Assembly: GCF_937616625.2 (NCBI RefSeq)
Contig: NC_065571.1
Span: forward strand, 14,944,501-15,008,500
Source: Mercurialis annua
Lineage: Eukaryota; Streptophyta; Magnoliopsida; Malpighiales; Euphorbiaceae
Direction: 5' to 3'
Length of the DNA stretch: 64,000 nucleotides
Shown: in pieces, positions 1-64,000 of the stretch
Layout: the number at the start of each line of letters is the position of its first letter
How positions within the stretch are numbered: position 1 is the stretch's first letter
Made by a program: the position numbers and the translations under genes
The notes under the pieces: model-generated
Databases searched by the model: none
Told to the model about the DNA's origin: nothing
What the model saw: only the letters and a program-made list of their open reading frames with translations

Positions 1-770
1 ATAAACTCGGGTCCTAAACCCTTGATAAAACTCGCATTCGCCCTTGCTGGATCAGCCATCAAATCAGGTGCAAATCTTCCCAACCTAGTGAACTCCGTCA
101 CATATTCTTGCACTGACCTATTTCCTCTTCTCAAATTCAGCAATTGATCACGATAACTCTCGGTCACAGAAAATGGCAGATAAAATTCTCTGTACCGATT
201 AACAAACTCTGCCCAGGTCATTTGATTCATCGTAGGTTGAATTATACGTCGAAACCAATCTTTTGCTGGTCCTTTCATTGACATTTCAACTAACAAGATT
301 GACTGTCTCTCGTCAGCCTGCAAACGTCTAGCATTACGCTCAACTTCCTCAAGAAAATCCAATGCATCGCCTGAACCATCAAATTCTGTTGGTTTGAGCC
401 GCATATAAGCCAAAACACTGTCTCTATCAACATTTGCACCAACACGCTGTTGTTGTTGCAATAGTTGCTCCCTATGCATAGCCTGATTCTCCACTTGGTT
501 AGCCTGCATAGCTGCAACTCCAGCTAAGAACTGATTAAAGTCGAAGCCTGGCGCGTTAGGTTGTTGTGGTATCCCAGGAGCCTGAACTGGTTCCTGTTCC
601 TCCACAGCTTGACCTCTAGCTCTACCTCTAGGTCTACCACGCCCACGGCCTCTACCTGCTACGTTGGCCGGTTCATGTTGCCCTATATGCACAGACGACT
701 CATCATGAGCCTCTTCAGGTGCATCTCGTATCATCGCAGCTCGACCACGAGTTTGCCTTTGGTCAGCCAT
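1..770 (-). CDS. gag: Ty3/gypsy Gag, N-terminal part, runs off the left edge
   Basis: The frame is open from an ATG at 770 to the window edge, 256 codons without a stop. The start lies shortly downstream (in the minus sense) of a tRNA-Met primer site and a 5' LTR, as expected for gag. The N-terminus has an Arg/Gly-rich stretch (GRGRGRPRGRARG) and a Gln-rich run (QLLQQQQ). From about residue 120 it matches the retrotransposon Gag domain: FLEEVERNARRL, MKGPAKDWFRR, WAEFVNRYREFYLP and SVQEYVTEFTRLGRF. Gag forms the virus-like particle. Because it is open throughout, this copy may be young. The LTR and Gag style suggest a chromovirus (Tekay/Del-like), which is an inference. The zinc knuckle and pol would lie beyond the left edge. 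Confidence 0.9.
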   Translation of the reverse strand, partial: MADQRQTRGRAAMIRDAPEEAHDESSVHIGQHEPANVAGRGRGRGRPRGRARGQAVEEQEPVQAPGIPQQPNAPGFDFNQFLAGVAAMQANQVENQAMHREQLLQQQQRVGANVDRDSVLAYMRLKPTEFDGSGDALDFLEEVERNARRLQADERQSILLVEMSMKGPAKDWFRRIIQPTMNQMTWAEFVNRYREFYLPFSVTESYRDQLLNLRRGNRSVQEYVTEFTRLGRFAPDLMADPARANASFIKGLGPEF

Positions 771-1060
771 CCTAACCAAATCAAACCACACTGCAATCAA
801 ATGAAGAACAACAAATACAAATCCAACATGAACGCATATAACCATCTCAATGGTCACACCTCACGTGCTCATGCGTATCACAATATATAACTTATATCCA
901 ACACATTCTAAATTCACAACCTAAGGAAAAGCTGAATATTTCACAATTAAATGATGACATATCAAGGACATGACTCAAATCCTATTGCTGCAGTAGTTCC
1001 TTAGACTCTACTATTCGAGTATCGGCAATGTTACTGTAGACATTCCAGTTCTACAACATT

Positions 1061-1072
1061 GCTCTGATACCA
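1061..1072 (-). promoter_or_regulatory. Primer-binding site, tRNA-iMet type
   Basis: On the minus strand this reads TGGTATCAGAGC, complementary to the 3' end of plant initiator tRNA-Met. It lies 4 bp inside the LTR end at 1077 and marks that LTR as the 5' LTR of the element whose gag starts at 770. Confidence 0.9.
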
Positions 1073-1076
1073 ACTT

Positions 1077-3641
1077 TGTCACGACCCGATTTCCGCTTAG
1101 AAACTCGTGTCGAGACCGGCGCTAGGGAATGGGAATGGTTGTTCCGAAACCCGTAGCAAGCCTAGGAAAAACAGTAAAAACTTTTCGCGTTTTGAAAACA
1201 TAAAAGGTCTCAATTTCTTTTCGCAAGTATTTGAAAACCTTCAATTAAACGTGTAATCAAAACCATGCAATCGCATTTTTGGACTCAGGGTAATACATGT
1301 ATACTGCACACACCTTGACACAACCCTGCCCAAAAACAATGCCAGCGGTGCAAACCAGTTATCATGTCAAGTAACTGGTTTAAGCATGCCACTTAATTAA
1401 TCACAAAGCTTTTATTAAAACCAGGTTTCTTATAAACAACTGGCAAAAGCCCTTTTTATAAAAACATGCTTTTGTCCCAAAATGATACTCACAGTAGTTT
1501 CATATCAGAGTTTAAGCAATTACAATTGAACTACTGTTCGGAGCTAGAACTACTCTGCAGCTCTAGAGTGACCTTTATTTAGTTACAACTTCCAGAGAAA
1601 GAATTGGAAGTCTTGTCACGTCAAAATATCATTTGCCTGTGAAAAGGGAAATCAACGGGGGTCAAATATGAGTGAATTCACATAGTTACTCAAGCATATT
1701 AATAAAAGCAGAAATCGCATGTAAACCCACTTTGTGCAGCCAAATAACCGATCCAAATGAAACCCTAAGAGAAACCCCATTTGGTTAACTGTGATTAATG
1801 TCACAGTTCGTGCCCTCTTGTTTAACACAGGATGAAATGTGAACTCATGTTATCACAATCATCTTATCTCTGTGTAAGGTTTGCTGGGCCGTAAATCAAA
1901 TTACTGGCTCCCCAGGATAACCTGTTAGGTCTTGGCCGCTTTGCAAGCATCTGGCCAAAGAACCCAACTAATATGCAATGCAATGTTTTATTAATACCGG
2001 TGATCACACAGTTCTATTGTTGCCCAATAGATAGCACGTTCCAGTGGATCTATATATTGGTTTCAAATTGACTCTATGCAATGCAATTTCAAACACATTT
2101 TTAGTTATAAATGTTTTGGCATCAATATTCAAAAGTAAATATGCGAACTCACAAAACCGTTATCCACAAAACAGTTCTCGTTCACCCTCTACTCTCCTGG
2201 TCCGGTAGCTTGCTTGCTCGTCGGATCTAGTTAGAAAAATATTATTAAACACAATTGAAACAAGAATTCTAACTCTAAAGAGTAGACTCTCTATTGACAT
2301 TACTAAACATATAGCATATCTAGTCTATACTCATTTTTAATCTCAACTCATAGTCCTCTAGCTATTAATCATTTTGATTAATAGAGGACCTAATTAAAAC
2401 ATTTCTAAGTATTAATTAATCGAACTTCCTTAAACGTCCAAGTTCTTTTTAGTCCTTATTGAACGTACCGTTCAAAATTGTTCAAAACTCGTTGGTTCGG
2501 AACCCGACGTGCGAAAGCACGTCGGAAACACGCGCTGGCGCGAGGCCCTGTGCGCCCGCACAGGACACTGTGCGCCCGCACAGTGTCCCTGTGCGTCCGC
2601 ACAGGTGACTGTGCGGTCGCACAGTCTCATAGAGACTGTGCGCTCGCACAGTCGGGCTGTGCGTGCGCACAGCCTAGCTGTGCGTCCGCACAGTCACTGT
2701 GCGACGCACAGTGGCTGTGCCGCACAGCCACGGGAACTCCGTTCCCGGGCCGATTTCCGTCGAGCTAAACCCATTTTTCCGATCCTAAACACATATACAA
2801 ATGCCAATCTATCCATTTTCACTATCGGAACGTAAAATCATTACGTATACGTTCGATTCGATACGGTAACCGTTATATATTCGAATATAATCCATTTTCT
2901 ATATATCCAAATTCAAAATAACGGTTATAACTTCGATTATTAATGGATTACCGAAGAAATTTGAGTTAGAAACGAGAAATTGGATCGAAACCGTCGAACC
3001 TACCGTCGCGTGCCGTCGTCGCCGTTCTCTGTATTTCAAAAACCTAAGGTTTTTGATTTCTGCTGCTATAAACATTTCATTTGAAATGTTTATATATAGT
3101 TTGGTTAAATTCCAAACTAGCCCCTAGCTATTCACGCGTTACTTTAACCCAAATTCTTAAATACTCGTCCGTAACTAAAACGGACAACGAACTCCAAATT
3201 TTATGAAATTTTAACCACGAATTCCATAATTCGTAATTAAAATAAAAACATAATTTTTATTCTCACGGGACTTATATTTTATCTTTAATAATTCATTAAA
3301 GATTTATTAGGGCTATATTAGACCCACTTAATAAAATTTCTATCTCCAAATTCTATAAAATTTTAGGGGTAACTTTCTAAAAATATTTTGTGAATATTGA
3401 CTCCAAAAATATTCACACGGGACTTATAAATTACCCTATTTTAATTTATAAGCATTTCTTAATTCCCGTTAGTTAAAATATAAATATCAATTTTTTTTAT
3501 ATTTTAACTTCTATAACTATTTTATATTTCCGGAGATACTATAAATTAAATTTATCCTTAAATTTAATTTACGTTCTCCCGGTCCTATAAATTATTCCTT
3601 ACGTGGAATAATTTAATCCTTTAATTTTACGGGGTATTACA
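1077..3641 (-). repeat. 5' LTR of Ty3/gypsy element (2565 bp)
   Basis: In the minus sense the LTR starts TGTAATACCCCG at 3641 and ends CGTGACA at 1077, followed by 4 bp and the tRNA-Met primer site. Termini are TG...CA. The end at 1077 resembles the LTR at 26772 (shared TGTCACGACCC and CCGGCGCTAGGGAA blocks), so both belong to related families. A cluster of palindromes lies at 2509-2745. The 3' LTR is outside the window, so the target duplication cannot be checked. Confidence 0.85.
2509..2745. repeat. Palindromic-word array inside the LTR
   Basis: Nine near-adjacent dyads of the form CTGTGCGNNCGCACAG occupy 2548-2727; the last two are shortened. Several have flanks that are themselves complementary, for example GACA..TGTC around the second. 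Two other dyads precede the array: CCGACGTGC/GCACGTCGG around GAAA at about 2509-2533, and CGCGC/GCGCG. One follows: GGGAAC/GTTCCC. The array is GC-rich in AT-rich surroundings. It is not a CRISPR because there are no unique spacers of uniform length. Confidence 0.9.
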
Positions 3642-4738
3642 GGAACACTTCCGTTCATGGACAAAAATACCCTCTACATATTTTATCCAAGCTGATATTT
3701 CTAATTGTGGCATATAAGAATATTTGTGTTTAACAAATAGAAAGCTGACATTCCTAATCCATAAAGAAAACATATTAAAAATAATTACCGCAGTAGCTAC
3801 CATTATGTATTAAATTTTTAATCCTAAAAGGAATTTTGCAACAACTATCATTATGTGTTAAATTTCTAATCCTAATAGGAATTGCACAGATATATATATA
3901 GAATTTCATTAATATTAAATAATTATATTATAATATTTGTGTTAAAGTTTTGATATTTTTTATATTTATTAGTTATTTACTATGAAAAATAATATAAATT
4001 TGTTTCAATCATATTATCATTTTTTAATAACAACAATATCAAAAATTAAATCTATTGCTCAATTCTAACTTTTAATATTTCCAATAAAAGAAATTATAAT
4101 TTTATAAAATAATTCAACAAAACAAATAAAAATATACAAGTCTAATAAAATTTAAATAATAATATATTATTAAAAAAATATACAATTATAATATTAAATA
4201 ACAGGTCATATAGATATTGTTAACGTGCGTAGCACGTGGCCAAAAAAATTAGTTTGGTAAAAAATGTATTCTATTGAAAAGTATTGTTTCGTACTTCAAT
4301 AAAATTGAAGGAAGCTCTGTTTTTTATTTTATAAAAAAAAAAGTATATTATTTTCAAATTAATATCTTTAATGGATTTATAGAGTATCAATATTATTCAT
4401 ATAATTTGTTTTATTAAAAAAACATACACACCCACACACGGCTAATAATCTGCCATGGCCCCTGACTTTAGGGGTACCTTACGCTAAACCCCCTGATCTA
4501 AAAAAACCTGCCATAAACCCCCTAAACTTTACCTAATAATCAGCTAAACCCCTTTTCGCATAAATTGACCAAAATACCCTTCAAATCTATAAATAAATAC
4601 AAACAAAGCAGACAACTTCAATCTAACCACACTTAAAACCGATCCAATCAAATCAAACAAATCTAATCAAACCTAAATTTATTTAAAGATTAAATAAATA
4701 ATTATTTTTAATTAAATAAAAAAATATGCATCAATCAC
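3642..4738. other. AT-rich intergenic, no gene seen
   Basis: Strongly AT-rich sequence flanking the LTR. No convincing reading frame is present. It holds a Helitron-like end near 4223-4252. A stretch at 4440-4575 with repeated CCCCCTAAAC/CTAAACCCC-type words resembles a TIR-element end, but no partner was found. Confidence 0.5.
4223..4252 (+). mobile_element. Helitron-like 3' terminus
   Basis: A hairpin ACGTGC-GTA-GCACGT at 4223-4237 is followed 11 bp later by TTAG then T, close to the Helitron rule of a short GC hairpin before CTRR-T. A near-identical hairpin on the other strand lies at 37639-37653. The 5' TC end was not identified. Confidence 0.4.
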
Positions 4739-5518
4739 GTTTTTAAGGAATGTGAATGGGTCAGAGGTGTTTGGTTTGCTTGCAATCTTGGTCTCGACAC
4801 GAATCACTATCCGAATGTAGACTTCATTAATTGGGCAAAACTCCACTGGAAGAATTTAGAAAAGGAGGACTTGGAACTGTTCTGGGTTGTTTGTTGGGGC
4901 ATCTGGTATAGTCGTAATCAGCTATGCTTCAGTAACATTGACGTTCCCTACCCACCGCTTCTTAAGCTTATCACCAAAATCCTGGGGGACTTCAGATCTG
5001 TTCACTCAGACAAGAGTGTGGACAACTCTAACACTAAAGTTAATAGAGAAGACCAGAGAACAATTTTGTCAAAATGAATTCTGATGCAGGTCTCGCAGAG
5101 AATGGTAGCTGGGGTATCGGCATCGTTGGTAGAAATGACAAAGGAGATACCATGGTTGTTGGCATCGCTAGGACTAGATATCGTCTTAGCTGAAGCTGAA
5201 GCTCTTTACTGGGGATTGGAAATTGCGCAAACTTGTTCATTCAGGAAGATCGAAGTTGAAAGTGACAACGCTCAGCTCATATCCGCCCTGCAAGGAAATG
5301 TGGAATACCTCACTGACATAGGACCAATTTTGGACGACATCAGAGCCTTATCTACATAATTCACTCAAGTCAATTGGCACTAGACTCCTAGAAAAGCCAA
5401 TAAGCTGGCCCACGCAATCGCAGCTGATGCTCTTCCTGAAGAAGCTCAAGTCTGGATTGAAGACCTTCCTCCCCAATGGAAGAAGATTTGGGAAGAAGAC
5501 AATCAAAAAGGCAGTTAA
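4739..5518 (+). pseudogene. LINE 3' fragment with RNase H-like domain
   Basis: Conceptual translation gives the tail of a plant non-LTR element. A WVRGVWFACNLG segment and FWVVCWGIWYSRNQ (about 4877-4918) are typical of the region after reverse transcriptase. An RNase H-like domain follows: NSDAGLAENGSWGIGIVGR, AEAEALYWGLEIA, VESDNAQLI and TPRKANKLAHAIA. The acidic residues D, E and D are all visible. The frame shifts near 5077 and 5190, and stop codons fall before and within the last motif, so it is dead. It ends at a TAA near 5518, followed by T-rich sequence. The reverse transcriptase is absent, consistent with 5' truncation. Confidence 0.78.
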
Positions 5519-5618
5519 TTAGTTTGCTTTTTTCTGTTTTTTTGTTTTTTGCTTTCTTGTTTAGCAAGATTCTGTTATTCCTAAAAACAAGTTGAGAAAA
5601 CAACTAAAATTACACTAA

Positions 5619-7440
5619 TATTGTTCATATGCCAAAAAATAAATTTATTATATCATTGTACAAAAAAGATAATTACACATAGTTGGAATACACGTTGTAG
5701 TTGGCTTTCCAATCTGTCAAGAGAAAATGAATTTATCTAACTATAATTACAACTCATTTTATAATATCATAATTACTAAGGAATTATTTTCCAAATATCT
5801 GTTTTTGACAAAATATTTACATAATTTTGGCCGATCTTTCTCTTATTTCCTAGACTACACATTTCTCTAACTTATTTACTAAAATATCTACTATATAAAA
5901 AAATATTATCTCATTTTAAGTTAAACTTTTAAATAACCACTGTTTTTTCTCTCTCTTCTTTCTCTTTTCTCTCAAAGTTCTCTCTTTTCTTCTTCTTCTT
6001 TTTTTTCTTCTTTTTCATTTGATTTTCAGTTTGTCTCCTCCGGTTATTTTACTGTTCGTCTTTTCCGTTCATTTTTCTGGTCGCGCTTCCGTTCGTGTAC
6101 TTCCGATGGATTTCTCGTCGTTTCCGGTCGTTTTTCCATTCGTCTTTTCCGTTCACGCCAGTCCGTTCGTCTCTTTCGTTCGTGCTATGAATTTCTCGAC
6201 TCGTTTTTAGATTTGTGTAATTTTTTAGATTTTTGTAATTATTTAAATATTTTTTAAATAAATTATGGTAAATCTATAATTTTTTGTTTATAAAATTGTT
6301 CTATTATTCATATAATTATTTATTTTGTCTTCTCTTATTTATAAATTTGTTTATTGCTACTGTTTTGGTAAAGAACAATTTGATTTATGGTGCATTTGTA
6401 GTAATTTTATAATATATTTACGTTTAGTGTATTTTTGGTGTATTTCTGCCGCTTTTTAGTATATCTATGGTGCATTTACAGTGTTTATGGTGTATTTGCA
6501 GTGTTTCATGGTGTAGACCACAAAAAACACTACAAAATGCCATAAATACACTAAAAATACAATGTATATACACTATAAAAACACTATATATACACTATTG
6601 TTACACTATAAAAAATAAAAAAAATCTAGAAAACAATCTATAAAAAATAAAAATTAACACTATATATACACTGATCTTACACTATAAAAACACTATATAT
6701 ACACTATTGTTACACTATAAAAAACAAATTCCAGGAAAAAAATCTATAAAAGAATTATTTAAAAATATCGGTTAGTTCGGTCGACCGAACCGAAAAATCA
6801 AAATTGGAAATCGAAAAAGGTATTTGTGAAATAAAAAAAAAGTATTTTTTGTAAATAAAAAAAATCAGAAAAAGTCAAAACTTGAAAGGTAATGTTGTAA
6901 ATAAGTTGGCGAATAGTGTATTTCAGGAAATTACCACAATTATCAATCTTATTTGTTTGCTCCATTATTTTTTTAATTATTGCTAAATATATTTATGCCT
7001 AATTTAGAATTGATGTGACATGATGTCGTATATATCAAGTAGAATAAATTTAAAATTTTAGACATATAATATTGTGTATTGTCAACTCCAAACGAGCTAT
7101 GAAAATATTTGGCAAAAATGACAAAAATAATAGATCAAACTAACAATATTTTAAAATAAAAATAAATTTGATAAATGACTGATAATTGTAGATAAATAAA
7201 TCTATTTTATCATCTCTCGATGCAAGAATTTTCTCACAGTTATTAAATTATAAACCTTTTACACTTCAATTATTATTATTCTGTTTTTTATATTTTGATA
7301 GCTCAAATTCTATTTTCTCAAAGCGGAAAATCATCACTACACAATTTCAACCAATAATTACTCAAATAGCAATATTGGATACCACATAATTTTCCGTCGA
7401 CTACATAAGAGATATTAATTCGCCTGAATTCATAGAATAA
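5619..7440. other. AT-rich region with a CT tract and tandem motifs, no gene
   Basis: A pyrimidine-rich tract at 5945-6030 precedes a 63-codon frame (6019-6210) rich in repeated TTCCGTTCGT words, not convincing as a protein. From 6380 to 6725 short motifs recur in both orientations (GGTGTATTT/AAATACACC-like, then ACACTATATATACACT and TTGTTACACTATAAAAA twice). These look like subterminal repeats of a small transposon whose ends I could not fix. Confidence 0.4.
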
Positions 7441-7997
7441 CTTCATAGTCTCATACAATGAAAAGGATGAAGATTACTAGCATCATTATGATGCTCATAT
7501 ACATATACTTGGGCTCAGGGGCATAATCAGGCTATTAGTCTGAAGGGGCATTCGCCCTTGCAATTTTTTTTTTAAATAAAAACCCCTTTAAACTTTTTTT
7601 TTTTATAAAAAAAGTATAATGATTTTTATATATTTCACCTCTTTAAAAAAATTATATAATTTCGTCCTCCATTTTACAAAAGCTAATTCCGCCACTGCTT
7701 GGGCTCTGGTACATGCTTTATAGCAAAAAAAAATACCTCTTATAAATGTCTGAATATTGCCGTGCAGTACTCAAATCGGTAGCACCATTAGATTTGGCAC
7801 TAACAAAAATTAATTTCTCCAAGTTAATTGCATTCTCTAGAAAAATCTGCGCAAACTTCAGTTCATGTTATTGAAATCTGAAGTTTGATAGCTTAACAAA
7901 TTTAAGGTTTGGAAAGCCTCCTAGATTGTATTCCTCCACAATTTTTCGGTGATAGTCTTGCGGTTATTGTGGACGATCTCAAAGAATTTTCATCCAG
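7441..7997 (-). pseudogene. F-box/FBD gene, last-exon pseudogene
   Basis: The minus strand matches the FBD exon seen more completely at 17705-18061: the AATTAATTTCTCCAAGTTAA block, the SLKFVKLS-like region and the same acceptor context at 7998 (the intron reads ...ATGTAG before CTGGATG). FBD domains form the C-terminus of plant F-box/LRR proteins, whose substrates are mostly unknown. A 182-bp hAT MITE splits the exon at 7516-7697, and frameshifts are present. Confidence 0.6.
7516..7697. mobile_element. hAT-type MITE (182 bp)
   Basis: Ends are CAGGGGCATAATC and, in reverse complement, CAGTGGCGGAATTAGC. The flanking 8-bp duplication CTTGGGCT is exact at 7508-7515 and 7698-7705. It has no coding capacity. 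It sits inside the FBD pseudoexon, where other copies of that exon lack it. Confidence 0.85.
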
Positions 7998-8272
7998 CTA
8001 CATAAATTAACAATTATGAAATTAGGTTTATCTAATCAAATCGAGAACCGGGTATCCGACCCTGAATTATCTCGAACTCGAATGTGTTATAAAAACTCTC
8101 ACTACAAAAGAACTTTTTATTCGAAATTAAATAACTAACTCTCAATCATTTTAATCAAATAAAATTAATATTCTCTATTTTTAAGTATTTTAATAGCTTA
8201 CTCTCTATGTTTATGTTAAATACAGAATTGGGTAAACCTTGCCCTGAACTTATTCATAATGTACACACATTT

Positions 8273-9382
8273 GAAAAGTTTTTAGACCTAATCACTCAAA
8301 AATTCCTGACCTTTAGACCTTTTTTCAATTCCATCCTAGTGTTGAAAAGTTATCAATTTTCCCCACTTTTAAATTTTTCATTTTCAATTGTACCCTGAGG
8401 CATCAAATTGACATCTTTTCACTTGGATAACATTTAAAACAAGTTATTCATATTTAAGATATATTCTAATAGACACTAATGTTATAAATTGTATAAAAAA
8501 ACCTCTTCTTCCTCACAAAAATCTCTATTTATTCTTAATTAATTTAATTTAAATAAATTTAATATATAAACAATTAATCTTTTAAATAAAAAAATCACCA
8601 AACTCATCCCGACATTAAAACGCCTCCGACAGCCCTGAAACCGATTTGAAATCGATTCAAAATCGATTACTTAAATCTAATAAATTTAATATATACATAT
8701 AAATAATTTTTTTAAATGAAAAAATCGTCAAACTCATCCCGACATGTAAACACCTCCGACAAACCTAAAATATCGGTTTTGAAATCGGTTCGTTTTCCCC
8801 ATGGGGAAGACGAACCAGATCTGGTTCTTCCAGATCTGGACAAACCAAATCTGGTCCATGGAGGACGAGCAGATCTGCTCGTCCTCCATTAAAGGAGGAC
8901 GAAGCTTGCTCGCCCTCCTTCAATGGAGGACGAGCAACTCTGCTCGTCCTCCATGGAAGGAGGACGAAAGCTTACTCGCCCTCCTTCCATGGTGGACAAG
9001 CAATTTTCTGGCGGGTCCGATTGTGGCCGGTAGCGAGTCGGATTCGGAGTCGGAAGTTGACTTATGGGTATTTTAATTTATTTATAAAATTAACTATGAA
9101 TTGAAATTAATTTTAATTTAAATATGGTTTTTTGTTAATTTTTAAAGATGAAGGATTTTTTTGTACTTTTTTGAATAGAAAAGAATATAATTGTCCTTAA
9201 ATTTAGTTATTTAGATGATTTCATCCTTGAAGTAAACAAATTGTCAAAAATTACCAAATTGGGGTACAATTGAAAACGGAAAATTCAAAATTGGATAAAA
9301 TTGACAACTTTTCAACGTCGGGGTGAAATTGAAAAAAAAGTCTGAAGATCGGGGGTTTTTGAGTGATTAGATCAAGTGTTTA
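8273..9382. mobile_element. Non-autonomous MULE-like element (1.1 kb)
   Basis: Long imperfect terminal inverted repeats: CTAATCACTCAAAAA, then TTTTTTTCAATT, GTTGAAAAGTT and TTTTCAATTGTACCC, occur on the left and inverted on the right, over about 130 bp. A 10-bp direct duplication ACACACATTT flanks the element at 8263-8272 and 9383-9392, within the 9-11 bp expected for Mutator-like elements. No transposase is visible. The middle (8800-9002) carries a palindromic-word cassette and a 91-codon frame that is probably fortuitous. Confidence 0.8.
8800..9002. repeat. Palindromic-word cassette inside the MULE
   Basis: Dyads include GAACCAGATCTGGTTC, a 26-bp perfect dyad centred on GCAGATCTGC with GAGGACGA arms, and two weaker dyads centred on AAGCTT with GGAGG/CCTCC arms. 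The core GAGGACGA..TCGTCCTC is reused at least four times. BglII-like AGATCT and HindIII-like AAGCTT centres recur. Confidence 0.8.
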
Positions 9383-9392
9383 ACACACATTT

Positions 9393-9729
9393 AAATACAA
9401 TTTAAAAAATCGAAACACATTATAGAAGAAATAAAAGTTCAGACATTTAGAAAAATTTAGACATTCTTTATATATTTTTTCCTAAAAAATAAAGTATAAA
9501 TATTTGGTACAGCATATGAAAGGCCGACCTTAAATGAAATGAGACTCTAGACGATTTTTTAAGCTTTTTATAAAAATACCTATTTTCGTCAAAGTATTTA
9601 CAAAATAAGAGACAATCATTTTATATTTTTCATAAATATATACTTCTAATAGATTTTCGGTAGATTGCTGATAAATTTTTGGTAAGTTAAAGAAAATATT
9701 TTAAACAAACAGAGTGTGATTTCATGTTT
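9393..9729. other. AT-rich gap, no gene
   Basis: Nothing coding or structured recognised beyond A/T runs. Confidence 0.4.
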
Positions 9730-9740
9730 TTTTTATTAAA

Positions 9741-10023
9741 AGAAAAAGGTGCAAAAATGACCCTAATGTATAGCATGTGTTCCTTGTAAGTACCTCATGT
9801 ATTTCGGATTTAAAAAATGATTCTAACATCTTGAAAACGCGTCAAAAAATGACCATCCGTTGACATTTCCATTTGATACTACCCATGTTTTTATTTAACG
9901 TTGTCCATTGTTTGTGCTTTTTTGATATGTTTTTACAACGTTAAGGTCATTTTGAGATTCGAAATACATGATGAGCTTACAAGAGACGCGAGCTATACAT
10001 TAGAATCATTTTTACATATTTTC
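9741..10023. mobile_element. MULE-like foldback MITE (283 bp)
   Basis: Inverted ends of about 100 bp share TGTAAAAATGA-like, CTAATGTATAGC, CTTGTAAG and CATGTATTTCG blocks. An 11-bp direct duplication TTTTTATTAAA lies at 9730-9740 and 10024-10034. It has no coding capacity. Confidence 0.75.
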
Positions 10024-10034
10024 TTTTTATTAAA

Positions 10035-10740
10035 TAGACAAATAGAGAAAAATTAATTGGACCCATTACGATTAAAAAAATATTTTTAATATCAATTAAA
10101 AACTATACACTTATTGCTAAGAGGTTCAATTTATTTTTGAAATATAAATTACAACATCTATTACTAAGGAATTCATATAAAGTTTTTCGAAAAAGTAATG
10201 GATTTTAAACAAAAATATAGCATGATCTCATTCTTTTACATTGCAATAAAGACAATAACCAATTTAAGCACTTATATTTTTATTATAATTTAACTATGTT
10301 GTGTGACTGAACTCTAATCTTCGACATATGTAAATCCTACATTCAAACTAATCCCCACTCAAATCAGGTCGATTTTTTTGCGGAATGTTAGACTCTAGCA
10401 TCCAATTTTAATGGCTGCATATGAATGAGCAGGGATGAGCTCGGTTCGGTTCAATTAATAAAGTTTCTATTGAGCCATAAAATAGATAAAAGACGTTCCC
10501 ACACAACACGCCCTTAACTCCACAATAACATTCCAACAGACATATATATACAATTTAATAGAGCATATAGAGAACATGAATGAGTAGCAGATGACGCTAG
10601 CCTGTATAAATCACCATCATTTATAGATAACTTTATTCTTTCATTTTTTTCTCCTTTCTCGTACTATAACTGACTTGAGCGTGGGAGTGAACAGCCGGAA
10701 AATTCTTCGATCCTACATGTGTTTTCAATACTCATTCATT
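10035..10740. other. AT-rich gap, no gene
   Basis: No supported reading frame or element end was found. A short segment near 10625-10740 resembles the 3' flank of the FBD copies. Confidence 0.35.
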
Positions 10741-10981
10741 AATTTAGAGGCTGTATTTGATACAATGAAAAGAATGGAAATTACATGTATCATTATCATG
10801 ACCATGCACATGAATTTTGGCGCCGGTACTTACTTTCCTGCAAAGCAAATAGGGTTTATACATGTCTAAATATTCCCGTGCAGTAAATTTGGTAATACTA
10901 GACTTTGAAATAATCAAAATTAATTTCTCCAAATTAATTGCTCTCTCAAGAAAAACATCTGCGACCTTCAGTTCAAGTTCT
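10741..10981 (-). pseudogene. FBD pseudoexon, 3' part (split by Copia)
   Basis: The minus strand resembles the C-terminal FBD exon at 17705-18061, with the conserved block around AATTAATTTCTCCAAATTAA at 10919-10938. It stops abruptly at 10981, where the Copia LTR begins. The continuation of the same exon resumes at 16928. Stops and frameshifts make it non-functional. Confidence 0.6.
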
Positions 10982-11251
10982 TAACACAATGTGTGTTTTG
11001 GAAAATAATCTCACACCTTTATTGATTTAATGAATCAGTATATATACAAGAAATTGTGACTACTACATGCTTAACAGAATTGATAACTAACTCCTAACAA
11101 CTTTGCTTAATCAGCAAGAAAAAGAGTAACTAACTATCCAGCTCACTAACTAACATTCCAGCTCACCAATTACACATATAATATAATTTAACATGCATAA
11201 TGTATGTACAGGGAAGGAAAATACATAATTTAGATATTATATATTCTGTTA
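10982..11251 (-). repeat. Copia 3' LTR
   Basis: In the minus sense it begins TAACAGAATATA and ends CATTGTGTTA, so the termini are TAACA...TGTTA rather than TG...CA. A G-run lies immediately upstream in the element sense. Confidence 0.92.
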
Positions 11252-11264
11252 GCCCCCCCTCAAG
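11252..11264 (-). promoter_or_regulatory. Copia polypurine tract
   Basis: The minus strand reads TTGAGGGGGGGC directly before the 3' LTR, the expected plus-strand primer for reverse transcription. Confidence 0.8.
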
Positions 11265-11279
11265 ATGGCGTATACAAAC

Positions 11280-12733
11280 ATTGTATACCCAACTTGATTA
11301 TGGAGGACTGAAATGCTGGTGCTGTAAGGGGCTTCGTGAAGCAATCTGCTAGTTGATTTGCTGAAGTCACTGGAAACAAGTTTATGAGACGTTCTTGAAT
11401 CTTCTGTCTGATCAAGTGGCAGTCGATTTCGATATGCTTCGTACGTTCATGGAAAATAGGGTTTTCTGCAATTTTGATAGCAGATAAGTTGTCACAGTAA
11501 ACTTGTGCTGAAGCAGAAGAAAAATGTAGATCCTGAAGAAGATATTGAAGCCATTGGATTTCACATGTGATAGAGGCAAGGGCTCTGTATTCAGCTTCTG
11601 AGGAAGAATAAGATATTGTTTGCTATTTCTTTGATTTCCATGAGATCAAAGCAGGTCCAAGAAAGACACAGAAATCTATTACTGACTTGCGTGTATCAGG
11701 GCAAGAAGCCCAATCAGAATCAAAAAATGCACGAAGCTGCAAGTCATTTGTTGCTGGGAAATGAAGACCCTGACCTGGATTGCCTTTTAAATATCTTATT
11801 ACACTGTGGACAGCAGACAAATGAACTGTTTTAGGGCAATCCAAATATTGTGAGAGTTGTTGCACAGCAAAAGAGATGTCTGGTCTTGTGGTTGTCAGGT
11901 AGAGAAGTTATCCTACAAGTTTCCTATAAACTTGATTGTCAGGTAAAGCTTCACCAGAAAACTTATTTAGTTTTGTTGAAGGAACTATGGGTGTGGGAAC
12001 TGGTTTGGATCCATGAAGTCTGTTTCTGAGAGAAGATCCAGAGTGTACTTGCGTTGACAAAGATTAAGGCCTGACTTGGAACGAGCAATTTCCAATCCAA
12101 GAAAGAACTTGAGATTACCCAGATCCTTTATTCTAAATTTCTCATTTAAAAATTGTTTGATGGATGTAATTTGATGTAAACTGTTGCCAATTAATATTAC
12201 ATCATCAACATAAACTAACAAAACTGTGATTGTGTCATTTTGTTTCTTTATAAACATGGAAGAGTCTGAGTTTGCATGGTTAAAACCTTGACTGAGTAGT
12301 GCTGATGTCAATTTAGTATGCCATTGACGGCTAGCTTGCTTTAAACCATACAGAATTTTGTTCAGTTTGCAGACTTGTTTGGAGTGGTTGCTGTCAAAGC
12401 TAGGAGGCAAGGTCATGTATACCTCTTCTGTTAAATCCCCATGAAGTTGTTGATGTCCAGTTGGTGTAAAAACCAATTATGAGCTGCTGCAAGTGCTAAC
12501 ATTGATCTTATTGTTGTCATATTAACAACTGGGGAGAAAGTGTCCATGTAGTCAATGCCAGATTTTTGTGTATAGCCCTTGGCCACTAGGCATGCTTTAT
12601 GTCTCTCTATTGATCCATCTGAGTTGTGCTTAACTTTTTTTATCCACTTGCAACCTATGGCTTTCTTTGAAGGAGGCAGAGTTGTTAAACTCCATGTGTT
12701 GTTGTTTTGCAGTGCTGTTATTTCTGCTTGCAT
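11280..12733 (-). pseudogene. Copia reverse transcriptase and RNase H, broken
   Basis: The RT begins around 12733 with [10 protein letters not shown] and [14 protein letters not shown]. The first catalytic segment reads HQLDINN. The frame breaks near 12440 and resumes with [26 protein letters not shown] and the catalytic LLVYVDDVILIG. RNase H follows: YLKGNPGQGLHF and FDSDWASCPDTRKS, an in-frame TAG at about 11620, then SSSEAEYRALA, YCDNLSAI, FHERTKHIEIDCHLIRQ and the tail ADCFTKPLTAPAF. All domains are recognisable, but at least one frameshift and one stop prevent translation. Confidence 0.92.
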
Positions 12734-12850
12734 AGCCTGTTGCCAACAGGGATGCTTGATTGCCTCATGGTAACTTTTGGGTTCAGTAGTTTGAGAGATG
12801 GTTAAAGCATAATGTTTGTGATTCTGTGAAATGTTTTTGTAGGTAAGGAC

Positions 12851-14144
12851 TTAAGAAACTGTAAGGGGTGATGTGTTTTTGGGTTTTGGTTTTGTAAGAA
12901 CATAGTCTTTGAAATGTGTTGGTTGTTGTGTTGTTCTTTTTGAGTGTCTGATAGTAACCGTTGAAGGTGGTGTATGAGAGGCATTTGGTAAGGGTGCATT
13001 TATAGTTGAGACTTCATTAGGTGAAGGAAGATTTGGCACAGTTGATATTGAATGATTTCTATCAGTAGGGACACCTGCAGAAAAGTCAGTTTCATTTTCA
13101 TAATAGGATGGAATATTGACATTAGGTAAAACAAAAGTGGATGGAGCATTTATATTTGGATATGCAAAAAGAAAAATTGTTTCAGTAAACACAATATTTT
13201 GAGAAATTAAGATAGAATTATTGGAAATGTCAAAGACTCTATAACCTTTGACATTAGAGGGAAATCCTATGAAAACACATCTAATGGATTTTGATTCAAG
13301 TTTATTTCTGTGAGGACCTACTTTTGAGACATAACATTGGCAGCCTAGGATTCTAAGATTATCAAAAATTGGTTGAGAATTATAAAGCATGTAGTAAGGA
13401 CTGTGGTTATCAAGAATAGGAGTTGGGATTTTATTTATTAGATAAGCTGCATGTAATATGCAATTTATCCAGAATTTCAAGGGGAGAGAAGCTTGAATTC
13501 TTAATGAACGAGCCACATTTAAAATGTATTAGTGTTTTCTCTCAACAACACTGTTTTGTTGAGGTGTATACACACAAGAAGTTTGGTGAATTATGCCTTT
13601 GGAAGAAAAAAAACTCAGTCGTGTCAAATTCATTACCATTATCAGATCTTATGCATTTATATAATTTTCTTTGAAAATTGAGTTTCTATAAGTGTTGTAA
13701 AGCTTTTTATGATATTTCTGACTTATGATTTATTTTTCATTGGATAAATTCATAAGAATCTGCTTTTATCATCTACTATTGTAAGAAAGTAATGATGACC
13801 ATACACAGAAGGAACTGGAAAGGGACCCCAAATGTCCATATGTACTAAATCAAAACATGATTTACTGGCAGTTACACAGGTAGGGAAAGATGGTTTTCTT
13901 TGTTTTGCTAAATGACATACATCACAATCAAAGTCATTATTCATACTAATTTGATGATCTAGATTAAGCATGACACGCATTCTTGGGAATGAAGGATGTC
14001 CAAGCCTGCAATGCCATAAGTTTTCAGCTGAAACTTTACAGGAATTGATATTAGAAGATTGTCTAGACTGTAACATAGACACTGCTGAATTATTATTAGA
14101 ATGAACAACAGACTCAACAGGGTGGACAAACTGATATAAACCAT
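12851..14144 (-). pseudogene. Copia GAG-pre-integrase and integrase, broken
   Basis: The zinc-binding pre-integrase region reads LWHCRLGHPSFPRM...CDVCHLAKQRK. The integrase core starts HMDIWGPFPVPS with its first Asp. The frame is lost between about 13750 and 13560. The third catalytic residue is seen in [10 protein letters not shown], followed at once by an in-frame TAA (a single-base change from a Gln codon is likely), then LNVARSLRIQASLPLKFW and the C-terminal LGCQCYVSK and CVFIGFPSNVKGYR. Confidence 0.88.
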
Positions 14145-14399
14145 TTCAAAGCTCAGCTATACCAATCGTCCTCCATCTGATAATGTCCTGGATGAAACAG
14201 ACATAAGATTGAACAATTAAGCAACATTTGTTATTGTGTAAAAGCTTACTGACATATATTAGTTTGAAATAAATTTTGGGACATATAAAGCATTATGCAA
14301 TGTGAGTGTAGGTGATAAACATACATCACCAATGTGAGTTACCATGACATTTTGTGAATGAGGCAATTTGATAAAAATGTGAGAAATAGGTTTGTAATT

Positions 14400-14480
14400 C
14401 ATGAAAGAATCAAGTGAACATATCACATGGTCTATTGCTCCTGTGTTAATAATCCAGGCATCTTTTGAAACTTTTGTACC
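14400..14480 (-). pseudogene. Copia protease with altered active site
   Basis: The minus strand translates as KDAWIINTGAIDHVICS. Copia proteases have D-T/S-G-A here; this copy has N-T-G-A, so the catalytic Asp is lost. It is in line with the Gag frame after a frameshift near 14640. Confidence 0.8.
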
Positions 14481-14639
14481 AACAACTTTTGAGTTTAGAA
14501 TAATACCTGTATCTTCAGCCTTGTTAAAATTTGCTGAAAGAGCATTGACTTGAGCAGAGTTATCAGCACCATTGGTGTTCTGGTAATATCCATTAGCTTG
14601 CTGTGTAGAAGCAGCAGAATTGAGAAATGTCCATGAATT

Positions 14640-15844
14640 GTGGGAGCAGGATGATAGTATCCATGATTTTGTTGTGGTGCAGGTGCAGCAGCATTATTGT
14701 AGTATGTAGGGGTTTGTGTAGCTGCAGCAACATTGTTGAAGTATGGAGGGGTTTGTATCATGGATATCAGTTGATTGTACTGATCCCTTGTGAAGACCAT
14801 TGGAGTATCATTCTGTTCATGGTGAATGTAAGGTTCATTTGTACTAGTAGCAGTCTCTTGAGAGTAGTTACTTTCCATTTGATTCATAGCTCCATTAAAA
14901 TTTTGGTTAGGTATCTTGTAGCTTGGGGGATATCCATGCTTCTTGAAGCATTTATCCACAGGATGACCATAACCACCACAAAATATACAGGTTGGTTTCT
15001 TGTTACTGTTATTATTGTATCTCTTGTGAGCATAGGAATTATTCTGATTAGGACCTTGATTGTTAGGTCTATAGTTGCTTTGATTATTGTTACAATAATT
15101 TCCACTTCCAGCATATAGCACATTAGATTCAATAATCTGAGGTTGAACATAATTGCTACCAGTTCCAGATTCTCTTTCTTATTGTACAACAAGAGCAAAA
15201 GCACGATTGATTGTAGGAAGAGGTTCCATTAATAGGATTTGTGACTTAATCACAGAAAAATTCTCATTCAATCCTTTGAGAAATCTTATAACAAAATCTT
15301 GTTCATGATATTTCCTAACAGTTTCCACTAATCCACAATCACAAGTTGACTGACAGTTACAAGTAGGAACTGGCCTCAAATTGCTCAGTTCATCCCAAAT
15401 AGTTCTTAAATGAGTAAAATAGTCATTGACAGAAGATGAACCTTGCTTCAATGTATATATCTCATTCTGTAGATATGAAATACGTACTGCATCTCCTTGC
15501 GCAAACCTTTCATGTAAATCATCCCAAATATCTTTAGCATTGTCGATCCAAATCACACTTTGAGCTATAGCAGGTGACAAGGTCCTCATCAACCATGACA
15601 GTACAAGAGTATTGCATCTCTCCCATACAAAAAAACTTATATCATTCTTCCCTGGTACTGGAATTGTACCATCAACAAATTTGATTTTGTTCTTGGAGAT
15701 CAATGCCATGCGCATCGATCGAGACCATGAATGAAAGTTGTTTCCTGTTAATTGACAAGTAGTGAGAACCAAAGATGGATTCTCATTTGGATGCATGTAA
15801 TATGGACTTGAAGGCAAGTCTTCTGATCTGTTAGTGTTCGCCAT
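14640..15844 (-). pseudogene. Copia Gag with CCHC knuckle, broken
   Basis: The ATG at 15844 begins a Gag with LTTCQLTGNNFHSWSRSMRM and WDDLHERFAQGDAVRISYLQ, typical of Copia Gag (UBN2 group). One in-frame TAA at 15179-15181 interrupts it; the same frame continues with a CCHC knuckle, CIFCGGYGHPVDKC. A frameshift near 14640 separates it from the protease. The RNA-binding knuckle residues are intact. Confidence 0.88.
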
Positions 15845-15980
15845 TGTTAAAGCAATCTAAAGAAAATCAATGAAAAACTCAAAGAGATGAAGGAGAAATT
15901 GAGTGTTTGGCTACTGAGAAAGTGCCAAGAAAGTGGTGAAAAAATTTGTGCAAATCAGAGAAAAGTAATCACGAGCAATT

Positions 15981-15992
15981 GCTCTAATACCA
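15981..15992 (-). promoter_or_regulatory. Copia primer-binding site
   Basis: The minus strand reads TGGTATTAGAGC directly after the LTR end at 15993. It differs by one base from the canonical initiator tRNA-Met site TGGTATCAGAGC. Confidence 0.85.
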
Positions 15993-16262
15993 TAACACAA
16001 TGTGTGTTTTGGAAAATAATCTCACACCTTTATTGATTTAATGAATCAGTATATATACAGGAAATTGTGACTGCTACATGCTTAACAGAATTGATAACTA
16101 ACTCCTAACAACTTTGCTTAATCAGCAAGAAAAAGAGTAACTAACTATCCAGCTCACTAACTACCATTCCAGCTTACTAATTACACGTGTAATCTAATTT
16201 AACATGCTTAATGTATGTACAGGGAAGGAAAATACATAATTCTGATGTTATATATTCTGTTA
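15993..16262 (-). repeat. Copia 5' LTR
   Basis: A 270-bp partner of 10982-11251. Same non-canonical termini, about 4.4% divergent by eye count, all substitutions. Confidence 0.92.
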
Positions 16263-16272
16263 GTTCTTGAAC

Positions 16273-16917
16273 TATGAAGCACCGACACTCCTCCGGAGTG
16301 CCGTATTTAGGGGGACACTTCGGGGACACGGGGACACGCCGGGGACACGCCGGGGACACGCCGGGGATACGTACCCGACACGCCACGTGGCGTGTCCCCG
16401 TACCTTTGACTGGTCAAAGAGGGGGACACGCCGGGGACACTTCGGGGACACTTCGGGGGGACACTTCTAGTGATATTTAGTTAATTTTAAGTCTTTTTTT
16501 TAGTATGGGTTTTTTAATAAGAAATTTAACTAAATGGGCCCAAACCCAAATACAATTAGATAGTAAGTGAAACTAAACTCTATTTTTAATTTAAAAAAAA
16601 AAACACAGCAGCCCTATATCTAAACAGAAGCAGTAACCTGCTTTCAAAGAAGAAAACCCCTGATGTAAAAAAAAAGAAAGCAGCAGTAACCTCCTTTTAA
16701 TTTTCAACTAATTTACTTATTAATTATGCATCTTATAACATAAGATTCATTGTTTTTGCATCTTGAAAGCTTATATATGACTAAATATATATTTTAAAAA
16801 AAATAAAAAAATTGCCGTGTCCCCGCCGTACCCGTATCCTATTTTTTTCTAAAATGCCGTTCCCCGTACCCGTACCAGTGTCCGTACTCGTACCCGTACC
16901 CGTATCGGTGCTTCATA
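16273..16917. mobile_element. TIR element with GGGGACAC subterminal array (645 bp)
   Basis: The ends are inverted: TATGAAGCACCGACAC on the left and, in reverse complement, TATGAAGCACCGATAC on the right. The direct duplication GTTCTTGAAC lies at 16263-16272 and 16918-16927. Because it begins GTTC and ends GAAC, the TIR/duplication border is ambiguous (8 bp would suit hAT, 9-10 bp MULE). The left interior has repeated GGGGACAC(GCC/TTC) units and a perfect 20-bp palindrome around GCCACGTGGC; the right has CCGTACCCGTA repeats. No transposase. Confidence 0.75.
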
Positions 16918-16927
16918 GTTCTTGAAC

Positions 16928-17050
16928 CTGAATTTTGAAATCTTAACGAATTTAAAAATCAGAAACTTTAGATTGTTTTCGTACAGAATGTTCCAAGAAA
17001 AACTTGTACATGCAAGAATTATCAATGCAAAGATAATTAAATCAGGAATT
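16928..17050 (-). pseudogene. FBD pseudoexon, 5' part (continuation of 10741-10981)
   Basis: Homology to the FBD exon resumes here (ATCTTAACGAATTTAA, matching ACTTAACGAATTTAAG in the 17705-18061 copy). With the Copia and TIR elements removed, 10741-10981 and this segment form one exon. Confidence 0.55.
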
Positions 17051-17530
17051 ATGAGATCATTAGCTCAGTAAAAATAGTTTGACATAGAAACATCAATTCA
17101 TATGCATCAAAATGGCATTCTATGTTTGGTTTACACATGAGGTCGAAGTTGGACAGATTTAGATAACACAAACACTTCAATGAATCAATGTTTCTTGTTT
17201 CGGAAACACATCAAAAATTAATTAATTCGGACATAAATTTTCATTTTTAATATGAAAATTATTAAAATAATATCGTTTCTCCATGTTAAATATTTTCGTG
17301 GTTGCCGAACTATTATAAAATGATTACCAAATGATTATCAAATTATAAAAAAAATGCATTAATTACCCACACCTTGATAATCATTTTCTTGTGTTTTTCA
17401 TATATAAATAATAGCTAGCTAGCTGCTTTCTAATATTTGTCATAAAAATAATAATATCTCATCATCTAGATGAATATATCAAATATAAAATTTCGAATCC
17501 GAGAATAGTAAATCTAAACATTTCTCGGCT

Positions 17531-17655
17531 GATACAATGAAAAGGATGAAGATCACTTAGAAAATAGGGTATTCCCATGCAGTAAATTACTTGATTTGAG
17601 TACTGGCAGTAACCAAAATTAATTTCTCCAAGTTAATTCTAAGTCTAGATGAATA
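17531..17655 (-). pseudogene. FBD exon fragment
   Basis: A short, internally deleted copy: GATACAATGAAAAGGATGAA, then the AATTTCTCCAAGTTAATT block. Adjacent to the larger copy at 17705, suggesting local tandem duplication. Confidence 0.5.
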
Positions 17656-18538
17656 CAGCAATATAAAAACTCAAATCCGAGACACAGTAATTCTAAACAT
17701 TTCTCTAAAAGCGCCATTGGTCACTGATACAATGAAAAGGATGAATATCACTTGTATCATTGTCACAATGGTATACATGTATCTCGGCCCTGATACATGC
17801 TTTACACTCAATTATAAAATAGCGTTTATACCCGTCGGAATATTCACGAGTAGTAAGTTTGGCGTCATTCGTAATAGACTTGTCCGTAACCAAAATTAAT
17901 TTCTCCAAATTAATTGCTTTCTCTAGAAAAATACGCGCCAACTGCCGTTCATGTTCATTACACCTCAATCCTGATAACTTAACGAATTTAAGGCTCGGAA
18001 AACCTTCCTCCCAGTGGTCAAGTTCCCAGAATGGCCCAACCATTCCATGATATTTATCTAGCTGCATAAATTTAACAAGTTATTCAGATCGGGTTTATAA
18101 TTTCATTATATTATGGGATAATTGATTATGTGAGTTACCATATTCGTAGTTTGGTTATTGTATTTCACAACGTTACAAATTGGTTATTATACGATGTATT
18201 GTACATAATGACTCCGGCAAATTTTAAAATGAAAGCCGGTAAATTTATGCATGCATGGCAAATTTAAGAGAATGTGACACCAAATTAATATGGCCTTTTA
18301 TGGCATTTTATTTGTGGCATTTGTATAAATAACGCTAAAAACTTATTATCTCTCAAAAGAATAACACCAATAGTGGCATTTATATTAAATGTCATACAAC
18401 TTTTGCAATTTTAATTTGATTTTAACATAACCCAATTTTAATTTCAAAAGAACTCCAAACCCATACAACTTTTGCAATTAGGTTTTGTATTCCTAAAGTT
18501 TTCATTCTTTTTACAATTTTATTCACTTTTTTAATGTT

Positions 18539-18920
18539 GGCTTATCCCCTTAAAAACCCCCCACCTTTTATCCCCAATTCGTTTGCACCCTCACGTTGTA
18601 AAACCACCAAATATACCCAAATTACGACCTTTCACTTTCAATTGCACCCTCAAGCCTCAAATTGACCTATTTTCACTTGAAAAATGTTCAAATTAATACT
18701 TTAAATTTTAACATGTATTCTAAATAGGTCTTAATATTATATTTAAAACGAAAATAAAACTATTTTTTTGAACATTTTTCAAGTAAAAAGAGGTCAATTT
18801 GATGCTTGAGGGTGCAATTGAAAGTGAAAGGTCGTAATTTGGGTATATTTGGTGGTTTTACAACGTGAGGGTGCAAACGAATTGGGGCTAAAAGGTGGGG
18901 GGTTTTTAAGGGGATAACCC
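18539..18920. mobile_element. MULE-like foldback MITE (382 bp)
   Basis: The left 150 bp and right 150 bp are near-perfect inverted repeats beginning GG(C/G)TTATCCCCTTAAAAAC and including AATTGCACCCTCAAGC and ATTTGGGTATATTTGGTGG. An exact 9-bp duplication TTTAATGTT lies at 18530-18538 and 18921-18929. Confidence 0.9.
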
Positions 18921-18929
18921 TTTAATGTT

Positions 18930-20077
18930 TTAGATCTTTCTTATTGTTAATCGAGATCAAATCCCAATTTTATCAAAAACCCAACTCAAATTGATCCTTT
19001 TTGATATGATTCTCAGAGTTCTTCATGAAATTTCTTAAACCCATTAAAGAATATGATAGTGATTGATGTTCAAGTGATTTTTTTTTTCTATTTACAGATT
19101 TAGAGTTCTTCATGAATTTTTTTTGTTCTATTTACAGGTAATTATATCAAAATTTGGCATTGAATTGTTACATACACATCACCAATATAGTAAACATGGA
19201 TATATATATAATCAAAAAATAAACTCTTAATTTTTAGAGCTTATTGAAAGTGAAATCCATGTTCTCCAATTATTATTCTAGTGTTAATTTTTAGTGTGTA
19301 CAGTGCATTATGGATTATACCATCAGAATGACAGCGATGCGGTTCTTTTTATTAATTTGAATATTTTGTAAATGATTTCAGTATCAGAAATGACTATTTA
19401 TTAGTATTAGATTATTTCTTAGTGTTCTGATTATCTTACTTTATATTTAGAGCACAAATGTAAAAAAATGGCATTTGTATTATTTAGGAATTTGCAGGCT
19501 AGTATCAATTATATTTAAAGTTTGTGATTGTGTTTTAACGGCACTTTGACATGCCACTAATATATAACCTTAACTAATTTTTGTGTGAAAAAGAAATTAT
19601 CTTTACCGGCAATTATAAATGCCATTATAGCATTCAATTTATAGTGGCATTTAAATACATATATACCGGCGCTTCGATTAAATGCCGCTATTAACTTTTA
19701 GAGACATGGGAACTAACGGCATTTTATCAAATGCCGGTAAAACAAATAACGGCATTTATAAATGCCACTAAAACCTATAAAAATGCCATTAAATACCATG
19801 TATGTTGTAGGTAAAGAAGTGCGAGGTGTCTTCCTGTTCGCGTGGCATGATGTGGAGATTACAGGAAAATAAAGCACAAAAAGGCTGCCACGTAAGTATA
19901 AATGACCGGATTTCACTAGACACATACCGTAATCTCCAAAATCATAATATGGTTACCGATTTGTAATATTTTAAAATTTGATAATCTAAGCGCAAATAGA
20001 AAAGATAAGGTAACCTCCAAAATTAATTACCCCAAATCAAGACCAGTTCAGGTAATATGTAGCATTTGTTTACTTAC
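18930..20077. other. Intronic/intergenic AT-rich sequence
   Basis: No coding evidence. From about 19590 to 19800 the word AAATGCC and its complement recur many times with GCCGGTAA, suggesting a TIR element's subterminal repeats (similar words at 18225-18330), but no paired ends could be fixed. Confidence 0.35.
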
Positions 20078-20786
20078 TTGCATCACAAGTTTCTCCAATG
20101 ATGGGCACTTCTTGACAAAAATAGCTGTGTCTACATGAGTACAGCAAGAGCAAGTTAAACTTTGCTTGACTACTTGAAGTTCCTTCAAATTCTAAAAAAA
20201 GTAATTTATTTCTCTGCATTCATCACTTTTTAAAAGTAAACCCTGCATAAAATTCATGAAAACTTGTAATACAAGGATGTTTAATGAACAAAGGATCAAT
20301 TCCCCCTCTCAACTTGGCACGAAATAACCCTGAATTATTTGTTCTTAAAAATTATGTTAAGTCTAAAAACATACCTTAATAAACATACCATTAGTTGTCA
20401 GAACTCGAATGTTGCCAAAAATTGGAGGAACAAATTTTAAAGGGGCAATACTATTGCCAAAGTGAAATGAAGCTCTAATACAAAACAATACATCATTCAA
20501 CCGAGAAACGTCGCTGAATTCTACCTCATATATATGGGCGTAATTCACCAGAATAATGGAAAGAAACTAAGGTAGGAGCATCAATATGAATACTTTTAAG
20601 ACGACGGCAATCTCTAATCTTTAACTCCTTAAATCTCTTTAGATCCCATGCTGATATACTTAAATAACCAGCGCAATAATCAAATTCCAAATTCTCGAGT
20701 AATTTGCAGCTTGAAAAAAGTGCAGTAGCCATCTTTTGTCCCAGATACTCACTATGATGATATATAAGGTTTTAGGGTTTAGTAGC

Positions 20787-22050
20787 TTTATGCCCTATAC
20801 GGTAAATTATACTATATTTTGTTTGATTCAGGCTTAATTATATTGAAAGACCTTACCTTTTCAACTTTTATTGATTATGACCCCATCTTTCAAAATCTTC
20901 AATTTTAGAATATTTTACAATTTTTAATGATTAGGACATATATTTAAGTAAAATTGGATTTTTTTTGTGTTTCGTACACCAGAGACCAAGAGATAGCTAA
21001 AAATAATCATAGATTAAATGAATGTGATAAAAATTCATCCAATAGTAATAAATAAAAAAAATAAGGTTTACTATATAAAAAACAAAATAACTATAGATAG
21101 TGGCGGAAACAAAACTGTTTTCCAGCCCGGAGTAATCTTACAATCCAAAGATTTCACTTTTATATCTACAAAATTAGATGTAAGACTCAAATAATTTTTT
21201 TATCACAAAAATTGAAAATTATTGGTATTCTAATAATATATTTATACATAATCTAAATTGTTTTTTTATTAGATTTCATCATGTTATTTCTAAAAATATT
21301 CATATCACAAAAAAACTTACTTAAAATTAGAGGTGGATTGATTTTAAAGGAGATAAGATTGAAGAATTACGTTAATTTTTTTAAATTGAAAGAATTATAA
21401 ATATTTAAGTTGAAGAATTTGGAAATTAATTACGTTAGAAAATTTGTTATGAAATGTATAAATATAATAGAAAATTGGTGAAAAATATTAAAAAATTTAA
21501 TTAGATTTCATCAAATTATTTTTTAAAATATCCATAGAATATTCAAATAACAAAATCCATCAACTATATCAATAATAATTATAAAATAATTACAAGTTGA
21601 AAATTTGGAGGGAAAATAATTGAAAAGGTTATTGAGATACTTTGAAAAAAGGGTTATTTGAAATTAGCATTTTGGATGTAACATTTTCAAATCAAAATTC
21701 ACTTTCAGTTTACTGCTGCTTCCCCAACCACCACCTTTAAGTCATACGCCTCCTTTCTTCATCATTTGCCGTTACTCATGATGGAGAACTCTGTAACAAA
21801 TAATAAAACAAAAACTAATTAGATATAAAAATTATTAATTATTAATTAATTTAACATTTGTGCAAATAATGTTATTCGCACTGAAATCATCAATGTCTTT
21901 GATACCAATGAAACACTAGCCAAACATTTAAAACACTTCATTTCCTCTCAAACCCGTAATTCGGTTTCCGCCAAAACGCTAAAAACGATTCAAAAACGTT
22001 AAATTCCTAATCCTTAACTAAAACAGCCATATAACTCGATTTTTAGCATC
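20787..22050 (-). repeat. Dispersed repeat R, copy 1 (inverted, MITE-free)
   Basis: Reverse-complement homologue of 42071-43420 and of 45029-46440, and partly of 50787-51120. Shared blocks include AGTTTACTGCTGCTTCCCCA, GAGAACTCTGTAACAAATAA, TCACATTCATTYAATCTR and the GTTGAAAAGGTAAG site. It lacks the 198-bp hAT MITE present in the two tandem copies. No coding capacity. Confidence 0.8.
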
Positions 22051-22231
22051 AATTTATGAGATATTACCTTGAAACGAAACTTATAACGGATGGAGCTCTC
22101 GATTCTGAAGAAATCGCTGTGAAAATCGCTCGAATCGGATGTCGAACGGAGAACGGCGGCGAAACGACGGTATCGATCGGTAATTTCTCGTTTCCTCTCG
22201 ATCCTTCTACTGATCCTTTCTTTGAATGAAG

Positions 22232-22283
<52 letters not shown>

Positions 22284-22735
22284 GGTTAAAAGTTCACTTT
22301 AATCCTTCTTTTCTTTCTTTGTTACAAATTATCTTTTAAACTTTTCTTTTGTACGGTTTAGTTCATAACTAAATCAGTTAACACTTTAATTATAACTTAT
22401 ACGTATTATTTATGTCCGATAAATAATACGAAACTCGATATTAATACTTTCCCGTCAAAATCTAAAATTTCCATTTTTTGTGTCGTAGTGGCTAAATTAC
22501 CACTTTAGTCCCTGTACTTTATTTTGGGGCTTTTCTTGACATTCTCCTTTTAATTCCAATTATAACTTTAGAACTAAAATATAATACTAATTTCCACATA
22601 ATTACTTTCCCGAAACCAACCTATTAGATTTTATTTACTTTAATTTCTTGGAAATTCTTCCGATATTGCTACTCCGGCGTCTTAAATCTGGACACGTGGC
22701 CCAATTAAATAATTAAATAGTTTGAGATATTACAG
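22010..22735 (-). repeat. Ty3 LTR fragment related to 26772-29391
   Basis: Aligns to the 28640-29391 part of that LTR: GATGTCGAACGGAGAACGGC with GGCGAAACGA, the (AT)n-AAGGTTAAA context, TTTAGTCCCTG and GGACACGTGGCCCAATTAA. It ends GATATTACA at 22735 (LTR start in the minus sense). The outer two thirds of the LTR and the palindromic cassette are missing. Confidence 0.7.
22235..22281. repeat. (AT)n microsatellite
   Basis: Uninterrupted AT dinucleotide run within the LTR fragment; the homologous positions at 28924 and 56928 have shorter runs. Confidence 0.95.
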
Positions 22736-24190
22736 TTTTGGACTAAATCAAGGTGAATAGGAGAAGTTTGTGAGTCATCGGGATTGGAATTGAAGTCAAG
22801 TGGGAAGTTGTGGAAAGGACTGAAGAAAATAAGCATTGAGAGCACAAATTCATACTTGTGAAACTGACCCTGCTGCATTGATTGAACGTTTTGCAGTATT
22901 TAGAGACCTCAATTAAATTTACTTTCTTCACGAAAAATAAAGTAGACATCTTAATCTTTGTGTAGAATTAAAAAAACAACTCATTCCGACATGTATACAA
23001 GGAGTTATGAGGTTTTGAAGTTATTGTTTGTGCTGCTGAAAAAGAGGCGCGACGGGAGGCGCGTTGATCCCATAGCGCCTCGCATCGCGCCTCAGAAGAA
23101 GAGCAGGAATTGGTTGCAAGGCGCGATGGGTCCAACGCGCCTAGCTGCTGAATTGTTGGGAATTACTGTTTTGACCTTGTGACTTCATTCCGATGCTTAA
23201 TTTATGAAGGGGGAACTTCGGGACTTCACTAAATACGAGTCTAAGACTGACAGCGGGTGTATATAGTGGTTTTTATAACCAAATTAGGGGTCGCTCAATT
23301 GTTTTTAGACCAAAACATCAGAATTAGCTTAGCAGGAGCTTTGTTCATCGTTCGTTATTTATTTTCTGGATTATTTAGCGGGATTATATTATGGGAATCG
23401 AGCGACCGAGGTATAGTGATTTTCGAGAGATCATTAATTATTGTAACCTCAAGAACTATGAATTCCTTCTTATTTATTGTTGAATTTTCTTTAGTTATGA
23501 GTAGTTAAACTCTTAATTGAGGATTATCAACTGAATTATATTTGTTTAACTGAATTGGATTTATGGATTACTGTTCAATTGTATGTTAATTGCTGTTTTT
23601 AATGCTTAGTTTAATCTGATCACTTAGACTATTGACTTGTGTTTTGGTTTTGACTCGAGAGAGTTAAATTGAGATAGAACATAGCAATTAACAACATATG
23701 AATTAATTACGCGAGAGTGAATTAATGAATACGTGTTCTTAGGGTTTGCTTAATAAACGCCATTCGATTAGTTAATTATGTTGATTATAACACGAGAGTG
23801 AGTGATTTGCCTATTAGTTGATGTGTGTGCGTTTTTGCCTGTAGCGACTTAAGAGAGCGATATAAGTGGTTTCGACTAACCTGAACTGCAGTTAAAACAA
23901 CTATATCCATAATCAATTTGTTGAATAATATAAGTATAGTTGATAATCCCTGATTTCCTTCTCATATTGTTTATTCTCAGTTTTATTTCAGCTTTACTTT
24001 ATCTTCATTATGATTATTGCTTTCAGTTTATTTAGTTTAATTACATCAATCCAAATTATCTTTTTAACTATCCAAATTGAGTCTTCTAACTGGTTGTCTT
24101 TAGAAGCTTTCTCTGTGGGTACGATATCCGGACTTTATAGCCTATATTACGAGTTGACACTGTACGCTTGCAGTATTTTGCCAATAATAA
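22736..24190 (+). repeat. Athila-like LTR fragment, 5' truncated
   Basis: Related to the solo LTR 57691-59290: shared AATAAAGTAGACATCTTAA, GTTATGA(A/G)GTT, the GAGAGTGAATTAAT/GTGAGAGCGAGTT region and an end with TCTCTGTGGG..CGATA and GTACGCTTGC. It lacks about 200 bp of its start. Between about 23041 and 23148 it has GAGGCGCG/CGCGCCTC palindromes at the position where the solo LTR has TTCTCGAACGAGAA words. Confidence 0.7.
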
Positions 24191-24589
24191 CTTTAAAATA
24201 TCAAAAAATATACGATTAATCTACAAATAAATCTAAGAAATAATAAATAATTTATATAGTAAAACGAGTGATCAACTATAGAATCTCGTCAAAAAAAAAC
24301 TATTATAGAATGATTATTCAATAATACGCATCAACAATTATGTATTTAATACGCCAACAACGATTTACTAATATATGAATTTTAAAAACTTAAACGAGAA
24401 CAATTATAAAATATGTTTTATTTTAACATTATATAATTAACATAATTTTTTATTTTTAATATTTATGGATCTCACCATATAAACTTTCTGGATCCGTCAC
24501 TGCTCCTACGTATCAGTAAGTTGTGTCAAAATCAGCTGGCCACTGCAAAAAAGTTATAGTTTAGTAAGTAATAACTTTTTTGTAAAAAC
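24191..24589. other. AT-rich target sequence of the LINE
   Basis: No gene. Its right end (24508-24603) joined to the reverse complement of sequence below 52736 forms one repeat unit homologous to the reverse complement of about 49960-50100, which identifies the pre-insertion site of the LINE. Confidence 0.55.
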
Positions 24590-24603
24590 TATAATTCCAT
24601 TAT
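24590..24603. repeat. LINE target-site duplication, 5' copy
   Basis: TATAATTCCATTAT; its partner is the reverse complement at 52723-52736, immediately beyond the LINE poly(A). The two copies are 28 kb apart and inverted relative to each other because of the inversion. Confidence 0.85.
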
Positions 24604-24622
24604 ATAGCAAAAACAAACCAAT

Positions 24623-26176
24623 ATGTCTCTCTCCTCCCTAAACCCTAACCCTAACCCTAGACCAAACACCACCAAAAACCACCATACTCCGGCCAGTTTT
24701 CAACCCTCCCCACCTCACCAGGCGTTTTCTCAACCCTCCACCGTCTTCTACTTCGAGAATTTTCCGGATGATTGGACATATATACACCTTCAGCAAGCTT
24801 TCCTGAAATTTGGTGTAGCAGGGCGAGTAACACTAGCTAGGAAGAGGAATGTTAGGAATCGAAGATTTGGGTTCTTTCGACCTAATCCCGAGGAAGATTT
24901 GTCCACAGTCAGGAGACGCCTTAATAGCGTTAACATAGGTTACTATCGCATTAGGGCTTTCGAGTCACGATACCCTCAGAGTCACCGTAGTCCTCCTGGG
25001 CAAGCTGTGCATTCTGCGTCTGCGTCTAGGAATCAGAAGGAAATCCTCCACCCGGCTTTCAGAGATAATCGATCGTACGCACAGGCTGTGCGCGTTGCAC
25101 CTTTTTCATTCTGCCCTTCATCGGATTCCTTATCTGCTTTAACGGATTCTGTAATATTTTCTGTTAGGAATATTCAATCTATTCTACGGGCAGCAGCTTT
25201 CTTGGGAGATAAGGGGATTGCCTTCAGCTCTATTTGTTTTATGGGAGGGATGGATTTGTTGATCAAATTTGAATCTAAAGTTGCCAAAGAAGTCTTTGAG
25301 TCAATCTCTTTCCCTTCTTTACTGGACTTGTTTTCTTCAATCAAACAAACGGATGCTTCAACAGTCAGCTCTTCTCGATTTGTCTGGCTAAACATTGTGG
25401 GAATTCCTCTATGCGCATGGGAAGAGAAGTTTTTCATGCAGGTGGGTAATCGTTTTGGAGATGCGATAACAGTTCACCCATTGGTTTTTTCTAGAGAAAG
25501 GCTTGATACAGGTTCTGTTTTGATCTCCACGTCCAAAACCTTCATCCAGGAGTCTATGACTATTCAGATTGCAGGTTCGGAATTTTCAATTCATATCTCA
25601 GAATCAGACATTCCAATCATGTTGGATGACACTAGCGATACTTATTCGAACTCAAATTCTTCCGACGAATCTACCAGTCCCTCAGTCCATGATTTTGATG
25701 TCAAAGATCATAAAAAGAATTTTGAGGGAGCTACGAGGAATTCGCCTCGCTCTTCTCCAGTCTTTGAAGTTGTTCTAGAAACGCAAGATGACAGGTCTTC
25801 TTCTTCTCCAGCTTTGTCAGTTCCAGACGGTTCCAAGAGCAGCTCCATACCTAACGCAGTGCAGGTTTTACAAGGAAGTTCATCACACAATGAGGTCACG
25901 CCTTTTATCACTCACAGGAGGAAAAATAAGAGGATAACTCTTGCTGGAAACTTAACCTCTTTATCCCAAATGCGCGGTAGCTCTGAGTCCTCCTTCTCGG
26001 ATGGCTTAATCAGGAACAGGTCTAAACAAATTTGTGCCAAATTATGTGCAGATGAGGAAGCTAAAAAAACATGGGAGGTTGGACTGAAATTGGGACTATT
26101 TTCAGAAGAGAATGAGACGGGTATATTGGAGCTTTTATCGCAAGGAATTGCGAAGGATCAGGAAGTCATTCTTTGA
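24623..26176 (+). CDS. LINE ORF1 protein (RNA-binding, 517 aa)
   Basis: First ATG after the LINE start at 24604; open to TGA at 26174-26176. Residues about 40-115 form an RRM-like fold (TVFYFENFPDDWTYIHLQQA, GRVTLARK, RRFGFFR). Residues about 175-300 resemble the DUF4283-type region of plant LINE ORF1 (FVWLNIVGIPLCAWEEKFF, FGDAITV). The C-terminus is Ser-rich, then charged. The protein packages LINE RNA into a ribonucleoprotein. The N-terminus is encoded by CCCTAA-like telomere-type repeats (LNPNPNPRPN). It is followed by ORF2 after a short gap. The frame is intact, but ORF2 is broken. Confidence 0.88.
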   Translation: MSLSSLNPNPNPRPNTTKNHHTPASFQPSPPHQAFSQPSTVFYFENFPDDWTYIHLQQAFLKFGVAGRVTLARKRNVRNRRFGFFRPNPEEDLSTVRRRLNSVNIGYYRIRAFESRYPQSHRSPPGQAVHSASASRNQKEILHPAFRDNRSYAQAVRVAPFSFCPSSDSLSALTDSVIFSVRNIQSILRAAAFLGDKGIAFSSICFMGGMDLLIKFESKVAKEVFESISFPSLLDLFSSIKQTDASTVSSSRFVWLNIVGIPLCAWEEKFFMQVGNRFGDAITVHPLVFSRERLDTGSVLISTSKTFIQESMTIQIAGSEFSIHISESDIPIMLDDTSDTYSNSNSSDESTSPSVHDFDVKDHKKNFEGATRNSPRSSPVFEVVLETQDDRSSSSPALSVPDGSKSSSIPNAVQVLQGSSSHNEVTPFITHRRKNKRITLAGNLTSLSQMRGSSESSFSDGLIRNRSKQICAKLCADEEAKKTWEVGLKLGLFSEENETGILELLSQGIAKDQEVIL

Positions 26177-26211
26177 TTTCCCTTTCCCAATCCAGGTTAC
26201 TTCTTTTTATT

Positions 26212-26771
26212 ATGTCGCAAAATTTCAATTTTGTTTCTTGGAATTGTCGAGGTGGTTTGACATTTGCTCGTAAGGCTCGTTTTATTCGTTTTATGATTTT
26301 ATCTCAGAAACTTGCCCTTCTGGGATTAGTAGAGACAAAGAGAGAATCGTTTGACAATTTCAGTGTACGTTTACTCTGGCCTAATCTTGATTTTGATTAT
26401 AGTTTTATCCCTTCGGTGGGTGCTTCGGGTGGTCTTTTATGCATTTGGAACCCGAAGTTGATCTCTCCATCGAGAATTTATAAAGCTAACAGGTGGATTA
26501 GTTTAGATTTTATTTAGGGTGATACTAGTATCAGGTTCATTTTGGTATATGCTAGTAATTGCGCTCGTGACCGGGCTTCTTTGTGGCGTGATCTTCTTCC
26601 TGAATTATTATCTGATTTTCTTTGTATTGTGGTGGGCGATTTTAATGATATTTTAGACCCTTCGGAAAGGTTTAGCTGTGAGCATTTCTCTACTTCGATG
26701 CTAGCTTTCTCTTCATTTATTTCAGAATCTAACCTTGTGGAGTCTCCCCTTCAAGGTAGATTTTTTACTTG
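26212..26771 (+). pseudogene. LINE ORF2 endonuclease, N-terminal part
   Basis: Starts at ATG 26212 with NFNFVSWNCRGG. It continues with LALLGLVETKRES (catalytic Glu), an in-frame TAG at 26515-26517, then VYASNCARDRASLW and LCIVVGDFNDIL, the apurinic-endonuclease signature. It is cut at GRFFT by the LTR at 26772. The remainder (TWQNRIARSKIDRC onward) is on the minus strand from 56474. The same TAG is in the second copy, so it predates the duplication. Confidence 0.9.
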
Positions 26772-27747
26772 TGTCACGACCCAAAATATTGAGCCGCAAC
26801 CGGCGCTAGGGAACGGGAGTGGTAGCTCCGGAACCCGTAGCAAGCCTCAAACCACAATTAATTTTTCGCAAATAATAAACAAATAACAACAAACAACGGA
26901 AGCAAATACTCATATATAACATATAACCAAATATATACACTAACTGTTTAAAACCTCGCGGGCTCTAGTTACCGTACCCTGTACGAACTGGCCTCGCGGT
27001 ACTACATACATCAGTTAGTGTCTCAAGCTTATCACCGGCATCTGGTGCCGTGAACAACCATATTATATGTAGCCTATCAAAACAAATAAACAAGACAGCA
27101 AGTGAAATGCACAATCAAAAATGTACTGCTGTCTAGACTACGACTCTGTCAACGCGGGACCACTACTGCAGCATTCACAGAAGTCAGAAACTAAACATAC
27201 ACAGCTGACTTCTGGACTTCAAAATTGGCCTCTAGCTAGGTCCACATACTAAGCACCTGAAAACATCAAAGGTGAGGGGTCAGTATTTGGGAAAATACTG
27301 AGTGAGTTTGCATTTACTAACGGTATTATTATACAAACATAGCATCGCATCTCAATAAAACAATAATATAAAACATATAAACAGGTATTTGATCCGTGTG
27401 AAACTAATATCCTAGCATGCGACACTTCTCTCGAATAATCATATATCATTCAACCCAATCGTAAATATCAATTGCGAGTCCAACTCGCTGGTGGCCCAGC
27501 CACTAGATACGGGGACTTCCAGGCTACACCGTAGCCGAGTTCACTCTCGTATCGAAATCATATCATATCATACATATCCAATCATTTCTCAGATGCAAAC
27601 ACACTAGACTGACTCAATACTGGTGATCACACAGCCTATTGACACCCAATAGGTAGCTAGTTTCTTCGGATCGCATACTAGTTCTCGTATATAGAAATTA
27701 AGTAAACATATAACATTTCAATCAATTATATATAATGCGATGCGTGT

Positions 27748-27748
27748 A

Positions 27749-27785
<37 letters not shown>

Positions 27786-27849
27786 TACATATACATATAT
27801 ATATGTGTATATGTATATATACATATATACATATACATATGTATATGTG

Positions 27850-27891
<42 letters not shown>

Positions 27892-27893
27892 AA
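27748..27893. repeat. Compound (TA)n/(TATACA)n microsatellite
   Basis: Pure TA runs flank a block of ATATACATATACAT-type units. The duplicate LTR has only about 14 bp of TA here (34680-34693), so the expansion arose after the duplication, or the copy contracted. Confidence 0.95.
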
Positions 27894-28356
27894 ATAACTT
27901 TATATGTATAATACACGAAAGTAAAGTGCAACTCACAGTGACCGCAATCCAATCAATGACGTGGTCTATGAAATGATATGCCCTCGCTAGTCCACGTCTA
28001 CTGACCTCTCTGCTCGCTGACACGTCTGATAAATAATTAACGTTTACTGATTAGACGTGAATCTCGTATTCCTATACGTATAATACTTTTAAGTTTTAGG
28101 GTTTAGTTTCATTAGATTCCACTTCTAGTTCGCTCGTATACTCAATGATCCTTAGTCGTACTTACGACTTATCGAGTACTATTCCTCGTACTCGAGAATT
28201 ATATAACTTCCTTAACTTAATTCTTACTTATCATATTAACATTCATTTCTATAATGTTTTATATATTCATTTTAAAACATTTGACTGAGTTTCATGCCTA
28301 AATCAAGCTATCGGAGGCTCATTTTCGCTCCCGAAAGTCCCACGGAGGTTCTGGTC

Positions 28357-28520
28357 GAGGTAGGGCACGTCGTGCTAGCTTGGCACGTCGTGCCCTTCAA
28401 TTTTTGTGAAGGGCACGTCGTGCCCTTCATGGTGCACGTCGTGCACCCTTGTGGTGCACGTCGCGCACCAGCACGACGTGCTGATTTTCAGCACGTCGTG
28501 CACCCCTTTCGGGTGCGACG
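28357..28520. repeat. Palindromic-word cassette, core GCACGTCGTGC
   Basis: About seven dyads with core GCACGTCGTGC (or GCACGACGTGC) and differing complementary flanks: GAAGG..CCTTC, GGT..ACC, CA..TG. The inverted copy of the same cassette is at 57303-57475. It occupies the same part of the LTR as the CTGTGCG array at 2548-2727. Confidence 0.9.
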
Positions 28521-29391
28521 TTTTGACGGATTCCGGCCGTTTCCGAGGCCTCAAATCATCCATAATTCATACCAATTCATACCCAATTCATTTTAATCCA
28601 TAATTCATCATTTTAATCCATAATTCATCATTTTAAACTTCAAAATCAACCCAAAACGCTCCAAAACGTCGAATTCAATAGAAATACGATCTAACCCGCA
28701 AAACAGCCCCCTATTCTTCATTTTTCGTGGTAAAAACGTGTAACTCACCTTATTTTGATGCTAGTAAGGGATAGAGGCTTGAATTCCGAAGAGATCGACG
28801 CGAAAATCGTCTGAAACGGACGTCGAACGGCGAAACGGCGGCGAAACGATCGAGAACGATGAAATGAAGCTTCTGGAGTCCCTTTCCTTATCGCTGATTC
28901 TTTCATTCATAATGAAAGTTAAATATATATATATATATGGTTAAATCATCCCTTCAAGCCTTATTTTCTTTATTTGTTACAATTTAACCTTTGAACTTTT
29001 CTTTTGTTCAATTTAGTCCATAACTAAATTGATTAATCCTTTGACCAATTTTCATACGTATTATTTATATCCAATAAACAATACGAATTCCAATATTAAT
29101 ATTTTCCCGTCAAAACTTATAAATTTCTATTTTTGAGATGCAGTGGCTAAATTACCACTTTAGTCCCTGAACTTCATTTTGGGACTTTTCTTGACATTTT
29201 CCCTCTTCATTCCAATTCCAACTTTCTAGCTAGGAGATAATATTAAATACATCATTATTATCCTCCCAAAACCGACCTACTTGAAACTTATTTACCTTAA
29301 TTTCTCGGAAAACTTTCCGATATTGCCTCTCCGGCAACTCAAGGCTGGACACGTGGTCCAATTAGGTAATTAAATCTTTTAGGGTATTACA

Positions 29392-32300
29392 TTCTTCCCC
29401 CCTTATAAAAATTCGTCCTCGAATTTTTATATAACTTGTTGGGACCTTATAATTGTCCTTATACCTTTCTTTACGTCCATTACTAAGCATTAGTCGTAGT
29501 TTCTTCGACATTGCAATCCTTGCGTCGTCACCACCTTGTCGGGATTTCCCTTGCTGGTCGTCACTAAACGTTGTTTAATATCCTCTCATTCCATTATTCT
29601 ATTCTTAGCAGCTATTGGGTAGTTACGTACCTTTCTTATGAATAAATAGTCAATGACGTGTTACCCACATCCTTAATGACGTACTAACTTTATTCGTACT
29701 TGTAACGACAAATCAGCGGTTTTAATCTTTGCTGGCATCCCTTTAGCCACGCTTCTTTCCTAGGCGATTATCTTTCATTCCTACTTCTTTCTTTGACTAA
29801 TCGCCATTTAGTTTCTTTGTCGATTAGTTCCCCTCAAACTGCACTTCATTTATCATTATCGCTATTTCTTAGCGAAGATGAGTCTGATACATCTTCTATT
29901 GTCTTTAATTTCCTTTTCCATTCTTCTTCGAGTTATGGGGAGCTTTACCTCACTGGGCTAATCAAGAACCGTTCTCTGTTACTATAATGTTCCTTTCTCA
30001 GATCATTATCTTTATTTCTTACTTTCATCTTTCCTTATCTGATACTTCGTGTCTTATTCAATCAATTTGTTTCAATTTGTACCTTGTCTATCACATTTGT
30101 TGTTTCTTAACATAGTTAATTTCTGACACTTCTTTTACTATCTTTAGTTTTTCTGTCCCTTTGTTCTTTTAAGCTATTGTGAATCTCGTGACATTTTGTT
30201 AGTCATGATCCTTCATCCGTTCACCATTACTATAAATGCTCCACTTCACATTAACCTGAATCATGTAACTTGTACAGCTACCTTCGTTAACCAATATTAT
30301 CTGTATTATTATTTCCTTTATCTTTCTTTATATGATCTTTGAAGATCATCTCAAGTCTCATATTGACTTATCAGTCAAAACTGTCTTTCCTTTATGTCAT
30401 AATTCCTTATTATGTTGACCTTATACGTTTCTTATCATTTAACTTTCTTAAGAATCCCTTTTTCTGACTAATCTTCGCTTAACTTTATCTTTAATCTTTA
30501 ACTAATTCATTAGATCCTTAATAACTTATTTACTTCCTTTATCGTCATTCCTTCTTTCTGTATAATCAACTTCTCTTTTATCTTACACTTCTGTTTCTTA
30601 TTCTCAATTAGCTTCACGACTTTAGTTTCACTGATCGTAATCGTTCCTTAGCTTATCCTTATTCTGTCTCTCATCTTCTTCTTGAAGGGTTTTCCGATTC
30701 TCCTTAACATTTAGATTGTACTTAACTTTGTAACTTCCAAAACAATTGGGAGTAAATTTCAATTTCTGTTGTTCAATATACTTTATGCCTCATTAATACT
30801 TATAACATGGTTCTATTTGTCTTTTTAACAACTTGATTCCTTTGTACTAGAACTGACTTCGTCTTTATAATACCATGGCTTTTTAGATGTAATTCATTCC
30901 TATTTGTTCAATAGCAATGAAGTATCATCTTATCCTTTACTTACTGTATTCATTACGTCCTTCCTTCATTTATAATAGCTCTGCTACTGCTGTGCTATTC
31001 TGATAATCCTTCTAATATATCTCTAGAACTTTCCACTTTTCTATTTATCTTACTAAATCTTGAGGGTATATGGGTTTCTTCATTATACTTTCTTTCATAT
31101 TATCCACAATTCTTATATTTACTGACACGTATGCCTATACTTGTGCCTTTCTCCTTATACTAGAATTTTACAACTTAACTTTTCTCCTTTCAGTTAACGC
31201 AATCTATAGCTCTTAATGCTGATATTAGTGACTTCACTTAATATCAGTCAATTAGCATCACTTATCTTTTGATCTATCTAATTTCAAACTTTCACGTCTT
31301 ATTGGATTATCTTCTTCATCGTCTGTATTCCTTACTTCCTTTCTACTTCTGTACTTTCTAATACTGACATCCATAAGGTTACGTATCCTTAAAATATCTC
31401 TCGATATTCCTCATTCATATTATCGTCTTTTCGTCCCTCACACTTCCAATTTTTCTTTTCTAATATAATTTTCGATCGTCACGCTATCTATCCCAACATA
31501 AGAACAATCGTTACATTCTTCATCCTTGCGTACTCGTACGTTTCTTTCGTCTAACATGACTCTCCGTCATTTCATCCTTTATTTTATCATAAGGATAATT
31601 ACTATATCCTTAAATATTGCCAGCGCATTGCATCTTGACTGCGTTCGCTCTCCGGCAATAACTCCTCGTTCACATTTCACTGTAGCTCCCTTAACATTAT
31701 TGCAATTATCATTAACAGGGCTTTATTCTGTTATTGGGATTTGCTTTTAAATTTTATTCTTATCTACTAAGAACATTTTATTATCCGTCGCAGAGTTTCA
31801 CATCTGAGCTCACTTACTAACAAAAGATTTCAAAACATTTTTTTGGTTGGCCAGCTCTTTTAAATCACTTTTCATAAATCGTTTGAAATCATTAGTACAA
31901 TTGTAGCTCAGAGTGATGACACCTCTCATCACCAAAGAGTTGCTCAAAATCGCATTTTTCTTTATTATTATAAAGATATGATGCATGATCTACATTTCGA
32001 AAATCATTTTCTTATGCATTCTTATCGTGATTATGCAATATCATATGCGATGTCTGAGCACAATTGTATTTTAAAAAATCATAAAAACTCTTCATACTTT
32101 CCATAAAACATAAGTTTACTCCAGATTGTACACTCTGCGACTATCAACGGCTTTCTTTATACTTATTGAGTATATTTTAAATTTTTGTATTGCTGTCACC
32201 TTCTGTCATTTTCCTGACTATTTTCCTATCACATCAATTCTTTCTCCATATTTCCAATAACCCAGTTCATTCTGAAACTTCTTATAGCCGTAATTACTAT

Positions 32301-32644
32301 TGTCACCTCTTTACTATACTTGTATCATACCATGTGTAAGTATATGTATTGGTACACATCACTTATGAGTGTAGGTATCAGTTCTTTCATATCAAATTTC
32401 CTTTCCAGTATTCCATCTTTTCTTTTACGACTTCTAGAACGTAACACAGGAATTACGTTCGCGATAAATGTATTATTTATCGTTTATTATGTTATTGTTT
32501 TTGTAAATTATGTTTATATATTAATTTCTTAAGCACGTGTTTGTCAATATCGCTTCCTATAGGCCCTACCTATCTGAGGTATTATCCTATAGGTACATTC
32601 TACTCGTTATGCTCTATCATGCATGCATTAAACATATACACAAC
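29392..32644 (-). mobile_element. Non-coding internal region of the Ty3 element
   Basis: Adjacent to the polypurine tract, so it is the element's internal sequence. The minus strand is markedly purine-rich, as in retrotransposon sense strands, but no Gag or Pol motif could be recognised in any frame over 3.2 kb. It may be a LARD-like non-coding internal domain or a very old pol. It ends abruptly at 32644, where a copy of LINE ORF1 begins; no primer site or 5' LTR follows. Confidence 0.5.
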
Positions 32645-33103
32645 AATTTTGAGGGAGCTACGAGGAATTCGCCTCGCTCTTCTCCAGTCTTTGAAGTTGT
32701 TCTAGAAACGCAAGATGACAGGTCTTCTTCTTCTCCAGCTTTGTCAGTTCCAGACGGTTCCAAGAGCAGCTCCATACCTAACGCAGTGCAGGTTTTACAA
32801 GGAAGTTCATCACACAATGAGGTCACGCCTTTTATCACTCACAGGAGGAAAAATAAGAGGATAACTCTTGCTGGAAACTTAACCTCTTTATCCCAAATGC
32901 GCGGTAGCTCTGAGTCCTCCTTCTCGGATGGCTTAATCAGGAACAGGTCTAAACAAATTTGTGCCAAATTATGTGCAGATGAGGAAGCTAAAAAAACATG
33001 GGAGGTTGGACTGAAATTGGGACTATTTTCAGAAGAGAATGAGACGGGTATATTGGAGCTTTTATCGCAAGGAATTGCGAAGGATCAGGAAGTCATTCTT
33101 TGA
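32645..33103 (+). pseudogene. LINE ORF1 C-terminal fragment (second copy)
   Basis: Identical frame to residues ~366-517 of the ORF1 at 24623, without its start; upstream codons come from the Ty3 internal region. Confidence 0.9.
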
Positions 33104-33138
33104 TTTCCCTTTCCCAATCCAGGTTACTTCTTTTTATT

Positions 33139-33698
33139 ATGTCGCAAAATTTCAATTTTGTTTCTTGGAATTGTCGAGGTGGTTTGACATTTGCTCGTAA
33201 GGCTCGTTTTATTCGTTCTATGATTTTATCTCAGAAACTTGCCCTTCTGGGATTAGTAGAGACAAAGAGAGAATCGTTTGACAATTTCAGTGTACGTTTA
33301 CTCTGGCCTAATCTTGATTTTGATTATAGTTTTGTCCCTTCGGTGGGTGCTTCGGGTGGTCTTTTATGCATTTGGAACCCGAAGTTGATCTCTCCATCGA
33401 GAATTTATAAAGCTAACAGGTGGATTAGTTTAGATTTTATTTAGGGTGATACTAGTATCAGGTTCATTTTGGTATATGCTAGTAATTGCGCTCGTGACCG
33501 GGCTTCTTTGTGGCGTGATCTTCTTCCTGAATTATTATCTGATTTTCTTTGTATTGTGGTGGGCGATTTTAATGATATTTTAGACCCTTCGGAAAGGTTT
33601 AGCTGTGAGCATTTCTCTACTTCGATGCTAGCTTTCTCTTCATTTATTTCAGAATCTAACCTTGTGGAGTCTCCCCTTCAAGGTAGATTTTTTACTTG
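33139..33698 (+). pseudogene. LINE ORF2 endonuclease N-terminal part (second copy)
   Basis: Same domain and same in-frame TAG as 26212-26771. Ends at the LTR boundary 33699. Confidence 0.9.
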
Positions 33699-35099
33699 TG
33701 TCACGACCCAAAATATTGAGCCGCAACCGGCGCTAGGGAACGGGAGTGGTAGCTCCGGAACCCGTAGCAAGCCTCAAACCACAATTAATTTTTCGCAAAT
33801 AATAAACAAATAACAACAAACAACGGAAGCAAATACTCATATATAACATATAACCAAATATATACACTAACTGTTTAAAACCTCGCGGGCTCTAGTTACC
33901 GTATCCTGTACGAACTGGCCTCGCGGTACTACATACATCAGTTAGTGTCTCAAGCTTATCACCGGCATCTGGTGCCGTGAACAACCATATTATATGTAGC
34001 CTATCAAAACAAATAAACAAGACAGCAAGTGAAATGCACAATCAAAAATGTACTGCTGTCTAGACTACGACTCTGTCAACGCGGGACCACTACTGCAGCA
34101 TTCACAGAAGTCAGAAACTAAACATACACAGCTGACTTCTGGACTTCAAAATTGGCCTCTAGCTAGGTCCACATACTAAGCACCTGAAAACATCAAAGGT
34201 GAGGGGTCAGTATTTGGGAAAATACTGAGTGAGTTTGCATTTACTAACGGTATTATTATACAAACATAGCATCGCATCTCAATAAAACAATAATATAAAA
34301 CATATAAACAGGTATTTGATCCGTGTGAAACTAATATCCTAGCATGCGACACATCTCTCGAATAATCATATATCATTCAACCCAATCGTAAATATCAATT
34401 GCGAGTCCAACTCGCTGGTGGCCCAGCCACTAGATACGGGGACTTCCAGGCTACACCGTAGCCGAGTTCACTCTCGTATCGAAATCATATCATATCATAC
34501 ATATCCAATCATTTCTCAGATGCAAACACACTAGACTGACTCAATACTGGTGATCACACAGCCTATTGACACCCAATAGGTAGCTAGTTTCTTCGGATCG
34601 CATACTAGTTCTCGTATATAGAAATTAAGTAAACATATAACATTTCAATCAATTATATATAATGCGATGCGTGTAAACAATATATATATATACAAAATAA
34701 CTTTATATGTATAATACACGAAAGTAAAGTGCAACTCACAGTGACCGCAATCCAATCAATGACGTGGTCTATGAAATGATATGCCCTCGCTAGTCCACGT
34801 CTACTGACCTCTCTGCTCGCTGACACGTCTGATAAATAATTAACGTTTACTGATTAGACGTGAATCTCGTATTCCTATACGTATAATACTTTTAAGTTTT
34901 AGGGTTTAGTTTCATTAGATTCCACTTCTAGTTCGCTCGTATACTCAATGATCCTTAGTCGTACTTACGACTTATCGAGTACTATTCCTCGTACTCGAGA
35001 ATTGTATAACTTCCTTAACTGAATTCTTACTTATCATATTAACATTCATTTCTATAATGTTTTATATATTCATTTTAAAACATTTGACTGAGTTTCATG
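33699..35099 (-). repeat. LTR 'B', first part; broken by inversion
   Basis: Matches 26772-28296 of LTR A. The remaining 1.06 kb of this LTR (equivalent to 28310-29391) is at 56475-57530 in the opposite orientation; 13 bp (28297-28309) are missing between the two parts. Confidence 0.9.
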
Positions 35100-35100
35100 A

Positions 35101-35937
35101 CCAAATAAGGCGGGTGGGAACGCCACTAGTAACCTCGCCCATATCTACACTCATATCGACATGAAAATTGTCAAGCAAGTGGTCAAGAGAAGTTGACATC
35201 CTACAAAAAGAAAAAACAACATAACAAAAAGTTAGAAAAATACCTTCTAAAGGAAGACCCGCCAAAAGTATTTCACGGCGATTTAAATACTGCCTTAAAA
35301 ATGACGTTGTGCTTGGGCTTATTGAAGCGACAATCCGATAACAACGATAAGGCGAAATCTTTCTCCCCATCGGGCAAATCAGGAACAGCAGTGAGCGAAA
35401 CTTTACTTGTAGTAAAGCTCCGCGAAAAGGAAGAAAAGCAAAGATTTTGAACCAAGAAAAATTTAGGGGTCCAACCCTTTAAAGAAGACGGAAGAATAAA
35501 AAGAGATCGGTTCGGTCGACCGCCAGCAAAAATAAACTTCTCGCCCTTTCGGCGAGAGAAAACATAAAAATAATTAAAAAGACCAAGCGTAGGCTCTTTC
35601 CCCCGAGCCCTACAAGACTCCATAAAAGAACAGAGGAGGCAAATCGCATTAGGATGAAGTTGACCTAAAGGAATGCTTAAATTATGACAAACCTTTATGA
35701 TCAAAGACTCAAGAGGAAACCTAAGACCCGCTAGCAATTGTTCGTGAAAAACCACTATCTTAGAAGACGAATCTGTACTATGATTCGCCCGATATGATTT
35801 TCCAGGTCTCAAAATAATATATAACCCTGGAAAACCAAATTCTTCAGTATAACCAATTTTCTGTTGAACAGAAAGGGAACTTCGGGTATATTCTAATTCA
35901 TCACGAGCACCCCGAACCCCTCAGTTACTTCTGACAT
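35101..35937 (-). pseudogene. Tat-element antisense ORF, N-terminal half
   Basis: ATG at 35937 (SEVTEG), with a 1-bp deletion soon after relative to the frame that continues ARDELEYTRSSLSVQQ. The core (35812-35276) resembles the 'putative gypsy type transposon' domain: PLESLIIKVCHNLSIPLGQL, GKEPTLGLFNYFYVF and KGWTPKFFLV. A TGA lies at 35273-35275, a possible 43-bp intron at 35201-35243, then RMSTSLDHLLDNFHVDM. It stops at the inversion breakpoint near 35101; the rest is at 57531-60096. Such antisense ORFs lie between pol and the 3' LTR in Tat-lineage elements (maize Grande is an example). Function unknown. Confidence 0.75.
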
Positions 35938-36264
35938 TTTAAAATTTAAATGGGGGGGAACAAGGAATGACAACAAAATTAAGATTTTAAAAGATCAAAA
36001 GAAGGAGAAGATGAAGAACAGGAAAAACAGGAACAACAAAGAAAAAGAAATCCAGAAACTAAAAACAGGAAATTAAACCAAGGGAAGGCAAATACCTCGC
36101 AATCAAATATGCCGGATCAAAGGAGAGATAAGGAGCAACTCGAAAACGAGGAATCTTGGAGGTAAAAAAGAAAAGTAACTGAATTTGCTGAGAATTTGTT
36201 GAGAAATGATAGAACAACTGCAGAGAAAAACGAAAGTAAAAGTGAAAAGAAAACGAGGGAAATG

Positions 36265-36282
36265 AACATTTATATAACCAAG
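36265..36282 (-). promoter_or_regulatory. Possible TATA box of the antisense ORF
   Basis: The minus strand has GGTTATATAAATG about 330 bp upstream of the ATG at 35937. Placement fits a promoter for antisense transcription, but this is inference only. Confidence 0.35.
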
Positions 36283-36549
36283 AAAAAGAAGAAGAAGTTG
36301 AAAGGACGAAACCTTAAGAGTCGAGACGGATGAATGACAAATGGCGCACAGATAAGACACTTGTTCTTCATCCAGAAGCTGCCATTCGCTGATAAAGAAC
36401 ACGTGGCAAGAAAGAGAATCTTACTAGAGAAGAAAAACGACTCGCCAACATATGAAGTGACTCGCCTAGAATACGAAAAGACTCAGCTCCAAAAGAGCCA
36501 AAAACTACTAAGGCATGAATACCAATTACTTCAGCTCACTTGCGGGGGG

Positions 36550-37175
36550 TGTAATAATGGATACCGAATCCTACACTAGTTATAATGGAGCCGAGTCACA
36601 GGAGATCCATTCTCAGGTGATATCGGACTCCCTATGGAATACCTGAATGTATAAGGAAGGCGGCCGAATCCCTTGAGATCCGTCGATATATCATTCAATA
36701 AGACGAAGACCGAATCCCTTAGGATCCGCCCAAAGCGCGTTAATCCAGGATTCGGATAGATCGCCATGATCTACTATAATATCTCGAAGTATCTCCCCAA
36801 TTGGACATAATCTCCAACATGGAAAGATAAGCTCTATCTTAGGAAGACGAGACTATTTAGGAAGACGTTCCTAAATAGGACTCATGTCTGAATAAGGTAG
36901 ATCACACCAAATCAGGGTGAATCCCTACAAAGTAGGCTCGATCCCTATAAAATAGGATTCACTTACCTACTATGACTCTACAAGGTATACATTCATCTAC
37001 AATAAAAGGAGCATGAAGTATGCCTAGAATCACAATTACATTCATATACTCAAAACGCTACTCAAAGCTCTAAACTGACTTTAGCATCGGAGAGTTAATC
37101 GGACAACCACCGTCCGGTTAGCTTCTATCCTGTTTTGCAGGTCTCATTCACCGGTTCAGAAGGCAGACTCCATCA
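36550..37175 (+). repeat. 3' LTR of the Tat-type Ty3 element (about 626 bp)
   Basis: A G-rich polypurine tract (TTGCGGGGGG) precedes TGTAATAATGGATACC at 36550. The end is placed at ...GACTCCATCA, 37175, giving TG...CA. The tail with CTGACTTTAGCATCGGAGAG is typical of Tat/Athila LTRs. The orientation relative to the antisense ORF (35101-35937) matches the Tat architecture. The 5' LTR would lie right of the window. Confidence 0.75.
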
Positions 37176-38317
37176 AAAATTAATAGAAAGAGCTTGATTA
37201 TAATATTTTTATTTGATTTATTTTTATAATATGAGTTTAAGTCATTGGACTTTAAATTTTTAATCTCAATAATACGAGTTTAATTTTTGTTTATAGATTG
37301 TTTGAAGTCTTATATTTTAATTTTTAATAAAATATTCTCATTTATTATTTTAGCAAAAAAATTTATTATCCTATACTTTTTATTATATAAAATATTTATT
37401 TCTTATACAATTATATTAATAATTATTAAATATATTATTATTATTTTTTACCGGTTTAATCTCGGTTCAATCCCGGTTGAACCTCTAATTCTTCGCCCTA
37501 TATTCTCACCGGTTCAGTGGTCCGGTCGGTTTTGACAACTCATGAGGCTAACTTATAGAAACTAGTATGCTACTAAATGACAAACTAACAGCCTACCTCA
37601 ACCTACAACGGGTAGTTTTATCCTACTAGTATTTCTTTACGTGCTACGCACGTGGCTCGTAGTGTGACATGCTGATATATTTATTTAATATTCTGACATT
37701 AAATTTTAATAATGATGATATACTTTATTTTTGATTAAAAAATGATATACGTTATTTACAATATTACCATTATTTTAATAAAATGTTATAAGATAATTAG
37801 CTTGGTCTACATATGACATGGTAGACTCAGTCTTTTAACATACGAAACATTTAATTTGTTAATCAATGCACTTTTCATTAAATACAAAAGAAAAAAATAC
37901 ATTAAATTCTTCTATATTCATAAAAAAGCATATTTTTTAATTTTTAAAATATATCTAAAAATTGTAATATAAATTGAAAGTAGTTGAACAAATATAAAAA
38001 TAAAATTCAGCTTTAAAAAAAATAATAGTAATTTATTTTCATTAACAATTGAAGAAGACGATGTTATATTTGCTGGATTGCTAAACAACGCCCTTTTATA
38101 CTTAACACCGCCTCTACACATTATCTTTTTACCCTTTTCATTTTTTGAATAGAAAACCAAATCATAAAAAAAATTCTAAATCTTCTCAACTCATCTCAAC
38201 CATATTCAACTCATATTCTACGGCAAAGTCGGATTCCGAACGAGATAAAGACTGACAACCGCCGATAAGTATTTTTCTTAAAAATTCGAAATTTAATTTT
38301 TTTTTTCGGTTTTTGGG
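37176..38317. other. AT-rich intergenic
   Basis: No gene. CCGGTT/AACCGG words occur at 37450-37535. A Helitron-like end is at 37626-37653. Confidence 0.4.
37626..37653 (-). mobile_element. Helitron-like 3' terminus
   Basis: In the minus sense the hairpin ACGTGC-GTA-GCACGT (37653-37639) is followed 9 bp later by CTAG then T, matching the Helitron CTRR-T end. It is nearly identical to the hairpin at 4223. Confidence 0.5.
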
Positions 38318-38402
38318 GGGGACGTCCCCGTTTCACGTCCCCTCCGGAGGAGGGGACGTGGATCGCCAACGTCTGCTCCTCCAGAGTCCGCCCCTCCGGA
38401 GG
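38318..38402. repeat. Palindromic words 3' of the FAR1/MULE gene
   Basis: GGGACGTCCC, then GTCCCCTCCGGAGG-type dyads and CCCCTCCGGAGGGG. The same words occur on the other side of the gene at 40735-40850. Confidence 0.75.
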
Positions 38403-38489
38403 GGAAGCAGGGTTTTGCTGACCTTGGGAAGACTTAGGACGACCACGTACACGGTCCTTGTACTCATGACGACTCGGATCCCGCTTGGT

Positions 38490-40591
38490 TCATTGGCTCC
38501 CCTTTGGTCGACCTCTGACATTGGTCTTCACTTCTGGTTCCCTGTAGCCTAAGTCTTCGGGGTGAAGTCGCTCACGAACAATACGAGAAATATCACGCAA
38601 CATTGAAGGATTCTTAGTCATGACCTCCTCAGCGACCTCGTGAAAATACTGATGTTCCTCCGACCGAAAACCAGCATAATCTGCTTGTGCAGATGTGTCC
38701 AACCCATCGCCGAGAATAACAAGTTTCGTCTATAACGGGTGAATAATATCCATACTGATTGGGTTACCTGAAAATAACACAAATTAGCTTTCAATAACAA
38801 TATTACTATTTTTAATATAGTATGCAATAAAAGTGTTGCGTGGTACCTGAATCAACCACTGCTCGCAGGTCACTTGCATAGGGGATCTGATGTGTTGATC
38901 TAAGCACACAACCACAGCGATCATAGACTTCAGTACTCAATTCTCGCATACGCCTTAGTTCTTTCGATATTAAATTCAGACAGTAATGAGACACTCTGCA
39001 GGAGAGCTTATCAAATGGAAAACCGCGTTGATGGACGCCCATAGTCTGTCGAGAGTCCTCAAGTGTTTTGCTGCAAATATGCAAAACATTTATATTATTA
39101 ATAATGACAACATAATTTGTACAAGTAGTAATATTACTCGAAAAAAATGCATACCGGATATCCGTCAGCTGCGACTCTATAACTTTGTCGACCTTCGTCT
39201 AGACTGTGTCCAGAGCACCGGTGCTAGAGTTGAGCCACTGCTTTAGCTGAGCATGTGCGCTCTCCACTCTACACGTGGTGGTGTTTCCAAAATGTAGGAC
39301 TAAGTTCGTCCAGCAGGATACAAACTTCTCTCTGAGTACAAACCAAGTCCCCTCAATGTACTCTATCAACCATGGAAAAGCTTTAAACCGATCTCTGAAG
39401 GCTTCCACAGTTATGCTATATTGTTGGAAAGTTGGCGCTGTGCTAATTTTCTTCCAGGTACTATTCTTGAAAATTTCAGCAAATTCTTTGTTTTTCCCAC
39501 TTATTCTTTACACCCTATCTTCTACATCCTTATTTATGTGCCACGTACATAGTAGATGAGAAGAACGTGGGAACATCTCTGACACTGGTCTGATCAGCCC
39601 CAGTTCCCGATCAGTAAGAATAGCACTCGGATGAATATGTTCCCCAATCAACCACCTGCAGTATTACCCGATAATTTAATAAGGAATCTGAATATCATAA
39701 GTTTAAAATATTAAATAACATGATTATAATCAAATACCTCAGTCTCTCCATCACCCATCTATAGCTCCCCTCAGTCTCATCCTTCATAATTGCATATGCA
39801 ATTATAAAGTTCTTGTTGGAAGGAGTCATTCCAATAATCTCAAAAAAAGGCATCTTGTACTTGTTCGTCTTGTATGTGGAGTCCATACCGATTATCCAGT
39901 AGTACGAACGTAATAGCCTCACTGAATTGGGATGAGCCATGAAAAGGTGAGTCACCACACCTGTATCCTCCTCAACAAGAGTCCAGTGCACATAATCACT
40001 CTTCTGAGCCATGTGATAAAACTGACCCACCACATCTCTACACTCAAAGCTAGACTTTCTCAAATTCTCTCTGTAGTTGTACACTTGCCTTATTGTAGGG
40101 TTGTCAGATGGTACTTTTTCTTTCAAAGATGCCATTATAGAACACGGCTTCGCTTGTGCCGCACTCATATCTCGCACAATCTCTTTTGCCTCTGCACTCA
40201 GCCCACTCATCTGACGGTATCCCTCAGGATACACAGCTAAAGCATGGTTGTGTGTACTCAAAATACCAGGCTCAGCAAGTACAAACCATGTAGTCTTACC
40301 TAATTTGACAACAATTTTGAATTTGCACTGACACGCCTTTGTCTTCGCATTTTTTCGTACGAATGAATCAGAATCTGTGAACGAACCTCTGTAACGCTCA
40401 CCCCGAGCACATCTCAAAAGCTTTCATTTCCCCTCGTTCTTATGAGACGAAATTACTAACTCAAACCCAATCCCTATAGAAATACTCTTAGCCCATCTAA
40501 TTGCTTCAACATCAGTATCAAACCCATGTCCCGCATTAAACCCATCGCTGTAATCAATTTCGTCACCGCCAAAATCTTCTAAATGAACCTG
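38490..40591 (-). pseudogene. FAR1/MULE-type transposase, broken
   Basis: Four exons with introns 39656-39737 (82 bp), 39071-39154 (84 bp) and about 38768-38848. Exon 1 has a FAR1-like DNA-binding region (ARGERYRGSFTDSDSF, CQCKFKIVVKLGKTTW, STHNHAL) followed by the MULE transposase: YYWIIGMDSTYKTNKYKMPF (first Asp), ILTDRELGLI (second Asp) and LLCTWHINKDV. The C-terminal part ends EVKTNVRGRPKGSQ, as in FAR1-related proteins. In-frame stops occur near 40425, 39510 and 38723, so it is not functional. It could be a transposon or a FAR1-related relic; palindromic words on both sides favour a transposon. TIRs were not found. Confidence 0.85.
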
Positions 40592-40734
40592 CAAAACATA
40601 AATAATTACGTTTAACGAATCCTAATAATATTCAATATATATTAAATCGAATAAATTAATAAAATCACTTAAATTATTAAAAATAATATTATTTTAATTT
40701 TTTTTAAAAAAAAAATTCCGGCTGTGACCGTCCG

Positions 40735-40850
40735 TCGCAGTCGGAAACAGCCCCCTTCAAGCGGACGTCCGGCGTCCCCTCCGGAGGAGAGGACGTGGCC
40801 CTCCGGCGTCCCTTCCTCTAGGGGGGACGTGAATTGGGGTCGTCCACCCT
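40735..40850. repeat. Palindromic words 5' of the FAR1/MULE gene
   Basis: CGGACGTCCG, then GTCCCCTCCGGAGGA with GAGGACG, GGCGTCCCTTCC and GGGGGGACG. The core is shared with 38318-38402. Confidence 0.7.
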
Positions 40851-41521
40851 AAAAAACAGGAAAAAAAACTGTTCTTTTATCTCGGAAAAGTCGGAAAAAC
40901 TTGTTTCCGAACGTCGATACTCGTTACCCGACGAATTGTACTCGTTGTCCGTCATTTTAATCGGCTTTTTACGTATTTGTTCGCTAGACACAATAATAAC
41001 AAAACCTTCCCCAGTCAAATAACTAGTAAAAAAAATTATCAATAAATGGCCAATACTTTATAAAAACAAAAATTTAAATTTAAACAAGAAAAAAATACAA
41101 AAAGCCCTTGTCTTTTCCTTTAAAGCACAAAAGACCCCTGAATAATATTTCAGCAACCCCATTCCATATCAAGTGCTTCTATATTCGGCTTGATAATTGA
41201 AAAGCTTTATTCGGTGGCGGCCTCTCAAGTCCACTCGAGTGAGTGGACCCTGTGCGACCCGGTCTTATATTTTTATATTAGAAGTCGGTTTACATCTATA
41301 AACTGGACTAGACTACTTATTTAACAAAAAAATGTTATCATGTTTATTGTGTGGAACAAAGTCATTAACACACTATTTATATATATAAAAATTATAAAAT
41401 ATTAAAAATGAAAAATAGATAAAATAATTAAATTATAAACTAAATTATATTTTTTTTAATTTATATATTTATCCAAATAATTATAATTTGGGACGAAGAG
41501 AGTAATATTTATTTATTTATT

Positions 41522-41528
<7 letters not shown>

Positions 41529-41612
<84 letters not shown>
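41529..41612. repeat. (AC)42 microsatellite
   Basis: 84 bp of uninterrupted AC dinucleotides. Confidence 0.98.
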
Positions 41613-41615
<3 letters not shown>

Positions 41616-43129
41616 TAATTATCACATTATAATTTTTACTAAATTTTATAGTAATCAAATAGAACTGATTATTAAGGTGTATCAAAATTATATTTTGGTA
41701 AATTCATTAATAGAATTAATTATACAAGTATAATATGATATTTTTACAAATGAGGTGAGTTAAACTCATTTAAGCTATCTTTCTGAATTTTAATTTATTA
41801 TAACACACTCAATTTCCTACAAATTAAATAAATTAAATTTATATTTGGAAAAATAATTTATCAATAATAATTAGTAGAATTTTTTAACATTTATTATTAA
41901 ATTTTAATTAATTATAGCAGTTTTAGTGAAAAAAAATACATGTAATTTAATAAATTAAACCTTTTATTTTGAGAAATAAAAAATTAAACTTACATTCATA
42001 TTATTTTGTTATACTTGTGATGGGAGATGGTTTGACAGCCGGTTCATCAAACCACAAAAGAAAAATGTACTCATTGGTATCAAAGGCATTGATGATTTCA
42101 GTGCGAATAATATTATTTACACAAATGTTAAATTAATTATTAAAAATTTATTATATCTAATTAATTTTTGTTTTATTATTTGTTACAAAGTTCTCCATCA
42201 TGAGTAACGGCAAATGATGAAGAAAGGAGGAGTATGTATGACTTAAAGGTAATGGTTGGGGAAGCAGCAGTAAACTGAAAGTGAAATTTGATTTGAAAAT
42301 GTTACATCCAAAATACTAATTTCAAATAACCCTTTTTTCAAAGTATCTCAATAACCTTTTCAATTATTTTCCCCCCAAATTTTCAACTTGTAAATATTTT
42401 ATAATTATTATTGATATAGTTGATGGATTTTGTTATTTGAATATTCTATGGATATTTTAAAAAATAATTAGATGAAATCTAATTAAATTTTTTAATATTT
42501 TTCACCAATTTTCTATTATATTTTTAAATTTCCTAACAAATTTCTAACATAATTAATTTCCAAATTCTTCAACCTAAATATTTATAATTCTTTCAATTTA
42601 AAAATATTAACCTAATTCTTCAATCATATCTCCTTTAAAATCAACCCACCTCTAATTTTAAGTAAGTTTTATGTGATATGAATATTTTTTAAATATATTT
42701 AGAAATAACATGATGAAATCTAATCAAAATAAACCAATTTAGATAATGTATAAATTTGTTAATTATAAGAATACCAATAATTTACAATTTTTGTGATAAA
42801 AATAATAATAATTTGAGTGTTACGTCTAATTTTGTAGATTTAAAAGAGGACATTTAATCCGGGCTGAAAAAAATTTCTGTTTCTGCCACTGTTTATAATT
42901 ATTTTGTTTTTTACATAGTAAATCTTACTTTTTTTTTCATTTATTACCGTTGGATGAATTTTTATCACATTCATTCAATCTGCGATTATTTTTAGTTGTT
43001 TTTGGTCTCTCGGTGTACTAAACACAAAATAACTTCAATTTTACTTAAATGTTAAGTTCTAATTAAAAAAATTTAAAATACATAAAATTGAAAGATAGGG
43101 TCACAATCAATAAAAGTTGAAAAGGTAAG

Positions 43130-43327
43130 CAGGGGCGGACCTATAGTGGGCAGTTGACCACCTTATTATTTCGATTCTTTGAAAAATATGAATATACACT
43201 TTAGTAGTATAGTTTTTCGGCCTTAAAATTTATAGCACTGACCACCTTAAATTTTTAAATTTTTCCTTCTTATAAATATTTAGTACAATTTTGCCCACCT
43301 TATAATAAATTTCTAGGTCCGCCACTA
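43130..43327. mobile_element. hAT MITE (198 bp), unit 1
   Basis: Ends CAGGGGCGGACCTA and, reverse complemented, TAGTGGCGGACCTA. Flanks AAGGTAAG and AAGATAAG (7 of 8 match). Homologous sites at 20852-20859 and 50889-50896 have a single AAGGTAAG-type site and no insertion. Confidence 0.88.
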
Positions 43328-43503
43328 AAGATAAGGTCTTTGGATATAATTAAGTCTAAACCTGCAAAACCCTAAAATCTTGCTATCCTACCACTACCAA
43401 CTACCACCTATTTATTGAGTATTAACAATAGCTAAAACGATATTTCTTTTTAATAAAATGACCATATTACCCTACTTTTCCCTAACAAAGCCTCTAAGTC
43501 TTC

Positions 43504-43510
43504 TATAAAT
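43504..43510 (+). promoter_or_regulatory. TATA box of the unit-1 transcription unit
   Basis: TATAAAT in a C/T-rich context, about 75 bp before the hairpin at 43583. The same element is present in unit 2 near 46523. A 5'-UTR intron may run from about 43698 to 43902 (TTTTTGCAG acceptor). Confidence 0.55.
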
Positions 43511-43582
43511 ACTCCTATACTCCTCCACGTAAGTCTCTCACAGTCTCACTATTTAATATTTCCACGATACTTTTTCGGAGAT

Positions 43583-43669
43583 TACAAGTCTGTAGGGGGG
43601 AAATGCGTTCCAGTTTTATTGATTGAATTCACCAAAAACTGGAATGTATTTTCCCTCTACGGCCTTGTA
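43583..43669 (+). ncRNA. miRNA-precursor-like hairpin (candidate)
   Basis: Arms of 35 nt (43583-43617 and 43635-43669) pair with 29 Watson-Crick pairs, 5 G:U pairs and 1 mismatch, around a 17-nt loop. It lies about 75 bp downstream of a TATA box. I recognise no known miRNA family. The G:U pattern favours RNA folding over a recent DNA foldback. Expression is unknown. Confidence 0.4.
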
Positions 43670-43914
43670 GCCCACGAAACTATTTCCAATATCCAGGAAG
43701 GTGAACCACTATGATGTGGGATGAATATTTTTTTCTTATATTTCTACTGCTTGATGACCCCTAGAGCCTACTAACCCAACTAACTCTCTATTAACTGATT
43801 TTACCCCAGCTGATCCTTTTGATACCTTATTTGTGCCATGAAGTTTTTTTTTTCTATGATTTATTTGTTGCTTTTCTTATGCTATTTTTTTTATTTTTGC
43901 AGTGGTGATTTATA

Positions 43915-44302
43915 ATGAGCTCACCTGCTAGAAGCGAGAAGAAAGGACAGCGACGAAGCTAGAGAAGGTAACGATGGAGAAGATAAGAACGCCAAAAATA
44001 TTTGTTCTTTCAAAAAAGAACCTTCTGGCAAACTTCCTCCTCCTCCTCGAGTTTCTTTGAAGGGGATCATATTCACATATTTTGCTACTATCTCTCATCC
44101 TCTTGCTCCTCTTAAGAAAGTGCGGAAGAAGGCGGATAACCCTTTTTTCCCCATTGACCAAAAGAGGGAGGTTCTTTCTTCCGGGAGTAGGGTGAACATG
44201 GAGGATGATGTGCCTTCTATGAAAAGCCCCAAGAAGGACGTTCAAGTCAGCATGGTGGACATGCTGATTGGGAAATATGGAGCTACCGTCAGTGCCAGTT
44301 AA
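43915..44302 (+). pseudogene. Unknown ORF, frameshifted copy (unit 1)
   Basis: Same sequence as 46933-47316, but a 4-bp insertion after MSSPARSEK shifts the frame and gives a stop within a few codons. The downstream frame (44057-44302) is otherwise intact. Confidence 0.6.
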
Positions 44303-44677
44303 CTGAATGTGGCGATGAGTATTGTTCGAGACTCTGCCCTGCCTGTGGAGGTCGGCTATTTTAGCAAGAAAAAAAATGAGACCTTGCTAATGATATTCAA
44401 ATGGCTCTAGTCAAAATAAGTATTTTACTTAGAATTTTTTTAACGTAATAGTGTCAAATCATTCAGTGTTTTCTTTCTCAGTGCCTCTTTGCCTTTAACA
44501 AATTATAATATTACGATTACCGACTTTTAAATTTTTGTAACCAAATTTTAGTTTTACCAGCAACAGAAGTCACTAAATGATTTTCGTTGAATTTTTGCTA
44601 ACGTGGACAATGGACATATTATTTTTAATGATATGGTAAAATTAGGAAGACACGTATTTTTTCATTGGCTACCTAAG

Positions 44678-44894
44678 TAGTGGCGGACCTAGAAATATTT
44701 TATAAGGTGGTCAAAATTATATTGAAACTTTATAAGATAAGTAAAATTGACAACAAATAAATTTTAAGGTGGAAAAACTATATAATTTAAGGTGACAAAA
44801 TTATATTTTTCAATTTCATATCAACGTTTTTCAAAGGGACTTAAAATTATAAGGTGGGCAGTTGCCCACCATACGCTCTTCCTAAACGCCCCTG
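44678..44894. mobile_element. hAT MITE (217 bp), unit 1
   Basis: Left TAGTGGCGGACCTAG, right (reverse complement) CAGGGGCGTTTAGG. Exact 8-bp duplication TACCTAAG at 44670-44677 and 44895-44902. Confidence 0.9.
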
Positions 44895-46148
44895 TACCTA
44901 AGTATTTTTCGCACGAATACATTTTGTAACATCCGGTTGATAGTAAAATCAAAATTTGGTTGCTAAAACACAAGAGAGTTTGAAAGTTGATAACCATTTT
45001 GTATAACCACAAAAAATTCCTAGGACTTTTAGAGTTATATGGCTGTTTTAGTTAAGGATTAGGAATTTAACGTTTTTAATCGTTTTTAGCATTTTGGCGG
45101 AAACCGAATTACGGGTTTGAGAGGAAATGAAGTGTTTTAAATGTTTGGCTAGTGTTTCATTGGTATCAAAGGCATTGATGATTTCAGTGCGAATAACATT
45201 ATTTACACAAATGTAAAATTAATTAATAATTAAAAATTTATTATATCTAATTAATTTTTGTTTTATTATTTGTTACAGAGTTCTCCATCATGAGTAACGG
45301 CAAATGATGAAGAAAGGAGGCGTATGACTTAAAGGTGGTGGTTGGGGAAGCAGCAGTAAACTGAAAGTGAAATTTGATTTGAAAATGTTACATCCAAAAT
45401 ACTAATTTCAAATAACCCTTTTTTCAAAGTATCTCAATAACCTTTTCAATTATTTTCCCTCCAAATTTTCAACTTGTAAATATTTTATAATTATTATTGA
45501 TATAGTTGATGGATTTTGTTATTTGAATATTCTACGGATATTTTAAAAAATAATTTGATGAAATCTAATTAACTTTTTTAATATTTTTCACCAATTTTCT
45601 ATTATATTTATACATTTCATAACAAATTTCTAACATAATTAATTTCCAAATTCTTCAACCTAAATATTTATAATTCTTTCAATTTAAAAATATTAACCTA
45701 GTTCTTCAATCTTATCTCCTTTAAAATCAACCCACCTCTAATTTCAAGTAAGTTTTATGTGATATGAATATTTTTTAAATATATTTAGAAATAACATGAT
45801 GAAATCTAATCAAAATAAACCAATTTAGATAATGTATAAATTTGTTAATTATAAGAATACCAATAATTTACAATTTTTTTGATAATAATAATAATAATTT
45901 GAGTGTTACGTCTAATTTTGTAGATTTAAAAGAGGACATTTAATCCGGGCTGAAAAAAATTTCTTACTGTTGGATGAATTTTTATCACATTCATTCAATC
46001 TGCGATTACTTTTAGTTGTTTTTGGTCTCTCGGTGTACTAAACACAAAATAACTTCAATTTTACTTAAATGTTAAGTCCTAATTAAAAAATTTAAAATAC
46101 ATAAAATTGAAAAATAGGATCATAATCAATAAAAGTTGAAAAGGTAAG

Positions 46149-46346
46149 CAGGGGCGGACCTATAGTGGGCAGTTGACCACCTTATTATTTCGATTCTTTG
46201 AAAAATATGAATATACACTTTAGTAGTATAGTTTTTCGGACTTAAAATTTATAGCACTGACCACCCTAAATTTTTAAATTTTTCCTTCTTATAAATATTT
46301 AGTACAATTTTGCCCACCTTATAATAAATTTCTAGGTCCGCCACTA
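46149..46346. mobile_element. hAT MITE (198 bp), unit 2
   Basis: Same ends and flanks (AAGGTAAG/AAGATAAG) as 43130-43327; it was copied by the tandem duplication. Confidence 0.88.
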
Positions 46347-46601
46347 AAGATAAGGTCTTTGGATATAATTAAGTCTAAACCTGCAAAACCCTAAAACCTT
46401 GCTATCCTACCACTACCAACTACCACCTATTTATTGAGTATTAACAATAGCTAAAACGACATTTCTTTTTAATAAAATGACCATATTACCCTACTTTTCC
46501 CTAACAAAGCCTCTAAGTCTTCTATAAATACTCATATACTCCTCCACCTAAGTCTCTCACAGTCTCACTATTTAATATTTCTACGATACTTTTTCGGAGA
46601 T

Positions 46602-46679
46602 TACAAGTCTGTAGGGGGGAAATGCGTTCCAGTTTTATTGATTGAATTCACCAAAGTATTTTCCCTCTACGGTCTTGTA
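46602..46679 (+). ncRNA. Damaged copy of the miRNA-like hairpin
   Basis: The 5' arm is intact (46602-46636) but the 3' arm has lost AACTGGAATG, leaving pairing only for the outer ~23 nt (46657-46679). Confidence 0.3.
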
Positions 46680-46932
46680 GCTCACGAAACTATTTCCAAT
46701 ATCCAGGAAGGTGAACCACTATGATGTGGGATGAATATTTTTTTTCTTATATTTCTACTGCTTGATGACCCCTAGAGCCTACTAACCCAACTAACTCTCT
46801 ATTAACTGATTTTACCCCAGCTGATCCTTTTGATACCTTATTTGTGCCATGAAGTTTATTATTTTTTTTTTCTATGATTTATTTGTTGCTTTTCTTATGC
46901 TATTTTTTTTATTTTTGCAGTGGTGATTTATA

Positions 46933-47316
46933 ATGAGCTCACCTGCTAGAAGCGAGAAGGACAGCGACGAAGCTAGAGAAGGTAACGATGGAGAAGATAA
47001 GAACGCCAAAAATATTTCTTCTTTCAAAAAAGAACCTTCTGGCAAACTTCCTCCTCCTCCTCGAGTTTCTTTGAAGGGGATCATATTCACATATTTTGCT
47101 ACTATCTCTCATACTCTTGCTCCTCTTAAGAAAGTGCGGAAGAAGGCGGATAACCCTTTTTTCCCCATTGGCCAAAAGAGGGAGGTTCTTTCTTCCGGGA
47201 GTAGGGTGAACATGGAGGATGATGTGCCTTCTATGAAAAGCCCCAAGAAGGACGTTCAAGTCAGCATGGTGGACATGCTGATTGGGAAATATGGAGCTAG
47301 CGTCAGTGCCAGTTAA
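46933..47316 (+). CDS. Hypothetical protein, 127 aa, no family recognised
   Basis: The ATG follows a TTTTTGCAG splice acceptor and a short leader. The product is charged: SEKDSDEAREGNDGED at the N-terminus, a basic middle (KKVRKKADNPFF), and VSMVDMLIGKYGASVSAS at the end. After the TAA the same frame stays open for about 35 more codons (LNVAMSIVRDSALPVEV), so the ORF may be a truncated remnant. No transmembrane segment, signal peptide or known domain is seen. The upstream TATA box and probable 5'-UTR intron support a transcription unit. It could be a captured host exon or a retroelement accessory ORF. Confidence 0.4.
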   Translation: MSSPARSEKDSDEAREGNDGEDKNAKNISSFKKEPSGKLPPPPRVSLKGIIFTYFATISHTLAPLKKVRKKADNPFFPIGQKREVLSSGSRVNMEDDVPSMKSPKKDVQVSMVDMLIGKYGASVSAS

Positions 47317-47691
47317 CTGAATGTGGCGATGAGTATCGTTCGAGACTCTGCCCTGCCTGTGGAGGTCCGCTATTTTAGCAAGAAAAAAAATGAGACCTTG
47401 CTAATGATATTCAAATGGCTCTAGTCAAAATAAGTATTTTACTTAGAATTTTTTTAACGTAATAGTGTCAAATCATTCAGTGTTTTCTTTCTCAGTGCCT
47501 CTTTGCCTTTAACAAATTATAATATTACGATTACCGACTTTTAAATTTTTGTAACCAAATTTTAGTTTTACCAGCAACAGAAGTCACTAAATGATTTTCG
47601 TTGAATTTTTGCTAGCGTGGACAATGGACATACTATTTTTAATGATATGGTAAAATTAGGAAGACACGTATTTTTTCATTGGCTACCTAAG

Positions 47692-47909
47692 CAGTGGCGG
47701 ACCTAGAAATATTTTATAAGGTGGTCAAAATTATATTGAAACTTTATAAGATAAGTAAAATTGACAACAAATAAATTTTAAGGTGGGCAAACTATATAAT
47801 TTAAGGTGACAAAATTATATTTTTCAATTTCATATCAACGTTTTTAAAGGGATTCAAAATTATAAGGTGGGCAGTTGCCCACCATACGCTCTTCCTAGAT
47901 CCGCCCCTG
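47692..47909. mobile_element. hAT MITE (218 bp), unit 2
   Basis: CAGTGGCGGACCTAG and, in reverse complement, CAGGGGCGGATCTAGG. 8-bp duplication TACCTAAG at 47684-47691 and 47910-47917. Cleaner TIRs than the unit-1 copy. Confidence 0.92.
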
Positions 47910-48264
47910 TACCTAAGTATTTTTCGCACGAATACATTTTGTAACATCCGGTTGATAGTAAAATCAAAATTTGGTTGCTAAAACACAAGAGAGTTTGAAA
48001 GTTGATAACCATTTTGTATAACCACAAAAAATTCCTAGGACTTTTCTTTATCGTAGTGTTAATCACAATAACATTGTTGTAAAACTCTATTTCGCTTTTA
48101 ACTAAGTTGTTTATTGATTTTGAATTGACTGTCTTTCATCACCTGTTAATCACCGGATGTGATTCAGAAAATGCAGGTCTTATCAGAAATGTAAAGGCTT
48201 ATTTGCATAGTTTGGCACTACAAACTTTCTTAGCAAAAAGTGTTCTTAATGGTATATTTGAAAT

Positions 48265-48553
48265 GCTTAAATGCATCAAAAATTACGAACTTTCGATATT
48301 TAACATAAATTTTTAATTTTGGCAAAAAAAAAATACATGAACTTTCAAATTTTTGCAATTAAAACATCGACCACCATTTGGGATGTAAAACGGCACCGAT
48401 TTAAACGTAAAACGACAACATTTTTCAAAGAAAACGTAAGTGTGGTCTTAATTGCAAAAATTGGAAAGTTCGTGTATATTTTTGCCAAAATTAAAAATTT
48501 ACGTTAAATATGCAAAACACGCGAAAGATGGTGATTTTTAATGTATTTAAGCC
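48265..48553. mobile_element. MULE-like MITE (289 bp)
   Basis: Inverted ends of ~100 bp (GCTTAAATGCAT, TAAATTTTTAATTTTGGCAA, AATTTTTGCAATTAA). Exact 10-bp duplication TATTTGAAAT at 48255-48264 and 48554-48563. It may have interrupted a small frame (48107-48264). Confidence 0.85.
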
Positions 48554-48720
48554 TATTTGAAATGATACAGTACCACATTTTTGCATAGGCATAATTGCAC
48601 TACCAAAGTTTGAACTCTCTGTAATTTGCTAATTCTGTATGATTTTTTTTCGCTAAATCAATTGTTGAACTTTAAAAAGTTATGCGAATGTAGTGCTTAT
48701 CATTGATTTAACTTCATAAA

Positions 48721-49255
48721 ATGCTGAACTTTAAAAAGTTATGTGAACCACAGTTTTTAAAGGCAATAGATACCCAATTCTATTATCCAGCTTATGCTAG
48801 TCCTCTTCAAAGTCTGGTTGAAATCTCTATTCTGAATGTAGAAAATTATTTCTTCCCTATCATGTCTGTATTTATAAATTTAAAATATGCATCGGATGAG
48901 TTTATTGATAAGCAATTATCATACTCTTTTGGTATGATATTTAAAATATTATTAAGCAAAATGCATCATGGTTTCGGACCCTTAAACTTGCTTTCCAAGA
49001 AAAGAAACGTTCTTCGTATTTTATTCGTTCCATTTAGCTTTCTGGTCGGTTATTATGATATTTGATCTTCTTGTTGGATTATCATTAAGTGGTGGGATCG
49101 CGGAAGCGTTTTATAATTATTCGAATGAGAGTTCTTTTTGGATATTTTACTTGATTGGGTTTTTGTTGTTCAGTAAAGAATATGGTCTCAGCTACTGTAT
49201 AGTGTTTATTTGTATTACCATTATAGTGAGATTTGCTCTGTTGATGATGAATTAA
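48721..49255 (+). CDS. Unidentified overlapping frames, hydrophobic C-terminus
   Basis: Two frames, 48721-49065 (114 codons) and 49055-49255 (66 codons), overlap by a few bases and could be one frameshifted product. The first has LQSLVEISILNVENYFFPI; the second has two likely membrane segments (FWIFYLIGFLLF and CIVFICITIIV). I recognise no family. The region is AT-rich and may be non-coding. Confidence 0.25.
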
Positions 49256-49760
49256 GCTTTGCAGAGCCATGATCTCATTCAATCTTTCATTGTCTGTAAT
49301 GCTTGCAAGTATGTATGCAATTCTTGTTTGATGAAATGAAACTACAACAGTTTTGTTTAGTGATTTGTAGGGGTGTGAACTAAATTATCCTTACTGAATT
49401 AACCAAATTATTTTAGCTCTTTGACTAAATTTTAAACTGAATTACTAAGATTTTAAACATTTAAAAATAGATACTTTGAAAAAGATGTTTAATGTGTATG
49501 TTGCAATCAACTGGGATGATGTTGATAGGCTAATGTTTGGGTTTTCCAGGGAAGGTGGTGAACTAATGGTGATGATCATGTATACCACAGACAAAATAAC
49601 ACACAGTAAGATCACATGCAATGCGAGTCAAAAATCTATTTTAACCAAGACTCAGCCTTTACTCAACAAAAATGTTAAGTGCAATGCACATAATTTAATT
49701 CAACAAGGAATTGGATGAAGATCATAGTAATTCTAAAATTTTCTTTTCTAGAGGCTGTAT
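49256..49760. other. AT-rich gap, no supported gene
   Basis: An 80-codon frame at 49476-49718 has no recognisable content and low coding character. Confidence 0.35.
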
Positions 49761-49764
49761 AATT

Positions 49765-49875
49765 GGCCACTGATACAATGAAAAGGATGAAGATCACTCG
49801 AAATTTAAGACTCGGAAAACCTCCCTCCCAGTGATCAACTTGCCAGTATTTTCCAACTTTTGTAGCTGCATAAAT
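49765..49875 (-). pseudogene. FBD exon fragment with internal deletion
   Basis: Contains both ends of the FBD exon (GATACAATGAAAAGGATGAA and GACTCGGAAAACCTCCCTCC) with the middle deleted, plus the CTGCATAAATT acceptor region. Lies inside the inverted segment. Confidence 0.55.
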
Positions 49876-49959
49876 TGAACAAGTTAATCAAATCAAGTTT
49901 GTTTAATTAAATCAAGAGCAATTGTAATGTTTAGGGGCTTAAATATTTGTACAGTTACC

Positions 49960-50105
49960 GAACTATAGCTTTTTTACGATACGGGTAAATTATAAAAAAA
50001 TATAAAATGATTACGGAACTATAGTTTTCTACAAAATGGTTATACAAAGTTATAAAACAGTTACTACTTACTTAGCCAACTGATTTTGACACAGCTTGTT
50101 GATGT
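49960..50105 (-). repeat. Repeat matching the LINE's pre-insertion site
   Basis: In reverse complement it aligns to 24508-24603 and then, without a gap, to the reverse complement of 52736-52690, i.e. to the empty site of the LINE (AACTATARTTCCRTWATCAT). Confidence 0.6.
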
Positions 50106-50233
50106 AAAGTACGCATAAAAAGTACACGTATTTTTTAATGTTTTAATTTTAGTACAAAAGTTAAAATAATTTAATATTTAATATTTATAAATTAAAATTT
50201 AGAAAAAAAATTGGGAGAATTTTCTCTCTATGT

Positions 50234-50313
50234 TGTGCATGGAATCAAGGTTGATTCCATGCACAGATAATTAAAGTGACTCGCGGATTATTTCTGCGAG
50301 TCACTTTAATTAT
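50234..50313. repeat. Two consecutive perfect hairpins
   Basis: 50234-50265: 15-bp arms (TGTGCATGGAATCAA and its complement) with a 2-nt centre. 50267-50313: 18-bp perfect arms (ATAATTAAAGTGACTCGC) around an 11-nt loop. Related words (TGCGGGTTACAC, TGCGAGTTGC) follow to 50370. Another case of palindromic words. Confidence 0.85.
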
Positions 50314-50499
50314 GTGACTGGTCTCTTTTGCGGGTTACACTAACTTGTAAAACAATTCTGCGAGTTGCATAGGGTTTTTGGCATAAAATGAATTTTTTTT
50401 CTCAAGTTTAAGCTAAAGTGGAAAATTATGTTAATTTGTGGGTTAATAGGACATTAATCCCCATTTTTGTTTAGAACATGCCGCTACGATGATGTTATA

Positions 50500-50778
50500 C
50501 TCTCTCCGTCTCAATAGAGTTGTCCATTTTGAGAAATTTTTTTGTCCAAAAACTCTTATCCATTTTTAGAAAATAACAACTTTTACACTCAATTTTCCTA
50601 TATTATCCCTATTTAAAATTCACTAATGAGTAAATTAAAAGTAAATTGCAAGTGGATCCTATATTAAATAAGGGTATGACCAAAAAATAAAAAAAAAATT
50701 ATAAAAACCATAAAAATAATTGATTTTCTTAAACTGTGTGATAAAGGCAAAATGGACAACTCTATTGGAACGGGGGAG
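50500..50778. mobile_element. Stowaway-type (Tc1/Mariner) MITE (279 bp)
   Basis: TIRs CTCTCTCCGTCTCAATAGAG and, in reverse complement, CTCCCCCGTTCCAATAGAG, extending through TTGTCCATTTTG. TA target duplication at 50498-50499 and 50779-50780. Confidence 0.93.
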
Positions 50779-50786
50779 TACAATGT

Positions 50787-51120
50787 TTTAGGGTTTTGTA
50801 GGTTTTATGCCATACATGGTATCCAAATTATATATTTTATTTCAAATTGGTACTTTTAACTTATTTAGGCTTAATTGCATAGAAATATCTTACCTTTTTG
50901 ACTTTTATCGTTTATGATCCTATTTTTAAAAATCTTTAATTTTAACATATTTTTCAATTTTCAATTATTATGACTCAATATTTAATAAAATTGGAGTTAT
51001 TATTATTTTTAGTGTGCTAGTGACTGAAAAACAGCTAAAAACCCTCATTTGATACGCAATAGAGAGTTGAAATGCTAATGTAAAACAAATAGAACTTTAA
51101 ACGTCGCAATAGAAAAGTTC
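50787..51120 (-). repeat. Repeat R, partial copy without MITE
   Basis: Reverse complement matches 20787-21020 (TTTTAGGGTTTNGTAG, GGCTTAATT, GACTTTTAT). The MITE target site at 50889-50896 is unoccupied. Confidence 0.65.
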
Positions 51121-51299
51121 ATAAGTTCATACGTTGCTGATATAAAATTTTCATAAAATAAAGTATAAATATTTGTTACTACCTATATGCTAGAATGCAA
51201 AAAGAACAACACTTGTATTATTAATATACCCAACTTGGACTCTAATGGAAGCTTATTTAAAATTTGTTGTATATACTTTAGAAGTATAATTAAAATTGG

Positions 51300-51455
51300 T
51301 AATAATAGGTCTGCCCATCACCAGGAGGTCCAGAATTAATTTATCCAAATTAATGGTTTTTTCTAGAAAAATCGCTACCATTATGGTCTAGACTAAACCA
51401 GACAGTTTTGTGGATTTTAGGCAAGCCAAATCTAGACTGTATTCCCTACAACCAT
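51300..51455 (-). pseudogene. FBD exon fragment
   Basis: Diverged copy: AATTAATTTATCCAAATTAATG, TTTTTTCTAGAAAAATCGC and AGGCAAGCCAAATCTAGACTG align to the FBD exon. No open frame. Confidence 0.45.
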
Positions 51456-51945
51456 AACTTTATAAAATTATTTTTAAAAAATATAAAATTTAAGTAAAAA
51501 AATCAGAAATATCAAGATAAATTTTGTCTTCAAAAGTTTGGACTTTAGTGTCACTAGGATTTCTCCCATAACGGAATATGTTTGCAATATTTATGAAATA
51601 GTAGTGATTTGCATTTGCTTTGAACTAAACCAAACTGATTTCTTTTTTCAAATCATGTCAGAATAAGTTGATTTAGATAATTTTTTTCAATTTGATTTAA
51701 TTTTTATATTTTGATTTATATTAGATTTAACCGAATTTTAAATGGTCGAGACACAATAAAACTGATCGAAACATTAAACTTATTACATTGTCAAACCAAA
51801 AGTAGCCGATTTTGTTGGTCTTTTTCATTTTTTTTAATAGATCGGATTGTATACACTTCTATCGCTCTAAATCCATTGCCAACAAATGAACTAATAAGCT
51901 TAGGAGGAAAAAATAATCCACTAATGCAACATTGAAAATATATAA

Positions 51946-52097
51946 GTTATAGACCTATCACTCAAAGTCTCCTATCTTTAGTCTCTTTTGCAATTGCACC
52001 CTGGTGTATAAATTTTTCAATTTTATTCCATTTTGCCTTTTTGTGTTTAATTGTACTCTAAAACATTAAATTGACATCTTTATTAATTGTTGGCTAA
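51946..52097. repeat. Half of a MULE-like TIR
   Basis: GACCTATCACTCAAAGTCTC, then TTTGCAATTGCACCCTGG and ACATTAAATTGACATCTTT, resembles the left TIR of 8273-9382. No right partner was found. Confidence 0.4.
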
Positions 52098-52722
52098 AGG
52101 CCTTACCCATTATCCCTAGTTTTGATGATAATTAAAACCCACTAATTTTATTCGTCCAAAGTGTTATAAGGCCCATGTTTTAGAAGAATCTTAAAGGTTT
52201 CTTATTACTCAAGAAAAATGAATGGTGGGTATTTTGGTCATTAAGCTAAGGAGCCCACTCAGCCTACGCGCGCCCAGGCTGGAACCGTACTACTATCAAG
52301 CTGAGACGCTAACAAACAAGAGCAGTTATGTACTACTGTCTCACCAACAAACAGATTATTCACAAACTGAGTGGTCACCTCAGCTTAAGGATGCTCCTCC
52401 ATTTGTCATCTTATATCCCTTCACTTTATCAGTTTTGTTCAAGAGGCTCTTATCTTAAAATTATTTACGTTTGGGTGCCTGTATTTGGCAAAATTCTAAT
52501 TTTCAGATCCTTTTGAGGAACTGAAGGAACAAAAAATTTATAAGTAGAAGGACTGTAAAAAACTAAAAAAAGGCCTTAAAATCAAAAATTATATAAGTAC
52601 ACGGACCGGAAGAACAAAAGATAGTATAAAAGTTTCTTGAATAAAAATGATATAATACAAGATATTGTATATTATTTTAGCCTTTTTTATAATACTGGTA
52701 AATTATAGAAAATTATAAAATG
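52098..52722. other. Possible LTR fragment and AT-rich sequence
   Basis: TGTTGGCTAAAGGCCTTACC followed by TTTTGATGATAAT resembles the start of a Copia LTR. No second LTR, primer site or duplication found. No gene recognised. Confidence 0.3.
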
Positions 52723-52736
52723 ATAATGGAATTATA
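52723..52736. repeat. LINE target-site duplication, 3' copy
   Basis: Reverse complement of 24590-24603 (14 bp, exact). It is followed, in the LINE sense, by the unique flank. Confidence 0.85.
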
Positions 52737-52810
52737 TTTTTTTTTGGATAAATGATAAGTAGATTAGCGCACTCACAAACTGTGGGTGGCAAAAGAGACA
52801 AAGAAACAAA

Positions 52811-55800
52811 CTAAGAAAAATTATAGAAAAAATCTATAGTTCGAAAAACATCATTCCCGTTGAAAAGAAAGCTTGGATTCTTTGCACGGTAAAAATCGAC
52901 TGACTTGCAAATTGTCTTGAATATCAAGTTATTTAGATCTTCCGCCTCGTCGTTGAATACTCTCTTGTTTCTAATGCCAAACTCCGAAGAACCAAAACAA
53001 CTTCCAAAGAGAACGATATCTGCCCGAAGCCAAGGAAATCCAATACAAGAAGAAATTCTCAATTGAGTTTGGGGCAACCCAACTAATGTTACACTTCAGC
53101 AGAATAGTAGACCAGAAGGACCAAGCGTAGCTACAATGAAGGACGATGTAGGGGTGAGCAAAGTTTTGAAAAAACCGACCAAACCGACCGAACCGATGAA
53201 TTTCGGTCGGTTTGGTTCGGTGATAAATTTTCATTCGGTCGGTTCGGTTAAAAAAATATAAATTTTCGGTTATCGGTTAACGGTTCGGTTAAGAATCTAA
53301 AATTTACACTTTAACCGAACCGACCGAATACTTATAATTTTGAATGCTTATTATGAAAAGTAGGGTGATATTTTTTGAATTTAATTCTTGCTATGGTATG
53401 TTGTTTGGATTTGTGAGAAAATGCTTGATTTCTTTCTAATTTTTATAGAATTCAATTATTTGAATTTGTGAAAAAAATTAATTGATCTTTAAAGCATATG
53501 TAATTGAAAAAGCCCATAAAAGCCCATAAATAGCCCATTTAACCGAACCGACCGAACCGACCGAAAATATATTCGGTCGAAACAGATTCGGTTAATGTTC
53601 TTTGTTCGGTCGGTTCGGTCAAAAATATTACAACATTCGGTTTGGTCGGTTTGGCCATTTTCGGATCGGTTTTGACCGAACCGACCGAATGCTCACCCCT
53701 AGGACGATGTGAATTGCGGTTTCGTCGAAGTTACAGTGTGAGCATCCCCCTTGGTTTTCATTAAGGATTCCACGCCTTATCAATAAAGAATTGGATGAGA
53801 TACGGTCCCGAGTCAACAACCAAACGTAAAACTGAATTCGAGGGGGTATATGTTCCTTCCAAATCGCCGGAGCAAGAAAAGAAGTTTCTGTCCGATTCTG
53901 AACAGTAGAAGAGGAGAAAAGCATTGACATTGTTGCTGATGTGTACTTACCAGAATGGAGCAAGCTGAAGTCATCTGGAACGCTGATCATGAGATGCGAC
54001 GGCAGCAGCTCTAACAACGACGCAAATCTCTCCTGCTCTCCAATGCTGAGGCGCCTGGACCAGCAGAAATGACTGAAACTCTGAGTTTGATGATTAAACA
54101 TTGAGGCAACATTGATATCCTGGTTTCTACTTAGACGATAGAGATCTGGAAATAAATCAATAAGAGGAGTTTGTAACCATCTATCTTTCCAGAATCGCGC
54201 TTGGTTCCCGTCTCCAAGCGAAATAGAAACAGAATTCATGAAAGTGTTCCAAACAGCCCTATCCTTTACACAAAGCTTATAGATTCCTTTCCAAGTGTGA
54301 GAAAGAATGTTTACGTTAACTGTTTCGATATTAGACCAAGATGATAAGGTGGAGCTATTCGAGACTACCGCAAACCAGAGCGATTGTTTGTCGCAAACCA
54401 TCAATTTCCAAATCCATTTCAAAAGCAAACTAATGTTTTTATTTCGGATAGGGGTGATATTAAGACCCCCGGCACTGAACGGTGTGCAAACGTCTGTCCA
54501 ACCAACTTTGCTAAAGCCTGGACTATCAACTCTCCCATTCCAAAGAAATCTACGCATTACACGTTCTAGGACAGCCCCTACGGCTTGAGGAATACGCAGA
54601 GACCCAAGAAAATAAACCGGCAGACTGCATAAGACCGATTTAACAAGAATAAGTCGCCCTGCAGGGGACAAAAGATTGCCTCTCCACGAAGTCAGTTGAC
54701 TAGTGAAATTATTAATAACCGGATCCCAAAGCCTTGGACCAACCGTTCTGTCAGATAACGGAAGCCCCAAATATGTAATCGGTAGCGCTTCAACTTTACA
54801 CTTCAGAATTTCTGACGCTCGAGCAAGGGAATGAGTGTCAACGTTGATGCCGATTATGGAAGATTTTCGATAATTAATCTTCAAGCCTGAGATGACTTCA
54901 AAGCATCTCAAAATGCGCAATAAATTCTCAATCATAAGCATATCATTGGGAACAAAGAGAAGAGTGTCATCTGCAAACTGCAGGATAGAGACAGGGTCAT
55001 TTAAACCATCAACGCACACGCCGGAAAGCAGCCCCAAATCTGCCGATTTTGCCAAAATTGCTCTAAGACTTTCCACCGCTAAGACAAAGAGCATTGGAGA
55101 GATCAGATCACCCTGACGAACTCCTCTCCCCATGAAGAAATTATCTGTTGGGCTACCATTGAGTAAAACGGAGAGCTGGGCTGAATCAAAGCAGGAGGTA
55201 ATCCAGCTAATCCATTTTGAGTCAAAGTTCATTCTGCTCAAAGTTTTCAAAATAAAATTCCAGGATATCGTGTCAAATGCTTTTTTGAAATCCAATTTAA
55301 TTAGAAAAGCTTGTTCTCTCCGACGTTTAACCAGATGAATGATCTCCGAAGCGATCATATGGCAATCATGGATACTTCTCCCTTTAATAAACCCAAATTG
55401 GTTCTCCGAAATAACCGAAGGTAAGAGAGGAGCCAAACGGTTAGCTAGCACTTTTGAAATAATTTTGAATACTCCGTTAATCAAGCTGATCGGTCTAAAA
55501 TCCTTAATATCCGAGGCACCTTTAAATTTCGGCAACAACACTAAAAATGTCGTATTTAAACCCACAGGAAAAGAAGCTGAGCGAAAAAATTCCTGAAATA
55601 AAATAATAAAATCTTGCTTTAGAATTTTACACGCCTTTTTGTAAAAAAAATTATTGAAGCCATCCGGACCCGGAGCTTTGTTGTCGTCACAACTCAATAA
55701 GGTAGCAAGAATTTCCTCTTCCGAAAATTGGGCTGAAAGGAATGAAGCTTGGTCATCTGCTAACATACGGATAGGGAGGGAATCAAGGGAGAAGCTGATA

Positions 55801-56474
55801 TAAGGTTGCTGCGCAAATAATTCTTTATAAAAAGAATGAACCTTCTGCTGAATAACTCTTGGGGAGCTATAGTAGATACCGTTAATGCATATATCAGAGA
55901 TTGCATTACTGTGGGAGTGCATTGAAGCTATAGTATGAAAATATTTCGTATTCCTGTCCCCGTGAAGATTCCAATTAAGTCTAGATTTTTATTTCCATAG
56001 GGATTAAAGATGCTTTGAAACCTGCTCGAACTCAGAGTAAAGGCTGCCCAGTCTAGTCATATCGTCTTCCTCAAGGTTTGCAAAATCTGATTTAGCTTCA
56101 ATTGCCGAAATGTCAGACTTAACTCCTTCTAACTTCACATTTAAGTCGCCAAAAATATCACGGTTCCATGTCTTAATCGCAATCCTAAGCTCCCGAAGCT
56201 TAACCACAAGGTTAGCGTTGGGCAGCCTATGCGCGATAGAAATCCAGGAAGAATCAACAAAGCCGCTGAAATCTTTATGAGACCACCATGCATTAATCGA
56301 TTTGAACGGCTTTGGGCCCCAGTTCCTTGGCAAATCCGAGATGAACAGGATAAGTATGTGATCAGAAAATGATTTCGGAAGCGCCCGTAGCACGCAATTC
56401 GGCCAAGCAGTAAAGGCCGAGGGAGACAGGAAACACCTATCTATCTTAGAACGAGCTATTCTGTTTTGCCAAGT
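52811..56474 (-). pseudogene. LINE ORF2: endonuclease C-term, reverse transcriptase, zinc region
   Basis: Begins TWQNRIARSKIDRC and KSFSDHILILF (catalytic SDH). Two in-frame stops lie near 56006 and 55988. The RT follows: APGPDGFNNFFYKKA, FRPISLINGVFKIISKVLAN, LIKLDFKKAFDTISW, GVRQGDLISPMLFVLA and catalytic QFADDTLLF. A CCHC-like zf-RVT region (GGCSHCNFDETAIHIVL) is split by a hAT MITE at 53149-53701 and resumes with HCSYAWSFWSTILL, ending TAA at about 52811. The RT itself is open from 55922 to the MITE. It nicks DNA and primes reverse transcription at the target. Confidence 0.93.
53149..53701. mobile_element. hAT-type MITE (553 bp) in LINE ORF2
   Basis: TIR TAGGGGTGAGCA and its complement; exact 8-bp duplication GGACGATG at 53141-53148 and 53702-53709. 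Both subterminal regions are arrays of (C)CGACCGAACCG words and their complements (TTCGGTCGGTTCGG). Confidence 0.93.
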
Positions 56475-57530
56475 TGTAATACCCCAAAAGATTTAATTAC
56501 CTAATTGGACCACGTGTCCAGCCTTGAGTCGCCGGAGAGGCAATATCGGAAAGTTTTCCGAGAAATTAAGGTAAATAAGTTTCAAGTAGGTCGGTTTTGG
56601 GAGGATAATAATGATGTATTTAATATTATCTCCTAGCTAGAAAGTTGGAATTGGAATGAAGAGGGAAAATGTCAAGAAAAGTCCCAAAATGAAGTTCAGG
56701 GACTAAAGTGGTAATTTAGCCAGTGCATCTCAAAAATAGAAATTTATAAGTTTTGACGGGAAAATATTAATATTGGAATTCGTATTGTTTATTGGATATA
56801 AATAATACGTATGAAAATTGGTTAAAGGATTAATCAATTTAGTTATGGACTAAATTGAACAAAAGAAAAGTTCAAAGGTTAAATTGTAACAAATAAAGAA
56901 AATAAGGCTTGAAGGGATGATTTAACCATATATATATATAACTTTCATTATGAATGAAAGAATCAGCGATAAGGAAAGGGACTCCAGAAGCTTCATTTCA
57001 TCGTTCTCGATCGTTTCGCCGCCGTTTCGCCGTTCGACGTCCGTTTCAGACGATTTTCGCGTCGATCTCTTCGGAATTCAAGCCTCTATCCCTTACTAGC
57101 ATCAAAATAAGGTGAGTTACACGTTTTTACCACGAAAAATGAAGAATAGGGGGCTGTTTTGCGGGTTAGATCGTATTTCTATTGAATTCGACGTTTTGGA
57201 GCGTTTTGGGTTGATTTTGAAGTGTAAAATGATGAATTATGGATTAAAATGAATTGGGTATGAATTGGTATGAATTATGGATGATTTGAGGCCTCGGAAA
57301 CGGCCGGAATCCGTCAAAACGTCGCACCCGAAAGGGGTGCACGACGTGCTGAAAATCAGCACGTCGTGCTGGTGCGCGACGTGCACCACAAGGGTGCACG
57401 ACGTGCACCATGAAGGGCACGACGTGCCCTTCACAAAAATTGAAGGGCACGACGTGCCAAGCTAGCACGACGTGCCCTACCTCGACCAGAACCTCCGTGG
57501 GACTTTCGGGAGCGAAAATGAGCCTCCGAT
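56475..57530 (+). repeat. LTR 'B', second part (inverted)
   Basis: Starts TGTAATACCCC directly after CAAGT (ACTTG in the LINE sense) and matches the reverse complement of 29391-28310 at roughly 99.5%. It ends in mid-LTR at CTCCGAT, 57530. The palindromic cassette is at 57303-57475. Confidence 0.92.
57303..57475. repeat. Palindromic-word cassette, inverted copy
   Basis: Same GCACGTCGTGC-core dyads as 28357-28520, in reverse complement, with all the dyads retained. Confidence 0.88.
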
Positions 57531-57690
57531 TACTGCCGTCCCAAATCCGAACCCTAGTTCGATGGATCTCGCGCCTACTGCTATTGATCAGGTGCCCTCT
57601 GTTAGTCCCAAGTCGTCTTCACTTCCTGCGAAGGGTTCGGATCCTTATCTGAAGGAGTTGACTACCGCCGGTAAGAAACGTCCTGCCGAG

Positions 57691-59290
57691 TGATAGGAGT
57701 AAAATTACTCCTATATTCCGAGTCGTTTCTAAGCGTCTTTGATCGCTTTTATCGTATTATTCATACATTATTTAGTATTTTTATGCTTTATGGTGTGTGT
57801 TAGTATTTCAAGGATTATTTAGTGATTATGGAGCGTTTTGAGCAATAGAGAGTATAAATCGTGGATTAGATCGAAGTCGTGAAGCTTGGGAATGAAGAAA
57901 GCACATTTGCACACATGAAAATCTGACCCCGAAGCATTCATTCATAATTTTGGAGCAGTTAAAGACTTCAAATGACTTTATGCTCTTCATAAGAAATAAA
58001 GTAGACATCTTAAGTTTTCCAACAGTTCAAGAACCGACTCATTTGGAGTTTTCTACATCGCGTTATGAAGTTAGTAGTTCTGCAGCTGAAATTGTGTCTC
58101 GAACGAGAATTTGAGGTACGAACGTACCAAGGCAAATTTGCCAATTTCTCGAACGAGAAACCATTATTTCGAACAGAATTGACTTATTTCGAACGTACGA
58201 TGAATTATTTCGAACGAGACATGCAAAAAAGGGCCGAATCAGTGTCCGAATTGGATTCTTCTCCTATTTCAACTTCAACGCAACTCCTAATCCAATTCCG
58301 ACTTGTATTTGGAGTTATTTCATTATTCATGGACTACCTATACTATCTAAAGGCATTGTAATAGTATTAGTTAAAAAATCAATCAATAAATTAGATATTA
58401 GATTAGAGTAGTTATACTTTAGTTTTTATTAAATAGCTTTTAGTTTAGTTTTTTTCAGCAGTTTATAAGTAGTTTATAATTAGTTTCTGCAAGACGATTG
58501 TTGAAGATTTCAAGCTTAATCAAGACGATTCTTTCCGAAATTGACAACTCCGGTATTTATTGTTTAATTATGCTTTCTTCTTCATCATACTTCTTGTTTT
58601 GTTTCAGTTTTAATATGAGTAACTAAAACCCTTGTTTGGAGGTTGATATGAACTTATAAATTGGTAATTACTTGGATTGGATGGATTAGTGTTAATTCGT
58701 GTCTTAATTATTGATCTTATTGCTTGGATTAAATTAGCTACTTAGTTCATGATTTTGTGTTTGATTAACTAATTGAGAGATTGTTAATTAAATAGACATA
58801 GGTAATTAAGAACTTAGAGGAAAACGCCGTGAGAGCGAGTTGGAATTTAGGTAGTCGTTGAGTTTGCTTCATAATTACAATTTAGTTATTTAATTCAGTT
58901 TTAATATTGTGAGAGCAAGTTAATAATTGATTAGTTAATTAGGTTGTGATTTTATTTGAATCTTTGAGGCTTGATAGAGCGGGATTCGGTGCATTAGAAT
59001 AGCTCGATTCGCGATAAAATCACTAAAAAATCCTATTCCATAATTTTACTTATTTATGTGGGATTATCAATCCTTGAGCTTTTTAATCTTATTGTTTTAA
59101 ATCATATTTTATTATTTGTTTTCAGTTTATATTAGTTTATAAATTACAAAACCCTATTAATTTTTCTAGCTAGCCGATTAAAGAATATTTGAAATTAGTG
59201 ATTAAGTCCATTGTCTCTGTGGGATCGATACTTGGTCTTCCAAATTATATTACTTGCGCGATATCGTACACTTGCGATTAATTGCCAACA
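57691..59290 (+). mobile_element. Solo LTR, Athila-like (1600 bp)
   Basis: Starts TGATAGGAGTAAAATTAC, ends GATTAATTGCCAACA. Exact 5-bp duplication CCGAG at 57686-57690 and 59291-59295. The tail TCTCTGTGGGATCGATACTT..GTACACTTGCG is Athila/Tat-like. Removing it and one CCGAG restores the antisense-ORF frame. Palindromic words at 58097-58222. Confidence 0.95.
58097..58222. repeat. Palindromic words in the solo LTR
   Basis: TCTCGAACGAGA (twice, one extended to TTCTCGAACGAGAA), GTACGAACGTAC, GGCAAATTTGCC, TTCGAACGTACG and TTCGAACGAGAC. Confidence 0.8.
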
Positions 59291-60096
59291 CCGAGGAGCA
59301 AGCCGGTGCTTCTTCCAAGCGCTCCAAGAAGAAGAAATCTTCTAAGGAGACTCTTGTTGATGAGGCGCCTCGGTTCGCCGCTTGGGCGGATGCTCAAGAT
59401 CCGCCTCGTCTTTCCAATGCTGTTATTCTTCATGCTTGTATGGAGAATATTATGATTAAAGAGGAGATAAAGTCCATAGATCGTGACCATGGCGATGGTC
59501 TAGCTGAGTTCGCCTGTCTTGGCGGTTTTTCGGTGAGTTTTTCTTCTTTCTTTTTTATCGCCGTTTGCTACCTTGTACATATTGTTTCTCTTTTTTTGTA
59601 GGTGGTTCAATCCATCGCTGTTCTGGAGCGTCGCCGTAGGGATGCGGTGGATCAACTGAAGAAGCTTCAGAAGGATTCTGAATCCTGGCTGTCCGAGAAA
59701 CGGAAGATGGAGGAGGAAGCTGGTGAAGCGACGGGTCTGATCCAGCAGCTGCGCTCATCCGTTGCTGCCAAGGGTCGAGAGATCTATGCTTTAGAGGCTC
59801 GGGTTCAGACTTTTTCTGATGAAATCCAGTCTCTAAAGTCTTCTTCAGATATTCTCATGAAAGAGAGGGGTGATCTGAAGAAAGAGGAGGAGCGTCTCCG
59901 CCGGCGTCTGGGCGACTCTGGGAGCTTTTATTCCCAAGTCATGACTCAGTACCGGTTGGCAATCGGGGTTAAGCTGCGGGAGCAGAATCCTGACATCGAT
60001 CTTTCAGGGGTTAATCAACTGGATCCTACCTCCTTAGCAAAAGAGGTGAAGGCGAAGTTTGATAAGCAGAAGCAAGATGGTTTGCAAAAAGTTTAG

Positions 60097-60508
60097 CTTT
60101 TATCTTTTTGTTTTGATTTTTGCATTGGATCTAGGCAGATCCTTTGTAACCTCTTATGATTAATGTATAAATGATATTTTTCGACCATTGATCTTCTTTC
60201 TTTATTTATTTCCAGAGTTAATCTAAACTTATACTTGTGTTTATTTTTAGAAGTTAATTTAAACTTCTTTGATGTAAAATCACGAAACCAGTTAGGTTCG
60301 GCTATGTGTGATTTGTTTGTAGGTCCGATTGGATCCTTTAATTTTATTCTGACTCAGACAAGTCTAGATTGTTTTAACTAAGATTCAAACGACTCTTGTT
60401 AAATTGTGTATATCGATTTGGGACTCAAACGAGTCTTTAAAATTTTGTATCTTAACGTCGAATCTGTTTTTATTTCAAAACGGAAATGAGTACATGCCAC
60501 GAACTAGT
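60097..60508. other. Spacer between antisense ORF and pol
   Basis: Convergent 3' ends. T-rich, with repeated (A)GACTC(A)AACGA words at 60362-60438; no coding content. Confidence 0.5.
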
Positions 60509-63500
60509 CTATTGGTAAAACTTTCTTAGATGCTCTACATTCCAATATCTTGGTATCATGGATCCGGTCGTTGTTTTCAGTTTGTAGGCGCCTTTGCCAG
60601 TAGCTTCTTCTACTATGTAAGGGCCTTCCCAGTTTGCTTGCTTTTTCTTTACTCCGGCGTTCCCTCTGCCGATTTCAGCGTTTCGTAGGACTAAATCGCC
60701 TATTCGGAATTCTCTTGAATTTATTCTCTTGTTGTGGTATCCTGCAGCTTGTCTCTTGTAAGCCGCTGCTCGGATTATTGCTTCATTTCTTTTTTCCTCT
60801 AGTAGGTCTAGACATAGCCTTATTCTTGCTTCGTTGGTCTTTTCTTCTAGGTAGTTCACTCTGATGCTGGGTACGCCAATTTCTATGGGGATCACCGCTT
60901 CGGTGCCATAGGCGAGCCTGAAGGGTGTCTCGCCTGTTCCTTTTATTGGAGTTGTTCTGTATGCCCACAGAACACTGTAAAGTTCTTCGACCCAGTTCTC
61001 TTTATACTGGGCTAGCCTCTTTTTTATTCCTTGTGCTATAGTTCGATTGGTAACTTCAGTCATTCCATTTGTCTGGGGATGCGCCACCGATGTGAATTTT
61101 AAGTTTATCATTAGCCCTTTGCAGAATTCCTTGAATCGCTTGCAGTCGAATTGTTTTCCATTGTCCGCTACTACTGTGTGAGGTATGCCGAATCGATATA
61201 TCACTTCGTTCTTGAAGCATTCTTCTACTCTGGCTGCAGTTATGGTTGCGACTGGCACTACCTCAACCCATTTTGTGAAGTGTTCGATTGCGACGATCAG
61301 GAATTTCATTTGATTTTTTCCCAATTCGAATTGTCCCACTATATCGATTCCCCATGTGGCGAACGGCCTGGGGCTTTCAAGTGATCCTTGGGGTACTGCT
61401 GGCCTACGGCTGACATTGTCATGTCTCTAGCACTTGTCGCATTTCTTTACTAGTACCTTTGCATCTTCTTTGATGGTCGGCCAGTAGTAGCCTTGGAGCA
61501 TTGTTTTTCTTGCGATGGTGACCGCTCCTTCATGTGCCCCGCATATTTCCTCGTGGATTTCTTTCAGGATGGAGCCTCCCATTTCGGGCGAGACACATCT
61601 CGACCAAGGATGAGTTAAGGAGGTTCGGTAAAGAACTCCGTTATGATATGAGTAATTGGCGGCTTTTCGGATGATTCGGATGGCTTCGACATTGTTAGTT
61701 GGTAATTCTCCATGGTCCAAGTATTTGATCAGCGGGGTCATCCAGGAGTAAGCTTCATTAATCGCCATGATTTCTTCTACTTTGGTGCTTGGTGACTCAA
61801 GGGTTTCCTTTAACTGCATTCTTGTGAATAGGTCCCCCAATTTGGATGCTGATTTGGCGATTGCGTCAGCGTCGGCATTCTTTTCTCTTGGGATTTGAAT
61901 GATCTCCCACTGTCCTCCTTGTGCTTCAAGTTGTCGAAGTAGCTTCATGACTTTTTCTAGATATTCGATCATTCCAGCCTCTTTGGCTTGATATTCTCCT
62001 TTAACTTGATTTACTACTAGCTGAGAGTCGCTATAGATTTTGAGAATCTCTTGTTCTTATCTCCATTGCTAGGCCAAGGCCAGTAATTAAGGCTTTATAT
62101 TCGCAACGTTGTTGCTGGCAACGAATCAGATCTTCACTCCGTACTCAATTTTGACTTTCCCGGGACCTTTGAGGATGGCTCCTGCTCCGGCTCTTTTCTC
62201 GTTTGAAGCTCCATCTACGTGGAGTTCCCATATTAGCTCTGGTTTAGGCTGTTCGGCCTTGCCAGGAGTTATTTATGCTACGAAGTGCGCCAAGGCTTGT
62301 GCTTTAAGAGTTGGGCAGGGTTCGTATCTTATATCATGTTCGCTGAGTTGGATGGAGCAATGTACAAGTCTCTCAGAGGTTTCTGGTCTTTGGATCGCCT
62401 TTCGCAATGGCTGATTCGTTCTAACTACTATATTATGGCTTTGGAAGTAGTATTTTTTTCTTTTTAGCCGTGGTTACTACAACAAGTGTCATTTTTTCGA
62501 TCTCGGGGTATCTCATTTCCGCGCCTTTTAGGACTCGGCTGATGTAGTAGATTGGTTTCAGCTCGCCATCTTCCTCCCTTACCAGTACCATTCTAATGGT
62601 TTCTTTCCTAGTGCAGATGTATAAGTAGAGCGTTTCTCCCCTCAGCGGTCTGCTGAGTAATGGGGGAGTGACCAGGAACATTTTCAGTTCTTCAAATGCT
62701 TCATCGCAGTCTTTGTTCCATTCGAATTTTTGTGTTCCTTTAAGGGCTTTGAAGAATGGCAAACATCTTTTTGCTGAGCAGGACATAAATCTACCGAGTG
62801 CTGTGATTCGCCCATTGAGTTTTTGAACTTCATTTATGTTCCGCGGTGCCTTCATGTCCATGATTGCTTTGATCTTTTCTGGGTTCGCTTCTATTCCTCT
62901 TTGGGATATCATGAATCCCAAGAATTTTCCTCCTTGTACTCCGAATGTGCATTTGTCTGGGTTCAGTTTCATCCCGAATTTGTTTAGTATTTTGAATGTC
63001 TCCTCCAAGTCTTTCGCGTGAGTTTCTTCGTTCTCGCTCTTGATGATTAAATCATCCACGTACACCTGGACTCGCTTCCCTATTTCGTCTATGAACATGA
63101 AGTTCTTGAGCCTTTGATATGTTGCTCCTGCGTTTTTCAATCCGAAGGGCATCGCCGTGTAGAAGTAGGTTCCTCCCTCCGTGATAAATGATGTTTTCTC
63201 CTGATCTTGTTCTTTCATTTGGATCTGGTGATAGCCTTGGGCTGCATCTGCTAGGCTATACATTGCGTGTCCGGCAGTAGAGTCCACGAGTTGATCGATG
63301 TCAGGCAGTGGGTAGCTATCTTTGGGGCACGCCTTGTTTAAATCAGTGTAGTCCACGCACATTCTGTTTTTTCCGTTAGCTTTGTTCACGATCACCATGT
63401 TCGCCACCTATTCGGGGTAATGGACTTCTCTGATGAATCCGTCTTTTTCAAGTTTTTCTACTTCTTCCGCTATTATTTTTTGTTTTTCTTCGGAGAACTT

Positions 63501-63999
63501 CCTCTTCTTTTGTTTGACGGGGTTCGCCATTTCTGCTACGTTCAGGTCATGCGTGATGACTTGGGGGTCTATCCCGACGATCTCTGAGGCCTTGGCGGCG
63601 AATGTTCCGATGTTGTTCTTTAATATTGCCGTGATGTCTTCTTCGATTTTGGGATTCATGTTTGCTCTGAGGTTTACTCTTTTCTCCGTGACAAGTTCTA
63701 ATTTCTTCGTTTCGCCTTCAGATGTGGTTTCTTTCTCTTCGATATCATGGTTGAGGATTTCTTCAATTGGCATTGCTTCGCATGATTCTTTTATCGACTG
63801 ATCATAGCACTCTTTTGCTGTTGTTCGATTTCCTTGTACCGTAATAATTCCTCGTTTTGTTGGTATCTTCATAGTTAGTGCCTTAACACTAGTTATAGCT
63901 GCCGAGTCGTGGAGGAAAGGTCTTCCCAGTATTGCGTTATATGGTAGATCGATTTCCACGACACTAAACCGTGTGGGTAATTCCTCGCATTTCCTCGTC
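60509..63999 (-). pseudogene. pol: Tat-type Ty3 pol: protease end, RT, RNase H, integrase
   Basis: Enters from the right edge. Protease tail YNAILGRPFLHDSAA; RT: a TAG near 63405 where Trp is expected, CVDYTDLNKACPKDSYPLP, MPFGLKNAGATYQRL and catalytic VYVDDLIIKS. RNase H is followed by a frameshift at about 62440, then a second RNase H-like stretch (ELHVDGASNEKRAG, then EIIQIPREKNADADAIAKSA), as in Tat elements with two RNase H domains. Integrase: a HEEICGAHEG zinc finger with VKKCDKC, then a TAG at 61427, core VAIEHFTKWVEVV, VVADNGKQFDC and HPQTNGMTEVTNR. The first catalytic Asp is replaced by Glu. The C-terminus runs to 60509. Confidence 0.92.
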
Positions 64000-64000
64000 C

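Follow-up and report, generated by a model that had tools for sequence, protein, structure and literature searches.

Inversions are usually found through the comparison of genomes. Those generated by Galileo in Drosophila reportedly arose, going by title, through ectopic recombination (PMC2775673). For rice, the portion of a survey drawn on here lists 1769 inversions from 73 rice genomes and two wild relatives, approximately 700 per million years; 59 of 100 inspected inversions were without clear inverted repeats at their breakpoints, and a Ty3-gypsy family was reported at inversion breakpoints (PMC10030860). The maize P1-wr region, in the part of the source used here, has been traced to a history of NHEJ, recombination and transposition (PMC2686159). 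A further point of reference is provided by Retand elements, which, according to the part of the description that concerns their structure, contain an antisense TRP28 gene between pol and the 3' LTR, with a pol–3' LTR region of 2,933–6,566 bp in 63 Retand clusters (PMC11963269).

In this study, we describe an inversion that is readable from a single sequence and whose breakpoints lie in known elements. The window, by which we mean the whole stretch of 64,000 nucleotides of Mercurialis annua DNA that was analysed, was compared with itself, both junctions were read, and the junctions were aligned with an intact LTR copy, referred to as copy A.

Results

The segment 35100–57530 is reversed between two points, and both junctions are reciprocal. 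The initial annotation had proposed an inversion of about 22.4 kb at this place, with breakpoints inside an LTR and an antisense gene of the Tat lineage. The inversion is confirmed in the given sequence, and the proposed placement of the breakpoints accounts for the broken features.

35100..57530, unstranded: inverted segment, 22,431 bp; flipping it restores the LTR, the LINE, the empty site and the Retand order
35099..35100, unstranded: left breakpoint junction, LTR against Retand antisense exon
57530..57531, unstranded: right breakpoint junction, remainder of the LTR against remainder of the Retand exon

Four features are made whole by flipping 35100–57530, namely a solo LTR, the target-site duplication of this LTR together with an endonuclease, the target-site duplication of a LINE together with its empty insertion site, and a Retand-like element. 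Because it is the uninverted order that makes them whole, this order is the ancestral one. What can be read off directly is the order and orientation of the segment, which are inverted, the direction of the change and, to the base, the junctions on the LTR side; the plant molecule itself probably has the inverted order as well.

The solo LTR provides the junctions at the highest resolution.

26772..29391, minus strand: LTR copy A, intact and presumably a 3' LTR; adjoins a polypurine tract and internal sequence, and serves as reference for the break
33699..35099, minus strand: solo LTR (copy B), left part, collinear with copy A
56475..57530, plus strand: solo LTR (copy B), right part, inverted, collinear with copy A
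33694..33698, plus strand: target-site duplication of the LTR, ACTTG, 5 bp, left
56470..56474, minus strand: target-site duplication of the LTR, ACTTG, 5 bp, right, inverted

In the alignment, copy A (26772–29391) matches 33699–35099 and then the reverse complement of 57530–56475, and it is collinear with the broken LTR except for 13 bp (28297–28309 of copy A) that are lost between the two halves. This bears out the proposal that the LTR was cut in its middle at 35099 and 57530 with 13 bp missing. The broken LTR starts with TGTCACG at 33699 and finishes with TATTACA at the reverse complement of 56475, and ACTTG flanks it on both sides, in direct orientation after the flip. With its TG...CA ends, its target duplication and no internal region it is a solo LTR, and its element sense is probably that of the minus strand, judging by the polypurine tract that adjoins copy A. 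Its placement in the Ty3 superfamily comes from the initial annotation and is putative; no coding domain was identified for this element. An apparently higher divergence of the right LTR half (97.1% against 99.1–99.8% in BLAST) was dropped, as it consists mostly of two gaps of 20 and 6 bp. Elsewhere in the window, an LTR-like fragment at 22084–22734 is approximately 72–79% similar to the final ~630 bp of the broken LTR.

The ACTTG duplication sits within the endonuclease of an L1-type LINE, and the LINE was in turn split by the inversion.

24604..26771, plus strand: L1-type LINE 5' part, copy A, with ORF1 (24608–26173) and the start of the endonuclease
32642..33698, plus strand: duplicated LINE part (end of ORF1, endonuclease), directly left of the broken LTR
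52737..56474, minus strand: LINE 3' part, inverted, with the end of the endonuclease, RT (RVT_1), zf-RVT and a short poly(A)
24590..24603, plus strand: LINE target-site duplication, 14 bp, left
52723..52736, minus strand: LINE target-site duplication, 14 bp, right, inverted
~49969..50103, minus strand: paralogue of the empty LINE insertion site, from the alignment of the joined LINE flanks

ORF1, an endonuclease, RT, poly(A) and a target duplication of the variable kind identify the element as an L1-type plant LINE; ORF1 matches DUF4283 with a score under the curated cut-off. In Pfam, the left half of the endonuclease, which has one in-frame stop, written X, matches positions 1–163 of 225 of PF03372 with 33.7 bits and the right half alone has no match to this family, whereas the two halves joined with an X at the join match positions 1–225 of 225 with 45.0 bits. 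When ACTTG is counted once, the codon phase is unbroken at the join: the left half stops after the second base of a codon, for which 56469 supplies the third. A search of the endonuclease pieces against the PDB gave no match at E up to 1. Both the continued codon phase and the extended coverage of PF03372 are in agreement with the earlier suggestion that the flip rejoins the endonuclease at ACTTG. The second duplication had also been said to become direct, and indeed the 14-bp sequences at 24590–24603 and 52723–52736 are inverted as the window stands and direct after the flip; when a 91-bp stretch from outside the segment was paired at random with one from inside, 1 of 3000 pairings had at least 14 bp in common.

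The flip further restores a contiguous pre-insertion repeat, as had been supposed. Placed in flipped order with the duplication present once, the LINE flanks align with a paralogue within 49900–50170 over 137 columns (76%, 95.4 bits) and without interruption at the insertion point, compared with 52.5 bits for the same host DNA unflipped, 51.1 bits for the left flank alone and 58.3 bits for the right flank alone.

At the other break, the parts belong to what appears to be a Retand-like element of the Tat lineage.

35101..35920, minus strand: Retand antisense gene, N-terminal half with Transposase_28/TRP28 (PF04195)
57532..60093, plus strand: Retand antisense gene, remaining exons, exon structure presumptive
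60509..63407, minus strand: Retand-like pol with RT, RNase H and integrase, broken by a stop codon and a change of frame
36542..37173, plus strand: Retand-like polypurine tract and 3' LTR, the LTR running from 36550 to a presumptive end

TRP28 (PF04195) is encoded at 35273–35920 on the minus strand (E = 4.2e-7, above the cut-off), and the N-terminal half of the gene (35101..35920) probably contains a frame change and an intron. The C-terminal part at 59602–60093 looks like a coiled coil; three helical families were matched here, all below their cut-offs. As the window stands, pol and the 3' LTR are oppositely oriented. After the flip they are ~4.43 kb apart, and in the flipped order only does the antisense TRP28 gene come to lie between them. 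The name Retand is applied on the basis of gene arrangement, not of an RT tree, and should be read as a probable assignment; order, orientation and distance likewise suggest that the two parts are those of one element. Searches of the Retand pieces against viral_contigs gave no confirmed relative and no exact match for a 22-mer, and in genome_contigs there was one exact 20-mer match, to an Acidobacteria MAG contig, which was taken as chance.

The open frame of the presumed next Retand exon reaches 35101 on the minus strand and resumes at 57532 on the plus strand, so that the reported splitting of the antisense ORF stands. That a shared ATT keeps the frame at the join is not supported; the A and T of this triplet (57529–57530) match the LTR copy. 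A blunt join leaves two spare bases (35100 and 57531) between the codons and is off frame by one; if both parts belong to one exon, bases were therefore lost or gained at the break. Seen from the LTR side, at neither junction does the base that was joined agree with the one that came next in the ancestral sequence, and for this reason no microhomology is visible there.

The broken LTR also lies in a tandem duplication of 6.9 kb, whose unit starts in LINE ORF1, where 25715 corresponds to 32642, and whose second copy, copy B, covers 32642–35099.

25715..32641, plus strand: tandem duplication, first unit (LINE part, LTR and internal part)
29392..32641, minus strand: stretch next to LTR copy A, presumably the 3' internal part of the element; ends at the tandem-duplication junction

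The intact and the broken LTR copies are 7 kb apart, and both are within the duplication. Copy A keeps the polypurine tract and further sequence beside the LTR, and copy B is a solo LTR; there is no ORF of at least 120 aa wholly inside 29392..32641. Over 3514 bp there are 12 substitutions between the two copies (0.34%), one of which sits 2 bp from the duplication junction; left out of this count are gaps of 124, 20 and 6 bp, as well as two apparent differences beyond the junction. Because copy B alone is broken, the inversion is most simply placed after the tandem duplication, and the age of the duplication is then a maximum for that of the inversion. Substitution rates used for dating are 1.3e-8 and 7e-9 per site per year. 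At these rates the divergence suggests a maximum age of ~0.13–0.24 million years, an estimate that gene conversion or exchange between haplotypes could upset.

The sequence next to the right breakpoint contains an array of short palindromes.

57339..57475, unstranded: palindrome array of the LTR, units GCACGACGTGC/GCACGTCGTGC, with 55 bp between its end and the right breakpoint

In the intact LTR copy this array occupies 28365–28501 and is a very strong hairpin former, and 28297–28500 of this copy folds with z = -10.1. Among 638 windows of 200 bp, the one at 57301 is third in folding strength, and those at 35001, 35101 and 57501 take places 285, 254 and 75. For two breakpoints, the chance that one falls no more than 60 bp from any of the top four arrays is ~4%, with a threshold that was chosen once the ranking had been seen. 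The ranking of the 638 windows revealed no comparable array at the second (Retand) break, where 57531–57731 folds more strongly than shuffled versions of itself (z = -3.1, 0 of 200). The LTR also has a palindromic (AT)n tract, which is 137 bp long in copy A (27753–27889) and 124 bp shorter in copy B (34680–34692). Further arrays of short palindromes at 2501–2800 and 8801–9000 are among the strongest folding windows.

Several other features are present in the window. Inside the inversion are tandem ~3-kb units, 42071–45030 and 45157–48045, which are ~97% alike, and a MULE transposase remnant (PF10551; 39698–40423, minus strand). A third, partial copy of the ~3-kb unit, 81–94% alike, is found outside the inversion in the opposite orientation (20852–22037). 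A Copia element at 10982–16263 has 271-bp LTRs that are 95.6% alike and a gag-pol in several minus-strand ORFs, and a palindrome of ~380 bp at 18539–18920 has arms that are 88.6% alike.

Discussion

According to the history that we favour, two double-strand breaks would have occurred 22.4 kb apart, one in the solo LTR and the other in an exon of the Retand-like antisense gene. Non-homologous (or alternative) end joining would then have put the broken ends back together the other way round, and 13 bp would have gone missing at the LTR break. We consider it highly probable that two breaks were rejoined in this way with this loss. No inverted pair linking 32.0–38.0 kb with 54.5–60.5 kb was found at E 1e-5, and less than 1 kb from the breakpoints weak inverted matches reach no more than 22 bp (82%); as there is no long inverted homology at the breakpoints, end joining is the simplest route, and it is probably how the ends were repaired. 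In addition, no terminal inverted repeats, as for an inversion driven by a DNA transposon, were seen when both junctions were read by eye. The initial annotation had already suggested end joining, with a small deletion and microhomology. The 13-bp loss and the lack of inverted homology agree with that view; microhomology is not seen on the LTR side, where the ancestral sequence is available for comparison.

The main rival to end joining is that replication template switching (MMBIR/FoSTeS) made the inversion, perhaps jointly with the adjacent 6.9-kb tandem duplication. Complex rearrangement events can combine duplication with inversion, and the duplication junction at 32641/32642 is 2,458 bp from the left breakpoint. 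On the other hand, the joins on the LTR side are without any extra copied segment, and the 12 substitutions in 3514 bp between the copies mean that the duplication may be of a different age. Neither of these points is decisive, and we regard template switching as doubtful.

It might also be that the plant carries the uninverted order and that the inversion is an artefact of assembly or of chimeric reads. The left breakpoint lies in an LTR that has a near-identical copy 7 kb away, a setting in which assemblers can err, and the 0.34% divergence between copies A and B is also what alleles may show, so that part of the region could conceivably be a mixture of haplotypes. However, the two breakpoint regions have no homology to each other, the LTR junctions are reciprocal within 13 bp, two matching chimeras would be required, and the window is without N. 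Assembly error is unlikely, and we give such an artefact very little weight.

A third possibility, that inverted repeats at the two ends of the segment recombined homologously, was rejected. The breakpoint regions are rich in repeats; however, the inverted homologous copies that this route needs at both ends were not found in the searches described above, and the breaks fall in the middle of an LTR and of an exon, which leaves such recombination hardly credible. Last, the idea that each half is a separate, truncated copy of its element, which is imaginable in that repeat families are involved and LTR copies do occur in the window, was rejected as next to impossible, since chance would have to account for the two target duplications, the codon-continuous endonuclease, the empty site and the Retand order together.

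As to why the LTR broke where it did, the GCACGACGTGC palindrome array and the nearby (AT)n tract might extrude hairpins and so make such LTRs recurrent starting points of inversions in this genome. This is a long shot, and we offer the link between hairpin and breakpoint as a hypothesis and a lead only. If the array were a recurrent break site, transposon sequence would be linked to where plant chromosomes rearrange.

In this inversion, the nested elements served as a built-in ruler, consisting of the two target duplications, the empty site with its paralogue and the gene that was split. Halves of mobile elements can in this manner reveal the break sites, the former orientation and, roughly, how recent a flip is. 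Inversions of such a kind are ordinary and common in plants, and the one described here is a cleanly legible and well-resolved example.

In the inversions generated by Galileo in Drosophila, as in the one described here, transposon sequence is paired with breakpoints; in contrast to them, no homology was found between the ends of the present inversion. The Retand-like element resembles the Retand elements in the placement of the antisense TRP28 gene and in a pol–3' LTR distance within the range given in the portion of that description used here, and differs from those described there in that the copy is split by an inversion and its pol is interrupted (PMC11963269). As in maize P1-wr, a history of breaks and end joining could be rebuilt from one region with tandem repetition; the maize locus, as far as the part of the source used here describes it, is a cluster of tandemly arranged genes, for which filler DNA is described at one chimeric gene, whereas at the present locus it is transposons that are involved, together with an inversion, and no filler could be recognised on the LTR side (PMC2686159). 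Like the rice inversions, as presented in the portion of the survey cited, the inversion lies in DNA rich in transposable elements; those were found by genome comparison, whereas here the inversion was polarised and placed within one sequence (PMC10030860).
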